Under the pieces are notes generated by a model, which saw nothing but the letters and a program-made list of their open reading frames with translations, was not told the origin of the DNA and ran no database searches. A stretch of DNA of 64,000 nucleotides from Candidatus Thalassarchaeum betae (GTDB lineage Archaea; Thermoplasmatota; Poseidoniia; Poseidoniales; Thalassarchaeaceae): the NCBI GenBank assembly GCA_003193925.1, contig PSPG01000004.1, forward strand, positions 1 through 64,000, given 5' to 3'. Numbering within the stretch: position 1 is the first letter of the stretch; every line of letters begins with the position of its first letter. Positions 1 to 64,000 of the stretch are shown one piece after another. The position numbers and the translations under genes were made by a program.

Positions 1-2
1 CC

Positions 3-1109
3 GACCCGGACGACGACAACGACGGCTACGACGACGACGTCGACGCCTTCCCGTTCGACCCGAGCGAGGTCAATGACAACGACGGCGACGGCATCGGCGA
101 CAACGCTGACACCGACGACGACAACGACGGAGTCAGCGACGGCCTCGACGCCTTCCCGAACGATGCCACCGAGACAATCGACACCGACGGCGACGGCATC
201 GGCAACAATGCCGATACCGACGATGACAACGACGGAGTGGATGACGCGGACGACGCCTTCCCGCTCAACCCGAGCGAGTGGGACGACACCGACAGCGACG
301 GACTGGGCAACAACGTTGACCCGGACGACGACGGCGACGGCGTCGCGGACGTTGCAGATCCGTTCCCACTGGATTCGTCCGAGTGGGCTGATGACGATGG
401 CGACGGAATCGGTAACAACGCTGACAGTGACGATGACGGCGACGGAGTCGACGACGACGATGACGCCTTCCCGGAGGACCCGAGTGAGTGGAACGACATG
501 GACGGCGATGGCCAGGGCGACAACTCTGACGCCGACGACGATGGCGACGGAGTGAACGACGGTATCGACGTCTTCCCAGCGGATCCATCCGAGTGGGTCG
601 ACAGCGATGGTGACGGAATCGGAGACAATAGCGACACCGACGACGACGGCGACGGCACTCCCGATGTTGACGACGCCTTCCCGCTGAACCCGTCCGAGGA
701 CCACGATCTCGACGGCGACGGAATTGGTGACAACGCCGACTCCGACGACGACGGCGACGGCGACTCTGACGATACCGATGCGTTCCCGACCGACGCGAGC
801 GAGTGGGACGACACCGACGGCGATGGCATCGGCGACAACGCCGACACCGACGATGACGGCGACGGCGTGTCCGACGCTCGTGAGGACGAGTGCGGCTCTG
901 ACAGCCTGGACGCCAGTTCAGTGCCTTCCGACTTCGACGGCGACGGAATCTGTGATTCCATCGACACCGACAACACTGACGGTCCTGACTACGTGCCAGA
1001 AGAGGATACCAGCCTCGGATGGACCAATGTCGTGCCTGGATTCCCGTCTCTGTTCGCTGCAATCGCACTGATCGGCGCGGCCTTCCTAGGTCGCCGCAAG
1101 GACGACTGA
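3..1109 (+). CDS. Asp-rich repeat surface protein with PGF-type C-terminal sorting signal (5' partial)
   Basis: The reading frame is open from the window edge, so the N-terminus is missing. The visible 368 residues contain eight 35-residue units, each with a D-A/P-F-P, P-S-E-W, DGDGIGDN and DDDGDG pattern. These Asp/Gly loops resemble thrombospondin type 3 or dockerin-like calcium-binding loops. The tail is a short Cys-containing linker, then VPGF, a hydrophobic segment (SLFAAIALIGAAFLG) and the basic end RRKDD. That three-part end is the layout of PGF-CTERM archaeosortase substrates. By inference it is a secreted, calcium-stabilised surface or adhesion protein, cleaved near the PGF motif and anchored to the membrane. 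A candidate archaeosortase lies at 20841-21827. The function of the missing N-terminal part cannot be told. Confidence 0.85.
   Translation, partial: DPDDDNDGYDDDVDAFPFDPSEVNDNDGDGIGDNADTDDDNDGVSDGLDAFPNDATETIDTDGDGIGNNADTDDDNDGVDDADDAFPLNPSEWDDTDSDGLGNNVDPDDDGDGVADVADPFPLDSSEWADDDGDGIGNNADSDDDGDGVDDDDDAFPEDPSEWNDMDGDGQGDNSDADDDGDGVNDGIDVFPADPSEWVDSDGDGIGDNSDTDDDGDGTPDVDDAFPLNPSEDHDLDGDGIGDNADSDDDGDGDSDDTDAFPTDASEWDDTDGDGIGDNADTDDDGDGVSDAREDECGSDSLDASSVPSDFDGDGICDSIDTDNTDGPDYVPEEDTSLGWTNVVPGFPSLFAAIALIGAAFLGRRKDD
42..881 (+). repeat. Eight in-frame 105-bp coding repeats
   Basis: The codon for the first D of the D-x-F-P motif falls at 42, 147, 252, 357, 462, 567, 672 and 777, a strict 105-bp period with no insertion or deletion. 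Bases 3-41 look like the tail of a further unit, so the array probably continues upstream. The units are diverged at nucleotide level but keep the Asp, Gly and P-S-E-W positions. Confidence 0.9.
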
Positions 1110-1162
1110 GCAAGCTCAGTCGGACGTAACCCCGGGTCGGGGGCTTCAGCCCCCGGTCCGGG
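1105..1162 (+). terminator. Two stem-loops after the repeat protein gene
   Basis: An inverted repeat ACTGAGC-aa-GCTCAGT spans the stop codon at 1105-1120. A second, stronger GC-rich hairpin has arms at 1132-1144 and 1149-1161 around a TTCA loop, 13 pairs of which two are G-U. No T-run follows, so it is not a typical archaeal U-tract terminator. It may protect the 3' end of the mRNA or block the polymerase. This lies in the only roomy co-directional gap near the left edge. Confidence 0.4.
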
Positions 1163-1237
1163 ACCCCGTCTCAGGCTGGCTACGCCTTGTCTCGGGAATA
1201 CTGATAAGGCGGTGCGAGAGACTTGTGCGCGAGACTA

Positions 1238-1624
1238 GTGCCCGGAACGACAAGAGTGGAGATTCGCACCCTGAAGGTGGGTCGCTACGTAGCGCTCGAG
1301 AACAGTGCGTACAAGATTCTCAGCATGTCCAAGTCCAAGCCCGGTAAGCATGGCTCGGCCAAGGCTCGCCTAGAGCTGGAGGACATCTTCACCGGTCAGA
1401 AGAGGAGCCACGTCGGCACTGTGACGGACTCGATCAACATCCCGATGATCGAGAAGGGCTCGGCCATCATCACCCACATGCAGGGCGGCGAGGTCCATGC
1501 CATGGACAACAAGACCTATGCGACTCTGATTCTGCCCCCCTCCTCAGAGTTCTCCTTGGAGCCAGGTGGCGAGATCCAGTGGATGGAAGCCATGGGCCGC
1601 TACAAGATAACGCGCAACCACTGA
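1238..1624 (+). CDS. Translation factor aIF5A
   Basis: Archaeal homologue of eIF5A/EF-P, which binds the ribosome and promotes peptide bond formation at stalled sites, especially proline runs. The hypusination loop SKPGKHGSAKAR is intact; the modified lysine is the one in PGKHG, about residue 37. An N-terminal SH3-like barrel and a C-terminal OB fold are expected, and the 128-residue length is normal. I chose GTG at 1238 because it gives (M)PGTTRVEIRTLKVG, matching the usual archaeal N-terminus; a TTG at 1223 would add five residues. Deoxyhypusine synthase is not in this window. Confidence 0.95.
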   Translation: MPGTTRVEIRTLKVGRYVALENSAYKILSMSKSKPGKHGSAKARLELEDIFTGQKRSHVGTVTDSINIPMIEKGSAIITHMQGGEVHAMDNKTYATLILPPSSEFSLEPGGEIQWMEAMGRYKITRNH

Positions 1625-1665
1625 GCCTCGTGCTATGGGCTCCTGAGGTTCATCGAGGCGCGAGA

Positions 1666-1673
1666 AGTATAAG
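1666..1673 (+). promoter_or_regulatory. TATA-like box of the OPT transporter gene
   Basis: The sequence AGTATAAG lies 36-43 bp before the ATG at 1709, in the 84-bp gap after the aIF5A gene. The spacing implies a transcript start about 10 bases before the ATG. Confidence 0.45.
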
Positions 1674-1708
1674 CGATTCGTTACGGCCCTCGTATCGGAG
1701 AGCGTAGC

Positions 1709-4246
1709 ATGTCCGACGTCCAGCGTTCCGCCTATCGACAGCCAGTCACTCCCTCTGGCCTCGAGTCGATAGAGAAGGGTACGCTGACTTGGCTCGACGA
1801 GGACATGTACAATAATCTCAACACGGGAGTGCTCGAGCAGTACCTGGAAGAGAAGAACCTGCAGGACTCCTTCGAGATAAGCCACTGGGATACCAAGAAA
1901 GTGCTCATCGGCATCGCCATAGGCGCTGTCTTCAGCGGTGTTACCGCCTACACCGGCCTCAAGATCGGCCTCGCCGTCTCCGCCGCATGGTACGTCGCTT
2001 ACCTGCTGGGAATGGCTCTGCAATGGTCCCCCTCGGAGGTGAATATCTCAACCAGTGCCACAACCGGAGCCTCGAACGCGTCGATCGGCTTCATCTTCAC
2101 CTTCCCGGCCATCTTCCTGTTGGCCTACTCCGACAAATACATGGTAGGCGATGGCCATCTGATAACTTCCGTCGACACCCTCCAGCTCGCATTCATCGGC
2201 ATCATCGCGTCGATGTTCGCCGGCTTCCTCGGAGTGATGTACTTCATCATCTTCAGACGCGTCTGGCTGGTCGAGGACCCACTCCCCATGCCGGGGTTCG
2301 AAGCCACTCTCAAGATGCTCGACATAGCCTCGGACGTCAGTACCGGTGCCGTGCAGGCAGCCCGTGATTCACTGAAGACCGTCGGTCTGTGGACCGTGCT
2401 GACGATGGGCTTCATGTTCCTCATCGACTATCCTCTCATGTGGGGCAAGAAGATAGCTGGGATTCCCGGCAGCCTTGCCGACTGGCTCGCAATGGCGCTT
2501 TCCGGCGAGGAGTGGGGCGTCGCCTCTATCTTCACTGAGCGGTGGCTGCACCAGCCCTCCAAGCTCGTCGACGGGCACGCCCAATTCAACGGCATCACTC
2601 CCTATGAGTCGGGCAACATCTTCTCCTACACGTTCCTAGGCGTCGAACTGAGCCCGACCCTGCTCGCAATAGGCTGGTTCATGAAGTTCAGAGTGGCCTT
2701 CCTCGTCAACCTCGGCTCTCTGGTCGCCTGGTTCTACCTCGTCCCACTGGTCATCCTGATGGACACTCCCGTCTACGACCCGGCCCTGGGGCACTACGTG
2801 GCTATCACAGAGTACGGCGACCTGACATCGCTCCCAGTCTATCCGATCGTGCAATGGAAGGCGTTCAGCTCCATCGTCAAGACCATCGCCATCGGCGCCA
2901 TCCTCGGTGGGGGCATCTACGGGCTGCTCAAGATGGCGCCGACCTTCGTCAACATCTTCGGCGACATCAGTAGCGCCTTCAGCGGCGAGAAGGGCGATGA
3001 GTACATCGAGGACCGCGGCTGGTACGAGTGGCCCCTCGACCACATCCCGATCTTCATGGGAATCGCGTTCCTCGCGATGATCCTCATCTTCTGGCTCGGC
3101 GGATTCCCCGTACTGCCGGCCATTGTCTTCGCAATCGTCCTCCTTGCTACCACGTTCCTGCTTGGCGCGATCGCCGTCCGCGTGATGGGCGAGACTGGCA
3201 TCGAGCCGGTCTCGGGAACCTCGTTCATCGTCCTGTTGATCCTGCTCCTCGTCTTCCTCAACCTGCCTATGGGCCTGACCAAAGAGGAGTCGGTGTTGAT
3301 GGCCCTAGTGGGGACCACTGTGTTCGGTTCCGCCATCTCGATGTCGGGCACCGTGGTTGGTGACTACAAGAACAGCCTTTACATCGGCAACCGCCCGTAT
3401 CACATTTCCAAGGGCAACATCATGGGGGTCGTGCCCGGGGCCGTACTCGGCGCCGGCGTCGCTATCTTCCTCTCCATGCTTCTGGCCAGCGGCAAGATTG
3501 ACCTGCTCGCACCACAAGCCAATGCGTTCGCCGCCTTCACCATCATCCTCGCTGAGGGGCAGGGTGACTGGTATGCACTCGGCCTCGGCTTCCTGTTGGG
3601 GGCATTCGCCGAGTGGGCTACTGGTATGGGCACCTCCTTCGGACTCGGCATGTACCTGCCGACTCCCATCACCTTCCCGATGCTGATCGGTGGGGCGGCC
3701 CGCGACTGGTGGGAGAAGCGCAGGCTTCTGCCGAAGGTAGAGGAGATTCGCCTCTCCGAGGGCTCGGCCGCCTCTGAGAAGAGCCGAGCCCTGATGTTGC
3801 TGTTCTCCTTCATGGTGGCCGCTGGAATGCTGACCGGAGAGGCCTTTTTCGGAGTCGAGGCGGCCATACTGGCAGTGTCTGACGAGTTGGAGATCGAGCA
3901 GGAGTACCTGCCCGACTCGTGGACCGAGGACACCTATCTGGATGAGATGCTCGGGGCTGAAGATGATGACTTCACTCATGTTTTGGGTTACGCTATATCG
4001 CGGATCGCTTCAGACATAGACGACGGAAAAGAACCATCCTGTGAGATATTTCCAGATTCTGTGATATGTACTGAGACTATGAGCATCAAATCGTGGTGGC
4101 CACAAGCCAGATTTACTGGATTCTTGCTCGTCAACCTGGCCTTGGGAGCCCTAATCTACGTTTTGTTCAAGGCTGCTGGCATAATAGGCATCCAAGAGGA
4201 GTCAGAAGACGAATCTGAGGTCATGGACGCTGAGCTGGCGGATTGA
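1709..4246 (+). CDS. OPT-family oligopeptide transporter
   Basis: An 845-residue polytopic membrane protein. The first membrane segment carries the OPT family pattern GAVFSGVTAYTGLKIGLAVS (about residues 72-91), and the second half has NIMGVVPGAVLGAGVAI and EWATGMGTSFGLGMYLPTPI, also OPT-like. I count roughly 14-16 hydrophobic segments. The family moves small peptides or metal chelates into the cell with protons, which fits a peptide-consuming heterotroph; the real substrate is unknown. An acidic loop near residues 730-790 is followed by one last membrane segment and an acidic tail. The coding bases there (about 3960-4090) are more AT-rich than the rest. The next permease gene starts 2 bp after the stop. 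Confidence 0.9.
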   Translation: MSDVQRSAYRQPVTPSGLESIEKGTLTWLDEDMYNNLNTGVLEQYLEEKNLQDSFEISHWDTKKVLIGIAIGAVFSGVTAYTGLKIGLAVSAAWYVAYLLGMALQWSPSEVNISTSATTGASNASIGFIFTFPAIFLLAYSDKYMVGDGHLITSVDTLQLAFIGIIASMFAGFLGVMYFIIFRRVWLVEDPLPMPGFEATLKMLDIASDVSTGAVQAARDSLKTVGLWTVLTMGFMFLIDYPLMWGKKIAGIPGSLADWLAMALSGEEWGVASIFTERWLHQPSKLVDGHAQFNGITPYESGNIFSYTFLGVELSPTLLAIGWFMKFRVAFLVNLGSLVAWFYLVPLVILMDTPVYDPALGHYVAITEYGDLTSLPVYPIVQWKAFSSIVKTIAIGAILGGGIYGLLKMAPTFVNIFGDISSAFSGEKGDEYIEDRGWYEWPLDHIPIFMGIAFLAMILIFWLGGFPVLPAIVFAIVLLATTFLLGAIAVRVMGETGIEPVSGTSFIVLLILLLVFLNLPMGLTKEESVLMALVGTTVFGSAISMSGTVVGDYKNSLYIGNRPYHISKGNIMGVVPGAVLGAGVAIFLSMLLASGKIDLLAPQANAFAAFTIILAEGQGDWYALGLGFLLGAFAEWATGMGTSFGLGMYLPTPITFPMLIGGAARDWWEKRRLLPKVEEIRLSEGSAASEKSRALMLLFSFMVAAGMLTGEAFFGVEAAILAVSDELEIEQEYLPDSWTEDTYLDEMLGAEDDDFTHVLGYAISRIASDIDDGKEPSCEIFPDSVICTETMSIKSWWPQARFTGFLLVNLALGALIYVLFKAAGIIGIQEESEDESEVMDAELAD

Positions 4247-4248
4247 GC

Positions 4249-5208
4249 ATGGCCGAATCGGGTGACTCAGCCACACCCTTCGGCGCTTGGGTACTGCTCG
4301 GAGTGGCTCTGTTAGCGGTTTCCAGCGCCGGAGCGGTACTCCAGGCGATGGGCGAGGTTCCGCCGGTCCTACGTGCTTCGTGGAGGATGCAGGGCACCGC
4401 GCTGGTGCTTCTGCCTGGTTTCATCTACCAGTTCAGCAAGATGGACCGGAGCGCCCTACGCTCTCGTGATTGGCTGCTTATGCTGGCATCGAGCATCTTC
4501 CTAGCAATTCACTTCGGCTCGTGGGTCTGGTCCCTTGACCACACCAGCCTGATTCACAGCCTGCTGTTCGTTTCCAGTCACCCTCTCGTCCTCGTCCTCA
4601 TCATGCCATTGATCGGTGCTGCTGTGCGTAGGGGGCATGTCGTCGGAGCCCTGGTCGGCTTTACTGGAGCGATGCTTTCGCTCGGAGATGCCAAACCCGG
4701 CGGCGAAGTCACTTTGATGGGAGATGTCGCAGCCTTCTTGGGCGCTCTCACTGTGGTCGGTTACCTGTTAGCGGGCCGACATCTGCGCTCGGAGCGACAG
4801 GTCCCGATTTTCGTCTATGCCTTCCCTGTGACCTTCGCTGCCGCTATCTGGCTCGCTCTGGCGGCCATCAGTCAGGAGGGTGCGAGCATGGGCGAAATCG
4901 TTCCCGAGTTGTCCGTCCTCGGCTGGACCGACGCTCTGTGGCTGCCTTGGATAGCTTACCTTTCATTCGGTCCAGGACTGTGTGGTCACACTGGAATAAA
5001 CACTGTACTGCGTTGGATCACACCAATCACGGTATCGATTATACTGTTGCTCGAACCGGTCATCGGTGGGCTGATTGGCTGGCTCTGGACCGGTGAGGCC
5101 ACATTGGGTATGTGGACGGTCCTCGGTGGGCCGCTGATGTTAGCCGGAGCGATTATGGTGACTCTCGAAGAAGGCAGGGACGAGCCGACGCAAGACACGG
5201 TTTCATGA
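4249..5208 (+). CDS. EamA/DMT-family permease
   Basis: A 319-residue protein with about ten hydrophobic segments in two similar halves, the layout of EamA drug/metabolite transporters. The second half has LLLEPVIGGLIGWLWTGE, close to the usual EamA ending with a conserved Glu-Pro in the penultimate helices. The ATG at 4249 starts 2 bp after the stop of the OPT gene, so the two are probably co-transcribed. The substrate cannot be predicted; family members export amino acids, nucleosides or other small metabolites. Confidence 0.8.
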   Translation: MAESGDSATPFGAWVLLGVALLAVSSAGAVLQAMGEVPPVLRASWRMQGTALVLLPGFIYQFSKMDRSALRSRDWLLMLASSIFLAIHFGSWVWSLDHTSLIHSLLFVSSHPLVLVLIMPLIGAAVRRGHVVGALVGFTGAMLSLGDAKPGGEVTLMGDVAAFLGALTVVGYLLAGRHLRSERQVPIFVYAFPVTFAAAIWLALAAISQEGASMGEIVPELSVLGWTDALWLPWIAYLSFGPGLCGHTGINTVLRWITPITVSIILLLEPVIGGLIGWLWTGEATLGMWTVLGGPLMLAGAIMVTLEEGRDEPTQDTVS

Positions 5209-5230
5209 ACTACCTGTAGTTGGGGCATCC

Positions 5231-6163
5231 GTGAGCCGTGCTGCATTATTCCTGACCAATGACGACGGCATTGACTCCGCCGGGTTGCACTTGCTGATAG
5301 AGGCCCTACATGCTCGTGGGCACCCGTTGGTAGTGCTGGCTCCGGCCAGCGAGCAGTCCTGCTCGGGAATGCGCCTGACTTTGAGGCACGACCTGGAGTT
5401 CGAGGAGAGGGAGGACATCGCTAACTCCCTCCGAACCGAGGGCGGCCCCCCTCTCAGGATATTCTCGCTGGACGGGTCTCCTTGTGACTGCGCAATAGTC
5501 GCTTTGGATGGGGGACTGCAAGTCTGGGCTCCTGAGATTAAACCAGCGATGTGTGTCTCCGGCATCAATCAAGGCCCGAACCTTTCTGTGGACGTCCTAC
5601 ACTCCGGGACCGTATCCGCAGCCCGTGAGACCTCGCTCTATGGATTGCCGTCAATCGCAATCAGTCTCGCCACCTACGAGCACTCGGAGTTCTCTCAGAC
5701 CGTCGAGGCCTCTCTCGGCATCATCGAAGCCTGCTTGACCGTTCTGCCCGAGGAGCCAGTGAACCTGAGGCGACCCGAGGGCAGCCGCAGGAAACCGCTC
5801 TCAGAAGGGCCGATGGGAGCGAGGGCCCGCTCTGCCTTCGCCCATGGCGATATGTTCCTGAACATCAACGGCCCCGAGTCTTGGAACGGTGAGTTGCAAA
5901 CCGTCTCTCTCGGCTCTAGATGGTACCACAATGCCATCGACATGAAGGACACCAAAAACATCGGCGTCGCATTCGAAGTAGGGGCTGCGACGATCGAGGA
6001 CGAGGACATTCCTGGTACTGACTGCAACGCCGTCAACTCCGGCGCCGTCGCAATCACGCCACTATCCTCCTGGCCTGTGAACCATCCCCTGGGACTCAGC
6101 GGCGAGCTGCTGTCCGCAGCCACTGAGCAGGGTGTTTTCGGACTGCCGTCCTGGCTCGAATGA
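5231..6163 (+). CDS. surE: SurE 5'/3'-nucleotidase
   Basis: SurE-family phosphatase that dephosphorylates nucleoside 5'- and 3'-monophosphates with a divalent metal. The N-terminal metal motif FLTNDDGID (residues 7-15) and the signature GINQGPNLSVDVLHSGTVSA (about 114-133) hold the expected Asp, Asp, Ser and Asn ligands. Its 310 residues are longer than the usual 250-270, mainly through a basic insert near residues 180-200 (RRPEGSRRKPLSEG). It starts at GTG 5231, 22 bp after the permease gene. Its TGA abuts the TCA (reverse-strand stop) of TrmY with no base between. Confidence 0.93.
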   Translation: MSRAALFLTNDDGIDSAGLHLLIEALHARGHPLVVLAPASEQSCSGMRLTLRHDLEFEEREDIANSLRTEGGPPLRIFSLDGSPCDCAIVALDGGLQVWAPEIKPAMCVSGINQGPNLSVDVLHSGTVSAARETSLYGLPSIAISLATYEHSEFSQTVEASLGIIEACLTVLPEEPVNLRRPEGSRRKPLSEGPMGARARSAFAHGDMFLNINGPESWNGELQTVSLGSRWYHNAIDMKDTKNIGVAFEVGAATIEDEDIPGTDCNAVNSGAVAITPLSSWPVNHPLGLSGELLSAATEQGVFGLPSWLE

Positions 6164-6751
6164 TCACCCATCCAGAAGATGGTGCACTATTGCGATGCAG
6201 GCATGTCCTTGAAGCCACTCCGTGCCGATAGATAATCTCTGACAGGCGCACAGTGCATTGTTTTCCTTATCGCTGAAAGGCAGGTGATCGGAGAGTATGA
6301 ATCCAACCGGGGCGTCTTGCAAGGCCTCATCGAAACTACTTCCAAGTGAGTCGAGGACGTACGTGTTGACGCCTTCTCTGCTCCATTCCCCCAGCGTGTC
6401 AGAAAGGCCCCCTCCGGAGTGGGATATCCCACTCGAGACTTCCTCCCAAGTGCCAATCGGAGGAATCTGGCGCTTCATGATCGAGCGTATGTGACCGGCT
6501 ATCGATCGTTCATCGGGGCGGACCCCCCTGAGTGTGCTCCCATCGAACCAGACTCTTCTGAGGGGGCCTTGGCCACCTGTCAGGTGCAAGGTGATGTGTG
6601 AGTCCCTCCGTATTCCATGAGACAAGAACAGCGCGGTGTTGACAGCCCTGACCAGAACATCCATCCTTCCCGAACCTCCGGCTAGGTCATTGAGCCTCAA
6701 ATCGCCCGAGCTTAGTGCATCGTGACCAATGATGGCGAAGCGCCGTTGCAC
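6164..6751 (-). CDS. trmY: tRNA pseudouridine-54 N1-methyltransferase TrmY
   Basis: SPOUT-class methyltransferase converting pseudouridine 54 to m1-pseudouridine in archaeal tRNA with S-adenosylmethionine. Family signatures are the N-terminal RFAIIGHDA, LNDLAGGSGRMDVLVRAV, LSHGIRRD, PDERS and the knot region VGFILSDHLPFS. The 195-residue length is typical. GTG at 6751 lies 4 bp after the SRP54 stop, so it is the second gene of an srp54-trmY unit. Confidence 0.93.
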   Translation of the reverse strand: MQRRFAIIGHDALSSGDLRLNDLAGGSGRMDVLVRAVNTALFLSHGIRRDSHITLHLTGGQGPLRRVWFDGSTLRGVRPDERSIAGHIRSIMKRQIPPIGTWEEVSSGISHSGGGLSDTLGEWSREGVNTYVLDSLGSSFDEALQDAPVGFILSDHLPFSDKENNALCACQRLSIGTEWLQGHACIAIVHHLLDG

Positions 6752-6755
6752 GACT

Positions 6756-8114
6756 TCACCCCATTCCGAGGTCCATGTCGTCTACGTCCATCATAGACTT
6801 CATCTTCCGCCTGAAACTCCTGTCACTCTTCATGCCCCGCATCATCTTGCGACTCCTGTTCCACTGGTTGAGGAGCTCTTTGACGTCTTTCTCATAGACT
6901 CCTGAGCCCCTCGCTATCCGACGGATCCTGCTGGACTTCAGCAAGTGGGGCTGGTCCTTCTCCTCCTGTGTCATAGAGTCCATTATCACTCGGAACTTCT
7001 CCAGGTTGCCCTGCATCTGCTGCTTCTGAGCCCTACTCATGTTCCCCATTCCCCCGAACATCGCGTCCGGGAGGTGGGAGAGCAGTTTGTCCACAGTACC
7101 AATCTTGCTCATCATCTCCATCTGGCTGTACATGTCCGTGAGGGTGAATCGGCCCGACATCAGCCTCTGCGCGAGGCGGGCAGCCTCCTCTTGGTCCAGG
7201 TCGCCGGGCGCGAGGTCGATGAGTCCCTTGATGTCTCCTAATCCGAGGAGTCTGGAGATGAACCGGTCCGACTCGAACAATTCAAGGTCCTGAATCCGCT
7301 CGCCCTCACCAACGAAGACGATAGGAGCTCCCGTTGTTGCCACAGCGCTCAGCGCCCCCCCGCCTCTGGCTGTTCCATCCAGCTTGGTGACTATGGTGCC
7401 GGTGACTCCGACCAGTTCGTGGAAGGATTGGGCCACGGGTCCGGCTGCCTGACCGACCTGTGCGTCGATGACGAGGAAGCACTCGGTTGCGTTGGCAACC
7501 TCGGCGATTCTGACAAGCTCGGAACGCAGCTCGTCGTCGAGCCCGTCGCGACCTGCTGTGTCGATGATCAGCACATCGGCCGTGCCGACATTCCTGATGC
7601 CGTTGCGCACAATCTTCGTGGCATCGCTCTCACCTGGCTCCCCGTAGACGTCCACGTTTGTCCCCTCTAGAAGCTGCTGGAGCTGTTCGTAGGCCCCCGG
7701 ACGGTGCGCGTCGGCCTCGATGACCGCCACCTTCAGTCCGTGACGACGCCTCCACCAGTCTGCTAGCTTTGCCGTGGTCGTTGTCTTGCCCTGGCCGTAG
7801 AGGCCGACCATGAGGATGGTCTGGTTGTGTGGCATGATCTCTCTGGCGGGGCCAAGGAGCCGGACCAGCTCCGCGTAGATGAGGTTCATCGCGTGGGTAT
7901 CGAGTTTGATTCCGGGTCGAGGCTCCTCCTCTAGCATGCGCCTCTCGATTCGCTCGGTGAGTTCCTTGGAATGCCTGACGTTGAAATCAGCCTCCAGCAA
8001 GGCCTTGCGTAGCGAGCGACCGAGTTCCTTCACGCTCTCCTCGTCGATCTTGCGCTTCCCTCTCAGCGCGCCGACCGAACCCATGATCCTGTGCTTGAGC
8101 CCGTCGAGTGCCAT
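6756..8114 (-). CDS. srp54: Signal recognition particle GTPase SRP54
   Basis: The protein subunit of the archaeal SRP, which binds signal peptides and 7S RNA and docks with FtsY. In order: the N-terminal helical bundle (MALDGLKHRIMGSVG...), the G domain with P-loop GLYGQGKTTTTAKLA, G3 DTAGRDGLDDEL and G4 TKLDGTARGGG, and a Met-rich M domain ending in KMKSMMDVDDMDLGMG. The ATG at 8114 gives 452 residues, the normal size; the reading frame continues upstream but that extension has no family match and would cover the divergent promoter. It is divergent from the membrane protein gene at 8191. Confidence 0.96.
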   Translation of the reverse strand: MALDGLKHRIMGSVGALRGKRKIDEESVKELGRSLRKALLEADFNVRHSKELTERIERRMLEEEPRPGIKLDTHAMNLIYAELVRLLGPAREIMPHNQTILMVGLYGQGKTTTTAKLADWWRRRHGLKVAVIEADAHRPGAYEQLQQLLEGTNVDVYGEPGESDATKIVRNGIRNVGTADVLIIDTAGRDGLDDELRSELVRIAEVANATECFLVIDAQVGQAAGPVAQSFHELVGVTGTIVTKLDGTARGGGALSAVATTGAPIVFVGEGERIQDLELFESDRFISRLLGLGDIKGLIDLAPGDLDQEEAARLAQRLMSGRFTLTDMYSQMEMMSKIGTVDKLLSHLPDAMFGGMGNMSRAQKQQMQGNLEKFRVIMDSMTQEEKDQPHLLKSSRIRRIARGSGVYEKDVKELLNQWNRSRKMMRGMKSDRSFRRKMKSMMDVDDMDLGMG

Positions 8115-8190
8115 GTTCCCGGGTCCTGATTGTGTGGTTTGAACGTTATCGGGGGGCGAGGGGCTCAAAGGCGATGCGCTATGGCGCCTC

Positions 8191-8979
8191 GTGGCCGTCG
8201 AGTTGTGGCAAACACAGGTGGCCTTCGCGATTGGGCTTCTGGGGGTGTACATCGGCTGGAGGGGCGTCATTTCCAAGATGACGGGCTTTTATGACGTCGC
8301 TGGCGCTGTCAAGTACCTTCTCTATGGCTTGGTTTCGGGCATGCTCCTAGCAATGGCTGTCGACCGGATTATACTCCCTGCAGTCATACTGTCTTCCCTG
8401 AACATCATCAGCGTGAGCCTCGTGGCTCTGTTGATAGGAGCTGCTGAGACCGCATTCGTGATGTTTCTCATGGCTAGGCCGAGAGTGGTCGCTCTGAGGG
8501 GCTCCCCTCCATATGGTTGGGCTCTGGGCCTCGGAATCGGCTCCATGCAGGCGTGCGTGCTCATAGTGAGGCTGTTTGACACGGAGTTGGCATACTCGGA
8601 ATACTCTGGCCTGAATCCATTCAGTTTGCTCCTGGCCTTCGCCATATCGATCACATCCAGCCTAGGCCATGCGCTCCCGGCCTCTTGGCAGGGTGCGAAG
8701 GTGCTGGAAGGTAGCAGAATGCGCCCCTTCTTTCTGTCCTCGATGGCTAGAGGGGCATTGACGGTGTGCTTGGTCCTCTCCTTATTCGAGCCATTGGTGC
8801 TGCTAGCAGCCGTACCCGCTATCGCATTGGCGTGGGGTCCTGCACAGAGGTCATGGCTCCCCTCCGGCATGACTCCAGCAGCCAAGCAGGCCTTTCGACG
8901 CACTACGCGGCAGTCCGACAAGCACAGGAAGGCCTCGGAAGCGAGAGTCAAGGGCACCCGGATCGACAACGAGGAGTGA
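8191..8979 (+). CDS. Unknown polytopic membrane protein, faintly YhfC/PrsW-like
   Basis: A 262-residue protein with about seven hydrophobic segments and a strongly basic cytoplasmic tail (RRTTRQSDKHRKASEARVKG). A Glu inside a membrane segment (GAAETAF), a glycine-rich GWALGLGIGSMQA helix and a membrane His (SLGHAL) recall the YhfC/PrsW intramembrane-protease group. However, the diagnostic EExxR/K pair is not present, so I do not assign a function. GTG 8191 is the first usable start, 76 bp from the divergent SRP54 start. Confidence 0.6.
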   Translation: MAVELWQTQVAFAIGLLGVYIGWRGVISKMTGFYDVAGAVKYLLYGLVSGMLLAMAVDRIILPAVILSSLNIISVSLVALLIGAAETAFVMFLMARPRVVALRGSPPYGWALGLGIGSMQACVLIVRLFDTELAYSEYSGLNPFSLLLAFAISITSSLGHALPASWQGAKVLEGSRMRPFFLSSMARGALTVCLVLSLFEPLVLLAAVPAIALAWGPAQRSWLPSGMTPAAKQAFRRTTRQSDKHRKASEARVKGTRIDNEE

Positions 8980-9045
8980 GATCATACTATTGAATCAGCC
9001 TCCTGCTCTGCGTTTCGCAGGTTATCGGACATGCTGATGGCGCAG

Positions 9046-9053
9046 TATTATAG
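9046..9053 (+). promoter_or_regulatory. TATA-like box of the trk genes
   Basis: TATTATAG lies 27-34 bp before the ATG at 9080, in a 100-bp gap. The spacing predicts a leaderless or nearly leaderless transcript and supports ATG 9080 over the upstream TTG at 9071. Confidence 0.5.
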
Positions 9054-9079
9054 CCACCCCGCTGAGGCAGTTGGTACGT

Positions 9080-10498
9080 ATGCGCGTGATAATCGCAGGC
9101 GCTGGTGAGATCGGTCGTGGCGTGGCCGAAGCTTTGAGGCAGGAGCGCAGAAGCGTCGCCTTGATTGACCCTGACCCTACGGCCATCAACCAGTCCCAGA
9201 TGCTCGATTGCTTGCTGGTCACCGGTAGCGTTCTCTCCCGTGATTCTCTTCTCAGGGCCGGGATTAGCGACGCGGAGATTGTCGTGTTGGCCACCAACGA
9301 CGACGAGACTAATCTGCTAGGATGTGCATTCGCGAAGCGCGTCTACAGCGAGCAGATCGGCGAGAGGACTGCTTCGGGCCTGACCACCATAGCCAAAATA
9401 CGGAATCCGGCGATTTTGGATCCCTCTCGAGGTGCCGGACCCTTGGAGAGTTGGTCGAGAGCCGATCACATAGTCTGTGCCTCCGACGAGATCGTGGAAC
9501 AGCTGGCCGCTGGACTGCTCGCACCTTCGATAGACGAGATCCTTCCCCTCGGAGACACCTCTTGGATAGCCGTGGCTGAGGTCATGCCCGGCTCCCCACT
9601 CATCGGGACGAAGACCGGTTACGTCGGCGATATATTCGTCGGCATCCCGTCCATCTATGCCCTCAGGGTCGAAGGCGAGAAGGGACGCATCGCAACTGGC
9701 TCGGAAATCATCCAAGAGGGGCAGATTCTGGTCTTCGTCTCTAAGTCGACAGATCAGTTCCCGCAGATAACCAGGGCTGTCGGCAAGAAGGACGACGACT
9801 TCCCCGAGAATGCCCAAGTGGCGATCTTCGGGGCCAGCCAGTTCGGCTCCAGACTCGCTAGCCACTATCTCTCCAAGGGCTCTAACGTCATCGTCATCGA
9901 ACCCGATTTAGACGCAGCAAACGAATTGGTGGGTTCGTCGGTTGGCAATAGCAAGAGGCTGGATGTCATTCACGGGGACCCGCAGGACGAGGAGTTGTTG
10001 CGAGAACTCGGAATCGACCAGCACGACATCGCCGTGGCAGCGCTGGATGACGATAACCTGAACATCGCCATCTCGATGCGTGCCAAGGACAAGGGAGTGC
10101 CCCGAACCGGCCTACTGCTCAAGGACAGAGCGTTGGTCGAAGCCGTTCACAGGATCGGCATGACAAGGCCAGTCAGCCGCAGGCTCGTCACCGTGACATC
10201 GATACTGAAGTCAATCCACATGAATGTACCCGGGACCTATCAGGTCATCCCCCCCATCCCCGCTATCATCTCAATCTCCGCCGAAGTAAATTCAGAGCAC
10301 CCCTTCTCCGGGAAGTCTGTCAAGGACGTTGAGAGAAAACTCGGTGCCAGGGTCGTGATGGTGGAGAGGTTCGACGAGTCTGGCTCTGTTATAGTACTCA
10401 ACCCCAATACAGTCGACAGAATCGAAGCGAGTGACAGAATCTACCTCTTCCTTGCCAAAGACGACCTGAAGAAGGTAGAGAGGGCACTGGAGAACTGA
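9080..10498 (+). CDS. trkA: Trk potassium uptake regulator TrkA
   Basis: Cytoplasmic gating ring of the Trk/Ktr potassium system: two RCK units in tandem over 472 residues, each an NAD-binding Rossmann domain followed by a TrkA_C ligand domain. The first Rossmann motif is IIAGAGEIG (residues 4-12). The second, near residue 235, reads AIFGASQFGSRLA and departs from the classical GxGxxG, so nucleotide binding there may differ. TrkA binds NAD(H) or ATP and controls the TrkH pore, encoded 2 bp downstream. Confidence 0.95.
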   Translation: MRVIIAGAGEIGRGVAEALRQERRSVALIDPDPTAINQSQMLDCLLVTGSVLSRDSLLRAGISDAEIVVLATNDDETNLLGCAFAKRVYSEQIGERTASGLTTIAKIRNPAILDPSRGAGPLESWSRADHIVCASDEIVEQLAAGLLAPSIDEILPLGDTSWIAVAEVMPGSPLIGTKTGYVGDIFVGIPSIYALRVEGEKGRIATGSEIIQEGQILVFVSKSTDQFPQITRAVGKKDDDFPENAQVAIFGASQFGSRLASHYLSKGSNVIVIEPDLDAANELVGSSVGNSKRLDVIHGDPQDEELLRELGIDQHDIAVAALDDDNLNIAISMRAKDKGVPRTGLLLKDRALVEAVHRIGMTRPVSRRLVTVTSILKSIHMNVPGTYQVIPPIPAIISISAEVNSEHPFSGKSVKDVERKLGARVVMVERFDESGSVIVLNPNTVDRIEASDRIYLFLAKDDLKKVERALEN

Positions 10499-10500
10499 AG

Positions 10501-12084
10501 ATGCGCTGGGACGTTGTCGGTCTCGTACTGGGATGGACGATTCGACTGATTGCCCTACCTCTTCTCGTCGTTGCCACCTACAGTAGCTATCTTGAGGCCG
10601 AGGGCGTCGAATACGCCGCCAAGACCTACCTCCCCTCTTTTGCCCTAGCTCTTATCATAGGCCAGTCACTGGTATCCTTAGCCCGGAATAGGGACGCGGC
10701 CAACAGAGTCAGGGACCGCGAGGCCTTCGCCTCTGTCGCTCTGGGCTGGATCCCGGTTGTCGCCGTCGGCGCTCTGCCCTACTGGCTGGGCGGCATGTTC
10801 TACGGCCCCTTGGAGCTTATGGCGGGTGAAGCGACCTTCCTGGAGATCCTCCGCGGCTTGCTGCACTCGTGGTTCGAGTCCATGTCTGGCTTCACCACCA
10901 CGGGAGCCAGTGTGATCGACCCACTGACCAGTCCAGTCTGCACCGAGTTAGTGGACGATTGCATCGGGAGCCAGAATCGTAGCCTGATCCTATGGCGTTC
11001 CATGACCCAATGGCTCGGCGGAATGGGAGTGATAATGCTTGGACTGCTCATTCTGTCTCGTGTCCTCGGCGGGGGGATGTCCCTTGCCAGGGCTGAGCTG
11101 ACAGGCCCTTCCCTGTCCCGTCTGGGCCCGACCCTGCAGTGGACTGCTCGGCGTCTGTGGATGATCTACGTGGTGCTCACCGTCTTGGAGATGGGACTTC
11201 TCCACTTCCTAGGCGGCATGGGCGTCTTCGATGCGGTCAATTACTCACTGACCACAATGCCCTCGGGAGGATTCGGCACCTCAGATGGCGGAATCATGGG
11301 ATTCGAATCCGCTAGGATCGAAGTCATACTGATGGTCTTCATGTTGTTGACCTGCATCAATTTCAGCCTCCTTCACCTCGTTCTGGCTGGACGGTCCAAG
11401 GATGCCTTGAAGGATGAGGAGCTTCGCACCTACCTGCTGATTCTGTTCGTTGCATGGCTCGCTATGGCATTCAACCTGTATAGGGCGGGCACGAACGGGG
11501 GTACTGAGGAAATGGCTCCCCTCGTGGCTATCAGGCAGGCTTTATTCCAAGCCATATCGATTTCAAGCACCGGCTACTCCAGCGCTGACTTCACCACTTG
11601 GCCGGTATTCAGCCAGTTCGTCCTCCTGCTGCTGATGATAATCGGTGCCTCCGCTGGTTCTACAGGTGGGGGTCTCAAGGTGCTTCGAATCAGGATAGCC
11701 TTCGAGTTGGCTAAGAGGGAGGTGCTGAAGATCATCCAACCTCGCCAAGTCATTGCGATTCGCTTCAACCAGCAGGTCATAGAGGAGAGGAAGATCTGGA
11801 TAGTCCTCGGAATGCTCAGTTCGTGGATGGTTCTGGTGACGGCCTCGATGCTGGCCATCTCATTCCTCGAGCCCTCTCTCGAGATGACCGACGTTTTGTC
11901 CATCTCCATATCCCTGCTGGGTAACACCGGTCCAGCCCTAGGGGCCTTCGGCCCCACGGGCACATGGGCCACTCTGAGCGAGCCCAGTATGATAATCGCC
12001 ACGATGCTGATGTGGCTAGGCCGTCTCGAGCTGCTGACAGTATTGGTCCTGCTCCACCCTAGGACATGGTCCGGTTCTAAGTGA
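10501..12084 (+). CDS. trkH: Trk potassium transporter membrane subunit TrkH
   Basis: A 527-residue ion-conducting subunit of the SKT superfamily. The four pore loops and selectivity-filter glycines are visible: FTTTGAS (first), MPSGGFGTS (second), SSTGYSSADF (third) and LGNTGPALGAFGPTG (fourth). The intramembrane gating loop of the third repeat is the GASAGSTGGGLK stretch. ATG 10501 follows the trkA stop by 2 bp, so the pair is one operon. Its TGA abuts the reverse-strand stop of the RFC-L gene exactly. Confidence 0.95.
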   Translation: MRWDVVGLVLGWTIRLIALPLLVVATYSSYLEAEGVEYAAKTYLPSFALALIIGQSLVSLARNRDAANRVRDREAFASVALGWIPVVAVGALPYWLGGMFYGPLELMAGEATFLEILRGLLHSWFESMSGFTTTGASVIDPLTSPVCTELVDDCIGSQNRSLILWRSMTQWLGGMGVIMLGLLILSRVLGGGMSLARAELTGPSLSRLGPTLQWTARRLWMIYVVLTVLEMGLLHFLGGMGVFDAVNYSLTTMPSGGFGTSDGGIMGFESARIEVILMVFMLLTCINFSLLHLVLAGRSKDALKDEELRTYLLILFVAWLAMAFNLYRAGTNGGTEEMAPLVAIRQALFQAISISSTGYSSADFTTWPVFSQFVLLLLMIIGASAGSTGGGLKVLRIRIAFELAKREVLKIIQPRQVIAIRFNQQVIEERKIWIVLGMLSSWMVLVTASMLAISFLEPSLEMTDVLSISISLLGNTGPALGAFGPTGTWATLSEPSMIIATMLMWLGRLELLTVLVLLHPRTWSGSK

Positions 12085-13605
12085 TCAGAAGGAGTCCAGG
12101 GAGGACTGCGCGCCGCTCAGTCCTTCCCCACCTGAGTTCGCGTCCGGCTCCTGCGTGTCTGACAGCTCATCAATCTGCAACCCTTGCCCTTCATTCTCCT
12201 CGAATGCCGCGAGGATTTTCTTGGCTTCCCTCCTGCTTCTTGGGATGCCATGCATGGCGAGGTGGTCCTCTCCTCTCAGTCCCAGGTGTTTGGCGACTGC
12301 GAACTCGTCAGGGTCCCCGCCCAGGGTCGAGTCGTGTACGGCCAGTAGGTTGGGCCAGAGGTCCTCCCTGATGGATGCCTTGCTAGTCCCGAGGTCGTCG
12401 GATAGATGCTCGACCACAGTACTCGTCCGCCATGCCTCTGCACCTATGCGAAGGAAGTCAGGGTAAGCTAGGAAAGGATCTGTCCCGGTGTCGATGGGAG
12501 CATGGGCGACGGCTGCTTGAGCAGACAGTGCCGAGCCCCAGTACCAGGATCTGAAGGCTCTGTTGGTGAATTTGGTGGCTAGTGATCTGTCGGCCTTGCA
12601 CATGGCCGGGCTGATGGCTGCGAGTACGTCCGAATCGAACAGGGTCTGGTTGTTCCACGCGAACCAGGCAATCATCTCGTCAGGATTCTTGTCCGATGCC
12701 ATCAGGATACGCCCCGCTTGCTTACCGGACCGGCTATTGTAGACGTCACGTAGGGCCCTGAACACATCGATCTGCGAATCTCTTCTAGCCACTGCAGCCA
12801 GATCCTCAACAGCCGATATTCCGATGTGTCCCTCACTGAGTACGCATACTGCCTGCAGGTCCCTCACCAAGGCCCGCAAATCCCCCGGATTGCCGTCTAT
12901 TAGGGCTTCTAGGGCCTCTGGGTCCATGTTCCTGCCCTCGGCATCGAGGACCCGGTGCGCGACGCGCCTGAGGTGCAGTTTCCCAACCCTACTGAAGTTG
13001 ACTAACTCAGCCAGCCTTAGGAGCCTGTCCCTGTTCCTCCTCCAGCTCCTGCCTCGGCCCCACAGCCTCATCGGGTCATTGCAGGTCATGATGACGGGCT
13101 GCTGGGTAAGATTAAGCAGATTCAGCAGTTCTGCTTTCCCGCCCGAATCCCCCTTGAGCACAAGGGCGTCTTCCTCGAGATTCATCACGTTGTCCACTCT
13201 TTCGTCGGAGATCTTGGCGAAGCCACCGCTCAGATGGTCGACTTCATCGAGCAAGATCAGAGTCCTGCCACTGGGAATCCCGTCCCCGGAGAACTGGTCG
13301 AGCGAGATGTGCTGGGAGCCCTGTGTTGCAGATCTCCTGATAGCAGCCGCGTTCCTCTCCCCGGAAGCGTTCAGCTCTATCATCGTCCAGCCTCTCTCGA
13401 GGGCTGCTGCTCGAGCCAGTGTTGTCTTGCCGACTCCGGATGGGCCGGAGAGCAGTAATCCGCGCTTCTCAGGAGGTTTGCCGCCCTCCCATTGATCGAG
13501 CCAGTGCCTGATCTTCCTGAGCTTTGATTCGTTGCCCTCCATCAGGCCCAGGGTCTCTGGACGGTGCCTCTCGGTCCAATCTTCTGGCTCTCGCTGTCCT
13601 ACCAC
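12085..13605 (-). CDS. rfcL: Replication factor C large subunit
   Basis: Large subunit of the archaeal clamp loader, which opens and loads PCNA using ATP. The AAA+ core has RFC box W-T-E-R-H-R-P, Walker A GPSGVGKTT (residues 54-62) and Walker B LILLDEVDHL; a helical collar and an acidic tail follow. The last seven residues QSSLDSF fit a minimal PIP box (Q-x-x-L-x-x-F), the usual PCNA contact of archaeal RFC-L. Translation starts at GTG 13605, 38 bp after the GlyRS stop, suggesting co-transcription. The small subunit is not in the window. Confidence 0.94.
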   Translation of the reverse strand: MVGQREPEDWTERHRPETLGLMEGNESKLRKIRHWLDQWEGGKPPEKRGLLLSGPSGVGKTTLARAAALERGWTMIELNASGERNAAAIRRSATQGSQHISLDQFSGDGIPSGRTLILLDEVDHLSGGFAKISDERVDNVMNLEEDALVLKGDSGGKAELLNLLNLTQQPVIMTCNDPMRLWGRGRSWRRNRDRLLRLAELVNFSRVGKLHLRRVAHRVLDAEGRNMDPEALEALIDGNPGDLRALVRDLQAVCVLSEGHIGISAVEDLAAVARRDSQIDVFRALRDVYNSRSGKQAGRILMASDKNPDEMIAWFAWNNQTLFDSDVLAAISPAMCKADRSLATKFTNRAFRSWYWGSALSAQAAVAHAPIDTGTDPFLAYPDFLRIGAEAWRTSTVVEHLSDDLGTSKASIREDLWPNLLAVHDSTLGGDPDEFAVAKHLGLRGEDHLAMHGIPRSRREAKKILAAFEENEGQGLQIDELSDTQEPDANSGGEGLSGAQSSLDSF

Positions 13606-13643
13606 GGTAGAGGGTCGTAACGAGGCCCCATGAAGATTGGCTG

Positions 13644-15356
13644 TCAGAACAGCGAGGAGACCTCACCCGAAGCGAGTCTGGACAGCACTTCATCTACCGA
13701 CGCCCTGATCTGTTCCTGGTCATCCCTGCGCCTCACAGTCACGGTTCCGTCCTCTAAGGTCGTGTGATCCACCGTGATTGCCCAGGGGACCCCAATCTCG
13801 TCCACCCTAGCGTAGCGTCTGCCTATCGACTTGCTAGAGTCAATCTCGCCCCTCACTCCGGGCATCGAGTTCACACTGGCCCACATCTGCCTCGCGATAT
13901 CCCCCATACCGTCCTTGTCGAACAACGGGAGTATCGCTATGTCGAACGGCGCTACTGTCTGGTCGAGGCTCATTATGCTGTACTCCCCTCCCTCCTTCTC
14001 CGTCTCGGTGAATCCGTGGTCGAGGATGTGCCAGATGATTCGGTCGATTCCGAATGCCGGTTCGATGACGTGAGGGGTGAACCACTCTCCGTGCACGGTT
14101 ACTTCCTCGGCTCTCCTAGTGACCATCTCGTTGGTGATCTCGACGCTCGATGCGTCAGCGAGCGAGAGTGTGAAGGGGGTTGAATCGGGAATCTCGCTCA
14201 GTTCCTTCAGAGCGTCCATCACAGCACCAGCCTCATCCTTGAAGACGGGTCCAATCACCGCGCCGATCGGGGCGAGCACGTCTTTGATTTCGGTGCGTGG
14301 TTCGGGATATTGACGCCACCCTCGAAGCAGCTTGGATCCGGAGTGCTGCTCGTGTGAGAGCAGGTCGTGGCAGGTCCGATTCGCTATTCCCACACATTCC
14401 ACCCAGCCGTACTCGCCATGCAGCTCGCAATCCCAGCAGTCATCCGCATAATGCGCCATTTCGGTGCCTGCGTGCTGGCGAAACCTGATACGAGTGGAGT
14501 CGATACCCACTCCAATTAGGAAGTCCCAGGTCCTAGCAAGGAACCAAGCGACGGTGGGGTGTCGGACTATGCCGGAACTGAGGGCCTCGGAGAAGGTCAT
14601 TGCGTGCATTCCGGGATGTGATCCGTCTGGATCCGGAACAAAAGAGACACTTTCCCCCCACGCGCTCAAGTCCGGGCATGGCGGCTCCTCGGGGTCGATG
14701 AAGTACTCGAGCTCAGCCATGTTGAACTCACGGAGCCGAATCATGCCTTGTCGGGGGCTGATTTCGTTTCGGTATCCCTTGCCGGTCTGGATAGCTCCGA
14801 AAGGCAGTCTCTGCCTGAAGTGCCTGAACAGGACGGGGTAGAGCATGAACATGCCCTGCGCAGTCTCAGGCCTCATGTAAGCGACCCTGGCCCCCTTCAT
14901 GGCCCCTATCCTCGTACTGAACATGAGGTTCATCATTCTGACATCGGACCATTTGCTCTCCGAACAGGTAGGGCACTTCACACCCGCGTCGAGGATGGCA
15001 TTGATTGCATCCGCATCCAAGGAGTCCGGGTCCTCGTGCCGGCCATCGGCTAGGTGGTCAGCCCTGAACGCGCTGCCGCAGCCACCGCACTCGGCCATTA
15101 GGTCGTTAAATTCGCTGACGTGGCCGCTGGCCACTAGGATAGGTTCGGGGGTGATGGTCGGAGAGTCAATCTCGACTATGTCTCCGTGACTGGTCCAGTG
15201 GTCAATCCATTTGTCCATAACTCGGCGTAGGATATGGGCTCCAACTGGACCGTAGTCAATCAGCCCGGAAACGCCGCCGTATATCTCAAAGGACGGGAGC
15301 ACTATGCCTCGACGCCTGAGTATTGACGTCAGCCTGTCAACTCTCCTACCGCTCAT
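13644..15356 (-). CDS. glyS: Glycyl-tRNA synthetase (dimeric type)
   Basis: Class II synthetase charging tRNA-Gly, of the alpha2 type used by archaea and eukaryotes. Visible features are the N-terminal YGGVSGLIDYGPVG, a zinc-type insert with CGGC and CPTC pairs, MRPETAQGMF, motif 2 YRNEISPRQGMIRLREFNMAE and motif 3 near GIDRIIWHIL, then the anticodon-binding domain. Its 570 residues are of normal length. ATG 15356 is divergent from the Lhr helicase across a 201-bp gap. Confidence 0.96.
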   Translation of the reverse strand: MSGRRVDRLTSILRRRGIVLPSFEIYGGVSGLIDYGPVGAHILRRVMDKWIDHWTSHGDIVEIDSPTITPEPILVASGHVSEFNDLMAECGGCGSAFRADHLADGRHEDPDSLDADAINAILDAGVKCPTCSESKWSDVRMMNLMFSTRIGAMKGARVAYMRPETAQGMFMLYPVLFRHFRQRLPFGAIQTGKGYRNEISPRQGMIRLREFNMAELEYFIDPEEPPCPDLSAWGESVSFVPDPDGSHPGMHAMTFSEALSSGIVRHPTVAWFLARTWDFLIGVGIDSTRIRFRQHAGTEMAHYADDCWDCELHGEYGWVECVGIANRTCHDLLSHEQHSGSKLLRGWRQYPEPRTEIKDVLAPIGAVIGPVFKDEAGAVMDALKELSEIPDSTPFTLSLADASSVEITNEMVTRRAEEVTVHGEWFTPHVIEPAFGIDRIIWHILDHGFTETEKEGGEYSIMSLDQTVAPFDIAILPLFDKDGMGDIARQMWASVNSMPGVRGEIDSSKSIGRRYARVDEIGVPWAITVDHTTLEDGTVTVRRRDDQEQIRASVDEVLSRLASGEVSSLF

Positions 15357-15455
15357 GTAACGGCACTTCGACCCTGCATACCGCCTTTCAAGCCATCCTC
15401 ACAAAGCGATTACAGAGAGCGATTCAATTGATGCCCGAATATCGTCGAAGCACCG

Positions 15456-15487
15456 ATTATCGATAATTGGCAGGCCCTACGGGCCTG
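15456..15487. promoter_or_regulatory. Two adjacent palindromes between glyS and the helicase gene
   Basis: A perfect 12-bp palindrome ATTATCGATAAT (15456-15467) is followed 3 bp later by CAGGCCC-TAC-GGGCCTG (15471-15487), a 7-bp stem with a 3-base loop followed by GTTTA. They sit in the 201-bp divergent gap, the longest gene-free stretch of the window. The remainder of the gap shows only a repeated AGCGATT (about 15404-15422) and no clear TATA box. An operator, or a small hairpin RNA, is possible. Confidence 0.35.
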
Positions 15488-15557
15488 TTTACCCACTGGA
15501 TGGAGAAGCATTCATTTACGGCATGGAGTCCCTTTCTTCCGTAGGATATGCGAAAAA

Positions 15558-18500
15558 ATGCCTGAAATAGAATACATAGAGGATAGGATGGAGACACAAG
15601 AGCTCCTCGACATCCTGTCTCCTCCTGTTCGAAATTGGTTCGTCGACAAGTTCCCCGACTTCACCGAGCCGCAGAAGATCGCCATCCCACGGATTCTGAA
15701 CGGCGAGCACCTTCTACTATGCTCTCCCACTGGCTCGGGAAAGACCCTCACTGCCTTCCTGACTATAATCGACGACCTCGTTCGACGCTCGCTGGACGAC
15801 ACTCTGCCCGATACCGTGCAATGCGTCTACATATCTCCGATCAAGGCCCTGGCGAATGACATACAGAAGAACCTGATTGGCCCTCTGACTGAGATCAAGG
15901 AACGGTTCCTCCCCAGTCGTGCCAAGGACATAAAAATCGGCTTGAGGACCGGGGACACCCCCCAGAACGAGAGGGAGAAGATGCTCAGGCGCCCCCCTCA
16001 CATACTGATCACGACACCCGAATCCCTCGGTTTGATTCTGGCGTCTAAGCGATGGAGGCCCCATCTCAAGGACCTCAAGTGGATGATTATCGACGAGATG
16101 CACTCGCTCGTCCCAACCAAGAGGGGCACTCTTCTCTCCCTCAGTCTCGCTCTGATGGACACGGTGGTCTCTTCGGAAGTCCAGAGAATCGGGATCAGCG
16201 CCACTATGGAACCTCTCGATGACGTGGCGGAGTTCTTGGTCGCCAGTGACCCAAGAGAGAGCGACAAGGAGCCCCAGAGGATCTCCATAGCCAATGTCTC
16301 GGGGAGTAGAGAGATCGACCTCGACATCATCTTGCCAACCGCTAGGTTTTCCTCCATTCCAATCAAGGAAATCCTCGATCATAACATTGACCGGATCAAG
16401 GAACTCGTCGAGGCTCACACCACCACCCTCGTTTTCGTCAACACAAGGAACATGACTGAGACCGTGGTGCAGAGGCTGAAGATCGCAGGGTTGGAGGGAG
16501 TCGAGGGGCACCATGGCTCGATGGACAAGACCATTCGCCTCGATGTCGAGAGTCGTTTGAAGAACGGCTTACTACGAGCCGTAGTCTCGTCTACCAGCCT
16601 CGAGTTGGGGATAGACATCGGCTCGGTCGACTTGGTAATCCAAGTCGGTTCGCCAGGTTCAATATCAACCGCCTTGCAGAGGCTTGGCCGAGCAAGTCAC
16701 CAAGTGGGCGGGATCCCACGGGCTCGCTTCCTGCCGACCTCGCCTCATGACTTGCTGGAGTTGGTCGCCGTCCAGACTGGCATCCTTCGTGGTTCGATGG
16801 ATCTGCTGAAGTTCCCGGAGAACTGCCTCGACGTGCTCGCTCAGTTCATGATCGGCCTCTCGATAATCAGGGAGTGGGACATCGACGAGGGGTACGAGCT
16901 TGTAACTTCCTCGTGGCCTTATCGCTCCCTGCCCTATGAAGACTACATTGAAGTCCTCGACCTGCTAGATGAGGAACGACGAATCTGGGTTGACTGGGAG
17001 GAAAACAGATTCGGAAAGCGCGGCTTCGCGCAGATGATCTACTACACGAACATCGGCACCATAGCACCTGACAACAACTACCTGGTCTTCACCTCCGATG
17101 GCACTCTCGTCGGTCAACTGTCATCCTCTTTCGTCTCGAGTTTACGCTACGGGGACGTCTTCTTGCTCGGTGGCTCCACTTACCGGGTCTCCAGCGTGAG
17201 AGGCACTAGAGTCAACGTCACCTCTGCCACCGGGTACCGTCCCACTATTCCCTCATGGACCGGAGAGGCGATGAGCAGGACCCATGAGTTGAGTCAGGAG
17301 ATTCTGGAGCTGCTGGGACACGTGGCCCTTCGTCAGCGCTTGGGGGATGACGTAAAGCCTCTACTAACAGATGTGCTGGGCCTCAGTCGACCAGTTGCCA
17401 GCGCACTCTCGGAATTCTTCGAGGAGCACTGCGCTACTACCTTCCAGGTGCCGTCCAGAGACAGGATTCTCGTCGAACAGGTGGAAGCCCCCTTGCCCAC
17501 CTACATCGTCACCACTTGCAGAGGGAGGGCGTTCAACATGGCACTGGGCTACCTTTTCGCGGGAATTGCATCCGCAGATGACGTCATCGTGCACGAACTG
17601 TCTTTTGATGAGAATGGGTTCATGGCGAAGCTCAGCCACGAGGTCGAAGTATCGAGGATTCCTGAGATATTCAGGAATGGGAAGAGTGGAGATACCCTCC
17701 AGAGGTTCTTGATGGACTCTCAATTGTTCACGAAGAGGTTCCGCGAAGTCGCTTCGAGGAGTATGCTCAATCCTCGTAGGATTGGTGGTGACGAAGTCAG
17801 TCCGAAGCAGTTTCAGCAGAAAGCCGAACAAATCATGCAGAAGCATCGTAAGATGGACGACTCCATCATAGTCCGCGAGGTGATGAACGAGATTCTGCAC
17901 ACCGACTTGGACATGGAACAACTGGACGATTTCATCTCGAGGATGGATAGCGAGGACGTCCGGATAGTGCATCGGAAGGTGAAGATGCCATCCCCCCTCG
18001 GCATGACTCTATTCATGTCGTCCTTCGAGGACCTGCTCTCTCTGCGAACACGAGCCTTTCTCATCAAGGACGTTGATCCGGAAATCCTTCGTAGGCTGCT
18101 AGGAGCTCGTTCGCTGGCGACCGACCTCGACGAGGGAAAACTCAACGATTACTACCAGTCCAAGGTCTCCGTCCCCCTTAACGCGAACGCGCTTCTGAAA
18201 CTCATGGACATGGGCGGTGGCTTGGAGCCGACGTTGACTAATCCATTGTACAGTGATAAACTCAGTAACATCGATTTCGATGTAATGCAAGGCTGGGTCT
18301 ATGAACTGGCCGAACGAGGGCTGGTAACCAAGATTCGGAATACCGGGCACAAGCAGATTGATGACAAGTGGTTCTCCATGCGCATGGCCGGCGTCCACGG
18401 TACCTTGGGATGCCTAGCTGTGGCCGGTGCAGCAGAGATGGACGATCTCAGGGAACTCTACACCGGGGGTCTGACCTTTGAGATGGGTATGGACTTCGAG

Positions 18501-20849
18501 GGTGGCACACCGGGCAGATGGAAGAAGACAGGGCTTTCGGATCCACTGGATTGCCTTCGTCTGAAACTGCTGGACATGCTGGGTTCAGAGGGTCCGCAGA
18601 CAGCCGTGACGCTCTGCGAGAGACTGCCTTTCCCCCCTGCCCAAGTCGACTCCGTGCTGCAAGAGCTCGAGATGAGGAACCTCGTCTCAATCGGCTTCTT
18701 CAAGCAGACTGACGATGGTGAGTACATCCTCCGGATGGATGAGTACAGAATCACTGGCGGAGAGGTGGATGTAGTCGATTACAGGACCCTGCAGTCGCTT
18801 CTCCTCCAGAAGTCGTTCACGAGGTATGACGAGCCTGCTGAGGCGATGAGGGCCCTTATCCTCATCCAGCGGCGTGATGAGCTGCTGCACAGGGTCCGCA
18901 ACTACAGGTTCAGGGACTGGAAGGACATCAAGCACGACCCGGACGTGTTCAATGGCAGGCTCTTGCACAATCGGGTCGGTTACACGCTCAAGGATCAGAT
19001 ACCCATCTTGCTAGGCCTACGCAACGAGCCATGGCTCGGCTCTCTTGAGGAGGAGCTGCTTGAGAAGATCCCAGAGAGTGGACTCACAAGGGCCGAACTT
19101 TTCTCCGATTACCCCAAAGGGAAGGAGAACGCTCACATCCAGAGAAGCCTCAAGAGCGCTCTCAATAATCTGGAGAGGCAGCTCGTCGTCGCCAAGCAAT
19201 ACATCGAGGTACCCAACAAGAAACGCTCCCTCGCCGTATTCCATAGGATCCACGGCATCATAGAGCCGCTGTCGTTCGACGACGCCCTCGTGGCCCTTAT
19301 CAACAGGATAGGGCCAATCCGTCTCCACACTCTGAGGTTCTTCGTAAGTAAGCCCGTGGAGGACCTAGCTGACGCTCTGAGAAGCTTGGAGGATGCGGGC
19401 AGGATCATCCGCGTCGTTGCATTACAGCCCGATCCCACGGACTATTACTCTTCCAAGGAAGATTCCGAGCAGCTACTTTCCATGATGCCCGAAGACAGGA
19501 AGATGAGGATACTGTCCCAATCCGACCCCTTCTGCAGCCGCTTCATACACGAGGTACGGCTGATACTCAAACAGGGTTGGTATCACCCCGTCTTCAAGGG
19601 TGTTGATCCAATAGGGCGGATCTTGATGTTCGTGGTCAACGACTACCTCGAGATCAAGGACATCAACATCCCCCACTCTTACCTAGACGAGTTCAAGGCT
19701 ACCTTCTCTACGCTCTTGGACAACTACAGGGACAGGCTCGTTGACGTCTCAGTCTTGCATGCCTTCAACGGTGTTCCAGTCCATGATTGCGACGACAGCA
19801 TACAGCAGATTCTATCTGACTTGGGCTTCTCCTCGATGGGCGACGAAGAGAGGTACATCCGAGGTGGGGTGGTCGAGCCCCGCTCGAGGAGGGAGGTCAA
19901 CCGTCTGTTGTTCTACCATCACAAGATGCATCAGGACAGCAGACTGGAGAACGAGATCATGGCACTCCAGGAGATGAGTGAGTTGCGTGATGACTTTGCC
20001 CTGAGGGGCAGGTGTGAGATGTTTCGGGTCAACCTACATTCGATGGCTGCTGCGCATCAGCTGCATCAAGGCACTAATCTGAGGGGGCATCAGGTATGGG
20101 CCAAACTGCAGCATTTCCAGCGGCTTCTCACTATCAGGAACGTCCATCCCGCTGAGGAGGACGTTGACATTCTCCAGTTCTTCAAGGAGCATCACGATCC
20201 GGCTATCTTCATGGAGAGGCACGCCATGAGGCGGGCTGAGTTCCGTAAGTTGATCTCGCCACTCGTTCGTAGCGGCCATCTGGTTCAGGACTACAGAGGT
20301 GGATTCAAGACGGTGGCGCCGATGCAGAGCACTGATCTCTGGCAGGTCAAGAGGGATTACCTTAGGGAGCTTGTGAAGGACTACCCGGTGATCTCTCTCA
20401 GCCAGGTCGAAAGGCTGGCCGGCTCTCCGTTCTCTGCTGAGGAGATCAGCGACGTCATGCACGAGTTCGAGGAGGACGAGACCCTGATCAAGGGCTTCCT
20501 AGTCGACGACCTCCAAGACATCTGCTGGGGTCGCCGGGACCTTCTCGAGGGGCTGAAGGGAATCCGTAAGACTCGTGATCTCGTCGTGCCTCCGTCCGAC
20601 CTCCTGATCCACTACTTCGGAGGCCTCCTCAGGGAGAGATTCGCCTTCGGCTCGGCATACATGGTGTTCCACAATGAGGAAGCGATTGCTGCCTTCAAGG
20701 CCAATATGAGGGGCGGCACTATCGAGGTGACGGACTTCGTAGGCGACTCGGAGCTCGAGAAGGAGGCTCTGAGGGTGATGAAGGAGTTCGCATGGGAGCA
20801 CGACATGCCGCTCACGGGCAAACTGTACGAGAAGCTACGCTCACGCTGA
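15558..20849 (+). CDS. lhr: Giant Lhr-type superfamily 2 helicase
   Basis: ATP-dependent 3'-5' DNA translocase of the Large-helicase-related family. Walker A is SPTGSGKT (residues 56-63), motif II DEMH (about 179-182), motif III SATMEP, and motifs V-VI STSLELGIDIG and ALQRLGRASHQVG. The Lhr-specific winged-helix and beta-barrel region follows. At 1763 residues it is about twice a usual archaeal Lhr (around 850-950) and longer than E. coli Lhr (1538). The long C-terminal part has several winged-helix-like stretches (for example residues 1480-1640 and ICWGRRDLL near 1655), as in bacterial Lhr C-terminal domains related to AlkZ. By inference it acts in DNA repair. ATG 15588 is an alternative start. 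Its end overlaps the archaeosortase gene by 9 bp. Confidence 0.9.
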   Translation: MPEIEYIEDRMETQELLDILSPPVRNWFVDKFPDFTEPQKIAIPRILNGEHLLLCSPTGSGKTLTAFLTIIDDLVRRSLDDTLPDTVQCVYISPIKALANDIQKNLIGPLTEIKERFLPSRAKDIKIGLRTGDTPQNEREKMLRRPPHILITTPESLGLILASKRWRPHLKDLKWMIIDEMHSLVPTKRGTLLSLSLALMDTVVSSEVQRIGISATMEPLDDVAEFLVASDPRESDKEPQRISIANVSGSREIDLDIILPTARFSSIPIKEILDHNIDRIKELVEAHTTTLVFVNTRNMTETVVQRLKIAGLEGVEGHHGSMDKTIRLDVESRLKNGLLRAVVSSTSLELGIDIGSVDLVIQVGSPGSISTALQRLGRASHQVGGIPRARFLPTSPHDLLELVAVQTGILRGSMDLLKFPENCLDVLAQFMIGLSIIREWDIDEGYELVTSSWPYRSLPYEDYIEVLDLLDEERRIWVDWEENRFGKRGFAQMIYYTNIGTIAPDNNYLVFTSDGTLVGQLSSSFVSSLRYGDVFLLGGSTYRVSSVRGTRVNVTSATGYRPTIPSWTGEAMSRTHELSQEILELLGHVALRQRLGDDVKPLLTDVLGLSRPVASALSEFFEEHCATTFQVPSRDRILVEQVEAPLPTYIVTTCRGRAFNMALGYLFAGIASADDVIVHELSFDENGFMAKLSHEVEVSRIPEIFRNGKSGDTLQRFLMDSQLFTKRFREVASRSMLNPRRIGGDEVSPKQFQQKAEQIMQKHRKMDDSIIVREVMNEILHTDLDMEQLDDFISRMDSEDVRIVHRKVKMPSPLGMTLFMSSFEDLLSLRTRAFLIKDVDPEILRRLLGARSLATDLDEGKLNDYYQSKVSVPLNANALLKLMDMGGGLEPTLTNPLYSDKLSNIDFDVMQGWVYELAERGLVTKIRNTGHKQIDDKWFSMRMAGVHGTLGCLAVAGAAEMDDLRELYTGGLTFEMGMDFEGGTPGRWKKTGLSDPLDCLRLKLLDMLGSEGPQTAVTLCERLPFPPAQVDSVLQELEMRNLVSIGFFKQTDDGEYILRMDEYRITGGEVDVVDYRTLQSLLLQKSFTRYDEPAEAMRALILIQRRDELLHRVRNYRFRDWKDIKHDPDVFNGRLLHNRVGYTLKDQIPILLGLRNEPWLGSLEEELLEKIPESGLTRAELFSDYPKGKENAHIQRSLKSALNNLERQLVVAKQYIEVPNKKRSLAVFHRIHGIIEPLSFDDALVALINRIGPIRLHTLRFFVSKPVEDLADALRSLEDAGRIIRVVALQPDPTDYYSSKEDSEQLLSMMPEDRKMRILSQSDPFCSRFIHEVRLILKQGWYHPVFKGVDPIGRILMFVVNDYLEIKDINIPHSYLDEFKATFSTLLDNYRDRLVDVSVLHAFNGVPVHDCDDSIQQILSDLGFSSMGDEERYIRGGVVEPRSRREVNRLLFYHHKMHQDSRLENEIMALQEMSELRDDFALRGRCEMFRVNLHSMAAAHQLHQGTNLRGHQVWAKLQHFQRLLTIRNVHPAEEDVDILQFFKEHHDPAIFMERHAMRRAEFRKLISPLVRSGHLVQDYRGGFKTVAPMQSTDLWQVKRDYLRELVKDYPVISLSQVERLAGSPFSAEEISDVMHEFEEDETLIKGFLVDDLQDICWGRRDLLEGLKGIRKTRDLVVPPSDLLIHYFGGLLRERFAFGSAYMVFHNEEAIAAFKANMRGGTIEVTDFVGDSELEKEALRVMKEFAWEHDMPLTGKLYEKLRSR

Positions 20850-21827
20850 CTCGGGCTTGGGCTTGTCCATGCCAAGCCCCTTCATCATTGGCTGCAGCAG
20901 CCGCATGATGTGCCGATGCAGTTCAGGCAGGAGGTCGAACAGTGCGAGTGCCATTAGGAACATGGCGAACAGACTGCCGAATTTAGCAGCGTAACTGTGG
21001 GTGAAGTCGAACATCCCAAGACCCATGAATGACCAACCGACGTAGTTGTCAGTGAGCCAGACTATCCCCGCGTTCCTGAATACGTTCAGGACGTGAATGG
21101 TGGGCAATGCGATGAACAGAGCCCGCATCCTTCTGTTCCACGGGACCGAACTCAGTGCCACGATGGCCCCCACGAAGACAATCATCGATTGCAGGGCCGA
21201 GCAGGCGAGAATGAAACTGACACTGACCACAGCCCCATCAGCATGTTCGAGCGGGACGAAGAAGCCGTTCTCTCCCAACGGCTCGGACATGATCCATCGG
21301 TTCCCATCCCACTCGGAAAGCGGAATCTCGCCAGTCCCGTAGAGGTCCACCATCATCGGGGCCATCTGGTAGCTCCCAAGTCCGGCGAATTCAAGCAGCA
21401 TCTCGGTGTTCCAGGCAGTGGCGTAGACGAATCCCATGTTCAGCATGGGGATGCTGTAGACGAGGTAGTACGGGACCACAGCCCACACCACGCAGCCCCT
21501 GAACCACACCAAGGCCTCAGGAGCCTCGTTCCAGTTGCGTATCTCCCAGACTCCCATGGCGATTCCGATGGGCAGGGCTCCGGCGGTCATCACAACCAAG
21601 ACGGGGTCGGAGATCTCGACGTAATGCGCAGATTGGAGGTAGAGAAATAATCCCATGATAGTCCATCCGAATGCCGATGAGTAAGGCGCATACCATTCGC
21701 TTCTGAGGTGGAAGCCGACCCCGAGCGTAATCGCTCCCAATGCGCATATCATCAGCTGCACACTCACATCAGCGATGCCAAGAGAGTCGGCTATCATCCC
21801 CACGAGCAGCGCCAGAGGCTCTTGCAT
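20841..21827 (-). CDS. Archaeosortase (exosortase superfamily)
   Basis: A 328-residue membrane protein with about eight hydrophobic segments. The exosortase/archaeosortase catalytic set is visible: Cys209 in FILACSALQSM, Arg251 in HVLNVFRN and His277 in FDFTHSYAAK, each at a membrane boundary. The family cleaves C-terminal PGF- or PEF-type signals outside the membrane and transfers the protein to a lipid. A protein with such a signal is encoded at 3-1109. The soluble acidic-basic tail ends KPKPESA. ATG 21827 (alternative 21845) is divergent from the sugar-isomerase gene, with only about 60 bp between. The exact archaeosortase subclass was not established. Confidence 0.85.
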   Translation of the reverse strand: MQEPLALLVGMIADSLGIADVSVQLMICALGAITLGVGFHLRSEWYAPYSSAFGWTIMGLFLYLQSAHYVEISDPVLVVMTAGALPIGIAMGVWEIRNWNEAPEALVWFRGCVVWAVVPYYLVYSIPMLNMGFVYATAWNTEMLLEFAGLGSYQMAPMMVDLYGTGEIPLSEWDGNRWIMSEPLGENGFFVPLEHADGAVVSVSFILACSALQSMIVFVGAIVALSSVPWNRRMRALFIALPTIHVLNVFRNAGIVWLTDNYVGWSFMGLGMFDFTHSYAAKFGSLFAMFLMALALFDLLPELHRHIMRLLQPMMKGLGMDKPKPESA

Positions 21828-21851
21828 TGATGTGTTTCCGCCCATCAACCC

Positions 21852-21859
21852 GTAAATAG
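21852..21859 (+). promoter_or_regulatory. TATA-like box of the sugar isomerase unit
   Basis: GTAAATAG lies 32-39 bp before ATG 21891 and only 2 bp before an earlier in-frame ATG at 21861. The spacing favours 21891 as the true start. On the other strand it is 25-32 bp from archaeosortase start 21827, so one AT-rich element might serve both directions. Confidence 0.4.
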
Positions 21860-21890
21860 GATGCCCTCGCCGGCGGGTACGGAGATACCG

Positions 21891-22460
21891 ATGGGTTTCC
21901 AGTTCGACGAGTTCGCAGATTCCTATCTCACGAATCTCCGTCAGGCGCTGGATGAGTTGCCCAAGGAGGCACTGAGGGCGTTCTGGGAGCAAGTAGAGGC
22001 GACCCGCAGTGAAGGTGGCAGCGTCCATTTCATCGGCAATGGAGGAAGCGCCGCCACCCCATCCCACAGTGCTGGGGACTGGTCGAAGGAGCTGTCACTC
22101 AGGACCATCGCCCACACCGACAATGCATCTTCGTTGACCGCTTGGGCGAATGATACCGATTATTCCAACATCTTCGTCGGACAATTGTCGACTTTTGTCA
22201 GGGAAGGAGATCTGGTCGTGGCCTACAGCGGATCGGGCAATTCCGAAAACGTCGTTAATGGAATCCGCTTCGCCCGTGAAACTGGCTGCAGGACAGCGGT
22301 AATCACCGGTGATCTCGATGGGATGGGCGGCGGCAAACTCGCTCAGATGGCCGATGTCGCTGTGGTGGCGCCGACCGGTTCCATGGAGATGATTGAGGAC
22401 ATACAGTTGGTCGTCAACCACATCATCAAGGAGGCCGTGAAGGCTCACAACGGGCTGTGA
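21891..22460 (+). CDS. SIS-domain sugar-phosphate isomerase, GmhA-like
   Basis: A 189-residue single SIS domain of the GmhA (sedoheptulose-7-phosphate isomerase) group. The phosphate loop is FIGNGGSAATPSHSAGDW; in GmhA this region supplies zinc ligands His and Glu, here His and Asp. VAYSGSGNSENV is the second sugar-phosphate loop, and the C-terminal IEDIQLVVNHII keeps the Gln and His ligands. It probably isomerises a heptose- or hexose-7-phosphate for surface glycan building. A HAD phosphatase gene overlaps its end (GTGA), matching the gmhA-gmhB logic. ATG 21891 was preferred over 21861 by promoter spacing and the conserved N-terminus. Confidence 0.8.
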   Translation: MGFQFDEFADSYLTNLRQALDELPKEALRAFWEQVEATRSEGGSVHFIGNGGSAATPSHSAGDWSKELSLRTIAHTDNASSLTAWANDTDYSNIFVGQLSTFVREGDLVVAYSGSGNSENVVNGIRFARETGCRTAVITGDLDGMGGGKLAQMADVAVVAPTGSMEMIEDIQLVVNHIIKEAVKAHNGL

Positions 22461-23107
22461 ATACCTTGCTCGCCGCTCACAGAGACGACGTGGAACTGGT
22501 ATCACCTCTCAAACTGCTCGATTTGCCGAATGACGCTGCATGGGACGGTAGGATTGCTTTCCTTGACAGGGACGGTGTCCTCATCATCGGTTCCGAGGAC
22601 TACGTCAATACAGTCGATGACGTGATTCTACTTCCTGATTCGGCTAAGTCGGTAGGCAGTCTCAGGCGCGCAGGATACCGAGTCTGCATTGTCACGAACC
22701 AATCACCTATCGGCAGGCATCACTGGGACCGGAGTAACCTCTCGAGGATTCACCAGCAGATGATCCGCCTCATGCTCGAACAAGACGAGGACGCGCTGCT
22801 TGACCTGATACTGCATAGTCCCTATGCGCCTTGGGAAGGCGCTTGGGCACGCAAACCGCATCCAGGCATGTTAGAGGCAGGTAGGCAGATCTTGGACGCC
22901 GCTTCCAGAGACTCCTCCTTGGAGGGGGTCGAACTCAAGTTCGGGGACGACTGGACTGAACGCCCCGACGAGTCCGGCTCGGTTATGGTCGGTGATCGAG
23001 GGGTGGACATGTCCGCAGCGGCCAGATACGGTGTCAGAGGGTTGCTCTGTGATTCCGATACTGGGCTCGCTGATGTGATCGATTCCATACTGGGGGTCTC
23101 GGCTTGA
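22457..23107 (+). CDS. HAD phosphatase, GmhB/histidinol-phosphatase-like, zinc cysteines absent
   Basis: A 216-residue HAD hydrolase with nucleophile motif FLDRDGV (Asp37, Asp39), motif II VTNQSPIGR, a lysine in ARKPHPGM and motif IV SVMVGDRGVDMSAA. This is the D,D-heptose-1,7-bisphosphate or histidinol phosphatase group. These normally bind zinc in a loop with Cys-x-His and Cys-x-Cys before RKP; here the loop reads LHSPYAPWEGAWARKP and has no cysteine. Catalysis should persist but the loop structure must differ. GTG 22457 overlaps the isomerase stop by 4 bp, and TiaS follows with an overlapping TTG start. Confidence 0.78.
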   Translation: MNTLLAAHRDDVELVSPLKLLDLPNDAAWDGRIAFLDRDGVLIIGSEDYVNTVDDVILLPDSAKSVGSLRRAGYRVCIVTNQSPIGRHHWDRSNLSRIHQQMIRLMLEQDEDALLDLILHSPYAPWEGAWARKPHPGMLEAGRQILDAASRDSSLEGVELKFGDDWTERPDESGSVMVGDRGVDMSAAARYGVRGLLCDSDTGLADVIDSILGVSA

Positions 23108-24369
23108 TTGCCGAAGCGAGTGCCCGGATCATCCGAATCGGGTTGGATGACACGGATCACCCGGAGTCAGGTTGCACTACGGCCTCTTTCGACGACCTGC
23201 TTCGTTCCATTGAGAACCAAGTCGTCGGGTTCAGACTGATTGAGAGGCGATTGGTCCGCCTTTGGCCATTCGCAGTTCGCCGGACCAGGGGGAACGGTGC
23301 GTTGTCCGCAATCATCCAGATTCCCGAGAATCAGCACAACTCGTTCAATTCCGTGTGCGATGAGTGGTTCGAGGGACTCCTGAGAGAAACTGCGAGATTC
23401 CCACCTTCCCCGGTTCGTGCCGCGCCTGTGTTGCTGACCTCCGAAGACCAACTGCCTGAAGAGTGGTACTGGGATACGGTGCGCGGACACGTTGAGTTGG
23501 AACCACGCCTTCAGGAGATTCGCTCTCTTTCATGTATAATTCGTTCAGGTGACGAATGCTGGGGTGCTGTCGGTGCCAGTGCTGCCATAGCATGGCAGCC
23601 CATCGAGGATTCCACCTGGGAGTTGATTTCGTGGAGGAATGATTCGATGATAGGTAAGCAGAGAATTGTCTCTTCAGAGGTAGTTAGTCTGATGGAGAGG
23701 GAGCATTCTGAGACTTTCATGAATCGCGACCCCACTGCTGACAGGGGGCTAATCGCACCTAGGACTCCCTGCCCGGTTCTGTACGGGATCAGGGGCGCCA
23801 CCGAGGCTAGCGTTGAGGCCGCACATCTCTGGCTCCAGTCTCGCAGCGACGTAGAGCACTCACCGCGTTGGGCCGCGCACAGGACCAACCAATTGTCCGA
23901 CGATCACGTCAGGGGCGTCTCGTTAGGCACAGTGATTACTCTCCCCCATGAGACCAAGGGAGCTCATTCGCACATCGCAGCGTACTGTGGCGGTCTCAGG
24001 GCTGATTTGGTTGCATTCTCGGAAGCCGGGCCCGTGAACAGACTGCTTCGCAGACTGCTTCCTGGTGACAGGATTGCCTGGGTGGGATTGACTGCACCGG
24101 ACGACTCAGTGCATCTCGAGCGCTTGGCGCTCGTCGATTGCGTACCCAGAGTTGTTGCCAGACCTACCTGTTGCGGCAGGACGATGCGGAGCGCAGGTGC
24201 CGGGCAGACCCTGAGGTGCCAGTTCTGCCGGAGCGAGGCCGAGAGGACATGGGTATCGCGGGGCATCGACTTGAGAGCCCTCGACCTGATAGGCAACTGG
24301 TCCGAGCCATACCCCTCCAACCGCAGGCACCTCGCGAAACCCCTGGAAATGAATGCCCCGAATCTGTGA
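23104..24369 (+). CDS. tiaS: tRNA-Ile2 agmatinylcytidine synthetase TiaS
   Basis: Archaeal enzyme that attaches agmatine to cytidine 34 of tRNA-Ile(CAU) with ATP, so that it reads AUA. Signatures are IGLDDTDHPESGCTT (residues 12-26), RRTRGNGAL (about 59-67), GIRGATE, and a C-terminal zinc ribbon with CCG and CQFC pairs (about residues 358-378), followed by a basic tail. The 421-residue length is normal. The only in-frame start near the family N-terminus is TTG 23104, which overlaps the preceding stop (TTGA), so translation is probably coupled. Confidence 0.93.
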   Translation: MIAEASARIIRIGLDDTDHPESGCTTASFDDLLRSIENQVVGFRLIERRLVRLWPFAVRRTRGNGALSAIIQIPENQHNSFNSVCDEWFEGLLRETARFPPSPVRAAPVLLTSEDQLPEEWYWDTVRGHVELEPRLQEIRSLSCIIRSGDECWGAVGASAAIAWQPIEDSTWELISWRNDSMIGKQRIVSSEVVSLMEREHSETFMNRDPTADRGLIAPRTPCPVLYGIRGATEASVEAAHLWLQSRSDVEHSPRWAAHRTNQLSDDHVRGVSLGTVITLPHETKGAHSHIAAYCGGLRADLVAFSEAGPVNRLLRRLLPGDRIAWVGLTAPDDSVHLERLALVDCVPRVVARPTCCGRTMRSAGAGQTLRCQFCRSEAERTWVSRGIDLRALDLIGNWSEPYPSNRRHLAKPLEMNAPNL

Positions 24370-24408
24370 TGAATAAGGTGAAATGCACAACTCCTGAGGG
24401 TTGCGCAG

Positions 24409-24633
24409 ATGGATACTGAAGTCATGGCCAACATCATTCTGTCATTAACTGCCCTACTGATGATATGGGCCTTGCTGAGGCACAGGCAGAAGACCAGGCT
24501 GTCACAAATCAATGATAGCGATGAACACAGAGGCATGGCCAGGAATCCCGAGGCCCTGATGACCACCGAGGATGGTGCGATGCGGGAGATTGACAAGCTC
24601 TTGAGTCTCCAGAACGCTGACACAGAGGACTGA
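24409..24633 (+). CDS. Small single-pass membrane protein, unknown
   Basis: A 74-residue protein with one hydrophobic segment near the N-terminus (MANIILSLTALLMIWALL) followed by a basic, then acidic, soluble part (RHRQKTRLSQIND...). ATG 24409 is 39 bp after TiaS, on the same strand. No family was recognised. The membrane segment followed by positive charges suggests a cytoplasmic tail. Coding status rests on the coherent topology and the lack of any competing gene. Confidence 0.55.
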   Translation: MDTEVMANIILSLTALLMIWALLRHRQKTRLSQINDSDEHRGMARNPEALMTTEDGAMREIDKLLSLQNADTED

Positions 24634-24694
24634 TTATCTCGGAAGAACCCGGCTTCATCAGAACCTCCTCAATGGCAGGAATCAATCGAGAATG

Positions 24695-24702
24695 CTATAC
24701 AA
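24695..24702 (+). promoter_or_regulatory. TATA-like box before a small membrane protein gene
   Basis: CTATACAA lies 22-29 bp before GTG 24724, in a 90-bp gap that shows nothing else. It predicts a leaderless transcript. Confidence 0.45.
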
Positions 24703-24723
24703 TGCCGGTCTATCCCAACATCC

Positions 24724-24933
24724 GTGTCGGAGTCACGAGAGAGGATTCCCCGACGCCCCCTTCCTGACTTTGAGGAGTCAGAGGAGGGTATGAAGAAGGC
24801 GATAGCCGAAGCCGGATTCCTCAACGTCGCGTTGAACGACGTCAATCAGTACGGCCCTCACGCGATGGTGATGCTCCTAGGCATCTTCGCATCCCTGACG
24901 GGGTTGATACTGCTATTGCTGATGCTGCTCTAA
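24724..24933 (+). CDS. Small C-terminally anchored membrane protein, unknown
   Basis: A 69-residue protein with a charged N-terminal half (RERIPRRPLPDFEESEEGMKK) and a strongly hydrophobic C-terminus (GIFASLTGLILLLLMLL). That layout suggests a tail anchor with the N-terminal part in the cytoplasm. It starts at GTG 24724 behind its own TATA-like box. Its stop TAA overlaps the purB stop by 4 bp in convergent orientation. No family was recognised. Confidence 0.55.
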   Translation: MSESRERIPRRPLPDFEESEEGMKKAIAEAGFLNVALNDVNQYGPHAMVMLLGIFASLTGLILLLLMLL

Positions 24934-26279
24934 TGCAGCATCTCCCGTGCTTTGCTGACTGCCATGTCAACTATGCGCCCACTGTGTCCTAGGTGCCCCT
25001 CCGGTTCGAATAGGCGACTCAACTCAGCCGAGTTGAATGCATCCGAAATCCGCGGAATCTTCGAGCAGACCTCCTCAAGATTGACCCCCCTGGACAGGGC
25101 CTCGGTCGAAGCTCTGCGCAGTATCTCGTGAGCATCTTCCCTGGGTACTCCCTTGTCGACCAGTGCCAGCATGACACACTCTGCCATGATCAAACCTTGC
25201 TGAGCATCTATGTTGGCCCGCATCCTCTGCGAGTCCACGACTAGATTGGACAAGACCCAATCGCTCTTAGCGAGGATGTCGTCGAGCAGTATCATCGAGT
25301 GTGACAGGGTGAACCTCTCCGAGGAGGAATTAGTGAGGTCCCTCTCATGCCAGAGCAGGGCATTCTCGTAGGATGGCACGATCATCGCGCGCACGATCCT
25401 TGCTAGTCCGCAGGCGTTCTCGGAGGTAATCGGGTTCCTCTTATGGGCCATCGTGGATGATCCGACTTGCTTCTCAGCATCGAAGGCCTCTGCAACCTCT
25501 GCGATCTCGCTCCTCTGGAGATTCCTGACTTCTTGGAGCACCTTCTCGACGCTGGTAGCGACATTGGCCATCCAGCCGACCCATTCGATGTAGCGATCTC
25601 GGCCTACGACTTGAGTCGTGGCTACGGGGATTCCCAGTCCCAATTCGGTCATTATGAGGTCCTGCAGTTCGAAGGCATCCTCCCCTTGGGCAGCCCCGGT
25701 TCCGACAGCTCCGAGAAACTTGCCGGTAGTGGCACGTGTAGCCAGTTCATCGAGCCTCTCGAGGTGCCTTGCGAATTCATCGACCCATACAGCGACCTTG
25801 AGCCCAAATGTGATCGGCACGGCTGCTTGTCCATGTGTGCGTCCGAGCATGACGGTGTCACGTTCCCTCTCAGCGATGTCGCACATCGTTGTCATCAGTC
25901 GCTTGAGCATGTCCCTCTGCATAGCGATGCTGTCCTTGATTTGCAGAGCGACTGCGGAGTCGACGATATCGTTGCTGGTAGCCCCGAGATGGATGCACCA
26001 GCCGGCTTTGCCCGCTGCCTCGGCCATGGCCTTCGTGAGCGCCATGATGTCGTGCCGAGTCTCCTGCTCGATCTCGTCAACTCGATCCGCTGTGACAATC
26101 CCCGGATCTGCGATATCGGCTATCTTATCATAGTCTTCAGCACTGACTCGCCCGAGTTGGCAGTGTGCCCAGACGAGGGCCCTTTCGACCTCGAGATGCC
26201 GCGCGTGCCGACCTTCTCTGGACCAGATGTGCTTGGCCTCGTCACGACCGTATCGATAGTCCAGAGGCGATACTGACAC
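24930..26279 (-). CDS. purB: Adenylosuccinate lyase PurB
   Basis: Purine biosynthesis enzyme of the fumarase/aspartase superfamily that splits SAICAR to AICAR and adenylosuccinate to AMP, releasing fumarate. It has TRHDIMALTKAM, HLGATSNDIVDSA, MLGRTHGQAA and the superfamily signature GSSTMAHKRNP with the catalytic serine. The 449-residue length is normal. It starts at GTG 26279, 42 bp after the Dph6 stop on the same strand. Confidence 0.95.
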   Translation of the reverse strand: MSVSPLDYRYGRDEAKHIWSREGRHARHLEVERALVWAHCQLGRVSAEDYDKIADIADPGIVTADRVDEIEQETRHDIMALTKAMAEAAGKAGWCIHLGATSNDIVDSAVALQIKDSIAMQRDMLKRLMTTMCDIAERERDTVMLGRTHGQAAVPITFGLKVAVWVDEFARHLERLDELATRATTGKFLGAVGTGAAQGEDAFELQDLIMTELGLGIPVATTQVVGRDRYIEWVGWMANVATSVEKVLQEVRNLQRSEIAEVAEAFDAEKQVGSSTMAHKRNPITSENACGLARIVRAMIVPSYENALLWHERDLTNSSSERFTLSHSMILLDDILAKSDWVLSNLVVDSQRMRANIDAQQGLIMAECVMLALVDKGVPREDAHEILRRASTEALSRGVNLEEVCSKIPRISDAFNSAELSRLFEPEGHLGHSGRIVDMAVSKAREMLH

Positions 26280-26321
26280 GGCCTTCCCCGTGAACAGCCG
26301 ACCCCAGCCCCCTGTTTGAGT

Positions 26322-27077
26322 CTAGCGCATGGCAGATAATGAGGCTGAGAGCACGTTCCAGACTCCCCGGCGACCATCCCACAGAGACTCAGCAGTGCAT
26401 TCTATCGTTCTGCGCATGTGCGGTCCGCCAAGCACGATGGTCTCAAATTCGCCACCTTCGCCATCTAGGTTGAATCGATGCCTGCGGGACAGTAACTTGA
26501 GTTCGTCCAGAGTGGCATCATCCAGTTTCCTGCCCAGCCATTCGCCCCCAATACCCTCTGCAGACACCGATGCTATCCTGACATCGAAGCCATGATCCAC
26601 CAAGGACTTCATGTGCTCTTCGGCCGAGTGATGCCACAGGGGGCAGAACGAAATCATCCCAAGGCGATCGCACATCCTGTCTATCCTTGTCTTCTGGTAG
26701 TCGGAACGCAGAGCGCCAGCAACCAGGGCATCCACTGCCAGAGTACCTTCGTGGACCACGAGCTCCTTCGGCTCTTCCCAGTCTTCGGGCCACGATTCAG
26801 AGAAGGCGATGTAACTGCTCCCTTCCCCTCCCATGGCAGCCTCGAGGTCGGATACCTCCGATTCGGGTTCACCAGCGGTCATGACAGGAAGCCATGGGAC
26901 GCCCATGGAAGCGGCTTGCAAGGCAGCAATCGCAGTACCGTTCAATTGGAACATCATCGAGTCATTACCCGTAACGTGAACCGTAACGAGGCACTTGACG
27001 TCCCAACCCTGCATCATAGCCCACCAAGCGACATAAGAGGAGTCTTTGCCGCCCGATGCCAGTACCGCGACTCTCAT
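26322..27077 (-). CDS. dph6: Diphthine-ammonia ligase Dph6
   Basis: ATP-pyrophosphatase of the N-type family that performs the last step of diphthamide synthesis, amidating diphthine on elongation factor 2. The PP-loop is ASGGKDSSY (residues 7-15); the family signature GEGGEFET is near residue 213, and CPLWHHS near 145. Its 251 residues and ATG 27077 are normal. Its substrate, aEF2, is encoded at 36548-38755 with the modifiable His602. Dph2 and Dph5 are not in the window. Confidence 0.9.
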   Translation of the reverse strand: MRVAVLASGGKDSSYVAWWAMMQGWDVKCLVTVHVTGNDSMMFQLNGTAIAALQAASMGVPWLPVMTAGEPESEVSDLEAAMGGEGSSYIAFSESWPEDWEEPKELVVHEGTLAVDALVAGALRSDYQKTRIDRMCDRLGMISFCPLWHHSAEEHMKSLVDHGFDVRIASVSAEGIGGEWLGRKLDDATLDELKLLSRRHRFNLDGEGGEFETIVLGGPHMRRTIECTAESLWDGRRGVWNVLSASLSAMR

Positions 27078-27141
27078 CGTCCCTGCGCAGCGCTACATGG
27101 CCATGAATGCCGCGATTCTCGAGGGCTCTGCCGACCAAGAT

Positions 27142-27149
27142 TGATAAGA
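27142..27149 (+). promoter_or_regulatory. TATA-like box of the psmA-exosome superoperon
   Basis: TGATAAGA lies 28-35 bp before ATG 27177 in the 99-bp divergent gap between dph6 and psmA. It supports ATG 27177 as the start and a leaderless mRNA. Confidence 0.4.
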
Positions 27150-27176
27150 CCCCGACTTGGCTTGGACACGTTGACC

Positions 27177-27887
27177 ATGCAGCCCAGCGGACGCGGATAC
27201 GACAGTGGCGTCTCCACCTTCTCGCCGGATGGCAGACTGTACCAGGTGGAATATGCCCGGGAATCGGTTAAGAGAGGCACAACCACGGTCGGTCTGAAAT
27301 ATCGAGACGGAGTGGTTCTCATTGTTGACAAGAGGATATCGAGCAAACTCGTTATCGCTGATTCGATCGAGAAGATGTACCAGATTGACGACCATATCGG
27401 AATCACCACTTCCGGACTTGTTGCCGACGCCCGCCAGTTGGTTGAGAGGGCCCGAATCCAGTGTCAGGTCAATCGGATGACCTACGGCGACTCGATCGCA
27501 GTCACTGCACTCGTCAAGAAGATGTGCGATCACAAACAGTCATTCACGCAGTATGGCGGGGTACGCCCCTTCGGCACCGCACTGTTGATTGCTGGCATCG
27601 ACAACGATGGCATTCATCTCTACGAAACCGATCCCTCTGGAGCCTACCAGTCGTACCAAGCAGGAGCCATCGGTAGGGGTCGGTCCTCGGTGATAGACCA
27701 CTTTGAGAGCAAATGGAAGAACAACATGACTCAGAACGCCGCCATCAAACTGGGTCTGGAGGCTCTCAGTGAGTCTTTGGAGGATGATATCAACTCTGAC
27801 ACCGTCGAGATCGCGGTTGTCAACGCCGACGGCTACCAGAAACTGGACCATGAGACCGCCTTGAAGCACCTCGCGAAGCTCTCTTGA
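27177..27887 (+). CDS. psmA: 20S proteasome alpha subunit
   Basis: Outer-ring subunit of the archaeal 20S proteasome. The alpha signature GYDSGVSTFSPDGRLYQVEYARESV is split over residues 7-31, including the Tyr-Asp gate residues and the conserved RLYQVEYA helix. The lysine that receives HbYX tails in this family lies near residue 66; here the segment is VDKRISSKL. At 236 residues it is normal. ATG 27177 removes a spurious upstream reading frame. It heads the cluster with SBDS and the exosome; the cognate ATPase PAN is at 60466. Confidence 0.96.
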   Translation: MQPSGRGYDSGVSTFSPDGRLYQVEYARESVKRGTTTVGLKYRDGVVLIVDKRISSKLVIADSIEKMYQIDDHIGITTSGLVADARQLVERARIQCQVNRMTYGDSIAVTALVKKMCDHKQSFTQYGGVRPFGTALLIAGIDNDGIHLYETDPSGAYQSYQAGAIGRGRSSVIDHFESKWKNNMTQNAAIKLGLEALSESLEDDINSDTVEIAVVNADGYQKLDHETALKHLAKLS

Positions 27888-27925
27888 GGCCCATGCCTCT
27901 AAGGTCGCATCCCCCTAGCAATGGC

Positions 27926-28615
27926 ATGGTCAGTCTCGATGATGCTGTACTCGCTCGCCTCGAGAGGGGTGGCTCGAGATACGAGATTTTCGTCGACCCC
28001 GAACTCGTGGACAACTGGAAGGAAGACCACTCTTCCGTCGAGCTCAACGACCTGTTGGCTGTCGATCAGGTCTGGTCCGATGCCCGAACTGGAGACAGAC
28101 CCACCTCGGAAGCACTCGAGAGGGTTTTCGGGAGCACCGATCTTGGAACCTGCGTCGAGCGTATTCTCAATGAGGGCAGCATACAACTTACCACATCCCA
28201 GAGGCGACAGATGGTCGATGAGATGAAGAAGAAGATCGTAAATGAAATCGCCACTACGGCGACGGATCCGAGGACAAAGCTCCCACACCCCCGTGTCAGG
28301 ATAGAGAATGCCCTCGACGAGGTTCGTTTCAATGCAGATCCGTTCCTATCCGTTGAGAAACAAGTGCAGGACGCCGTCGATCTCCTGAAGCCGATCATCC
28401 CACTGCAGTTCATCACCATCAAATTGGCTTTCAAGGTCCCCGGTAAGGATTACGGTGGGGTCAGCCAACTACTGCGTGACTCCATGCAGAAGGAGCAGTG
28501 GCTGAGTGATGGCTCATGGGCGTGCATCGTAGAGGTCCCAGGGGGTATGAAGAACGAGATAATCAGTCGTGTCGCCAAGCGATCCTCTGAGATAGAAGTC
28601 AGGGAACTTGACTGA
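27926..28615 (+). CDS. Ribosome maturation protein SBDS/Sdo1
   Basis: Archaeal SBDS, which helps release aIF6 from the large ribosomal subunit together with an EF2-like GTPase. Three domains are expected; the first shows MVSLDDAVLARLERGG and YEIFVDPELV. I chose ATG 27926 because archaeal members start at this MVSLDxAV; ATG 27893 would add 11 residues. The length is then 229. It follows psmA by 38 bp. The psmA-SBDS-rrp4-rrp41-rrp42 order is conserved in many euryarchaea. Confidence 0.93.
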   Translation: MVSLDDAVLARLERGGSRYEIFVDPELVDNWKEDHSSVELNDLLAVDQVWSDARTGDRPTSEALERVFGSTDLGTCVERILNEGSIQLTTSQRRQMVDEMKKKIVNEIATTATDPRTKLPHPRVRIENALDEVRFNADPFLSVEKQVQDAVDLLKPIIPLQFITIKLAFKVPGKDYGGVSQLLRDSMQKEQWLSDGSWACIVEVPGGMKNEIISRVAKRSSEIEVRELD

Positions 28616-28642
28616 CCAGGCACCGGTGGTGCCCGCATCAAC

Positions 28643-28650
28643 GGTTATGA
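28643..28650 (+). promoter_or_regulatory. Possible internal TATA box before rrp4
   Basis: GGTTATGA lies 28-35 bp before ATG 28678, within the 62-bp gap after SBDS. A GC-rich stretch (GGGCGGGCGGG) follows. It could give the exosome genes a second promoter inside the cluster. Confidence 0.35.
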
Positions 28651-28677
28651 AGGGCGGGCGGGTCGCGCGGCCCGAAC

Positions 28678-29349
28678 ATGAGTGATAACAACGACGCGGG
28701 CGGACCGCGAAGTCAAGGACGAGCATCCCGTCTCGTCGCTCCAGGGGAAGACCTTGGAGAGTCAGAGGGCCACGCAGCCGGCCATGGTGTCCTAGTGATG
28801 GACGGGCGGCTTCGTGCGACCAAGCAAGGAAGAGTGATGACGAACGGAAACACAGTGTCGATAGAACCACTGCGAACTGCCTATACCCCCCGGCCAAGCG
28901 ATCTAGTGATTGGCTTCGTCGAGGGGTGTACCAACAACATCTGGTTCGTAGACATCGGTGCACCGTTCAATGCGATTCTCCCCATGAGCCTAGGTCCGGG
29001 GAAGGCGGCCTTCGGAGGCACTCGCAGCTTGATGGACATCGGCGAGGCCGTGATATGCAGGGTTCAGGAGGTCGAAGAGACTCATTCCAGCGTACTCACG
29101 ATGAAGGGCATGGGCCTGCGCAAGATTCGTTCCGGAAGCATAGAGGAGATTGACCCGCATCTCCTCGGTCGACTCAAAGGCAAAGCGGGCAGATCCCTCA
29201 GGCAGCTCAAGGAGGACACTGACTGCAGGATAATCGTGGCGGACAATGGTAGACTCTGGATTGATGGTGAGATTGACGGTATAGTCGATGTCCGGAATAG
29301 GCTGCAGACGATGTCTGACAAAGCCAAATCAATCGGGGGTGTTGCTTGA
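28678..29349 (+). CDS. rrp4: Exosome RNA-binding subunit Rrp4
   Basis: Cap subunit of the archaeal exosome that guides RNA to the catalytic ring. An acidic, disordered N-terminus of about 20 residues precedes the N-terminal barrel (VAPGEDLGES, HGVLVMDGRL), the S1 domain (FVEGCTNNIWFVDIGAPFNAIL split around residues 80-102) and the KH domain (LLGRLKGKAGRSLRQLKE). It is 223 residues long. Its TGA shares the A with the ATG of rrp41 (TGATG), suggesting coupled translation. Confidence 0.94.
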   Translation: MSDNNDAGGPRSQGRASRLVAPGEDLGESEGHAAGHGVLVMDGRLRATKQGRVMTNGNTVSIEPLRTAYTPRPSDLVIGFVEGCTNNIWFVDIGAPFNAILPMSLGPGKAAFGGTRSLMDIGEAVICRVQEVEETHSSVLTMKGMGLRKIRSGSIEEIDPHLLGRLKGKAGRSLRQLKEDTDCRIIVADNGRLWIDGEIDGIVDVRNRLQTMSDKAKSIGGVA

Positions 29350-30065
29350 TGGGGGGCTATGGCGACGTCCAATTGATTGATGAGAACGGCCTGCGTATGG
29401 ATGGCCGCAAACCCGCTGACCTGCGTCCTATCTCCATAGAGGTCGGCGTGGTCCCGGTAGCAGCAGGCTCTGCATGCGTTCGGTGGGGTACGAATCACGT
29501 TATTGCCGCGGTGTACGGTCCGATGGAGGCACACCCCCGGAAGATCTCGCGCCAAGACCGCGCAGTCCTCGACGTGCGCTACAACATGGCTCCCTTCTCG
29601 ACAACTGACCGAATCCGGCCCGGCTTCAACCGACGCAGCAGGGAGATCAGCAAAGTCACTTCAGATGCGCTTGAGAGCGTAGTTCTGCTGGAGTTGTACC
29701 CGCGTTCGAAGATTCGAGTCGAGATAGAGATCCTATGTGCCGAGGCCGGTACCCGCTGTGTAGGACTGACGGCCGCATCGGTCGCTCTGGCCCACGCGGG
29801 TATCCCAATGACGGACATGGTCGTCTCGGTCGCCTCTGGTAAAATCAACGACGTCGTCGTCTGCGACTTGAACAAGGAGGAGGACAACTACGGTGAAGCC
29901 GACCTGCCGATGGGGATACTGCCCAATTCAGGCGAACTGGTGTTCCTGCAGATGGACGGTGATCTCTCTCCCGACGAGTTCCAGCAGGCTTGGGACTACA
30001 ACATGGAAGCTGGTTTGGCGGTACACAAAATCATGGTTCAGGCTCTTAAGGGAGGCGACTCCTGA
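29349..30065 (+). CDS. rrp41: Exosome catalytic subunit Rrp41
   Basis: RNase PH-fold subunit that carries the phosphorolytic active site in the Rrp41-Rrp42 hexamer. MDGRKPADLRPI, the RNA-binding RRSREISKVT and the phosphate and catalytic region EADLPMGILPNSGEL (about residues 186-200, including the catalytic Asp) are present. ATG 29349 overlaps the rrp4 stop by one base; the TTG one codon earlier is less likely. 238 residues. Confidence 0.95.
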   Translation: MGGYGDVQLIDENGLRMDGRKPADLRPISIEVGVVPVAAGSACVRWGTNHVIAAVYGPMEAHPRKISRQDRAVLDVRYNMAPFSTTDRIRPGFNRRSREISKVTSDALESVVLLELYPRSKIRVEIEILCAEAGTRCVGLTAASVALAHAGIPMTDMVVSVASGKINDVVVCDLNKEEDNYGEADLPMGILPNSGELVFLQMDGDLSPDEFQQAWDYNMEAGLAVHKIMVQALKGGDS

Positions 30066-30859
30066 TGGCTATTCCGCTCGTGCCAAAGCTCCTTCGTGCC
30101 CATCTGGCCGAACTTGCTGAGAACGATGAGAGGCATAACGGCCGTGGCCGATGGGAGGCTCGGGACACCGAGCTTGAAATCGGGGTACTGCCTCGTGCTG
30201 AAGGCTCAGCCAGAGTGAGGATGGGCGATACCATCGTCTACGCGGGTGTCAAGCTTCAGATCATGGTCCCCTATCCCGATCGCCCTAACCAAGGGGGTCT
30301 GATGTGCAGTGCAGAGGTAAGACCCGTCGCCGGGCCCAACTGGGAACCGGGTCCTCCCAGCCCCGAGTCTATCGAACTGGGGCGGGTCGTGGACAGGGGC
30401 ATCCGCGAGTCCGGGTGCATCGACGTCGATAATCTGTGCCTAATCCCGGGCGAGAAGGCATGGCAGGTCATTCTCGATCTGTTCGCGATCTCTGATGACG
30501 GTAACCTGTTCGATGCGTTCGCACTGGCTGGCATTGCTGCAATGAGGACCGCGATGATACCTGAAGAGCGTTTCGAGATCAGTGGCGAAGACAGGCCTTT
30601 GAACATCTCCAAAACACCGATCATGTGCTCATATCACAAGGTCGGTGGCAGGTTCGTCTATGATGCCGATGGTAGAGAGGAGCTCGGAGGCGATGAACGC
30701 ATCCACATCACGCTTGGTGACGATGGGCACGTACATTCCTTGCAGAAGGGTCTAAGGGGCATCTTCACGGCAGGTGAATTCACTGAAATCATGGAGCACG
30801 CGCAATCAAGATGCAATGAGCTCCGTGAAATGGTGAGCAAAGTCGAGGAGGCTGGCTGA
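30065..30859 (+). CDS. rrp42: Exosome subunit Rrp42
   Basis: Structural RNase PH-fold partner of Rrp41, needed for activity but lacking its own catalytic Asp. Visible are HNGRGRWEARDTELEIGV, RVRMGDTIVYAGVK and SCIDVDNLCLIPGEKAW-like (ESGCIDVDNLCLIPGEKAW, about residues 117-135). ATG 30065 overlaps the rrp41 stop by one base, the same TGATG junction as before. 264 residues, normal. Confidence 0.95.
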   Translation: MAIPLVPKLLRAHLAELAENDERHNGRGRWEARDTELEIGVLPRAEGSARVRMGDTIVYAGVKLQIMVPYPDRPNQGGLMCSAEVRPVAGPNWEPGPPSPESIELGRVVDRGIRESGCIDVDNLCLIPGEKAWQVILDLFAISDDGNLFDAFALAGIAAMRTAMIPEERFEISGEDRPLNISKTPIMCSYHKVGGRFVYDADGREELGGDERIHITLGDDGHVHSLQKGLRGIFTAGEFTEIMEHAQSRCNELREMVSKVEEAG

Positions 30860-30860
30860 T

Positions 30861-31226
30861 ATGGCAAAGAGGACCCAGAAGGCAGGTGCGACGGCGCGTT
30901 TCGGCTCCCGTTATGGTGTGAGTGTTCGACGCAGGGCCGGCATTATACTCAAGAAGAAGTCCCGCCACTATACCTGCCCTTCCTGCCAGTACCAGAAAGT
31001 TCGTCGCAAGGCGGCTGGAATCTGGGGGTGTAGGAAGTGCGGCCACACATTCACTGGAGGAGTCTGGGAGCCCTTTACTCGGGCCACCGATGCCAACAAT
31101 CGGATTATCCGGCGTTCCCTGGAGGGCGCTACCGCTACTGACATGACGGTTATCGCTCAGCAGGCGGCATTGAACTACGAGCGAAAACTCGCTGAGGCTG
31201 AATTGGATGACTCCGAGGAAGAGTGA
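30861..31226 (+). CDS. rpl37ae: Large-subunit ribosomal protein eL43 (L37Ae)
   Basis: Zinc-ribbon ribosomal protein with CPSC and CRKC pairs (about residues 34-57) and the basic N-terminus AKRTQKAGATARFGSRYG. At 121 residues it has a C-terminal extension of about 30 residues beyond the usual 85-95, ending in the acidic DDSEEE. The start is 1 bp after the rrp42 stop. In many euryarchaea the RNA polymerase subunit P gene follows; here Pcc1 follows and overlaps. Confidence 0.94.
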   Translation: MAKRTQKAGATARFGSRYGVSVRRRAGIILKKKSRHYTCPSCQYQKVRRKAAGIWGCRKCGHTFTGGVWEPFTRATDANNRIIRRSLEGATATDMTVIAQQAALNYERKLAEAELDDSEEE

Positions 31227-31440
31227 GTCAACTAGACTCGTGCTCAGACTGACGCACGACGATGCGGATGCTCTCTCAGCCTCGTTGGTCACCGAAGCCG
31301 AATTCACGCATGTCGGCGACTCAATAGAAGTGGTGGAATTCGCAGATAGCATTGTAAATCTAAGAGCAAGATGGAACACCTTGATGCGTGGGTTAATTGC
31401 ATCAGAGCAGGTCCTCATGTCCGGAAACACGGAGCGATAG
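31207..31440 (+). CDS. pcc1: KEOPS subunit Pcc1
   Basis: Small dimerising subunit of the KEOPS complex, which makes the t6A modification of tRNA position 37. The 77 residues show LVLRLTHDDADALSASL and the family C-terminal helix pattern SIVNLRARWNTLMRGLIASEQVL (split here), close to the Pcc1 LRAxxNSxLR motif. ATG 31207 overlaps the eL43 end by 20 bp; GTG 31240 is possible but would cut into the first strand. Prefoldin beta starts 1 bp after its stop, as in other archaea. Confidence 0.82.
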   Translation: MTPRKSESTRLVLRLTHDDADALSASLVTEAEFTHVGDSIEVVEFADSIVNLRARWNTLMRGLIASEQVLMSGNTER

Positions 31441-31441
31441 G

Positions 31442-31765
31442 ATGTCGGACGATCCCATCACCCCCCAAGAGCTGCAAGCCACCACTCAGGAGCTCCAGCT
31501 GACCCGCTCCCAAGTACAGGCAGTCGCTAGCCAAGTCAACGAGATCTCACTGACATTGGATGCCCTGTCAACCCAGGACGAGTCCCGTCCCGTCTTCAGG
31601 GCGGTTGGCAACCTTCTTCTGGAAGTCGGCGACCGAGTAACTCTAGCCAAGGACTTAGAGGAGTCCAAGGTCGTATTTGAATCTCATCTCGAGAGGCTGG
31701 TGAAGAGAGAGAGTGCGCTGACCACCCAGTATGAGGAGATGGTCAAGTCCTTCGAGGGCCAGTGA
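31442..31765 (+). CDS. pfdB: Prefoldin beta subunit
   Basis: Chaperone subunit of the hexameric archaeal prefoldin, which passes unfolded proteins to the thermosome. Its 107 residues form two heptad coiled-coil helices around a hairpin with VFRAVGNLLLEVGDR, a clear beta-prefoldin signature. ATG 31442 follows the pcc1 stop by 1 bp. The Pcc1-prefoldin beta order is a conserved archaeal pair. Confidence 0.9.
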   Translation: MSDDPITPQELQATTQELQLTRSQVQAVASQVNEISLTLDALSTQDESRPVFRAVGNLLLEVGDRVTLAKDLEESKVVFESHLERLVKRESALTTQYEEMVKSFEGQ

Positions 31766-31774
31766 GGTCAGCAG

Positions 31775-32611
31775 ATGAGCGACGACTCCTCCGATGTCGA
31801 ATTAACTCTCCTCGAGTGCGATATGGCGATCCTTCAGCAGATGCTCTTCGATGGAAACACTTCCGCGGCTATAGAGTTCTCCGAGGGGCTATTGGAGCGT
31901 TCGAGATCCAAGGAAGAGAGGGATGCCAAATCAGAAGTTAGGATAAGGATGGAGAGGGCCCTCATCGGGGCTGTTGACTTGTCCCTGGTGGGTGCTGAGT
32001 TACGTTGGTGCACTGACCGGCTCAAAGCCTTGCGTCAAGGCTCTTTCTTACATGGGATAGCCCTGCTTAACCTCGCTGCATGGCACCGCAATCTAGGCGA
32101 GACGATGATGGCGCTGGCGACCCATGCTGAGATTTCGCCTTCCAGTGGCCATCCGACTGAGATTCGTGGTCTATCCAGACTGGAAGCAGGCAGGATCATG
32201 ATCGGGTTGAATGACCTAGACCCTGCCATGCGGCACCTTTGGACGGCTAGGGAGTGTCTTTCTCAGTGCGGTCTCACGACAGAGGCCCTAGCATCTTCGC
32301 TGGAATGGCTGGATCTTGCTTTGGAGGAGATAGTGGAGGAATCTCCACGAATGAGTGAGAGGCTCGCTCAAGCTGCTCCCCGAGAGGGGGCCGGCTCGAC
32401 TTGGGTACCCGCAAATCCCGAAGACGTCAGAGAGGTCGTCGAGGCGTTGATTCCTGTGCTATTGGCCGATGTCTCAGGTAATGAACGCAGTGATATCGGA
32501 CTTATTCTAGATGCTTCCGATGTCCTGGGCGAGGATTCGTGGCATCAACTGGTCTCGGAAAGGATATCTGAGATTCAGGATCCGAAGGTCTGCGAAGCTC
32601 TCCAATCGTGA
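31775..32611 (+). CDS. Unknown helical repeat protein
   Basis: A 278-residue acidic, mostly alpha-helical protein. Stretches such as GIALLNLAAWHRNLGETMMALATH and RLEAGRIMIGLNDLDPAMRHL (shortened here) look like degenerate TPR helix pairs. No catalytic motif or membrane segment was seen. It follows prefoldin beta by 9 bp, so it is probably the last gene of the exosome-prefoldin operon. Its last 37 bp overlap the convergent Nudix gene. Confidence 0.7.
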   Translation: MSDDSSDVELTLLECDMAILQQMLFDGNTSAAIEFSEGLLERSRSKEERDAKSEVRIRMERALIGAVDLSLVGAELRWCTDRLKALRQGSFLHGIALLNLAAWHRNLGETMMALATHAEISPSSGHPTEIRGLSRLEAGRIMIGLNDLDPAMRHLWTARECLSQCGLTTEALASSLEWLDLALEEIVEESPRMSERLAQAAPREGAGSTWVPANPEDVREVVEALIPVLLADVSGNERSDIGLILDASDVLGEDSWHQLVSERISEIQDPKVCEALQS

Positions 32612-32973
32612 TTGAGTATCCTTTGAATCTCATCACTGCCCCAGCCAGTTTCTCTCGGAATCTCGATGCACCAACCGACCTCATCGATTTGTCTGTCAAA
32701 GGATGGCCATGAAATCTGGCTCGGAGCCTCTTCTACCTCTACCCAGACGACATGACCACCCTCTACCAGAGTCGAATCGAGTGCCTTCGCTGTCCCGAGC
32801 AGACCTGTCTCCTCGTACAACTCCCTCAAGGCAGCCTCGTCAAGCATCTCTCCTTCCATGACTTTTCCACCCGGGAGTTCCCATCCTCTATCACTGTTCA
32901 GGACCATAATCCAGCTGAGCTCGTCGCTTTGGGTTGCTGAGGTAGTCCAAACCAGCACGTATTCATTAGGCAT
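32575..32973 (-). CDS. Nudix hydrolase
   Basis: A 132-residue Nudix protein. The box GGKVMEGEMLDEAALRELYEETGL (about residues 35-58) fits GX5EX7REUXEEXGU perfectly, so it should hydrolyse a nucleoside diphosphate linked to another moiety. Length and sequence resemble MutT-like or ADP-ribose pyrophosphatase members, but the substrate cannot be told. ATG 32973 overlaps the end of the TPR gene by 8 bp. At its 3' end it overlaps the convergent gene at 31775-32611. Confidence 0.88.
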   Translation of the reverse strand: MPNEYVLVWTTSATQSDELSWIMVLNSDRGWELPGGKVMEGEMLDEAALRELYEETGLLGTAKALDSTLVEGGHVVWVEVEEAPSQISWPSFDRQIDEVGWCIEIPRETGWGSDEIQRILNHDWRASQTFGS

Positions 32974-33967
32974 CGTTGATTTCATCCCTGATTTCATTGA
33001 CTAGTTTCAGTGCCCCTTCGATCCCTTCGGCAGCCATTCTCCTAGCTAGAAAAAACGCCTCTGAAGCACGACCGCATGAGCGGAGACGGGAAACCTCCTC
33101 AAAGACGTCCGATGCTGCAGCGTCGACTTTTATATCGACTTCTGCCACTTCCTCGAATGAGGGCGCGGCAAGTTGCTGCATCCTCTCTAGGAATTGGACT
33201 CTCTGGGTAACTTCGGGAGCCTTCCAAGGGCCGGGCGAGCGACCATCCATCTTAGCCTCCATCCTTTTTCTGAACTGATCCCTAACGGGAATTTCAGGCA
33301 AGTTGATCTGAGCTTGGTCGTAGCACAGCCAAGCCTGGTCATGCTCTCCGCGCCTCTCGTGCATTCTACCGAGTTCAGCCCAAGACTCATGATTGGAGGG
33401 ACTCTGAGCCAACAGCACTCTAGCGAGCCCGAGATACTCATCTTCCCTGCCTGAGTCCCTCAGCCTTTCCAAGCGACGTGAGAACAAGGTGTTAGCCCTG
33501 TAGTCACTCAAATCGAGCATCTTGATTCTCTCCATGAAGGTGATGAGAGAATCTTCATTGGCCGATATAACGCCCCACCACTGGTCAGGATCCAGTGGAT
33601 CGGCGGCTAAAGCAGCCTCTAAAATTCCACTACCGGACTCCGACATGTCGATGTCATTCAACTGAGAAAGTTGTTCCGGGTCGCGCCCCAATATGATGAA
33701 TAATTCGTTCAGCACCGCTCGGATCCCTGTATCATCACCGATCTCCAACTTGACCCTCACTAGGACTCTCCAGTTATTCGGGTTGGTGAAGTCATGCAGC
33801 ACAGCTTGCCTCGCACTCTGCTCGGCCCACTTCAGATTATGTGAGTCAGCGGCGGAGAGTTTGAGAAATTTCTCAGCTTGGCTTCTATGACGATTTCCGA
33901 GACTACGCCTAGGGTGTTGAAGTTTTGCGGCGATGTCTTTGAAAGACTCGGCCATAGGAACCCTCAC
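32966..33967 (-). CDS. TPR-like protein, unknown
   Basis: A 333-residue soluble helical protein. Repeats such as NLKWAEQSARQAVLHDFTNP, DEYLGLARVLLAQSPSNHES and WAELGRMHERRGEHDQAWLC are typical TPR helix pairs with alternating small and aromatic residues, so a protein-binding scaffold is likely. GTG 33967 overlaps the UbiD stop (GTGA); ATG 33955 is the other candidate. It sits between UbiD and Nudix genes in a tight three-gene minus-strand unit. Confidence 0.75.
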   Translation of the reverse strand: MRVPMAESFKDIAAKLQHPRRSLGNRHRSQAEKFLKLSAADSHNLKWAEQSARQAVLHDFTNPNNWRVLVRVKLEIGDDTGIRAVLNELFIILGRDPEQLSQLNDIDMSESGSGILEAALAADPLDPDQWWGVISANEDSLITFMERIKMLDLSDYRANTLFSRRLERLRDSGREDEYLGLARVLLAQSPSNHESWAELGRMHERRGEHDQAWLCYDQAQINLPEIPVRDQFRKRMEAKMDGRSPGPWKAPEVTQRVQFLERMQQLAAPSFEEVAEVDIKVDAAASDVFEEVSRLRSCGRASEAFFLARRMAAEGIEGALKLVNEIRDEINDA

Positions 33968-35235
33968 AGAACCGACTCATAAGGACCCCTGACGACTCCT
34001 AATGACAGAGTCGCGTCCATCCCGATCTTGCTGGTGGTGCCGTCTTCACTCCTGCTGGGGTCGAGACTCGAGCCCTTCTGACCCGAGAGGATGACAGTGT
34101 CGGTATCCGGCTGCCATCTGGTCATTAGTGCCCATTCGACCCTCGTGGGATCGGTTATGTCAATATCGTCATCTACAACGATCACCTGCTTCATTGAACG
34201 ATGACCGTTAAATGCTGCATGGATGGCACGGATCCCATCTCCATCATTCTGGGGTTTAATCTGCACTACTGACGATAGCCATCCGCAACCCCCCTCGGTC
34301 AGATACACGTCGGTGCACGGGACAACTTCGGAGACGGCTGCCTTGATGGTGGGCGCCCGAGGCGTGCCCATGAGCGTCCGATGCTCCACTCCCGCTGAGA
34401 TGAGCGCATGGAACACTGGGTCGTTGCGGTGGAAAATCGAATCGTATTCGATGACGGGCTCGTTTCTCACTTCATCTACTGTGCCTGTAATGTCCACATA
34501 TGGCCCTTCCTCATCGACATCCAAGGTAATTCGCGCCTCCATGGCATACTCGGCATCGGCAGGTACGGCTACTCCATTGGTCAGCCGCACTAATCGCAGA
34601 GGCTCCCCGTGAAGTCTCTCATGCAGTGCGGCTGCAACTGAGAGCTCGTCGAGGTTCTCGTCGAATGACATGGCAGCAGCCAGTAGGACAGTCGCATCCG
34701 CACCGTTGACCACAGCGATGTTGATTTCATCACCATTGGCCTTAGCAGTCTCGTACATCATACGAAGGTGGCGGGGTACGAAACGCGCGACAGTGTGGTT
34801 CGCATCACGGAGTAATTGTCGATGATAAGACATGTTCCTGATGCCGTCATACTCGGCGATGATCACAGAAGCTGACTGGTATCTCCCTCGGTCTTCTGCG
34901 TAATGCCAGGGGATCGGTAAGGCATGCAGGTTGACTGGTTTCTGTTGATTCTCGAGTACTTCGGCTTCGGAAGCATGGACCATGAGGGGTTCGGTAGGAT
35001 TAGCCATGCCCCACGCGAGAATGTCGATCAACTCACCCGGAGATACATCGAAGACTTCACAGAGCCTGTCTCTAATGAGGACATTCAGCGCGGCGCTGTG
35101 CCCCGGAGCCTCAGCGATATCATCGAAGACCACGGGATTCCCACCAAGGGTGTTCGTCCTGTCGCGCATTTCCAGTATGAGGCTGACTGGCTTGTTGTCT
35201 CGGGGTACTCCCGACAGCAAATCACGAAATCCCAT
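33964..35235 (-). CDS. UbiD-family prenylated-FMN decarboxylase
   Basis: A 423-residue UbiD-family protein: MGFRDLLSGVPRD N-terminus, SYHRQLLRDANHTVARFVPRHL (split) near residues 136-157 and VDDDIDITDPTRVEWALMTR (about 358-377) are family blocks holding flavin and metal sites and the E-D/R network. The family decarboxylates unsaturated acids using prenylated FMN made by UbiX. In archaea a close homologue, trans-anhydromevalonate-5-phosphate decarboxylase, belongs to the modified mevalonate pathway; in futalosine organisms other members decarboxylate 1,4-dihydroxy-6-naphthoate. Both pathways have genes in this window, so the substrate is open, with the mevalonate role slightly favoured. ATG 35235 chosen by the family N-terminus. 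Confidence 0.85.
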   Translation of the reverse strand: MGFRDLLSGVPRDNKPVSLILEMRDRTNTLGGNPVVFDDIAEAPGHSAALNVLIRDRLCEVFDVSPGELIDILAWGMANPTEPLMVHASEAEVLENQQKPVNLHALPIPWHYAEDRGRYQSASVIIAEYDGIRNMSYHRQLLRDANHTVARFVPRHLRMMYETAKANGDEINIAVVNGADATVLLAAAMSFDENLDELSVAAALHERLHGEPLRLVRLTNGVAVPADAEYAMEARITLDVDEEGPYVDITGTVDEVRNEPVIEYDSIFHRNDPVFHALISAGVEHRTLMGTPRAPTIKAAVSEVVPCTDVYLTEGGCGWLSSVVQIKPQNDGDGIRAIHAAFNGHRSMKQVIVVDDDIDITDPTRVEWALMTRWQPDTDTVILSGQKGSSLDPSRSEDGTTSKIGMDATLSLGVVRGPYESVL

Positions 35236-35322
35236 GATGTCTCCTCGTGGCCTAATCTGTTTCAATGTTAGCAACACCGGAGCACCCTAGGCCATTACTC
35301 ACCTACGGTGAGCCCGTCACGC

Positions 35323-35330
35323 TCTTATAC
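35323..35330 (+). promoter_or_regulatory. TATA-like box of the uS12-uS7 operon
   Basis: TCTTATAC lies 40-47 bp before TTG 35370 and 70-77 bp before ATG 35400. With a usual start 25-30 bp downstream, the TTG fits a short leader better. Confidence 0.45.
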
Positions 35331-35369
35331 CATAGGTTGGTCGGCGGGGCATCATTCTGTGGTGAACGC

Positions 35370-35810
35370 TTGGGTCGTGGATTATTCTCTGGACCTAAGA
35401 TGAAGAAAGACCGTAAGAAGTACCGATGGAAGGAGCGCAAGTTTCGGGATAGAGAATTCAAGCGTCGCCATGGTGGCGTTCTCAAGCACGACCCGTTGCG
35501 CGGCAGCACCCAGGCCAAGGGAATCGTCATCGAGAAGGTCGGCTTCGAGGCGAAGCAACCAAACTCAGGGATCCGCAAAGCCGTGAAAATTAGTCTGATA
35601 CGCACCGGCAATAAACTCACGGCCTTCGCTCCCGGAGACGGTGCAATTTCATTCATCGACGAGCACGATGAGGTCCTCGTTGAGGGAATCGGTGGCAGCA
35701 TGGGCCGTTCTTATGGCGATCTCCCCGGAGTTCGCTTCAAGGTAATCAAGGTCAATGGGGTCTCCCTTGACGAGATGGTGCGTGGCCGGAAGGAGAAACC
35801 AATTCGATGA
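35370..35810 (+). CDS. rpsL: Small-subunit ribosomal protein uS12
   Basis: Decoding-centre protein of the 30S subunit. KQPNSGIRK (about residues 68-76) and [14 protein letters not shown] are intact. Archaeal uS12 begins G-x-G-L-F-x-x-x-K-x-K-K-D-R-K; here [15 protein letters not shown] is preceded by TTG at 35370, so the first codon is TTG and not the internal ATG at 35400. This gives 146 residues, the usual size. It heads a uS12-uS7-aEF2 string, the archaeal counterpart of the str operon. Confidence 0.94.
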
Positions 35811-35819
35811 GGGTCTGTG

Positions 35820-36437
35820 ATGTCTGAGGAAGCGCAGGTCGAACAGGAGTCCTCCGAGGCCCCAATAGCGGGCATAGGGACCATGGTCTTCGGCAAGTGG
35901 GATGCGTCCGAAGTCACATGCGAAGATCCCGGCTTAGCCCCTTACATCAATCTCACAACAATTGGCACCCCCCATACTGGCGGCAGACACGCCAACCAAT
36001 GGTTCGGAAAGGCAAAGCTCTCAGTGATCGAGAGATTCATCAACAACCTCATGCGGACCGGCAAGTTTTCTGGTAAGAAGCAGCATTGTACCAAGGCTTG
36101 CGAAAGTGCATTCGACACCATTGCAACCCGTTTCGGAGAGAACCCTCTGCAGAAGTTCATCGATGCTATCGTTGAGGCTGCTCCCTGCGAGGAGACCACT
36201 AGGATCAAACTCGGTGCAGTGAGCCAGCCAAAGGCCGTGGACTCATCGCCCAGCCGCCGTCTTGACGTCGCACTCCGCAATATCGCAATCGGTTCCACCT
36301 CCTCCACGGCCAAGAGTCGCCGAACCCTCTCTGACGGAATAGTCATTGAATTGTCGAAGGCCTCTGAGGGTGACGTGAATTCATACTCAGTCGGGAAGAG
36401 GGAAGAGATTGAGAGGATTGCCGCGTCTGCTCGATGA
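35820..36437 (+). CDS. rpsG: Small-subunit ribosomal protein uS7
   Basis: Primary 16S rRNA-binding protein of the 30S head. The 205 residues include a 20-residue acidic N-terminal extension, GKAKLSVIERFINNLMR, NPLQKFIDAIVEAAPCEETTR (split) and the SSPSRRLDVALRNIAIG segment. ATG 35820 was preferred to GTG 35817. It is 9 bp after uS12 and 110 bp before aEF2, which has its own TATA-like box. Confidence 0.95.
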   Translation: MSEEAQVEQESSEAPIAGIGTMVFGKWDASEVTCEDPGLAPYINLTTIGTPHTGGRHANQWFGKAKLSVIERFINNLMRTGKFSGKKQHCTKACESAFDTIATRFGENPLQKFIDAIVEAAPCEETTRIKLGAVSQPKAVDSSPSRRLDVALRNIAIGSTSSTAKSRRTLSDGIVIELSKASEGDVNSYSVGKREEIERIAASAR

Positions 36438-36501
36438 TAGGTTCTTCGATAATCTTCGAAATCAGACTACTGAGGATTGAATGACTGAGACTCTCAATCG
36501 G

Positions 36502-36509
36502 CTTTATGA
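36502..36509 (+). promoter_or_regulatory. TATA-like box of the aEF2 gene
   Basis: CTTTATGA lies 39-46 bp before ATG 36548 in the 110-bp gap after uS7. It would allow aEF2 to be transcribed separately from the two ribosomal protein genes. Confidence 0.45.
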
Positions 36510-36547
36510 ACCGTTGTTAGGTCACCGCATTATCCAGAGGTCTCGTC

Positions 36548-38755
36548 ATGGGTCGCAAGGAAGACAACATCAAGCGCGCGACTGTGGTTATGCATGACAG
36601 AGAGCGAATTCGCAACCTCGCTATCGCTGCTCATATAGACCACGGTAAGACTACCCTTTCAGACAATTTGATCGCCGGTGCGGGAATGATGTCAGAGGAT
36701 CTCGCTGGCAAGTCTAGGGTGCTTGACTTCGATCAGCAGGAGAGCGCGCGTGGGATCACCATCAACGCCGCGAGCGCCTCAATGGTACATACCGTAAATG
36801 GCTCTGACTACCTAATCAACCTCATCGACACCCCCGGCCACGTCGACTTCGGCGGTGACGTCACGAGGGCTATGCGAGCCGTGGATGGCTGTATCATACT
36901 GACCTGCGCTGTGGAAGGGGCTATGCCCCAGACAGAGACGGTTGTCAGGCAGGCCCTTAAGGAGAAAGTCAAGCCAGTCCTCTTCATCAACAAGGTAGAC
37001 CGCCTGATCAATGAGCTCCAAATCACTCCAGAGGACATGATGAAGAGGTTTGAAGAACAGATCAAGAAGGTTAACACCCTAATCAGGCTATTCGCTCCCG
37101 CGGAGCACCGAAATGACTGGCAAGTCAGCGTAACCGATGGTACAGTGGCTTTTGGCTCCGCGTATCACAATTGGGGGATAACCGTCCCCTACATGAAAAA
37201 GTCGGGAGTCAATTTCTCTCAAATCTTTGAGTACTGCCACAACGAGGAGCAGCGCGAACTCGCCAAGAAGGCACCCGTGCACGAGGTCCTCCTCGATATG
37301 TCCGTTGAGAAGCTGCCCTCGCCACTCGACGCCCAGAAATACAGAATCCCCAATATCTGGCAGGGGGAGTTGGAGTCCACAGTTGGTAAGGCAATGCTGG
37401 ATTGCGACCCCACTGGCCCCCTATCACTGATGATCACCAAGATCTGGATGGATCAACATGCGGGTGAGGTGGCCGTGGGGCGGTTATATTCCGGCACCAT
37501 TCATCAGGGCGATTCGGTGTGGGCGATAGGCGCCGCAAAGGCTGAGCGGGTGCAACAAGTCAGCATGATGGTAGGCAGCGACAGAATCTCTGTTCCCGAA
37601 GTCTCATCCGGCAACATAGTAGCTCTGACAGGCGTCCGAAGTGCTGCTGCTGGCGTTACTATCGCCAGAGAGCAGGATGCTACCCCTTTCGAGCCCATCA
37701 GACATTATTCGGAACCCGTTGTCACAGTGGCACTCGAGCCGAAAGCCATGAAGGATCTGCCCAAATTCATCGATGCCCTACGAGGTCTGGCCAAAGCAGA
37801 CGCCTCTCTTGAGGTGTCCACCAACCAGGAAACCGGCGAGGCACTGCTATCTGGTATGGGTGAACTCCACCTAGAGATAACAGTCTACAGATTGCAAGTG
37901 GAACAGGGGATAAAGGTGACAGTCAGTGAGCCAATCGTGGTTTATCGCGAATCCATTTCTGGGGACAACAAGGGAAGGGCGTTCGAAGGCAAGTCCCCTA
38001 ACCGCCACAATCGATTTTACATCGAGGCGGAGCCGTTGCCCGACGATGTAACCCAAGCGCTTCGAGAGGGTCAGTTTGGTGATGGGGCTGTGAGGAATCA
38101 GGATGCCAAGGGTGTTGGAGACAAGTTCTCCGAGTTCGGTATGAACAAGGATCTGATGAGAAAGATATACGCGATTTACGGCACCAACGTCTTCGTGAAC
38201 GACACAAAGGGAATCCAGAATCTACACGAGACCCGTGAGCTAATCATCGAGGGCTTCAACGATGTCTGCAAGAAGGGCCCAGTGGCCGATGAGCCATTGA
38301 TGGGGGTAATGATTCGGCTCGTCGACGCCAAACTTCACGAGGACGCCATACATCGAGGTCCGGCTCAGACCATCCCTGCAGTAAGGAACGCCATCAAGGG
38401 AGCACTTCTCCGTGCTAAGCCAGTCATCTTCGAGCCAATACAGAAGATTCGCATAGATGCCCCCAAAGATGTCATCGGAAGCGCGGCTCGTGAAGTGGAC
38501 AAGCGTAGGGGCACGATTGAGGACATGCCTATCGATGGGAATACAGCCAGTGTGGTAGGCAGGATGCCAGTGGCAGAAAGCTTCGGTTTCTCCAACGATA
38601 TCCGCGCTGCCACGCAAGGCCGCGCCATTTGGAACACGGAGAATGCCGGATACGTCCACCTCCCCCCGAGCCTCTTCGACAAAGTCACTTCAGAGATTAG
38701 GGAAAGGAAGGGATTGAAGGCCGAGATACCGGGTGAAGATCATTATACCGATTAA
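36548..38755 (+). CDS. fusA: Translation elongation factor aEF2
   Basis: GTPase that drives ribosomal translocation. G1 is AHIDHGKTT (about residues 28-36), G3 DTPGHVDF and G4 NKVD; domains II-V follow over 735 residues, a normal length. The diphthamide site is His602 in EDAIHRGPAQ, and IGSAAREVDKRRG marks domain V. Dph6 for the last modification step is encoded at 26322. Its TAA abuts the reverse-strand stop of the isoprenoid fusion gene exactly. Confidence 0.97.
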   Translation: MGRKEDNIKRATVVMHDRERIRNLAIAAHIDHGKTTLSDNLIAGAGMMSEDLAGKSRVLDFDQQESARGITINAASASMVHTVNGSDYLINLIDTPGHVDFGGDVTRAMRAVDGCIILTCAVEGAMPQTETVVRQALKEKVKPVLFINKVDRLINELQITPEDMMKRFEEQIKKVNTLIRLFAPAEHRNDWQVSVTDGTVAFGSAYHNWGITVPYMKKSGVNFSQIFEYCHNEEQRELAKKAPVHEVLLDMSVEKLPSPLDAQKYRIPNIWQGELESTVGKAMLDCDPTGPLSLMITKIWMDQHAGEVAVGRLYSGTIHQGDSVWAIGAAKAERVQQVSMMVGSDRISVPEVSSGNIVALTGVRSAAAGVTIAREQDATPFEPIRHYSEPVVTVALEPKAMKDLPKFIDALRGLAKADASLEVSTNQETGEALLSGMGELHLEITVYRLQVEQGIKVTVSEPIVVYRESISGDNKGRAFEGKSPNRHNRFYIEAEPLPDDVTQALREGQFGDGAVRNQDAKGVGDKFSEFGMNKDLMRKIYAIYGTNVFVNDTKGIQNLHETRELIIEGFNDVCKKGPVADEPLMGVMIRLVDAKLHEDAIHRGPAQTIPAVRNAIKGALLRAKPVIFEPIQKIRIDAPKDVIGSAAREVDKRRGTIEDMPIDGNTASVVGRMPVAESFGFSNDIRAATQGRAIWNTENAGYVHLPPSLFDKVTSEIRERKGLKAEIPGEDHYTD

Positions 38756-40483
38756 TCAGTTGATGCGAATCAATTGGAAATCAGTGAGTTCCTTCAGGAC
38801 CTGAACGGCAGGATTGTCATCAAGCAGTTCGAGGCTTCGATGAGCGAGCGAATGGTGATGCATGGCCCTGTTTCTGGCATAGGCGGTGGAACCGCTTTCT
38901 TGCAATTCTCTGATAGCGGCGGCCAAATCATCATCGCTGCAATCACCAGCGCCGTAGACTTTCCTGAAATTAGGCAGATCAAGGCCGCTGGCGAGTGCAT
39001 GAATGGCAATCAGGGTCCTCTTACCATGGACTACATCAGAGCCCGCAGGCTTGCCGAGGGTCTCAGTATCGCCAGTGATGTCGATTAGGTCGTCCATCAA
39101 CTGAAAGCACAGACCGAGATTCAGTCCCCAAATGGCCATGTTATCAACTATCTCATCTGATGCCCCTGCGAGGATGGCTCCGGTCCTGGCGCAGGTCTCG
39201 AACATGGCACTGGTCTTGCCGGTGATCATAGCGATGTAATCCTCCTCTGTCACTGTATTCCTCTGCTCGAATTCGATGTCATCTTGTTGTCCTTCTGCCA
39301 CCTTCCTGACCATCTCACCAATGGCACTGACTAGGAAGGCTAGTTTATCAGCGTCAATCTCAGGAGATTCGGCTAGTATCTCGAAGCCTACTGCGAGCAT
39401 GGCATCGCCAGCGTTGATGGCTGTCGCATCATCGTATGCGACGTGAACAGCATCCAGGCCTCTACGAATAGGATCTTGGTCGATGATGTCATCGTGCACC
39501 AAGGTGAAGTTGTGAATTATCTCGATGGATGCACCTAGGGTATAATGCCCATCATGAGCTTCTCCGACAGCTTCTCCAACTAATCGAGGGATAATGGCTC
39601 TGAGTCTCTTCCCCCCTCCTGCGAAGAGGTGAGTCATGGCTCCATGTAGCCGCTCTTGCTGCATTTTGCCAAGGCTGTCCATGATTACTCCTTCGACCCG
39701 GTTCCGATGAGAGCCCAGTGCATCCAAGAAGGACTGGCCCGGAATCGCTGAAGGGCTGTCGATGGTCAATTCACCACATCTCACGATCTCTTCGCGCGCC
39801 GACTTGGCAATTGAATCGATATCAGGGTATTGAGGAGAGAGAAAGTGCTCCCAGATCATCTTGAACCACGGAGCGATGACCGTGCCACCCCAATGTCCAG
39901 CACCGTTCATCATCTCGCCTATATCCTCGGGATCGAGCCACCTAGTCTCGGATATCTCGTTGGGATTAGGGTGAATCTCCGCTTCAGCCTGAACTATCAG
40001 AACGTGGTCAATCTCGTGTTCGACCCAACTCTGATTCCATCTGCATCGATACTCGAAGGACCCAATGTGATTGAAATTCCACCGTGAGGTGACGCTCTTT
40101 GGTATACCCAGTTCCTGCTCGAGTTTTCTGCAGGCTGCTGCAATGACCCCCCCTGGTGAATCGGCATTCTCACCGGGGATGTCCAGCGGGTGGCTGCAGC
40201 AGGTATTGGCCCACACTCCTGGAAAGGTAATCTTCTCCGAAGCCCTCCTCTGGATGAGCAGTCGCCCCCGCGAGTCGAAGAGAACGACACTGAATGCACG
40301 ATGCCGATGTCCCTGACCGAGGTGGCATTCGATCTTGCTCAGTGAGCCCGTGCTTTGATCTTCGGAATCGACTAGTATGCACCTCTCCTCCATCATCCCG
40401 GCCTGGTCGTCGTCATGCCCTTGGAGCACTTCGGTCAGGTCAGCGCCATCCATGCTACCGGACAGGCGAGAAACCGCTCGCAT
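38756..40483 (-). CDS. Fused IPP isomerase (type 1) and GGPP synthase
   Basis: One 575-residue chain with two consecutive enzymes of isoprenoid synthesis. Residues about 30-215 are a type 1 isopentenyl-diphosphate isomerase of the Nudix fold, with catalytic Cys in NTCCSHP (Cys96) and Glu in VEHEIDH (155-157). Residues about 250-575 are a trans-prenyltransferase with first Asp motif DDIID (331-335) and second DDLID (464-468). Phe326, five residues before the first Asp motif, is the single bulky residue expected for a C20 product. So IPP is converted to DMAPP and both are condensed to geranylgeranyl diphosphate for ether lipids. There is no stop or frameshift between the halves. IPK lies 49 bp upstream on the same strand. 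Confidence 0.93.
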   Translation of the reverse strand: MRAVSRLSGSMDGADLTEVLQGHDDDQAGMMEERCILVDSEDQSTGSLSKIECHLGQGHRHRAFSVVLFDSRGRLLIQRRASEKITFPGVWANTCCSHPLDIPGENADSPGGVIAAACRKLEQELGIPKSVTSRWNFNHIGSFEYRCRWNQSWVEHEIDHVLIVQAEAEIHPNPNEISETRWLDPEDIGEMMNGAGHWGGTVIAPWFKMIWEHFLSPQYPDIDSIAKSAREEIVRCGELTIDSPSAIPGQSFLDALGSHRNRVEGVIMDSLGKMQQERLHGAMTHLFAGGGKRLRAIIPRLVGEAVGEAHDGHYTLGASIEIIHNFTLVHDDIIDQDPIRRGLDAVHVAYDDATAINAGDAMLAVGFEILAESPEIDADKLAFLVSAIGEMVRKVAEGQQDDIEFEQRNTVTEEDYIAMITGKTSAMFETCARTGAILAGASDEIVDNMAIWGLNLGLCFQLMDDLIDITGDTETLGKPAGSDVVHGKRTLIAIHALASGLDLPNFRKVYGAGDCSDDDLAAAIRELQESGSTAYARNRAMHHHSLAHRSLELLDDNPAVQVLKELTDFQLIRIN

Positions 40484-40532
40484 ATAATCGAAATGCTAAC
40501 TTCAGCAGCACACTGTACATCAGACAAGGGCG

Positions 40533-41324
40533 TCAATTGAGTATCTTGGTGCCGACCGTTTCGCCCTCAAGGACCACCTCTAACATTCGTTTTGGTTTAT
40601 GGCCATTCAGCAGCCATACCTGTTCGACAGAGGATGCGATCATAGAAGCGCACTCGGCTTTCAGTAGAATCCCTCCTGTAACATCAGTATCTGAGTCGTG
40701 TGACGCACGGATGGCATCCGCCGCAATCCATTGTTCGATGAGTGTAGCGCCAGGTTCCCATGGGGGGCCGTCCATGAGTCCGTCGGCGTCTCCCAGGAGG
40801 AATAGACAGGCGATTACATCAGGCAATTCGATACCCATCCTCACCATGATGTGGTCCCCGGACAGGATACCGAATTTTTGTTCTCCTGGGATGTCAACAA
40901 CATCCCCAAATGTGATGGGTATGGCATCTGAAGGACTCCTGATGAAGGCAGCTAGATCCCCCCCGAACGAAATACCCACACCTTTTGCCCAGTTCCTAGG
41001 CGGCAGTGACTCGGTATCAATACCCTGGGCTTCGAAGACAGAAATTACATGGTGATTCAACTCGAGCATGTCAGAGCGAACTTTGGTTACGGCTTCGTCC
41101 TGCTCTGCCTCGATATCGGGGTTGCATCCATCGGCGAGACCCCACTTCCTCGATTCGATGTGTCCGAATGAGCCTGCACCGTGTATTACTATGACTGAAT
41201 GACCGGAATCAATGATATCCTTGATGATTGGAACTACAGCTTCAATGCACTCAGCTTTCAGATGCTTGTACTGGGACTTGTCTGTAATCAGACCGCCTCC
41301 TAATTTGATGATCACACGGGGCAT
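40533..41324 (-). CDS. ipk: Isopentenyl phosphate kinase
   Basis: Amino-acid-kinase-fold enzyme that phosphorylates isopentenyl phosphate to IPP, the last step of the alternative archaeal mevalonate routes. IIKLGGGLITDK (residues 5-16) is the nucleotide loop, and GAGSFGH (49-55) holds the catalytic His55 that distinguishes IPK from other kinases. The 263-residue length is normal. ATG 41324 or ATG 41336 (four residues longer) could be used. It precedes the IDI-GGPPS fusion, giving three consecutive steps in two genes. Confidence 0.93.
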   Translation of the reverse strand: MPRVIIKLGGGLITDKSQYKHLKAECIEAVVPIIKDIIDSGHSVIVIHGAGSFGHIESRKWGLADGCNPDIEAEQDEAVTKVRSDMLELNHHVISVFEAQGIDTESLPPRNWAKGVGISFGGDLAAFIRSPSDAIPITFGDVVDIPGEQKFGILSGDHIMVRMGIELPDVIACLFLLGDADGLMDGPPWEPGATLIEQWIAADAIRASHDSDTDVTGGILLKAECASMIASSVEQVWLLNGHKPKRMLEVVLEGETVGTKILN

Positions 41325-41404
41325 GGGATCTCTCATTTGCCGCCAAGAGGTGCGAGTCTTAGCCTCTACCGTACTTTCATGACCTGCAGGCCTCTGTGCG
41401 CTTC

Positions 41405-41737
41405 ATGTCTGATTCTGACGTCATTGAGCAGTTCCAACGGTGGCTGCAGGCAAGATTGGCCATTTCTGAGGAGATCGTGGATCCATCTGAGAGGCAGAGG
41501 GCTGCTCTTCAAGTCGAATCGGCCATCCAACTCGCTATTCAATACCGCGATGTGGTGGACATGACGCCCGAGAACATAGCTCCTCCGTTCGTGGAGAGGG
41601 AGGATTCAGTGAGGATTATCTCAGATGACGAATCCATAAGATCCTCAGGGAGACAAGACGCCATAATCTGTCAGAAATGCGATGCTGAAATGACCGATGA
41701 CTTGGAATTCTGCCCTGCTTGTGGAGAGTACCCCTGA
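41405..41737 (+). CDS. Small zinc-ribbon protein, unknown
   Basis: A 110-residue acidic protein with a helical N-terminal part (DVIEQFQRWLQARLAISEEI) and a C-terminal zinc knuckle pair CQKC...CPAC (about residues 89-107). No catalytic motif is visible; such ribbons usually bind protein or RNA. It stands alone between the divergent IPK gene and the convergent KptA gene, whose stop abuts its own. Confidence 0.7.
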   Translation: MSDSDVIEQFQRWLQARLAISEEIVDPSERQRAALQVESAIQLAIQYRDVVDMTPENIAPPFVEREDSVRIISDDESIRSSGRQDAIICQKCDAEMTDDLEFCPACGEYP

Positions 41738-42427
41738 TTACTCTTCTTCGGCCCAATGGACTCTCGCCAATTCATACTCCGGATGGTCGTTAGGCACGGT
41801 ACTGAGATACTTCCCCGGCACGAATTCGGCGAGATAGACGGTTATACCTGCGTGCCAGACGGTCTCACCAGCAGCTACCAGTCTAGCAGTATCAACTTCG
41901 AGCAGGGTGGGAATTGCGTGGTGGATATGACCCGCTTCTGCGGCTGAGCGTATGTTCGCCGAGAGATGCACATGGGCTCGGCCACTGGGGCTAATCCCGA
42001 CCTCAATCAAATTTTCATACTCATCCGGTGAGCAGGGATAGTAAAGCGCGTCGGGGATGTTGTCGGTTGGCAGGTCCAGTTCAATTTCTACTGTATGGGC
42101 GTAGGTAGCGCGAATCACGTTCCCTCGGACTTCATACCTTCCCTTGGGATCTGTCTCGGAAATAGCATGGATGTGGTGAGGTCTGAGCCAGTGGTAACGT
42201 CTCTCGTTGGAGCCCTTGAACTGCCTAACGATGTCCTTGACGTCAATCCACCCGTTGATGTCCATCTCGAGATCAAACTTCTCCGGAGCGTGTCTGAGGA
42301 CGAGGGCTAGACGCCTAGCCATGCTGTCCCTCTCACCCGTTCGCATGATGAATCTCCCCTCGGAGTTACACGCTGGGCACAAGTTGTCATCGGCGTAGTA
42401 ACCATGATTCGAACATTCCCTAATCAT
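41738..42427 (-). CDS. kptA: RNA 2'-phosphotransferase KptA/Tpt1 with N-terminal zinc ribbon
   Basis: NAD-dependent enzyme that removes an internal 2'-phosphate from RNA, as on spliced tRNA, producing ADP-ribose 1'',2''-cyclic phosphate. Core motifs are LALVLRHAPEKF (about residues 40-51), GWIDVKDIV, the IRATYAHTV strand and GISPSGRAHVHLS, carrying the Arg-His-Arg-Arg set. The histidine in IRATYAHT replaces the usual GHS context. A zinc-ribbon-like N-terminus with CSNH...CPAC (residues 5-20) precedes it. 229 residues. Confidence 0.88.
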   Translation of the reverse strand: MIRECSNHGYYADDNLCPACNSEGRFIMRTGERDSMARRLALVLRHAPEKFDLEMDINGWIDVKDIVRQFKGSNERRYHWLRPHHIHAISETDPKGRYEVRGNVIRATYAHTVEIELDLPTDNIPDALYYPCSPDEYENLIEVGISPSGRAHVHLSANIRSAAEAGHIHHAIPTLLEVDTARLVAAGETVWHAGITVYLAEFVPGKYLSTVPNDHPEYELARVHWAEEE

Positions 42428-42542
42428 TGTATCGCACCAACGAGTGGAATACCTCTCATGAACCCCACGGTCATGACCCCTGAGACCGGTACGCAGCGTG
42501 AATCTAGTGAATGGTTATTCGTGTGTTCTCTGCCGTTGGTGT

Positions 42543-43676
42543 ATGAAGACGGTCATCATTGATTGGGCCCGCTCACCGTTCGACAGGGCCCACAAGGGAG
42601 GCTTGGCCGGTGTTCGTCCCGATGACATGGCCGGCCAGGTCACCAAAGCCCTGATTGACAGGAGCGGGATAGATCCCGGTGCGTTCGACGACCTGCTGAT
42701 GGGTTGTGGTTATCCTGAAGCCGAGCAGGGTTACAACATCGCAAGGCTGGTGACCTTCCTAGCAGGTATGCCAGACACAGTTCCAGGTGTCACCATCAAC
42801 AGGCTGTGTGGCTCTTCTATGCAAGCAGTCCTGTCAGCTGCAGCTCAGATCGAAGCCGGTTGGGGAGGTTGCTTCCTGTGTGCAGGCACCGAATCGATGA
42901 GCAGGGTTAAACGCCGCGGCTTCAACTGGAGTCCTCATCCCGGATTGGAAGAGGGTTGGCCTGACGCATACGTCACTATGGGCCAGACAGCAGAGAATGT
43001 CGCCGCACGTTGGTCCATTACCCGTGATCAGCAGGAGCGCTTTGCGCTCGCTTCCCATCAGAAGGCCGCGTCTGCGCGGGAATCCGGGTCATTCGATGAC
43101 GAAATAATCCCTATTTCGAATGGTGACAACACCGTCTCTGAGGATGGTTGTATCCGACCCGGTACCACCTTAGAGGCAATGTCTGAACTTGTCCCTGTAT
43201 TCTCCGATGACGGAACCGTGACGGCTGCCACCTCTTCCCCTCTCACCGATGGAGCAGTCGCTATGATCGTATGTAGCGAGGAATTCGCGTCTGACCACGG
43301 CTTGGAGCCAATGGCCAGAATAATCTCCGGTGCAGTAACAGGGTGTCCCCCAGAAATCATGGGTATAGGCCCAGTTGAGGCCACCAGAAAGGTATTAGAG
43401 CGAACTGGTTGGGATATTGATTCCATCGATATCTTCGAGCTTAACGAGGCATTCTCTTCTCAGAGCTTGGCAGTCATCGATGAACTTGGACTGGACCCAA
43501 CTAAGGTCAACCTCGAGGGGGGCGCTCTCGCTATCGGCCATCCCTTAGGTGCTTCTGGTGCGAGAATTACCGGTAAGGCAGCGAGTCTGCTCGCAAGAGC
43601 TGGCTCAGGCCGAGCGATCGCCACCATGTGTATCGGCGGGGGCATGGGCATAGCGATAGCTTTGGAAAACTCGTGA
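42543..43676 (+). CDS. Acetyl-CoA acetyltransferase / 3-ketoacyl-CoA thiolase
   Basis: A 377-residue thiolase with a complete active site: nucleophile Cys89 in NRLCGSS, NEAF, GGALAIGHPLGASG with the catalytic His, and the second Cys in TMCIGGGMG. This complete set marks a true thiolase rather than the archaeal sterol-carrier-type homologue paired with HMG-CoA synthase. It could act in fatty acid oxidation or make acetoacetyl-CoA; no other oxidation gene is nearby. ATG 42543 gives the family N-terminus; the upstream in-frame extension has no match. Its stop abuts the next gene's. Confidence 0.9.
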   Translation: MKTVIIDWARSPFDRAHKGGLAGVRPDDMAGQVTKALIDRSGIDPGAFDDLLMGCGYPEAEQGYNIARLVTFLAGMPDTVPGVTINRLCGSSMQAVLSAAAQIEAGWGGCFLCAGTESMSRVKRRGFNWSPHPGLEEGWPDAYVTMGQTAENVAARWSITRDQQERFALASHQKAASARESGSFDDEIIPISNGDNTVSEDGCIRPGTTLEAMSELVPVFSDDGTVTAATSSPLTDGAVAMIVCSEEFASDHGLEPMARIISGAVTGCPPEIMGIGPVEATRKVLERTGWDIDSIDIFELNEAFSSQSLAVIDELGLDPTKVNLEGGALAIGHPLGASGARITGKAASLLARAGSGRAIATMCIGGGMGIAIALENS

Positions 43677-44237
43677 TTACTCTTCTTCATAGAATACGAG
43701 TTTCGAGTTGCAGCTTGGGCATCGGTCCCCCGGTGTCATTCTACTTGGATAGATGGCGAGGATGCTCGAACATCCCGGACATGTAGCCAACATCTCACCA
43801 CTTCCATTGGTTAATCCTCCAGAATCGCCGAGAGCATCGCTTCCATACCATTGTGTGTATACGGGATTCCTCATTGTGGGAACTCTTCTAAGGGTCACGG
43901 CCCCCAGCAGTAATAGTAAGAGTCCTTGGAGGAATCCTGAGTCTCCCTGCGTCATCGAGCCCCATACCCAGATGAGGCCAATCAACAAGAATGCTGATCC
44001 GATCAACGATAGCGAGCTGATTCCAAGGATAATACCATAGTGGGTACGTTTGAACATGGACACAACAGTGGCTATTCCAAGAGGAAACAGAATCACACTG
44101 AGAATCAGAGCGAATATCTTCTGTGACGCACTCCACGAGGACAGTAGTGATACGACTATCACTGCAATTATAATCAAATCTAAGGCGATGAAACGAATCA
44201 GATGGCGGTGCAACTGCTCCATCCGTCCGCGTGGCAT
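43677..44237 (-). CDS. Membrane protein with C-terminal zinc ribbon, unknown
   Basis: A 186-residue protein with four hydrophobic segments (roughly residues 16-35, 40-62, 68-92 and 98-112) and a soluble C-terminal zinc ribbon CPGC...CPSC ending in EEE. No family was recognised. The start is ATG 44237 or ATG 44222. The former overlaps the most upstream ATG of the divergent CoaBC gene, so one of the two starts is probably further inside. Confidence 0.65.
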   Translation of the reverse strand: MPRGRMEQLHRHLIRFIALDLIIIAVIVVSLLSSWSASQKIFALILSVILFPLGIATVVSMFKRTHYGIILGISSLSLIGSAFLLIGLIWVWGSMTQGDSGFLQGLLLLLLGAVTLRRVPTMRNPVYTQWYGSDALGDSGGLTNGSGEMLATCPGCSSILAIYPSRMTPGDRCPSCNSKLVFYEEE

Positions 44238-45507
44238 GATACCCGATTCGGTGCTCCAAAGAAGACTTTTCTGCCTGCGACGGACTCATGAAGCCCCTCG
44301 TGTTCCGAGAGACGTGACCAAGGATACTGGGGTCATCCCCAAAGGCACCACCCTGCAAGGTCGTAATATCCTATTCGCTGTGACTGGAGGTATAGCCGCG
44401 GTGGAATCCATTCGCCTTGCAAGGGAACTCCGTCGTCACGGCGCGGACTTGACTATCATGATGTCCAAGGAGGCGGAGAAGATCATCACACCCCTGGCTT
44501 TGTCATGGGCCTCAGGCACCGAAGTCCTGACCGACTGGGATCATACAATGGTCCAATTGGACGATTATGACTCCGTATTGATTGCTCCAGCTACCCGTAA
44601 CACCATCTCCAAACATGTTCATGGAATCATGGATTCTCCGATATTGATGGCTCTGACAGCGGCCCGTGGCAACGGAACCCCGATTCTTTTTGTGCCATCC
44701 ATGCATTCCGATCTATTCGATGATCGAGTTACCGCTGATTTGTTGGAGGCTTTAGACACCGAAGGCAGTTCAGTGATGGCGGATGAGGTAGTTGAGGGCC
44801 GCAGGAAACAGCCAGATCCGGTGTCGATTGTAGCTAATCTCTGCAATCTTGTGAATGCTCAATTGCCAAACCGGAAAGTGGTAGCCATCACTTTGGGCGC
44901 TAACAGAGCGCCGATCGATGCCGTCAGGGCCATACAGAATGCATCCTCCGGCTCGACAGGATGGTCCATTGCGGAGCATCTACACAGAATGGGACACCAT
45001 GTTATCTGCATAGCAGGCAAGACATCAGCTGACCCCGGTTTCTCTCTGCCTGACGTTAGGCGTGGCGGTTCTCCTGACGAAATGCTTTCTGTGTCCAAGA
45101 CAGTCGCTCTAGGTCAACCTAAGCCCGATGTTTGGATTCATTCTGCTGCTGTGCTTGATTACTACACCGAGCCGCTTACTGAGAAGAAGGCCAGTGGGGC
45201 TGATTTCTGGAAACTCACATTGAGCCCCGGCCCCAAGCACATCTCTGAACTCAAGCCACTGGTAGATGGTGCTATCCGAATCGGATTCAAACTAGAGTCA
45301 GGGGTTAGTGAGGATGTTCTGATTCAGAGGGCCAAGGACCAGATTGAGACGTACGAAGTCGATGCTGTTGTCGCTAACCTCAAGGAAGAGGTCCACGATC
45401 CGAAATCGTTGAGGAGTAGGATTGTCTATCCCGATGGGACGGTGGAGGACATCCATGACGATGCTGGACTATGTCAAGCGATAGAGTCCCTATTACACAC
45501 CTCCTGA
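44236..45507 (+). CDS. coaBC: Phosphopantothenoylcysteine decarboxylase/synthetase CoaBC
   Basis: Bifunctional coenzyme A enzyme. The N-terminal FMN-binding decarboxylase half shows AVTGGIAAVESIRLARELRR and IAPATRNTISKHVHGI with its histidine; the C-terminal synthetase half shows ITLGANRAPIDAVRAIQNASSG and HSAAVLDYYTEP. It joins cysteine to phosphopantothenate and decarboxylates the product. The start is uncertain: ATG 44236 overlaps the divergent gene's start, whereas GTG 44314 would begin 17 residues before the first beta strand and is equally plausible. ProRS follows by 49 bp. Confidence 0.9.
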   Translation: MIPDSVLQRRLFCLRRTHEAPRVPRDVTKDTGVIPKGTTLQGRNILFAVTGGIAAVESIRLARELRRHGADLTIMMSKEAEKIITPLALSWASGTEVLTDWDHTMVQLDDYDSVLIAPATRNTISKHVHGIMDSPILMALTAARGNGTPILFVPSMHSDLFDDRVTADLLEALDTEGSSVMADEVVEGRRKQPDPVSIVANLCNLVNAQLPNRKVVAITLGANRAPIDAVRAIQNASSGSTGWSIAEHLHRMGHHVICIAGKTSADPGFSLPDVRRGGSPDEMLSVSKTVALGQPKPDVWIHSAAVLDYYTEPLTEKKASGADFWKLTLSPGPKHISELKPLVDGAIRIGFKLESGVSEDVLIQRAKDQIETYEVDAVVANLKEEVHDPKSLRSRIVYPDGTVEDIHDDAGLCQAIESLLHTS

Positions 45508-45556
45508 CTTCGTATCTGCGTCACATTCAAGCGAGGAACATGGACGAACATACAAC

Positions 45557-47077
45557 ATGGCGGGTTCAGGCAAGGCCAAGAGGGGTATCCCTCCTAAGTC
45601 AGACCTCAATGCCTGGTACCCTGCCATAGTCGAAATTGCCGACCTCGTGGACAAAAGGTATCCAATCAAGGGGATGGATGTCTGGAAGCCTTACGGCTGG
45701 AAGGCCATGACACTAATAGATGGGCTGACTCGGTCACAAATGAGGCGCACTGGTCACGAGGAATACAATTTTCCTCTGCTTGTACCCGAGGACTTGCTCG
45801 ATAAAGAGAATCAGTTGGTTTCCCACCTCAAGGCCTCTAGGGACACTGGGATCGATGCTTCTGAATTGAGGGTGGATGAAGAAGAAGCCGGATTCAAGAA
45901 AGAAGTGTACTGGGTGAAGCACGGAGGCGATACCGAACTTGAGGTTCCCATGTTCTTGAGACCTACTTCCGAGACTCCGATGTACACCATGTTCTCGCTG
46001 TGGGTCAGAAGCCACGCTGACTTGCCGTTGAAAACCTTCCAGATAGTGAATACCTTTCGATACGAAACCAAGCAAACCCGGTCGTTCATTAGGGTGAGGG
46101 AGATTCACTTCTTCGAGGCACACACGGTTCATGCGGACCAAGATGGAGCTACCGCACAGATTGCCGAAGACGCTGAAATCGTCCAGCGCCTGCTACATGA
46201 GTTGTGCTTTCCGGCGATTGTCTCCAAACGGCCCTCTTGGGACACCTTCCCTGGAGCATGGCACTCTACCGCCGTAGACGCCGTGATGCCTAACGGCCGA
46301 ACATTGCAAGTCGCTACGTACCACCATTATCGCGATCAATGGGCTCGGGCATTCAACCTCACTTACGAGGATAGAAACGGTGAAACCCAATTCTGCCATC
46401 AGACCACATTCGGCATGTCCGAGCGTCTTCTGGGTGCCATCGTTGGTATGCATGGTGATGACAGCGGTCTGATCATGCCCCCCTCCATCGCACCGATTCA
46501 AGTCATCCTGATGCCTGTCGCAGCTCATTCCGACGAGAATGTGATACCCCGAGTGGAAGCTCTCGCCTCGCAGCTACAAGATTCCGGATTCAGAGTCCAA
46601 GTCGATGCCCGTGACTTACGTCCCGGAACTAAGCACTACGATTGGGAGATTAAGGGAGTTCCAATACGTCTAGAGATTGGCCCTCGAGATCTCGCTTCAA
46701 GCCAATGCACTATTACTCTGAGAACCGGAGGCAAGATTGAATCTCCCCTAGAAGGAATCTCGTCCACAATCCGCCAGTACCTAGATTCGGTCTCCGATGA
46801 ACTCCGCTCCAGAGCCCACGCCCATGCCTCGGAGTTGATTCGCACCTTCCCCGGCCTTTCCCAGACCGCGGACATATGGAAACTCGACGCGGCATTGGAG
46901 GAGGGTTTCGTCTACGAACTCGCCTTCGATGGCAATGACGCCGACGCCGAAGTCCTCGAAAAGGCCACTGGATTGACCTTGCTCGGGGATTGCGTCCAAC
47001 CCTATCCCGAGCCGATTCCATGCGCAGTAACGGGAAAACTCACGACACGTAGGCACCATCTCGCGCGAATGTACTGA
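45557..47077 (+). CDS. proS: Prolyl-tRNA synthetase (archaeal/eukaryotic type)
   Basis: Class II synthetase of the type without the bacterial editing insert. Motif 2 region FRYETKQTRSFIRVREIHFFEAHT is present (about residues 170-193), as are the prolyl pocket block LRPTSETPMYTMFS and the anticodon-binding domain with IRLEIGPRDLA. A C-terminal zinc-type domain ends in a conserved tyrosine (RMY), as in archaeal ProRS. 506 residues from ATG 45557. Its stop abuts that of the next gene. Confidence 0.96.
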   Translation: MAGSGKAKRGIPPKSDLNAWYPAIVEIADLVDKRYPIKGMDVWKPYGWKAMTLIDGLTRSQMRRTGHEEYNFPLLVPEDLLDKENQLVSHLKASRDTGIDASELRVDEEEAGFKKEVYWVKHGGDTELEVPMFLRPTSETPMYTMFSLWVRSHADLPLKTFQIVNTFRYETKQTRSFIRVREIHFFEAHTVHADQDGATAQIAEDAEIVQRLLHELCFPAIVSKRPSWDTFPGAWHSTAVDAVMPNGRTLQVATYHHYRDQWARAFNLTYEDRNGETQFCHQTTFGMSERLLGAIVGMHGDDSGLIMPPSIAPIQVILMPVAAHSDENVIPRVEALASQLQDSGFRVQVDARDLRPGTKHYDWEIKGVPIRLEIGPRDLASSQCTITLRTGGKIESPLEGISSTIRQYLDSVSDELRSRAHAHASELIRTFPGLSQTADIWKLDAALEEGFVYELAFDGNDADAEVLEKATGLTLLGDCVQPYPEPIPCAVTGKLTTRRHHLARMY

Positions 47078-47941
47078 CTATTCTTTCTTACTGAACAGTC
47101 CGAGCAGGGTCATCAGGCCGAATAGCATGAGGAAGGCCCCGTCGATCAATTCCCCAGTGCCAGAAGAGGTCCAGGACTCTATGGATCCGTAGTCGGAAGC
47201 CTTCTCCCACAGCAATCTGGTGTGGTCCTCGCACATTGGCTGGCTTGGGGAAACGGATGCCAAAGTCGAAACTGTTGAGGAGTCGCCTATGCACCCATTT
47301 GCCTCGGAAACTTTCACACTCTCTTCGTAAAGTGAAGATATGAAACACCAAGGGGCTGTAGTGACACTTCGATGTTCAGTATGGGCGTATGAATCCAGAG
47401 AGGATGTCCAATTGTGGAAACCAGCGTCAACCACTTCGCTTGACCCATTCTGGGAAATGGACCACTGGATACTGTAGCTGGTCGATAGATTTAGGTTGGC
47501 AACGGTCCATGTGACATACAGTGTGCTGTCCTGCTCATTCGCGGTGACGGTGAAGCTCAGTGGGTCGGGTTCCAAGTCATCCACGCAAAGGGGCAGGAAT
47601 TGGCCGATTCCTACGGCGACATTGACTCCGACCAATGAAGCCCCGATCAATCCAATCAAGAGTACGAACCATCTCCGGCGCGGGCTGTCAGAGGCACCCT
47701 CTCCATCCAAGTCTTCGGGATCTCCTTCGAATCCCGGGAGTTCTACCCCAAGATTGTCACCCTCCGCATATACAGGTGGATGGACCTCAGGAGGCCGTTC
47801 GGGCGCTGCAACACCCATCTCCTCGAGTGCCTCACGGCCATAGATGCGCTCTGCGAGTGCGTAGAGCTCAGTGTCACCCTCCAACTCGGTTGGATCCATG
47901 GTCCCGTCAAGCAGCCCCTTGACACGCTCGGAATCGCTCAT
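47078..47941 (-). CDS. Membrane-anchored exported protein, unknown
   Basis: A 287-residue protein. The acidic cytoplasmic N-terminus (about 90 residues, rich in E, D and P) is followed by RRR, a membrane segment (WFVLLIGLIGASLVGVNVAV), a presumably external domain of about 140 residues and a second hydrophobic segment (GAFLMLFGLMTLLGLF) before SKKE. The external domain has four Cys and several N-glycosylation sequons (NLS, NGS, NWT), and reads like a fibronectin-type beta fold (LYVTWTVANL). No known family was identified. Confidence 0.65.
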   Translation of the reverse strand: MSDSERVKGLLDGTMDPTELEGDTELYALAERIYGREALEEMGVAAPERPPEVHPPVYAEGDNLGVELPGFEGDPEDLDGEGASDSPRRRWFVLLIGLIGASLVGVNVAVGIGQFLPLCVDDLEPDPLSFTVTANEQDSTLYVTWTVANLNLSTSYSIQWSISQNGSSEVVDAGFHNWTSSLDSYAHTEHRSVTTAPWCFISSLYEESVKVSEANGCIGDSSTVSTLASVSPSQPMCEDHTRLLWEKASDYGSIESWTSSGTGELIDGAFLMLFGLMTLLGLFSKKE

Positions 47942-47992
47942 ATTGAGCCCTCAAGAATCAATCATTCATGAATCAAACGCTGCTTCGTAACT

Positions 47993-47999
47993 AAAAAAA
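47993..47999 (-). terminator. T7 terminator after the transketolase genes
   Basis: Seven A bases on the plus strand (TTTTTTT on the transcribed sense) lie 4 bp after the stop of the transketolase C-terminal gene. This is a typical archaeal U-tract terminator and the clearest one in the window. The rest of the 62-bp gap contains the palindrome ATTCATGAAT at 47964-47973. Confidence 0.6.
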
Positions 48000-48003
48000 G
48001 CGG

Positions 48004-48951
48004 TTATTTGCGTTCCATCGCTCTGCGGGCGGCATTCTGAATGTCGGTTGAAGTCAAACCAAATTCACTCATCAGCTCACTCGGGGAGCCGCTTTCACCG
48101 AATCTGTCCCTCACTCCGACCATTTCCAAAGGAACTGCCTGACCAACGGAGAGGTGTTCGGCAACGGCTCCGCCGAGACCGCCAATAACAGAATGATCCT
48201 CTGCAGTGACAATGCACCCACACTCAGAAGCCAGTCGATCCACGAGAGCACAGTCGAGAGGTTTCAGTGTATGCATGTCGACGACAGACACCGATATTCC
48301 GCTTTCCGCCAACTCATCGGCAGCTGAGAGACTCTCAGAAACCATAACTCCACAAGCCAATATACACACATCAGTACCTTCCCGGATGACACTTCCCTTC
48401 CCGATGGCGAGATTGGAAACGTTAACTTCATTGTAGATCCTAGGGGTCTTGTTTCGGGCTGTTCGCATGTACGAAGGACCCGAATGATTGACGAGTTGGA
48501 CTGTTAACTCCTCAGCAGACAGATCATCACAGGGATGCAAGACAGTCATCCCGGGTAGAGTCCTATAAATCGCAATATCCTCGATTGACTGCGCGCTGCT
48601 ACCGTCCGTTCCTGTGTGAATCCCACCGTGACTTCCACATATGTGAACGGTCAACTCGGGTCTGGCAATGCCATTCCTGATCTGCTCAAAGGCACGCTCA
48701 GTGAAGATAGCGAAAGTGCTCGCAAAAGGGATCTTGCCAGAGGAGGCCATACCTGCGGCAACTAGCATCATGTTCTGTTCGGCAACCCCTATCGAGATGG
48801 TTCGGGTGGGATTCTGAGTGCGGAAGTGACACGACTTGGTGGATTTACCAAGGTCCGCATCTAGAACAACCACTCTGGGATCATCGGCTAGCCTGAGCAG
48901 CCCTTTGCCGTAACCATCCCTGGATGCACCACCGAATGACGGCGCGCTCAT
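48004..48951 (-). CDS. Transketolase, C-terminal subunit
   Basis: Second half of a two-gene transketolase, as is usual in archaea. It holds the pyrimidine-binding domain (ISIGVAEQNMMLVAAGMA, with the conserved Glu that activates thiamine diphosphate) and the C-terminal domain (EDHSVIGGLGGAVAE). With the N-terminal subunit it moves two-carbon units between pentose phosphates, erythrose-4-phosphate and sedoheptulose-7-phosphate. ATG 48951 overlaps the upstream stop by 4 bp (ATGA). 315 residues. Confidence 0.93.
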   Translation of the reverse strand: MSAPSFGGASRDGYGKGLLRLADDPRVVVLDADLGKSTKSCHFRTQNPTRTISIGVAEQNMMLVAAGMASSGKIPFASTFAIFTERAFEQIRNGIARPELTVHICGSHGGIHTGTDGSSAQSIEDIAIYRTLPGMTVLHPCDDLSAEELTVQLVNHSGPSYMRTARNKTPRIYNEVNVSNLAIGKGSVIREGTDVCILACGVMVSESLSAADELAESGISVSVVDMHTLKPLDCALVDRLASECGCIVTAEDHSVIGGLGGAVAEHLSVGQAVPLEMVGVRDRFGESGSPSELMSEFGLTSTDIQNAARRAMERK

Positions 48952-49790
48952 GACAACTCCTCCAAAGCGATTCGAAATTCGTCATCGGTGGGGGCCTTAC
49001 CGTGGAAGGACGGGTTGCCTTCCATGAAAGAAACGCCCTTCCCCTTGACCGTATGGGCTACTATTGCACAAGGCCCATCAGTGATTCCTGCTGCCCAATC
49101 CAAGGCACTGATAATCTCGGGCATTGAATGACCGTCAATTTCCTTCACGGACCACCCGAACGCAGAGAATTTTGCGGTTATGTCACCTATCTCCATCTGA
49201 ACTCTGAGAAAGTCGTCGTTCTGTATGCCGTTTCTGTCGACGATGACCTTGAGATTGGATGCAGAGTGGAAATATGCAGCCATCACCGCCTCCCATACCT
49301 GACCTTCTTGCATCTCTCCATCACCCAACATCACCCAGATTTCCCTCTGGCTATTATCCATGCGGGCTGCCAATGCGCACCCCAGTCCGAAAGACAGCCC
49401 CATGCCCAGGCTTCCGGCAGAAAAGTCGACTCCGTCGGTCCACCTCATGTCCACATGGCCTTGACATACTGAACCAAGCGTCCTGAATCCCATCAGATCC
49501 TCATAATCGAGGTATCCAACGCCGTGTAAGATGGAATAGACCGCGGGACTAGCGTGGCCTTTGCTCATGATGAAGCGATCACGATCAGTCCAGTCGGGGT
49601 CTGTTGGGTCAAACCTCAGCCGTGTCCCGTACAGTCCAACAATAAGATCGATTGCGGAGAGCGACCCCCCGGGGTGGCCAGCACCTGCCTTATGCACCAT
49701 TTTCACGATACTGAGTCGGCACTTGGAAGAGAGTTCTTCAAGCTCCGCGATCCCGAGGCCCATGCCATGGCTGCCTTTGTTCACATGCAT
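48948..49790 (-). CDS. Transketolase, N-terminal subunit
   Basis: Thiamine-diphosphate-binding half of transketolase: HKAGAGHPGGSLSAID, SKGHASPAVY and the GDG...N motif GDGEMQEGQVWEA to VDRNGIQND that holds the magnesium and diphosphate. ATG 49790 (280 residues) was chosen; GTG 49796 adds two residues. It precedes and overlaps the C-terminal subunit, forming one operon. Divergent mqnE starts on the other side. Confidence 0.93.
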   Translation of the reverse strand: MHVNKGSHGMGLGIAELEELSSKCRLSIVKMVHKAGAGHPGGSLSAIDLIVGLYGTRLRFDPTDPDWTDRDRFIMSKGHASPAVYSILHGVGYLDYEDLMGFRTLGSVCQGHVDMRWTDGVDFSAGSLGMGLSFGLGCALAARMDNSQREIWVMLGDGEMQEGQVWEAVMAAYFHSASNLKVIVDRNGIQNDDFLRVQMEIGDITAKFSAFGWSVKEIDGHSMPEIISALDWAAGITDGPCAIVAHTVKGKGVSFMEGNPSFHGKAPTDDEFRIALEELS

Positions 49791-49968
49791 ACTCACCGAG
49801 TTTGGCTATTGATGCTTTCCGGCTCTCCCGTTTCCGTTGCTGGGTGACACTCAGACGGGTTCAAATCTCTCACCCGACTACAGGAGCTTGCAGACAAAGC
49901 GGATTGGTGATACTGTGGGAGATGAAGCGCTAGGTGGTCATTCGAATTGGCGTGAGCGGCTTCGTCAC

Positions 49969-51120
49969 ATGTCCGTTCCGTTGAGTGTATCCAGGGACCC
50001 CCTACTATCATCCTGCTTAGAGGCGCTGAGCTCGGGCGGGCGGATATCGGTAGACGACGGGGTCCGCCTGTTCGAGCACGAATCTCTTTCTTCGATATGC
50101 GCATTGGCTGACATGGTCAAATCCGCTAGATTTGGTAACCGAGTCTACTTCAATGAGAATCTCCATGTGAACACGACCAATATATGTGTACTTGCTTGTA
50201 GATTCTGCGCCTTTCGTAAAGGCCCACGGCACTCAGACGCCTATGCCCTGTCGGTGGACGAGTTCATACATCGCATCGAGCCGTTGTCCGATAGGATTGA
50301 CGAAGTTCACTCGGTAGGGGGATTGCATCCCGAGTGGACCGTCGAGCACTATTCTGAGCTGTACAGAGGAATCAGAGAGAGGTTTCCCCATATCCATTTG
50401 AAATCCCTCACCTCTGTAGAAATTAAACACATCTCCAACCGTTCTGGGATCAGTGTGAAACAGACCTTGAAGAAATTGATCGAATCCGGGCTGGGCTCTT
50501 TACCGGGCGGTGGTGCGGAGATTCTAGTCGACTCGGTCAGAAACCGCATCTGCAGAGGCAAAGAGTCTTCTGATGAGTATCTGGAAATCCATGACATCGC
50601 GCATTCATTGGGCATTCCTACTAATTGCACTATGCTATTCGGAACCGTGGAGACCGTCACTCAGAGGGTCATTCACATTGATAGGCTGAGAACTCAACAG
50701 GATCGGAGCGGTGGATTTCAGTGTTTCGTCCCCTATCCGTTCCTGCCTGACAAGACCAGACTACCCGAAGCCCAGTTGGCATCGTCTTCGGAGGTGATTC
50801 GCGTCATAGCTATCTCTAGGTTGATGTTGGACAACATACCGCATATCAAGGCTTACAGGATGAACATCGGGGATCATCTGGCAACATTGTCACTGAAAGC
50901 CGGAGCAGATGACATAGACGGCACCGTGGGTCATGAGGAGATCATGCACGATGCTGGCAGTACCACTAGGTTGGATACAACAGCAGACGAATTGGCTCGG
51001 TTGATTGAAGATGCAGATTCGGTTCCTGTCAAACGGGATTCTGTCTACTCCTCATTCTCCGTCTACAACGGTCATTCCGATGTTGTTGAGATGTACCTCC
51101 CTATAGCCGACCAGACATAG
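49969..51120 (+). CDS. mqnE: Aminofutalosine synthase MqnE
   Basis: Radical SAM enzyme of the futalosine menaquinone pathway, joining 3-enolpyruvyl-benzoate and S-adenosylmethionine to aminofutalosine. The iron-sulfur motif is CxxxCxxC at Cys73, Cys77 and Cys80 (CVLACRFC). SVGGLHPEWTVEHYS, LGSLPGGGAEIL and RLMLDNIPHIKAYR distinguish MqnE from the related MqnC. I chose ATG 49969 (383 residues), matching the family length; the frame is open back to TTG 49837 but without family similarity. The mqnA gene follows by 8 bp. Confidence 0.92.
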   Translation: MSVPLSVSRDPLLSSCLEALSSGGRISVDDGVRLFEHESLSSICALADMVKSARFGNRVYFNENLHVNTTNICVLACRFCAFRKGPRHSDAYALSVDEFIHRIEPLSDRIDEVHSVGGLHPEWTVEHYSELYRGIRERFPHIHLKSLTSVEIKHISNRSGISVKQTLKKLIESGLGSLPGGGAEILVDSVRNRICRGKESSDEYLEIHDIAHSLGIPTNCTMLFGTVETVTQRVIHIDRLRTQQDRSGGFQCFVPYPFLPDKTRLPEAQLASSSEVIRVIAISRLMLDNIPHIKAYRMNIGDHLATLSLKAGADDIDGTVGHEEIMHDAGSTTRLDTTADELARLIEDADSVPVKRDSVYSSFSVYNGHSDVVEMYLPIADQT

Positions 51121-51128
51121 GTGCTATC

Positions 51129-51923
51129 ATGTCATGGCAGGAAGTACTGGGCAGGGTCGCTTTCACAAACTGTGATCCAATATTCCATGGTCTCAAGGAT
51201 AAGTGGAAGATACTTCCCGCTCCGCCTGCTTGGCTGACGGGACACGTTCTCAGGCGAGACTGTCTCACCGCTCCGATTCCTGCGGCCGACTATGCCAAGC
51301 ATTCAGTCAAACTCGACCTAATTCCCAATCTAGGGATAGTCAGCACAGGAAACGTTGGCTCTGCGCTCTTATTCGGCTCTCGCTCACCCGAATCCATGAG
51401 GGACATAGCATTGCCGTCAGACTCGTCTACTTCAAAGGCCCTCCTTCGTTGGGCCCTCATCCGTCGAGGGTTAGATCCCAAGTGCATCGAGATGGGGCCT
51501 GATATCGATGCTATGCTATCCATCTGCGATGGCGCTTTGCTGATAGGTGACAGAGCGCTTGCAGCAGCCGCAAATAATCCTGAATTGGTCAAACTAGACC
51601 TAGGTGCTGAATGGACGAATCAGACCGGCCTGCCTATGGTGTTCGGGGTCTTTGCAGTCCGTAAGGACGCACCTGTCGATAAGGTTAGACAGGCTCATTC
51701 GGATATGTTAGAGCAGTACAACAAGTTTCTCGGCGATCAAACCTGGAAGCTCGAAGTCATCAGGTTCTCCGCTGATAAGATGGGTTTCACGGAGAACAGG
51801 ATCTCTGATTACTTCGATAACGAAGTGAGAAATTCATTAGACGGAGACGCAGTCATGGGACTGGAGTTGTTTCTCTCTGAAGTATGCGGTATGGAAAAAA
51901 AGCCATCTTGGGTCGAGCTCTGA
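51129..51923 (+). CDS. mqnA: Chorismate dehydratase MqnA
   Basis: First enzyme of the futalosine pathway, dehydrating chorismate to 3-[(1-carboxyvinyl)oxy]benzoate. It has a periplasmic-binding-protein fold. Family blocks are VAFTNCDPIFHGL, LDLIPNLGIVSTGNVGSALLF (split), SSTSKALLRWAL, GALLIGDRAL and LGAEWTNQTGLPMVFGVFA. 264 residues from ATG 51129. It forms an operon with mqnE. Its stop abuts that of mqnD, encoded convergently. Confidence 0.9.
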   Translation: MSWQEVLGRVAFTNCDPIFHGLKDKWKILPAPPAWLTGHVLRRDCLTAPIPAADYAKHSVKLDLIPNLGIVSTGNVGSALLFGSRSPESMRDIALPSDSSTSKALLRWALIRRGLDPKCIEMGPDIDAMLSICDGALLIGDRALAAAANNPELVKLDLGAEWTNQTGLPMVFGVFAVRKDAPVDKVRQAHSDMLEQYNKFLGDQTWKLEVIRFSADKMGFTENRISDYFDNEVRNSLDGDAVMGLELFLSEVCGMEKKPSWVEL

Positions 51924-52784
51924 TTACCCCTTTGAACCTATGAATCTCAGAGTTTCGACATCCATATCTCCTCGCACTAATCCTATCCTCTGGCCCTCCG
52001 ACAGGAACAGGCGTATCCCCTCCCGCCCGTCCGCACCGTAATCGATAGTCCTCTGATTGACGTACATGCCGACGAATTCCCTGTTGGTATCGTCGTCTAT
52101 TCCGCGACCCCATGCCTTAGAGAATTCTAGTGCAGCGTCTGGATCTTCCAGTGAATGCATGATGCTCTCTCTGACATCAGAGGTCAGTTGAACGCACAAT
52201 TCTTCCCCCAGATCCTTCCGGACCACATTCCCCCCCAGGGGCAGAGGAAGGCCCGTAGTCTCGTTCCACCAAACTCCTAGATCCAGCACCAGATGGACAC
52301 CGTCTTTAGCCCAAGTCAGTTGCCTCTCGTGAATGATCAATCCGACCTCATACTCGCCTTTCAACACCCGGGGTAGTATCTCATCAAAGGGGACGACCTT
52401 GACTCTAACATCGCCCCAGGCCAACCTCAAAGCTAGGTATGCACTGGTACCCAATCCGGGAATTGCGATTTTCTTCCGCTTTGCCTCGTCCTCATTAAGC
52501 ACGGTCTTTGAGATCAGAATAGGACCATATCCCTCTCCCATCGAAGCACCACAGTTCATGAGGTGATATCGATCTGAAATTCTGGGGAATGAATGTATGC
52601 TGACCGCGGAAATTTCGTACCTGCCCTCAAGTGCATGTCGATTCAGTGTCTCGATATCCAGAAGCACGTGCTCGTAACTCCTTCCGGGTGTCTCGAGCGA
52701 GCCTGAGGTCAAAGCGTGGAACATGAATGCATCATCGGGATCAGGAGAGTGCCCAACGCGAATTCTCCTGCTCTCGTCCTGCAC
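51924..52784 (-). CDS. mqnD: 1,4-dihydroxy-6-naphthoate synthase MqnD
   Basis: Futalosine-pathway enzyme converting cyclic dehypoxanthine futalosine to 1,4-dihydroxy-6-naphthoate. The N-terminal GHSPDPDDAFMFHAL (residues 11-25), DIETLNRHALEGRYEISAVS and GLIIHERQLTW (with the catalytic His near 155) are family signatures. 286 residues from GTG 52784. It is convergent to mqnA, so the three mqn genes touch but belong to two transcripts. MqnC and MqnB are not in the window. Confidence 0.92.
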   Translation of the reverse strand: MQDESRRIRVGHSPDPDDAFMFHALTSGSLETPGRSYEHVLLDIETLNRHALEGRYEISAVSIHSFPRISDRYHLMNCGASMGEGYGPILISKTVLNEDEAKRKKIAIPGLGTSAYLALRLAWGDVRVKVVPFDEILPRVLKGEYEVGLIIHERQLTWAKDGVHLVLDLGVWWNETTGLPLPLGGNVVRKDLGEELCVQLTSDVRESIMHSLEDPDAALEFSKAWGRGIDDDTNREFVGMYVNQRTIDYGADGREGIRLFLSEGQRIGLVRGDMDVETLRFIGSKG

Positions 52785-52875
52785 GCGTCAGCGAACGGAG
52801 ATCAGTTGAAAACGGCTCCGAGAGGGAATCCACAGTTAGGCAACAGTCAATAGATACCAGTTCTCGCATTCGTCC

Positions 52876-53070
52876 ATGCCAGATGCCTCAAAACTATCTA
52901 CAGCTACAGGTCAATTGGGGCCGGTTTGCGCATTTACTGGAAAAGCACTCACATTCGCGGAGGCTATAGTGCTCGATAACCAATTCGTATGCTGGGAGGC
53001 CTATATCGAACTGACTGGAGCGAAACCGGCCACAGAAGGCAGGGAAATCGTGCAACTCGACCTCGATTGA
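52876..53070 (+). CDS. Small protein with two cysteines, unknown
   Basis: A 64-residue reading frame from ATG 52876 that fills the gap between the divergent mqnD start and the primase gene. PVCAFTGKALTFAEAIVLDN and FVCWEAYIELTG look like a folded small domain. No family was recognised. Support is the coherent amino acid composition and lack of any other gene in this stretch; it could still be spurious. Confidence 0.45.
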   Translation: MPDASKLSTATGQLGPVCAFTGKALTFAEAIVLDNQFVCWEAYIELTGAKPATEGREIVQLDLD

Positions 53071-53108
53071 CTCCACATGTTCATTTGCCGTGCCATAATC
53101 GGGTATGT

Positions 53109-54320
53109 ATGGTCGAGGGTTGGAGCCGTTTCGCACTCCGTTTCGCTGAATATTACCAATCCCTTGCGGTTGAAGACCTGTGGGGGCCTCCCCGGTTCCG
53201 TTCTCGTGAATGGATGTTCATCCCATGGGGCAGCAGGCCACCGGACAGACATCGCGGATTTTCCGACAAGAGGGAGTTGTTGCGCTACCTTCATCAGAAA
53301 GCCCCCCATTCTTGCTTCCACAGTACAGCATATTACAACGACCCCTCTGATAGGAATATGGCTGACAAGGGTTGGCTGGGAGCCGACCTGATATTCGATT
53401 TGGATGGAGATCACCTTCCGGGCGTATCTGACAGCGACTTTCCACAAATGATCGACTTGGTGCAAGAGCAGGCTTGGCGGTTGTGGTCGGAATTCTTAGA
53501 ACCTGAATTTGGATTCAGCGAGGATCACGCGCAGTTCACATTCTCCGGCCACAGAGGGTTCCACATTCATGTGCGCGAGCCGAAATATCTTCAATTGGAC
53601 TCCAATGCCAGGAGGCAGTTGGTCAACTACATCAGAGGGCAAGGAGTTAACGTCCAAGATGTGATGTCCGGTAGCGAATCGGGGTGGAAGTCTAGAGTGG
53701 AGTCAGGAATCGAAGGCGTGCTTCTCAAACTTCGAGCTATATCAGATGACTCTCCCGAGAAGTCCAAGCTGCTTACCGAGCAACATGAGATAATGTCCCA
53801 GAGGATACGCCACCCCGATTGCTCGGTGAAATCATGCAGTAAGACCAAGCTCCGAGAGTTGGCTGAACAGGCTCAGGATGAGGACAGGATACAGCGTCTG
53901 AGGAATGATTTCAGCCTCAGGGTCTTCCCAGGCAACAACACGGCGATTTTTTGGGAATTAGTCAAAGGCGACTCTTCTGTCGTACTAGGGAATGCTGGTG
54001 AGACCGATGAGAATGTCACAGTTGATATCAAGAGAGTCATCAGATGGATGGGAAGCCTTCATGGCAAGAGTGGTCTGCGCGTCACTGAAATACCGTTAAA
54101 CAGACTCGATCCAGATGCCTCAGATGCCTTTGATCCACTCCGTGAGGCTGTGGTTTTCCGCGGCAACGGTTCCATGAAGGTAGAATTAACGATGGATGAT
54201 GTCACCGCACGTATCTCGGATACAGAGGTAGAAGGCGGCACCGGGGATATTTTCGTTGTACCAGAGTCCATGGCCACGTTCCTCTCGTTAAAGGGCTGGG
54301 GCAGAGTGCTAAGCACCTGA
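53109..54320 (+). CDS. priS: DNA primase small (catalytic) subunit PriS
   Basis: Archaeo-eukaryotic primase that starts DNA synthesis with RNA or DNA primers. The catalytic acidic pair is in DLIFDLDGDH (Asp97, Asp99), the SGHRGFHIHV motif (about residues 152-161) binds the nucleotide, and a third acidic residue is expected in the LRVTEIPLNRLDP region. Four Cys/His residues at HPDCSVKSC may form the zinc knob. ATG 53109 gives 403 residues; the frame is open upstream but would overlap the small gene. The large subunit PriL is not in the window. Confidence 0.92.
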   Translation: MVEGWSRFALRFAEYYQSLAVEDLWGPPRFRSREWMFIPWGSRPPDRHRGFSDKRELLRYLHQKAPHSCFHSTAYYNDPSDRNMADKGWLGADLIFDLDGDHLPGVSDSDFPQMIDLVQEQAWRLWSEFLEPEFGFSEDHAQFTFSGHRGFHIHVREPKYLQLDSNARRQLVNYIRGQGVNVQDVMSGSESGWKSRVESGIEGVLLKLRAISDDSPEKSKLLTEQHEIMSQRIRHPDCSVKSCSKTKLRELAEQAQDEDRIQRLRNDFSLRVFPGNNTAIFWELVKGDSSVVLGNAGETDENVTVDIKRVIRWMGSLHGKSGLRVTEIPLNRLDPDASDAFDPLREAVVFRGNGSMKVELTMDDVTARISDTEVEGGTGDIFVVPESMATFLSLKGWGRVLST

Positions 54321-54393
54321 CTCCGATATCTTAGGCTCCCTCAATCACAGAATATTGAATAGTGTAGAGGTTCGGAATCGTATTGTGGGGATT

Positions 54394-55140
54394 ATGCCAG
54401 ACGAAGAGGACAACGATCAGGACGTCGGTAATCTCCCCCTTCCTCCCCTCCCGCCTGGCATCACACTGCCCCCTCCTCCGCCGCCTCCGAGGATGGGACT
54501 TGGTGATGATTCGATAATTGATGAAGCCATGGACGAACTGCCATCAATACCGCTCCCAGACGATGAAGAAAGTACCCCCCCATCGGACTTCCAGACTCAA
54601 TGGGAGAAGCGTAGAGCCGCCGACCCCTCCCTCGCTCTCGAGAACAACGATAGCATGTACGGCCACATCGATAGGATAGCTAAAGGAGAAATTGGAACGC
54701 TTCTCGACCGTTTCTCTGACCGTTTTGGCTCAGAATTGGACAGGGAGATTATCGTTCTGAGAAAGAAGCAGCAGCAGGATGTTCGCTCAGTGAAACCCCA
54801 TGTTGAACTGATTCACCCTCCTGCTGGATCCGAAGATTTGATTTCGCAGGATGACACAGAGTCTGAAACAGACGAATTCTCAGAATTCTTCGATGTCGTG
54901 AATAACCTGCTGGGCGATATGCCGGAGGACTTCATAGATTCCTTCGTCCAGTCCGATTCATTCGCTCTCTTCCAGTCTGTCGGTGCCGACCCTTCCGCTA
55001 CCGACGAAGATGCTCGCAGGGAGTTCTTTCTCATGATAAACGCCGAACTTGGCGATTTGCCAGAGGATAAGATAAACGAGTTCGTGGAGTCCCCCGGCTT
55101 CAAATTATTCACCAGAATGGGTGAAATGTACGGAGAGTGA
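54394..55140 (+). CDS. Polyproline-containing protein with duplicated helical motif, unknown
   Basis: A 248-residue acidic, soluble protein. Near the N-terminus is a proline-rich segment with LPLPPLPPG and a run of seven prolines. The C-terminal half contains two copies of a roughly 40-residue motif: FFDVVNNLLGDMPEDFIDSF and FFLMINAELGDLPEDKINEF, each followed by S-x-x-F-x-L-F-x-x-G. A basic stretch (VLRKKQQQDVRSVKP) lies between. No enzyme motif is present. A membrane protein gene starts 4 bp after its stop, so they are likely partners. ATG 54394 was chosen over an upstream TTG. Confidence 0.7.
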   Translation: MPDEEDNDQDVGNLPLPPLPPGITLPPPPPPPRMGLGDDSIIDEAMDELPSIPLPDDEESTPPSDFQTQWEKRRAADPSLALENNDSMYGHIDRIAKGEIGTLLDRFSDRFGSELDREIIVLRKKQQQDVRSVKPHVELIHPPAGSEDLISQDDTESETDEFSEFFDVVNNLLGDMPEDFIDSFVQSDSFALFQSVGADPSATDEDARREFFLMINAELGDLPEDKINEFVESPGFKLFTRMGEMYGE

Positions 55141-55144
55141 ATGC

Positions 55145-55939
55145 GTGGGACTACTCGAGAAGGCAGGCAAGATTCAGAGTGAGGATGAGGCAGTTCCTGC
55201 TGCCGAGGACGACGCTCCAGCCACTGTGGTCCTACCGGATCCCAAACCCGTCAAAGAGAAGTCTGCTAAGAAGTCCAGGTTGCGCAGGGAGAAGAAGCCG
55301 AAGAAAGCGACGAAGGAGAAGAAGGTCCGAACGCCTAGAGTCATGCCCGATGGTTTCGATGCGGCCACTAGAGGTCAAGCAGTTCTCCGTCGATTCGTCG
55401 ATTTCCTAGTCAGCTATGGATGGTCAGTCCCCTTGATTGCGATAACGGCATGGGGATCATATTTCAATCCGACACCGATCGTCATTCTTGGTCTCGCACT
55501 AATGTTCCTCAATCTAGTGGTTGTGCCCAGAAACAGCGGTAGGACCATTGGGAATTGGGTCAGCCGAACCAGTTACGTCAATACTCGCGGAAACTCTCCT
55601 TTCTATGCCTATCCCGCGCTGAAGGGCCTGACTTTCATCTTCGTGATGCTAGGCCTTTTCACCGTTTTCTCTTTCACTTCGCAAGGTATGCCGGAGTCGG
55701 ATCTCGGGAAGGTCGGTACCATCGGTGGAATGCTGGTTCTCTTACCACCACTAGTCGATTGGCTGATGAATAGATTTGGCTCTTCGGATCAAGGTCTGTG
55801 GGAAACCCTGTTTGGAGGGGTCTGGCTCGTTCGAACTACCAAATCTGACGATGCCAAAGGTTTCTGGAAGCGCCTCGAATCCATCGCCGACTACACTGAA
55901 TCGAAGGGTTTACTCGAGGACGAATCGGGCACTGAATGA
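55145..55939 (+). CDS. Membrane protein with long basic N-terminus, unknown
   Basis: A 264-residue protein. The N-terminal 75 residues go from acidic to strongly basic (EKSAKKSRLRREKKPKKATK), a likely cytoplasmic or nucleic-acid-contacting segment. Four or so hydrophobic segments follow (for example SVPLIAITAWGSYF, PIVILGLALMFLNLVVV, GLTFIFVMLGLFTVFSF and GTIGGMLVLLPPLVDWL) and a soluble acidic C-terminus. GTG 55145 sits 4 bp after the previous stop; an ATG at 55121 would overlap the previous gene by 20 bp. No family was recognised. Confidence 0.65.
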   Translation: MGLLEKAGKIQSEDEAVPAAEDDAPATVVLPDPKPVKEKSAKKSRLRREKKPKKATKEKKVRTPRVMPDGFDAATRGQAVLRRFVDFLVSYGWSVPLIAITAWGSYFNPTPIVILGLALMFLNLVVVPRNSGRTIGNWVSRTSYVNTRGNSPFYAYPALKGLTFIFVMLGLFTVFSFTSQGMPESDLGKVGTIGGMLVLLPPLVDWLMNRFGSSDQGLWETLFGGVWLVRTTKSDDAKGFWKRLESIADYTESKGLLEDESGTE

Positions 55940-56998
55940 TTACTCTGACTCAGAATCCTCATACCGCTGCTTGGCTAACGCCCTCATGTCCTCGTGGTGG
56001 AACCCGTTATCAATCGCCTCTTGATCAGATTCGTCTACAATCTCCACTCCCAGCAGCGTTTCTATAACGTCCTCCATAGTAATCAATCCAACGGTTCCTC
56101 CAAAGTCGTCGTTGACGATGAGTAACTGTACCTTATTCTCTAACAGCACATCCAGGGCCTTATCCACCGAGTCATCGTGCCTGCAATGAAAGACCTGACG
56201 AGAAATGCTCTCCATAGAACTGGAGTGGTCATCGACGGCAGCTCTACGAAGAATCTCGTTTCGGAGAACCATTCCTCGCACGTCATCGATGCTTTCCCCG
56301 ATTAGGGGCATGCGTCCATAGATCATTATTGGCATCCTCTCTAACACATCAGAGACGCTCTCCTGCTGGGAGACGGTCGTCATGACGACCCTAGGGGTCA
56401 TTACGTCACTGACCATAATCTCACGAAGACGCAGCAAGTTCTGTATGACGGTCTCTTCATCTTCGTCTATCACGTGAGTCTCCTCAGCTATATCAGCAAG
56501 AACAGCCAATTCGGTTCTGGTCATGGTCTCGCTCTGGGCGGCGGGCAACAATGAGCGGAGAATTTCGATCGGCCGGACAATGGGCCAAAGTGCGATTATC
56601 AATATTCGGAGCACCGTAGCCGATGGCACCGTGAGTCTCCTCCAATACAACGCGCCGATGGTTTTAGGCAGGATCTCACTTAACAGTAGAATCGCGATAG
56701 TCAGTATCGCTGAGGCTACAGCCACACTGTATTCTGGGTACACTTTCTGAACTTCGTATCCGACACCGAGTGCTCCGACGGTATGGGCCGTGGTGTTCAG
56801 AGTAAGTATGGCCGTGAGAGGGCGCTCGGGATCATCCTTGTAGCTAATCCATAATTCGCTGATTTTCGTATGGGTATCTTCCAGAGCCAAAATGTGGCTC
56901 CGCGTAGTAGACAAAAGGACTGCTTCCAATATACTACAGAGGAACGAGGCTCCCAATGCAAGCACTACATAGGAGATTATCAGCGTAAAGTCACCCAA
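55940..56998 (-). CDS. CNNM/CorC-type membrane protein with CBS domains
   Basis: A 352-residue protein of the DUF21-CBS (CorB/CNNM) family, linked to magnesium or cobalt efflux. The DUF21 membrane domain has ASFLCSILEAVLLS, NTTAHTVGALGVG and LLLSEILPKTIGALYWRR. A CBS pair follows, with VSDVMTPRVVMTTV and GGTVGLITMEDVIETLLG. A C-terminal CorC_HlyC domain, common in this family, is absent, so this is the short form. The first codon is TTG 56998, 135 bp from divergent metG. Confidence 0.88.
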   Translation of the reverse strand: MGDFTLIISYVVLALGASFLCSILEAVLLSTTRSHILALEDTHTKISELWISYKDDPERPLTAILTLNTTAHTVGALGVGYEVQKVYPEYSVAVASAILTIAILLLSEILPKTIGALYWRRLTVPSATVLRILIIALWPIVRPIEILRSLLPAAQSETMTRTELAVLADIAEETHVIDEDEETVIQNLLRLREIMVSDVMTPRVVMTTVSQQESVSDVLERMPIMIYGRMPLIGESIDDVRGMVLRNEILRRAAVDDHSSSMESISRQVFHCRHDDSVDKALDVLLENKVQLLIVNDDFGGTVGLITMEDVIETLLGVEIVDESDQEAIDNGFHHEDMRALAKQRYEDSESE

Positions 56999-57092
56999 TT
57001 CTATTGCCTCTTAGAGTCCATCGAGTAGATTTGGACGATAACCACCGGCATACACATTGTGCGGCTCCGATGGCGGGGCGGGGCGATGATGA

Positions 57093-57101
57093 CATAAATA
57101 T
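57093..57101 (+). promoter_or_regulatory. TATA-like box of the metG gene
   Basis: CATAAATAT lies 33-41 bp before GTG 57134 in the 135-bp divergent gap. A GC-rich stretch (GGCGGGGCGGGGCG) lies immediately upstream. Nothing else was recognised in this gap. Confidence 0.5.
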
Positions 57102-57133
57102 GTGGCTCTGCGACATCCAACTAGACCCAGTGG

Positions 57134-59353
57134 GTGTCAACCGTGGACTATGTAGCGATATTTATGGCATGGCCATATGCTAACGGCCCCCTTCATCTGG
57201 GTCATGTTGCTGGAAACTGCCTCCCAGCAGACATCCAATTCAGGTACGAACGAGCCAGAGGGCGGCGGGTACTAATGTGCAGTGGCTCGGATGAGCATGG
57301 CACCCCTATCACCCTGACAGCCGAGGAGGAGGGCACGGAACCTCAGGACATAGTCGATCATTTCCACCAAATCAACAAGAAGGCCCTCATTGACATGGGT
57401 TGCTCGTGGGTCATGGATGTAGATCCCCGTGGTCCTGAGTACGGAGGGGCCCTGTACAACAGGACCTCGGATCCTCGACACAAGGAGCTGGTTAGAGATC
57501 TATTCACCTTAATGTTGGAAGCGAAGATGCTTGAGAGGAAAACGATGCAACAGTATTGCTCGGTCTCCAAGGACGGCTCAATTCGCTTCCTACCAGACAG
57601 GTACGTCGAGGGAGATTGTCCTGTCTGCTCCTTCTCCGGTGCGAGAGGCGACCAATGCGATGACTGTGGAGCGACATACGAAACTCACGAACTCATGAAT
57701 CCCATCTCCAAACTCGATGCAGATGCTAATATTGAAGTTCGTAATACAGACCACCTTTTCTTCAGACTCGATTTGTTCCAGGATTCACTGAATTCGCATT
57801 ACTTGGAACGAAAGGAGGTCTGGAAGCCCAATGTCCGCTCTATGACCAAGAACTGGCTAGACATGGGTCTCAGGCCCCGTGCGGTAACCCGAGACATCGA
57901 TTGGGGGATTGAACTTCCTCTGTCAGGATCTGAATGGGATTCCAAAAGGGTCTACGTCTGGTTCGAAGCCGTTCAGGGGTATTACACATGCGCGCGCATC
58001 TGGGCAGAAAGGTTCGCTGATGAGGCAGGCCATCCAGATGGAGTAGACGCATGGAGGAATTGGTGGACCGTCTCCGAGGATGGTTACGTACCCAAGCACC
58101 TGTACTTCATGGGAAAGGACAACATCCCGTTCCACACTATCATATGGCCTGCCATACTGATGGGGATTAACTCTGCCCAGTCCGGCAACCCAGTCTCCCA
58201 CACCCCTTTGCCCAATGATTTGGTCTTGGAAGCCAATGTCCCGGCCAATGAGTATCTGATGTTGCAAGGCGGCCAATTCAGCAAGAGCAGGAAGCATGCT
58301 GTCTGGTTGCCGTCTTTCCTAGAGAGGTTCGACCCCGACACTTTGCGATATTACCTATCGATCAACATGCCCGAGGGACATGACACTGATTTCAGATGGG
58401 ACGAATTCGTGGATCGTGTCAACAATGAACTCATTGGTACCTACGCCAACTTCGTACATCGGGTGATGACTCTATCCCACAGGCTATCCAATGATGGTTC
58501 GAACCCACTCTCTGACTTCGATTCACCCGACGAACATACAGAAGCACAGTCAATCATCTCCAGACACCTCGAGGATGCCATCCAATCGATGGAACGCCAG
58601 AGGTTCAAAGAAGCACTACGCAGCATCATGAACATCGCTCAATTAGGCAATTCAATACTACAAGAAGCCGCTCCTTGGAAGCACTTGGATGGTGATGATA
58701 CCCCGGAGACGCGGAAATCGCTTTCCTCTCTGGCATTCACTTGGAGAATGTGTCGTGGTCTCGCAGTCACACTGCGCCCCTTCATTCCCTACCAATCAGA
58801 TAGACTGTGGGCGATGCTAAATGAACCATCAGACATCGATAGCATCCTATGGGATGATGCCTTTTCCTATGATTCTCGCCTCGAGTGGAATGTTGATGAA
58901 CCCGCACCCCTCTTCGAGAAGTTAGATCTCGAGGAGATCATTTCCACTGAACAATCATTGGCAGAAATGGAGTCGGACAGCAAGGTCAATGACGTAAGCC
59001 GCCCCCACAATCAACCAGAGAGTGATTACATCGAGTTCGAAGACTTCCTCAAGGTCGAGATGAAGACAGGTAAGATTGTCTCAGTTGAAGACCACCCTGA
59101 TGCCGATACTCTCTATGTGATTATTATCGAAGACGGACCTGATTCGACTAGGACGCTATGTGCCGGATTGAAGGGGATCTACGAGCCCTCGGAACTTGAG
59201 GGATTGAATGTCGTGTACGTAGCTAATCTGAAGCCCCGAAAACTCAGGGGGGTGCTCTCTGAGGGAATGCTTCTGGCCGCAGATGATGGTAAAGGCGGGG
59301 TTTCCGTCCTGACATTGGACGGTGACATGCCACCCGGATCAGTCGTCCGTTGA
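57134..59353 (+). CDS. metG: Methionyl-tRNA synthetase with C-terminal tRNA-binding domain
   Basis: Class I synthetase for methionine. The HIGH motif appears as HLGH in GPLHLGHVAGN (about residues 19-29), the zinc knuckle as CPVC...CDDC, and the KMSKS loop as FSKSR. The last 110 residues (about 630-739) are an EMAP-II/Arc1-like OB-fold tRNA-binding domain (VEMKTGKIVSVEDHPDADTLYV, split), fused as in many bacteria and some archaea. It starts at GTG 57134 behind a TATA-like box. Its 3' end overlaps the convergent tsr3 gene by 15 bp. Confidence 0.96.
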   Translation: MSTVDYVAIFMAWPYANGPLHLGHVAGNCLPADIQFRYERARGRRVLMCSGSDEHGTPITLTAEEEGTEPQDIVDHFHQINKKALIDMGCSWVMDVDPRGPEYGGALYNRTSDPRHKELVRDLFTLMLEAKMLERKTMQQYCSVSKDGSIRFLPDRYVEGDCPVCSFSGARGDQCDDCGATYETHELMNPISKLDADANIEVRNTDHLFFRLDLFQDSLNSHYLERKEVWKPNVRSMTKNWLDMGLRPRAVTRDIDWGIELPLSGSEWDSKRVYVWFEAVQGYYTCARIWAERFADEAGHPDGVDAWRNWWTVSEDGYVPKHLYFMGKDNIPFHTIIWPAILMGINSAQSGNPVSHTPLPNDLVLEANVPANEYLMLQGGQFSKSRKHAVWLPSFLERFDPDTLRYYLSINMPEGHDTDFRWDEFVDRVNNELIGTYANFVHRVMTLSHRLSNDGSNPLSDFDSPDEHTEAQSIISRHLEDAIQSMERQRFKEALRSIMNIAQLGNSILQEAAPWKHLDGDDTPETRKSLSSLAFTWRMCRGLAVTLRPFIPYQSDRLWAMLNEPSDIDSILWDDAFSYDSRLEWNVDEPAPLFEKLDLEEIISTEQSLAEMESDSKVNDVSRPHNQPESDYIEFEDFLKVEMKTGKIVSVEDHPDADTLYVIIIEDGPDSTRTLCAGLKGIYEPSELEGLNVVYVANLKPRKLRGVLSEGMLLAADDGKGGVSVLTLDGDMPPGSVVR

Positions 59354-59884
59354 ATCGGGCATGTCGAAGAATTCCCATTGTATCTGGGACAATTCTGAAT
59401 TTGTCTGTGCTAGGCTGTATGCTTTGAGTGGTTCGTGATTCAGACTGAGAAACTGATTTCCAAAACCGAATGGTCGAATTATGGATCTAGCTTGCTCCCA
59501 TCGACCAAGTAGAATTAGCGATACGCATAGCGCTTCTGCTGTGGATAGCCTACCCGGCTTGCCCCATGACACTGGATTAGCAGCGAGCACTATCGGCAGA
59601 GTCCGATGGTTCAGGCTGGTAATCCAGGAAATCTCGCTAAGTGATTCATTGAGTTGCTTCCAAGAGCAGTCAAGTGCCACTATTGCCGCACCGCGCTCCA
59701 TTAGCGCTCTATCATCAGGACCTAGTAGGACCCCCGAATTGGGATTCAATAGAACCCCCCGCTTGGGGGAGTATTTGGCATCGTAGTGTAAAATGGCGTG
59801 CCCTCTACGTTCCAGTGCCCTTGCCGTACACTTCCTAGCATCGTCCTGATTGAGATGTATGACATGCAAGGGAACGTCAATCAT
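59339..59884 (-). CDS. tsr3: rRNA aminocarboxypropyltransferase Tsr3
   Basis: Homologue of eukaryotic Tsr3, which transfers the 3-amino-3-carboxypropyl group of S-adenosylmethionine to a modified base in helix 31 of small-subunit rRNA. Family blocks are VALDCSWKQLNES, RTLPIVLAANPVSWGKPGRLS (split), STAEALCVSLILLG and FGFGNQFLSLNHEPLKAYS. 181 residues from ATG 59884, which overlaps the aMBF1 stop by 8 bp. It therefore sits in an aMBF1-tsr3 unit. Confidence 0.9.
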   Translation of the reverse strand: MIDVPLHVIHLNQDDARKCTARALERRGHAILHYDAKYSPKRGVLLNPNSGVLLGPDDRALMERGAAIVALDCSWKQLNESLSEISWITSLNHRTLPIVLAANPVSWGKPGRLSTAEALCVSLILLGRWEQARSIIRPFGFGNQFLSLNHEPLKAYSLAQTNSELSQIQWEFFDMPDSTDD

Positions 59885-60392
59885 CGGAGCCCTCCCCAGA
59901 TAGAAATTCATCTAGGGCATCAGCGATTGTGACATTTCTACTCGGTCCACGGCTTACAGCAGTATCGTACTTACCCCTTGGTTTACCGAATAATTCTATG
60001 TCCAGCATCTTCTCTATCTTGGTGAGTAGAGCATCGGTTGGCCTAGAGCCGTTCTCGACTTTCTGCACAGCATTGAGTCTCTCGTTCATGTGCATTGCGA
60101 ATTGCTTCTGATCCCAACCTCTTGAATCTCGAGCTTCGCGGATTCGGACATGGAAATCCGGCATCAGTTCCTTCGACTCACTACGCATTATGTCACCTCG
60201 TGTCGGAGGCCTCCTAGGGGTACTGGTCCACCCCCCTCCTGTAGGAGTGACTCGACTCTTTTTGTAAGGGGATTCATACAAGGAGAGATCCATACGCTCT
60301 ATGCATCTGTTGCATGCATCAACATTGACCTTGGAGACTATGGCTTGACGCGTCGAAACGTTGTCGGTACCGCATAACTCGCAGGTGCCCAT
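59877..60392 (-). CDS. Multiprotein bridging factor 1 homologue aMBF1
   Basis: A 171-residue protein with an N-terminal zinc ribbon (CELCG near residue 4 and CNRC near 28), a basic linker and a Cro/C1-type helix-turn-helix (IREARDSRGWDQKQFAMHMNER, split; about residues 80-135), then the archaeal C-terminal TIADALDEFLSGE. Archaeal MBF1 is associated with ribosomes and transcription. ATG 60392 places the first cysteine at residue 4. It is divergent from PAN across 73 bp. Confidence 0.92.
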   Translation of the reverse strand: MGTCELCGTDNVSTRQAIVSKVNVDACNRCIERMDLSLYESPYKKSRVTPTGGGWTSTPRRPPTRGDIMRSESKELMPDFHVRIREARDSRGWDQKQFAMHMNERLNAVQKVENGSRPTDALLTKIEKMLDIELFGKPRGKYDTAVSRGPSRNVTIADALDEFLSGEGSDD

Positions 60393-60465
60393 GGCAACCG
60401 ATTCCACTCATACGAATTGATTCTTCCGTGGGAACCGTCAAAAGCAGGCATCGACAGTTAATGTC

Positions 60466-61704
60466 GTGGCGAGCGAAGTGGATGCTCCTCCATTGGACAA
60501 GGAAAATACGAAAATCCCCTCATACCAGAGCCCGAAAAGATCCATCGACAAACTTCAAGTTGAGATGAAAGAGCTTTCCGAGAAGGCTCAGCAATTGCTC
60601 ACGGAGAAGCTCTTCCTTGAGAATGAATGCGCCCAGTTGAAAAAACGTGCCAATAGGCTTGATGAAGAACTCAGGAACCTCAGAACTCCCCCTTACGTAA
60701 TCGGGTTCATCCAAGACAGAGTTGGGGACAATGCAGTTGTTAGAAACTCAAATGGAACTGTCTTCCTAGTAAGTGTGAATCGGCGCTTGGACGAGTCTTT
60801 GCTGATTCCCGGTGCCAGAGTCGCATTGAATCAGGACTCTCTGTCGATAATCGAAGTGCTGGATAATTCCTGGGATCCGTTAGTATCCGGAACTGAAATC
60901 ATAGAAAAACCTTTGACGACGTTTTCTGATATAGGAGGATTAGACGAACAGATCAAGCAAATCAGGCAGGCCATCGAGTTACCCTTTGAGAGACCCGAAG
61001 CCTTCAGGGAATTCGGCATAGAACCCCCTAAGGGTGTTCTCATTACCGGACCGCCAGGGACCGGGAAGACCATGCTAGCCAAGGCTGTTGCAAATTCTAC
61101 TGAAGCCACCTTCTTGGGATTGGTAGGTTCCGAATTGGCCCAGAAGTACATCGGCGAGGGTGGACGCATGGTCAGGGAACTGTTTGACCTTGCACGCAAG
61201 CGTGCTCCTGCCATCATTTTCATAGACGAAATTGATGCTATAGGCTCCAAGAGGCTCGATATGGCTACTTCTGGTGACCGCGAGGTACAGAGGACTCTCA
61301 TGCAATTACTGGCTGAGTTGGACGGTTTCGAAACTTTGGATGATGTGAAGGTTATTGCGGCGACGAATAGGCCCGAACTGCTCGATGTAGCCCTACTCAG
61401 ACCCGGAAGATTCGATCGGATCATCGATATCGAACTACCGAACTCCGAGGGCAGACAGCATATATTCGAGGTACATTGCAACAACGTGCCCCTAGACAAA
61501 CAAGTGAACATCAGGAAGATGGCAATCGCTACTGAGGGCTACAGTGGTGCAGAGATCAAATCTATTATAATTGAAGCAGGCATGAGTGCGATCGCCGATT
61601 ACAGAAATCGGTGCTCGGCCAAGGATTTCTCTTCAGCACTGACAATCATGGACCGAAAGCGCAAGGACAGCCTGCACAATGGTCCTGATTCCCTATACAG
61701 CTGA
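60466..61704 (+). CDS. pan: Proteasome-activating nucleotidase PAN
   Basis: Hexameric AAA+ unfoldase that feeds the 20S proteasome. An N-terminal coiled coil (about residues 25-72), an OB domain, then Walker A GPPGTGKT, Walker B IIFIDEIDAIG, and the SRH with ATNRPELLDVALLRPGRFDR. The C-terminus ends Leu-Tyr-Ser, a HbYX motif that docks into alpha-ring pockets and opens the gate. It is 412 residues long and starts at GTG 60466. The alpha subunit is at 27177. Confidence 0.95.
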   Translation: MASEVDAPPLDKENTKIPSYQSPKRSIDKLQVEMKELSEKAQQLLTEKLFLENECAQLKKRANRLDEELRNLRTPPYVIGFIQDRVGDNAVVRNSNGTVFLVSVNRRLDESLLIPGARVALNQDSLSIIEVLDNSWDPLVSGTEIIEKPLTTFSDIGGLDEQIKQIRQAIELPFERPEAFREFGIEPPKGVLITGPPGTGKTMLAKAVANSTEATFLGLVGSELAQKYIGEGGRMVRELFDLARKRAPAIIFIDEIDAIGSKRLDMATSGDREVQRTLMQLLAELDGFETLDDVKVIAATNRPELLDVALLRPGRFDRIIDIELPNSEGRQHIFEVHCNNVPLDKQVNIRKMAIATEGYSGAEIKSIIIEAGMSAIADYRNRCSAKDFSSALTIMDRKRKDSLHNGPDSLYS

Positions 61705-61724
61705 TTAGCAATCCTCATCACTCC

Positions 61725-62786
61725 ATGCCGCGACCCCGTATCGTGTCAGACCGTTGGATCGAGTGCGTCCCGAACATCAGCGAAGGCAGGGACGAAGAAG
61801 TCATCGAGGAGATTGTGGACTCTGCAAGGGGGTTCCACGGATCGGCTGTACTCAGTGCTGAACCCGATGCGGACTACAATAGAACGGTCATCACAATCGC
61901 AGGTCAGGCCGAACCAGTTACGCAGGCGGTGATATCACTGATTAGGAAATCTGCTGAACTAATAGACATGAGGCTGCACTCTGGTTCCCATCCTCGAATG
62001 GGGGCTGTAGATGTATGCCCATTCGTGCCCCTCGCCGAAGGTACACATGGCGATTGCATGGCTTCAGCAACGTCAGTTATGGAAGCTGTTGGAGATGATA
62101 TCCCTGTGTACTTGTACGGAGACGCAGCGACATCTCAACCGCGGGCGCAATTGGCTAAACTCCGAAGAGGTCAGTATGAAGCCCTTGAGGCGAGGCTATC
62201 AGGAGGTGTATGGGATGATGAAGATACCAGATTTCCGGATCGCTGGTCTGGCTCGTGGGGTGAGTCCGAGAAGAGGTTCGGGGCAATGGCGGTTGGGGTC
62301 AGACCGGTATTGGTCGCATTCAACGTGAATGTTGACGAATCAGAGCCCCTCGTGTCGAAAGCTGCGGCACAGCTGATTAGGACCTCGGGTAGGCTAATCA
62401 AAGGCACTGATGGGAAAAAGATGAGAATTCCCGGGATGCTCCAGAACGTACAGGGAATGGGAGTCGGCCTGCCCACGAAAGGGATTTGCCAGGTTTCTAT
62501 GAACCTACAGGATGTGTCCATCACACCCTTGCACATGGCATTCGAGGCAGTCAATTCAATCGCCGCAGATCATGGTGTATCCACATGTGGGAGCGAATTG
62601 ATCGGACTAGTGCCGTTGTCAGCAGTACTCGAAAGCGGCAGATGGTATCATGAAGATCCTGGCTCAGCGAATGCAGAGGAGTTAGTTGATGCTGCCGTTA
62701 TGGGGCTGGGATTGGACCAACTCGAGCCATTCGATGCCCACAACAGCATCATAGAGTGGTCTTTAGCAAGGAATCTCGGTGATTAG
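61725..62786 (+). CDS. ftcD: Glutamate formiminotransferase (FtcD N-terminal type)
   Basis: Transfers the formimino group of formiminoglutamate, a product of histidine breakdown, to tetrahydrofolate. ECVPNISEGRDEEVIEEIV near residue 12, the folate-binding HSGSHPRMGAVDVCPFVPL (about residues 86-104) and GVRPVLVAFNVNV are family blocks. The 353-residue protein lacks the cyclodeaminase half, which is encoded separately by the next gene. It starts 20 bp after PAN, but the two need not be related. Confidence 0.93.
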   Translation: MPRPRIVSDRWIECVPNISEGRDEEVIEEIVDSARGFHGSAVLSAEPDADYNRTVITIAGQAEPVTQAVISLIRKSAELIDMRLHSGSHPRMGAVDVCPFVPLAEGTHGDCMASATSVMEAVGDDIPVYLYGDAATSQPRAQLAKLRRGQYEALEARLSGGVWDDEDTRFPDRWSGSWGESEKRFGAMAVGVRPVLVAFNVNVDESEPLVSKAAAQLIRTSGRLIKGTDGKKMRIPGMLQNVQGMGVGLPTKGICQVSMNLQDVSITPLHMAFEAVNSIAADHGVSTCGSELIGLVPLSAVLESGRWYHEDPGSANAEELVDAAVMGLGLDQLEPFDAHNSIIEWSLARNLGD

Positions 62787-62787
62787 C

Positions 62788-63405
62788 ATGAATGGCGGGT
62801 ACGAAGATGTTCTCCATCATATAGCATCTGATTCACCCACCCCTGGCGGTGGTTCGGTAGCCGCACTCTCCCTCGCTCATGCCCACGCTCTTGCCTCTAT
62901 GGTGGCAAGACTGACTCTAGGCAAGGAAATATGGCAATCAGGGCACGAATCCGCTAATCACGTGCTTTCCGAGTCATCCGTTGGTCAGCAGACAGCGCTA
63001 ACCCTTGCACATCGCGATGCTGAATCTTTCCAAGCTGTCATGCAGGCTTACCGATTACCCAACTCCGGCGACCATGAAGTATCTACTCGCAAGGCCGCGA
63101 TTATGGATGCTTACATAATAGCTACATCAGTTCCCTTAGAGACCGCTCAGAATGGACTGGGACTTCTCCTATTACTGGATGAGATGGCCATGTCATGCAA
63201 TGCTAATGCTATTACAGATCTGGCGGCTTCCGCAGAGATGGCCAACACCGCCATCATTATTGCAGGATTGAACGTGAGAATTAATCTGCAGTCACTACCC
63301 GATGTTAATGCTGATGCGTTCTCCAATGAATTGGCTGATGTCAAGGAACAAGCCTCGTCGCTAATTGGAAAAATCAGAACCACCGTGGAAGACAGGATGA
63401 AATGA
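62788..63405 (+). CDS. fchA: Formiminotetrahydrofolate cyclodeaminase FchA
   Basis: Deaminates 5-formimino-tetrahydrofolate to methenyl-tetrahydrofolate and ammonia. The family signature SPTPGGGSVAAL is at residues 16-27, followed by long helices typical of the all-alpha dimer. 205 residues from ATG 62788, 1 bp after the ftcD stop; the hutU ATG begins 1 bp after its own stop. The three genes form a histidine-degradation operon. Confidence 0.92.
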   Translation: MNGGYEDVLHHIASDSPTPGGGSVAALSLAHAHALASMVARLTLGKEIWQSGHESANHVLSESSVGQQTALTLAHRDAESFQAVMQAYRLPNSGDHEVSTRKAAIMDAYIIATSVPLETAQNGLGLLLLLDEMAMSCNANAITDLAASAEMANTAIIIAGLNVRINLQSLPDVNADAFSNELADVKEQASSLIGKIRTTVEDRMK

Positions 63406-63406
63406 T

Positions 63407-64000
63407 ATGGAATTCCAAAACGATGTGGTGCATGGGATTCCACAATACATGCCCGAAATTAGGGGGTTGGATGACACGGTTGATCACGCTCCTCGCCGGC
63501 CCAGCGTCCTGAATGCTTCTGAGAGTCGGGAAGCCCTGAGCAACGCCCTGAGGTACTTCCCCAAGGATTGGCATGGAGAGCTATCAGCAGAATTTGCTGA
63601 CGAGTTAAACGCATACGGTCACATCTACATGCATAGGTTCCGACCCTCATATCCAATGCACGCACGTCCGATTTCCGAGTATCCAGCAAAGATCGGGCAG
63701 GCCTCCGCAATAATGATGATGATTCAGAACAACCTAGACCCTGTATTAGCGCAATACCCGCATGAGTTAGTCACCTATGGAGGCAACGGCACTGTATTTC
63801 AGAACTGGATCCAGTATCGACTGACGATGGCGTATCTGGCCAAGATGAATCAGGACCAAACTCTGGTCATGTACTCCGGGCACCCCCTCGGGCTGTTTCC
63901 ATCCAGCTCAGGAGCACCCCGAGTAATTATCACTAATGGCATGGTGGTCCCTAACTACTCCTCCCAAGCCGAATACGAGCGCATGAGCGCCATGGGAGTC
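63407..64000 (+). CDS. hutU: Urocanate hydratase HutU (3' partial)
   Basis: The frame starts at ATG 63407 and stays open to the window end, giving the first 198 residues of a protein usually 550-680 long. It shows EALSNALRYFPKDWHGELSA, FADELNAYGHIYMHRFRP, LVTYGGNGTVFQNWIQYRL and QTLVMYSGHPLGLFPSSSGA, then ITNGMVVPNYSS: clear urocanase blocks with the NAD-binding region. It hydrates urocanate to imidazolonepropionate, upstream of FtcD and FchA in the pathway. The start overlaps none of fchA (1-bp gap). Confidence 0.95.
   Translation, partial: MEFQNDVVHGIPQYMPEIRGLDDTVDHAPRRPSVLNASESREALSNALRYFPKDWHGELSAEFADELNAYGHIYMHRFRPSYPMHARPISEYPAKIGQASAIMMMIQNNLDPVLAQYPHELVTYGGNGTVFQNWIQYRLTMAYLAKMNQDQTLVMYSGHPLGLFPSSSGAPRVIITNGMVVPNYSSQAEYERMSAMGV

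Follow-up and report, generated by a model that had tools for sequence, protein, structure and literature searches.

According to PMC2784483, which cites Kingsford et al. 2007, the modal spacing of convergent genes across 530 prokaryotic genomes is 0 bp, and the fine structure of the distribution near 0 is ascribed to the continual creation and elimination of overlaps. Overlaps, not abutting stops, are dealt with by Lillo and Krakauer 2007 (PMC2174442), in whose stop-codon-mutation model the longer overlaps arise when a gene runs on until it happens upon another stop, and whose 4-nt overlaps are CTAA, TTAA, CTAG and TTAG. As to transcript ends, aCPSF1 is the general archaeal termination nuclease (PMC7515710), and in Sulfolobus acidocaldarius the terminator lies in the coding region of the opposite gene for 52% of 301 convergent pairs (PMC7237163).

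The convergent genes analysed here are a strong instance of this known 0-bp mode, and their lineage is poor in spacer DNA. As in the account of Kingsford et al. 2007 given in PMC2784483, the mode is 0, 4-nt overlaps are many and close spacers are explained by stop loss, extension and repair; measured against that account, the exact-0 fraction is high here, at about a quarter of convergent pairs, and a phase-0 excess (at 3, 6 and 9 bp) is suggested only in the sister family (seven junctions at 3 bp) and not in the genome itself. The 4-nt overlaps have the same four forms as those of Lillo and Krakauer 2007, and the longer ones fit the same run-on model.

Convergent junctions in the window

The DNA analysed (the window; 64,000 nucleotides) comes from contig C19 in a draft genome that totals 1,479,542 bases over 23 contigs; among named organisms, the closest to it are Thalassarchaeaceae and other Poseidoniales (Marine Group II archaea). 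The window (1-64000) has a G+C content of 55%; for the 780 kb of the genome that were sampled, window included, the value is 60.6%. A sequence-only reading of the window had listed twelve convergent gene pairs, eight with exactly abutting stop codons and four with overlaps. The DNA letters match at 8/8 of the abutting junctions, and the ORF ends give overlaps of 9, 4, 37 and 15 bp. Convergent distances were counted with a gene caller of our own, which was tested on a RefSeq-annotated stretch of E. coli, where it agreed with the annotation at 7/8 convergent junctions and produced zero false distance-0 pairs. In the window it recovered 11/12 convergent junctions with identical distances and none additional; the junction at 43676/43677 was missed because the minus-strand gene, as called, shares 188 nt with the gene upstream of it.

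For most junctions Pfam domains are present on both sides. The eight distance-0 junctions, each read from the sequence, begin with the stops of SurE (+) and a SAM-dependent RNA methyltransferase (-) at 6161..6166 (TGATCA; Pfam PF01975 and PF04013) and those of TrkH (+) and an AAA+ Rad17-RFC-like ATPase (-) at 12082..12087 (TGATCA; Pfam). EF-2 (+) meets a Nudix-polyprenyl synthetase (-) at 38753..38758 (TAATCA; Pfam and orthologues); the latter, at 38756-40483, is one protein in which a NUDIX domain is fused to a polyprenyl synthetase, and its full length is conserved among family relatives. A zinc-ribbon protein (+) and Tpt1-KptA (-) abut at 41735..41740 (TGATTA; Pfam and orthologues), and a thiolase (+), identified by Pfam, abuts a 186-aa protein (-) at 43674..43679 (TGATTA). 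This minus-strand gene (43677-44237) is the least certain of the set and has no Pfam match; its full-length homologue in locus L175, 44% identical, shows that it is a real gene. Further abutting stops belong to a class II aminoacyl-tRNA synthetase (+) and a 287-aa protein (-) at 47075..47080 (TGACTA; Pfam and orthologues), to two converging VitK2_biosynth (MqnA/MqnD-type) genes at 51921..51926 (TGATTA; Pfam), which face each other end to end (51129-52784), and to a 272-aa protein (+), which has two homologues, and a CNNM-CBS protein (-) at 55937..55942 (TGATTA; Pfam).

The overlaps, placed by their ORF ends except where noted, are those of an Lhr-type helicase gene (+) with its facing gene (-) at 20841..20849 (9 nt; names from the earlier reading, in which the minus-strand gene is an archaeosortase), of a 69-aa protein (+) with PurB (-), so named in the same reading, at 24930..24933 (4 nt), of a 278-aa protein (+) with a Nudix protein (-) at 32575..32611 (37 nt; Pfam and orthologue comparison), and of MetRS (+) with a Tsr3-type ribosome biogenesis protein (-) at 59339..59353 (15 nt; ORF ends and Pfam). 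The 69-aa protein has one homologue, 52% identical.

Convergent distances in the genome, its relatives and control genomes

The claim that every convergent pair lacks intergenic space holds within the window (12/12) and fails beyond it. In our sample of the genome (780,429 bases of the 1.48 Mb draft, window included) 33 of the 116 convergent junctions keep more than 10 bp, and the remainder comprise 28 at distance 0, 14 at 1-10 bp and 41 overlaps, of which 16 are of 4 nt and 25 are longer, so that 69/116 lie at or below 0. Distance 0 is the most frequent convergent distance and -4 ranks second. No two stop codons can be combined into an overlap of 1, 2, 3 or 5 nt, as follows from the codons themselves, and 0 and -4 are therefore the two tightest permitted states.

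With the window left out, 21/105 junctions lie at 0, compared with 14 for the whole of +1 to +10, each single distance from 1 to 10 having at most 6; the excess at exactly 0 has P 9e-14 against a uniform distribution over 0-10. The tabulation of 0 against 1-10 bp that had been proposed as a check thus places 0 above every single distance in that range. The window is locally high, with 8/12 at distance 0 compared with 21/105 elsewhere (Fisher P 0.0015, the window having been picked after the fact).

Among relatives within the family (f1), 0 is again the commonest distance, with 21/107 junctions compared with 20 at 1-10 bp (P 6e-12) and 10/107 at -4; in the sister family (f2) it is also the commonest, with 8/47 compared with 16 at 1-10 bp (P 9e-4). 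Short positive spacers are in phase 0 in 13/21 cases in the sister family, 8/22 in the genome itself and 8/34 among the family relatives. Two further compact Thermoplasmatota have frequent distance-0 junctions (6/20 and 4/16), which are rarer in two more (2/27 and 0/13). As the mode of the genome, its family and its sister family, and a frequent distance in two other Thermoplasmatota, distance 0 is not a private mechanism. It was absent from small control samples of Streptomyces/Nonomuraea (0/32), Patescibacteria (0/12), other archaea (0/23), Lentisphaerae/Chloroflexi (0/17) and E. coli (0/8).

Stop codons and distances at orthologous junctions

The stop pairs at the 57 distance-0 junctions of the sampled genomes are mixed: TAA/TGA 24, TGA/TGA 15, TAG/TGA 12, TAA/TAA 4 and TAA/TAG 2. 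Same-stop pairs, which form palindromes, are fewer than expected (19/57, with 26.0 expected by shuffling; P 0.016), and these 57 junctions show no excess of one hexamer or of palindromes. Among the stops of distance-0 junctions TAA is over-represented in each of the three groups (34/114 stops overall) and TAG is low; as a guess, avoidance of palindromic restriction sites or an influence of the nucleotide that follows the stop may lie behind the TAA enrichment and the shortage of palindromes. No clear sequence beyond the stops is common to the surroundings of distance-0 junctions; a GAN last codon is weakly more frequent there (33%, compared with 25% in same-strand genes; P 0.054).

Convergent orthologous junctions shift among overlap, abutment and spacer. 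At the EF-2 junction (38755), compared in 57 relatives, the largest class is 0 bp (31/57), and the spacers found are 73, 52, 45, 40, 39, 37, 22, 21, 19, 8, 7, 5, 3, 2, 1 and 0 bp. At junction 47077 the end of the synthetase is constant and the stop of the facing gene is found at -99, -39, -14, -4, 0 and +1, with 7 distance changes among 28 taxa. The C-terminus of the protein at 47078-47941 varies in length and frame among relatives because its stop wanders within the facing aminoacyl-tRNA synthetase gene. The zinc-ribbon/Tpt1 junction (41737) is at distance 0 in 31/33 orthologous junctions (30/32 tree taxa), the sole distance change being one insertion common to two sister taxa; here the two stops changed at least five and at least seven times on the tree (about 12 in sum), with seven different ordered stop pairs. 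From the behaviour of these orthologous junctions it follows that the hexamer is not conserved, while the distance persists or shrinks. The 37-nt overlap of the 278-aa and Nudix proteins (32575-32611) has the identical length in 28/29 Thalassarchaeaceae taxa and is unusually stable for a long overlap.

Origin of the abutting stops and the ends of transcripts

We consider it very probable that the abutting stops mark the limit to which spacers can erode where a genome is compact. If small deletions outnumber insertions, or if streamlining favours them, dispensable bases between convergent stops would be lost until distance 0 is reached, the point where any further loss would destroy a stop and give a protein a tail that is encoded antisense. 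The next permitted step past 0 would be a 4-nt overlap (CTAG, TTAA, CTAA or TTAG), and longer overlaps would form where a gene loses its stop and is read on until another stop happens to occur inside the facing gene, some of these overlaps being undone later. Deletion bias or streamlining selection would then be the actual force.

A sequence-level simulation, in which real C-termini from the genome underwent random substitutions as well as short indels and any C-terminal extension was penalised, gave 28.0 : 16.9 : 13.0 for distances 0 : -4 : 1-10 (observed 28 : 16 : 14) at a deletion:insertion ratio of 6:1 and a strong tail penalty, parameters chosen out of about two dozen combinations in a small grid. 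At 1.5 deletions per insertion the spike at 0 was gone, and a weak tail penalty gave mostly overlaps and no spike. Within the terms of the model, the agreement demonstrates sufficiency and is not proof. The matching parameters fail to yield the 25 longer overlaps and the 33 longer spacers, which need other gene classes, whose C-termini are more tolerant or whose spacers have been kept, and the simulation does not predict the TAA enrichment at distance 0.

The suggestion that a special hexamer, palindrome or deletion process produced the junctions is not supported by the comparison. A specific deletion or recombination event that joins stop to stop at a palindromic hexamer, TGATCA for example, might be read from the window, where TGATCA accounts for 2/8 hexamers and TGATTA, or TAATCA as its reverse complement, for a further five; however, these hexamers are merely possible pairings of the three stop codons, palindromic pairs fall below the shuffled expectation, distance 0 outlasts stop changes on both sides, and the single orthologous Tpt1 junction carries seven ordered stop pairs at distance 0. 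We regard such an event as extremely improbable, and a plain deletion-biased walk yields a spike at 0 with no special process. It is equally hard to believe that gene calling or assembly created the pattern: the minus-strand gene at 43677-44237, without a Pfam match and missed by the caller, would speak for such an artefact, but the stops are read off the DNA, both partners usually carry Pfam domains, the same junctions are present in independent assemblies of other species, and the caller, which matched RefSeq at all but one E. coli junction, invented no abutting pairs there.

More weight, though still little, falls to the proposal that touching stops are selected for function, either as the shortest non-overlapping arrangement that prevents antisense tails or as a 3′ end signal, with stabilising selection keeping the distance at 0. 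The Tpt1 junction, with one distance change compared with at least 12 changes of stop identity in 32 taxa, and the TAA enrichment in all three groups would fit such selection, which we nevertheless think unlikely, since elsewhere, as at junction 47077, the distance moves freely to and from 0, the flanks have no clear common sequence and the facing gene no excess of U-tracts or AGATC, and the observed proportions come from erosion alone in the simulation. Less likely again is the fuller form of the idea, that Poseidoniales keep abutting stops by selection, for example as non-palindromic TAA/TGA pairs at colliding transcripts, and that these stops mark a way of forming 3′ ends that needs no signal in the sequence, since transcripts would be ended by convergent transcription itself.

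The absence of terminator room between the convergent genes of the window, as first read from the sequence, stands; there being no intergenic room, any 3′ UTR falls antisense inside the facing gene. The mRNA 3′ ends presumably lie within that gene and would be formed by the usual archaeal machinery. The contig that holds the window also carries the gene for aCPSF1 (TIGR03675 match, 783.6 bits, C19:121217-123112), and TIGR03675 is above cut-off in 20/21 family genomes. The geometry is compatible with known archaeal biology, given that S. acidocaldarius terminators sit in the opposite gene (PMC7237163). In the three groups, facing C-termini have no excess of U-tracts, T content, T-runs, pyrimidines or AGATC relative to the C-termini of same-strand genes, and neither the stop hexamer nor the sequence past it yielded a termination signal; the T-stretch and AGATC motifs reported for Haloferax volcanii (PMC7237163) are not enriched in the present case. 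Bacterial-type hairpin terminators in 37-56.5 kb are fewer than in shuffles (6 compared with 13).

The junctions pose a practical question about how a transcript ends where convergent genes have no spacer and no visible U-tract enrichment. The pattern itself is real, strong and ordinary, needing no special sequence or mechanism, and with erosion of spacers as the favoured explanation it provides a clean, countable example of the extent to which such erosion can go in a compact marine archaeon, with no new mechanism required.
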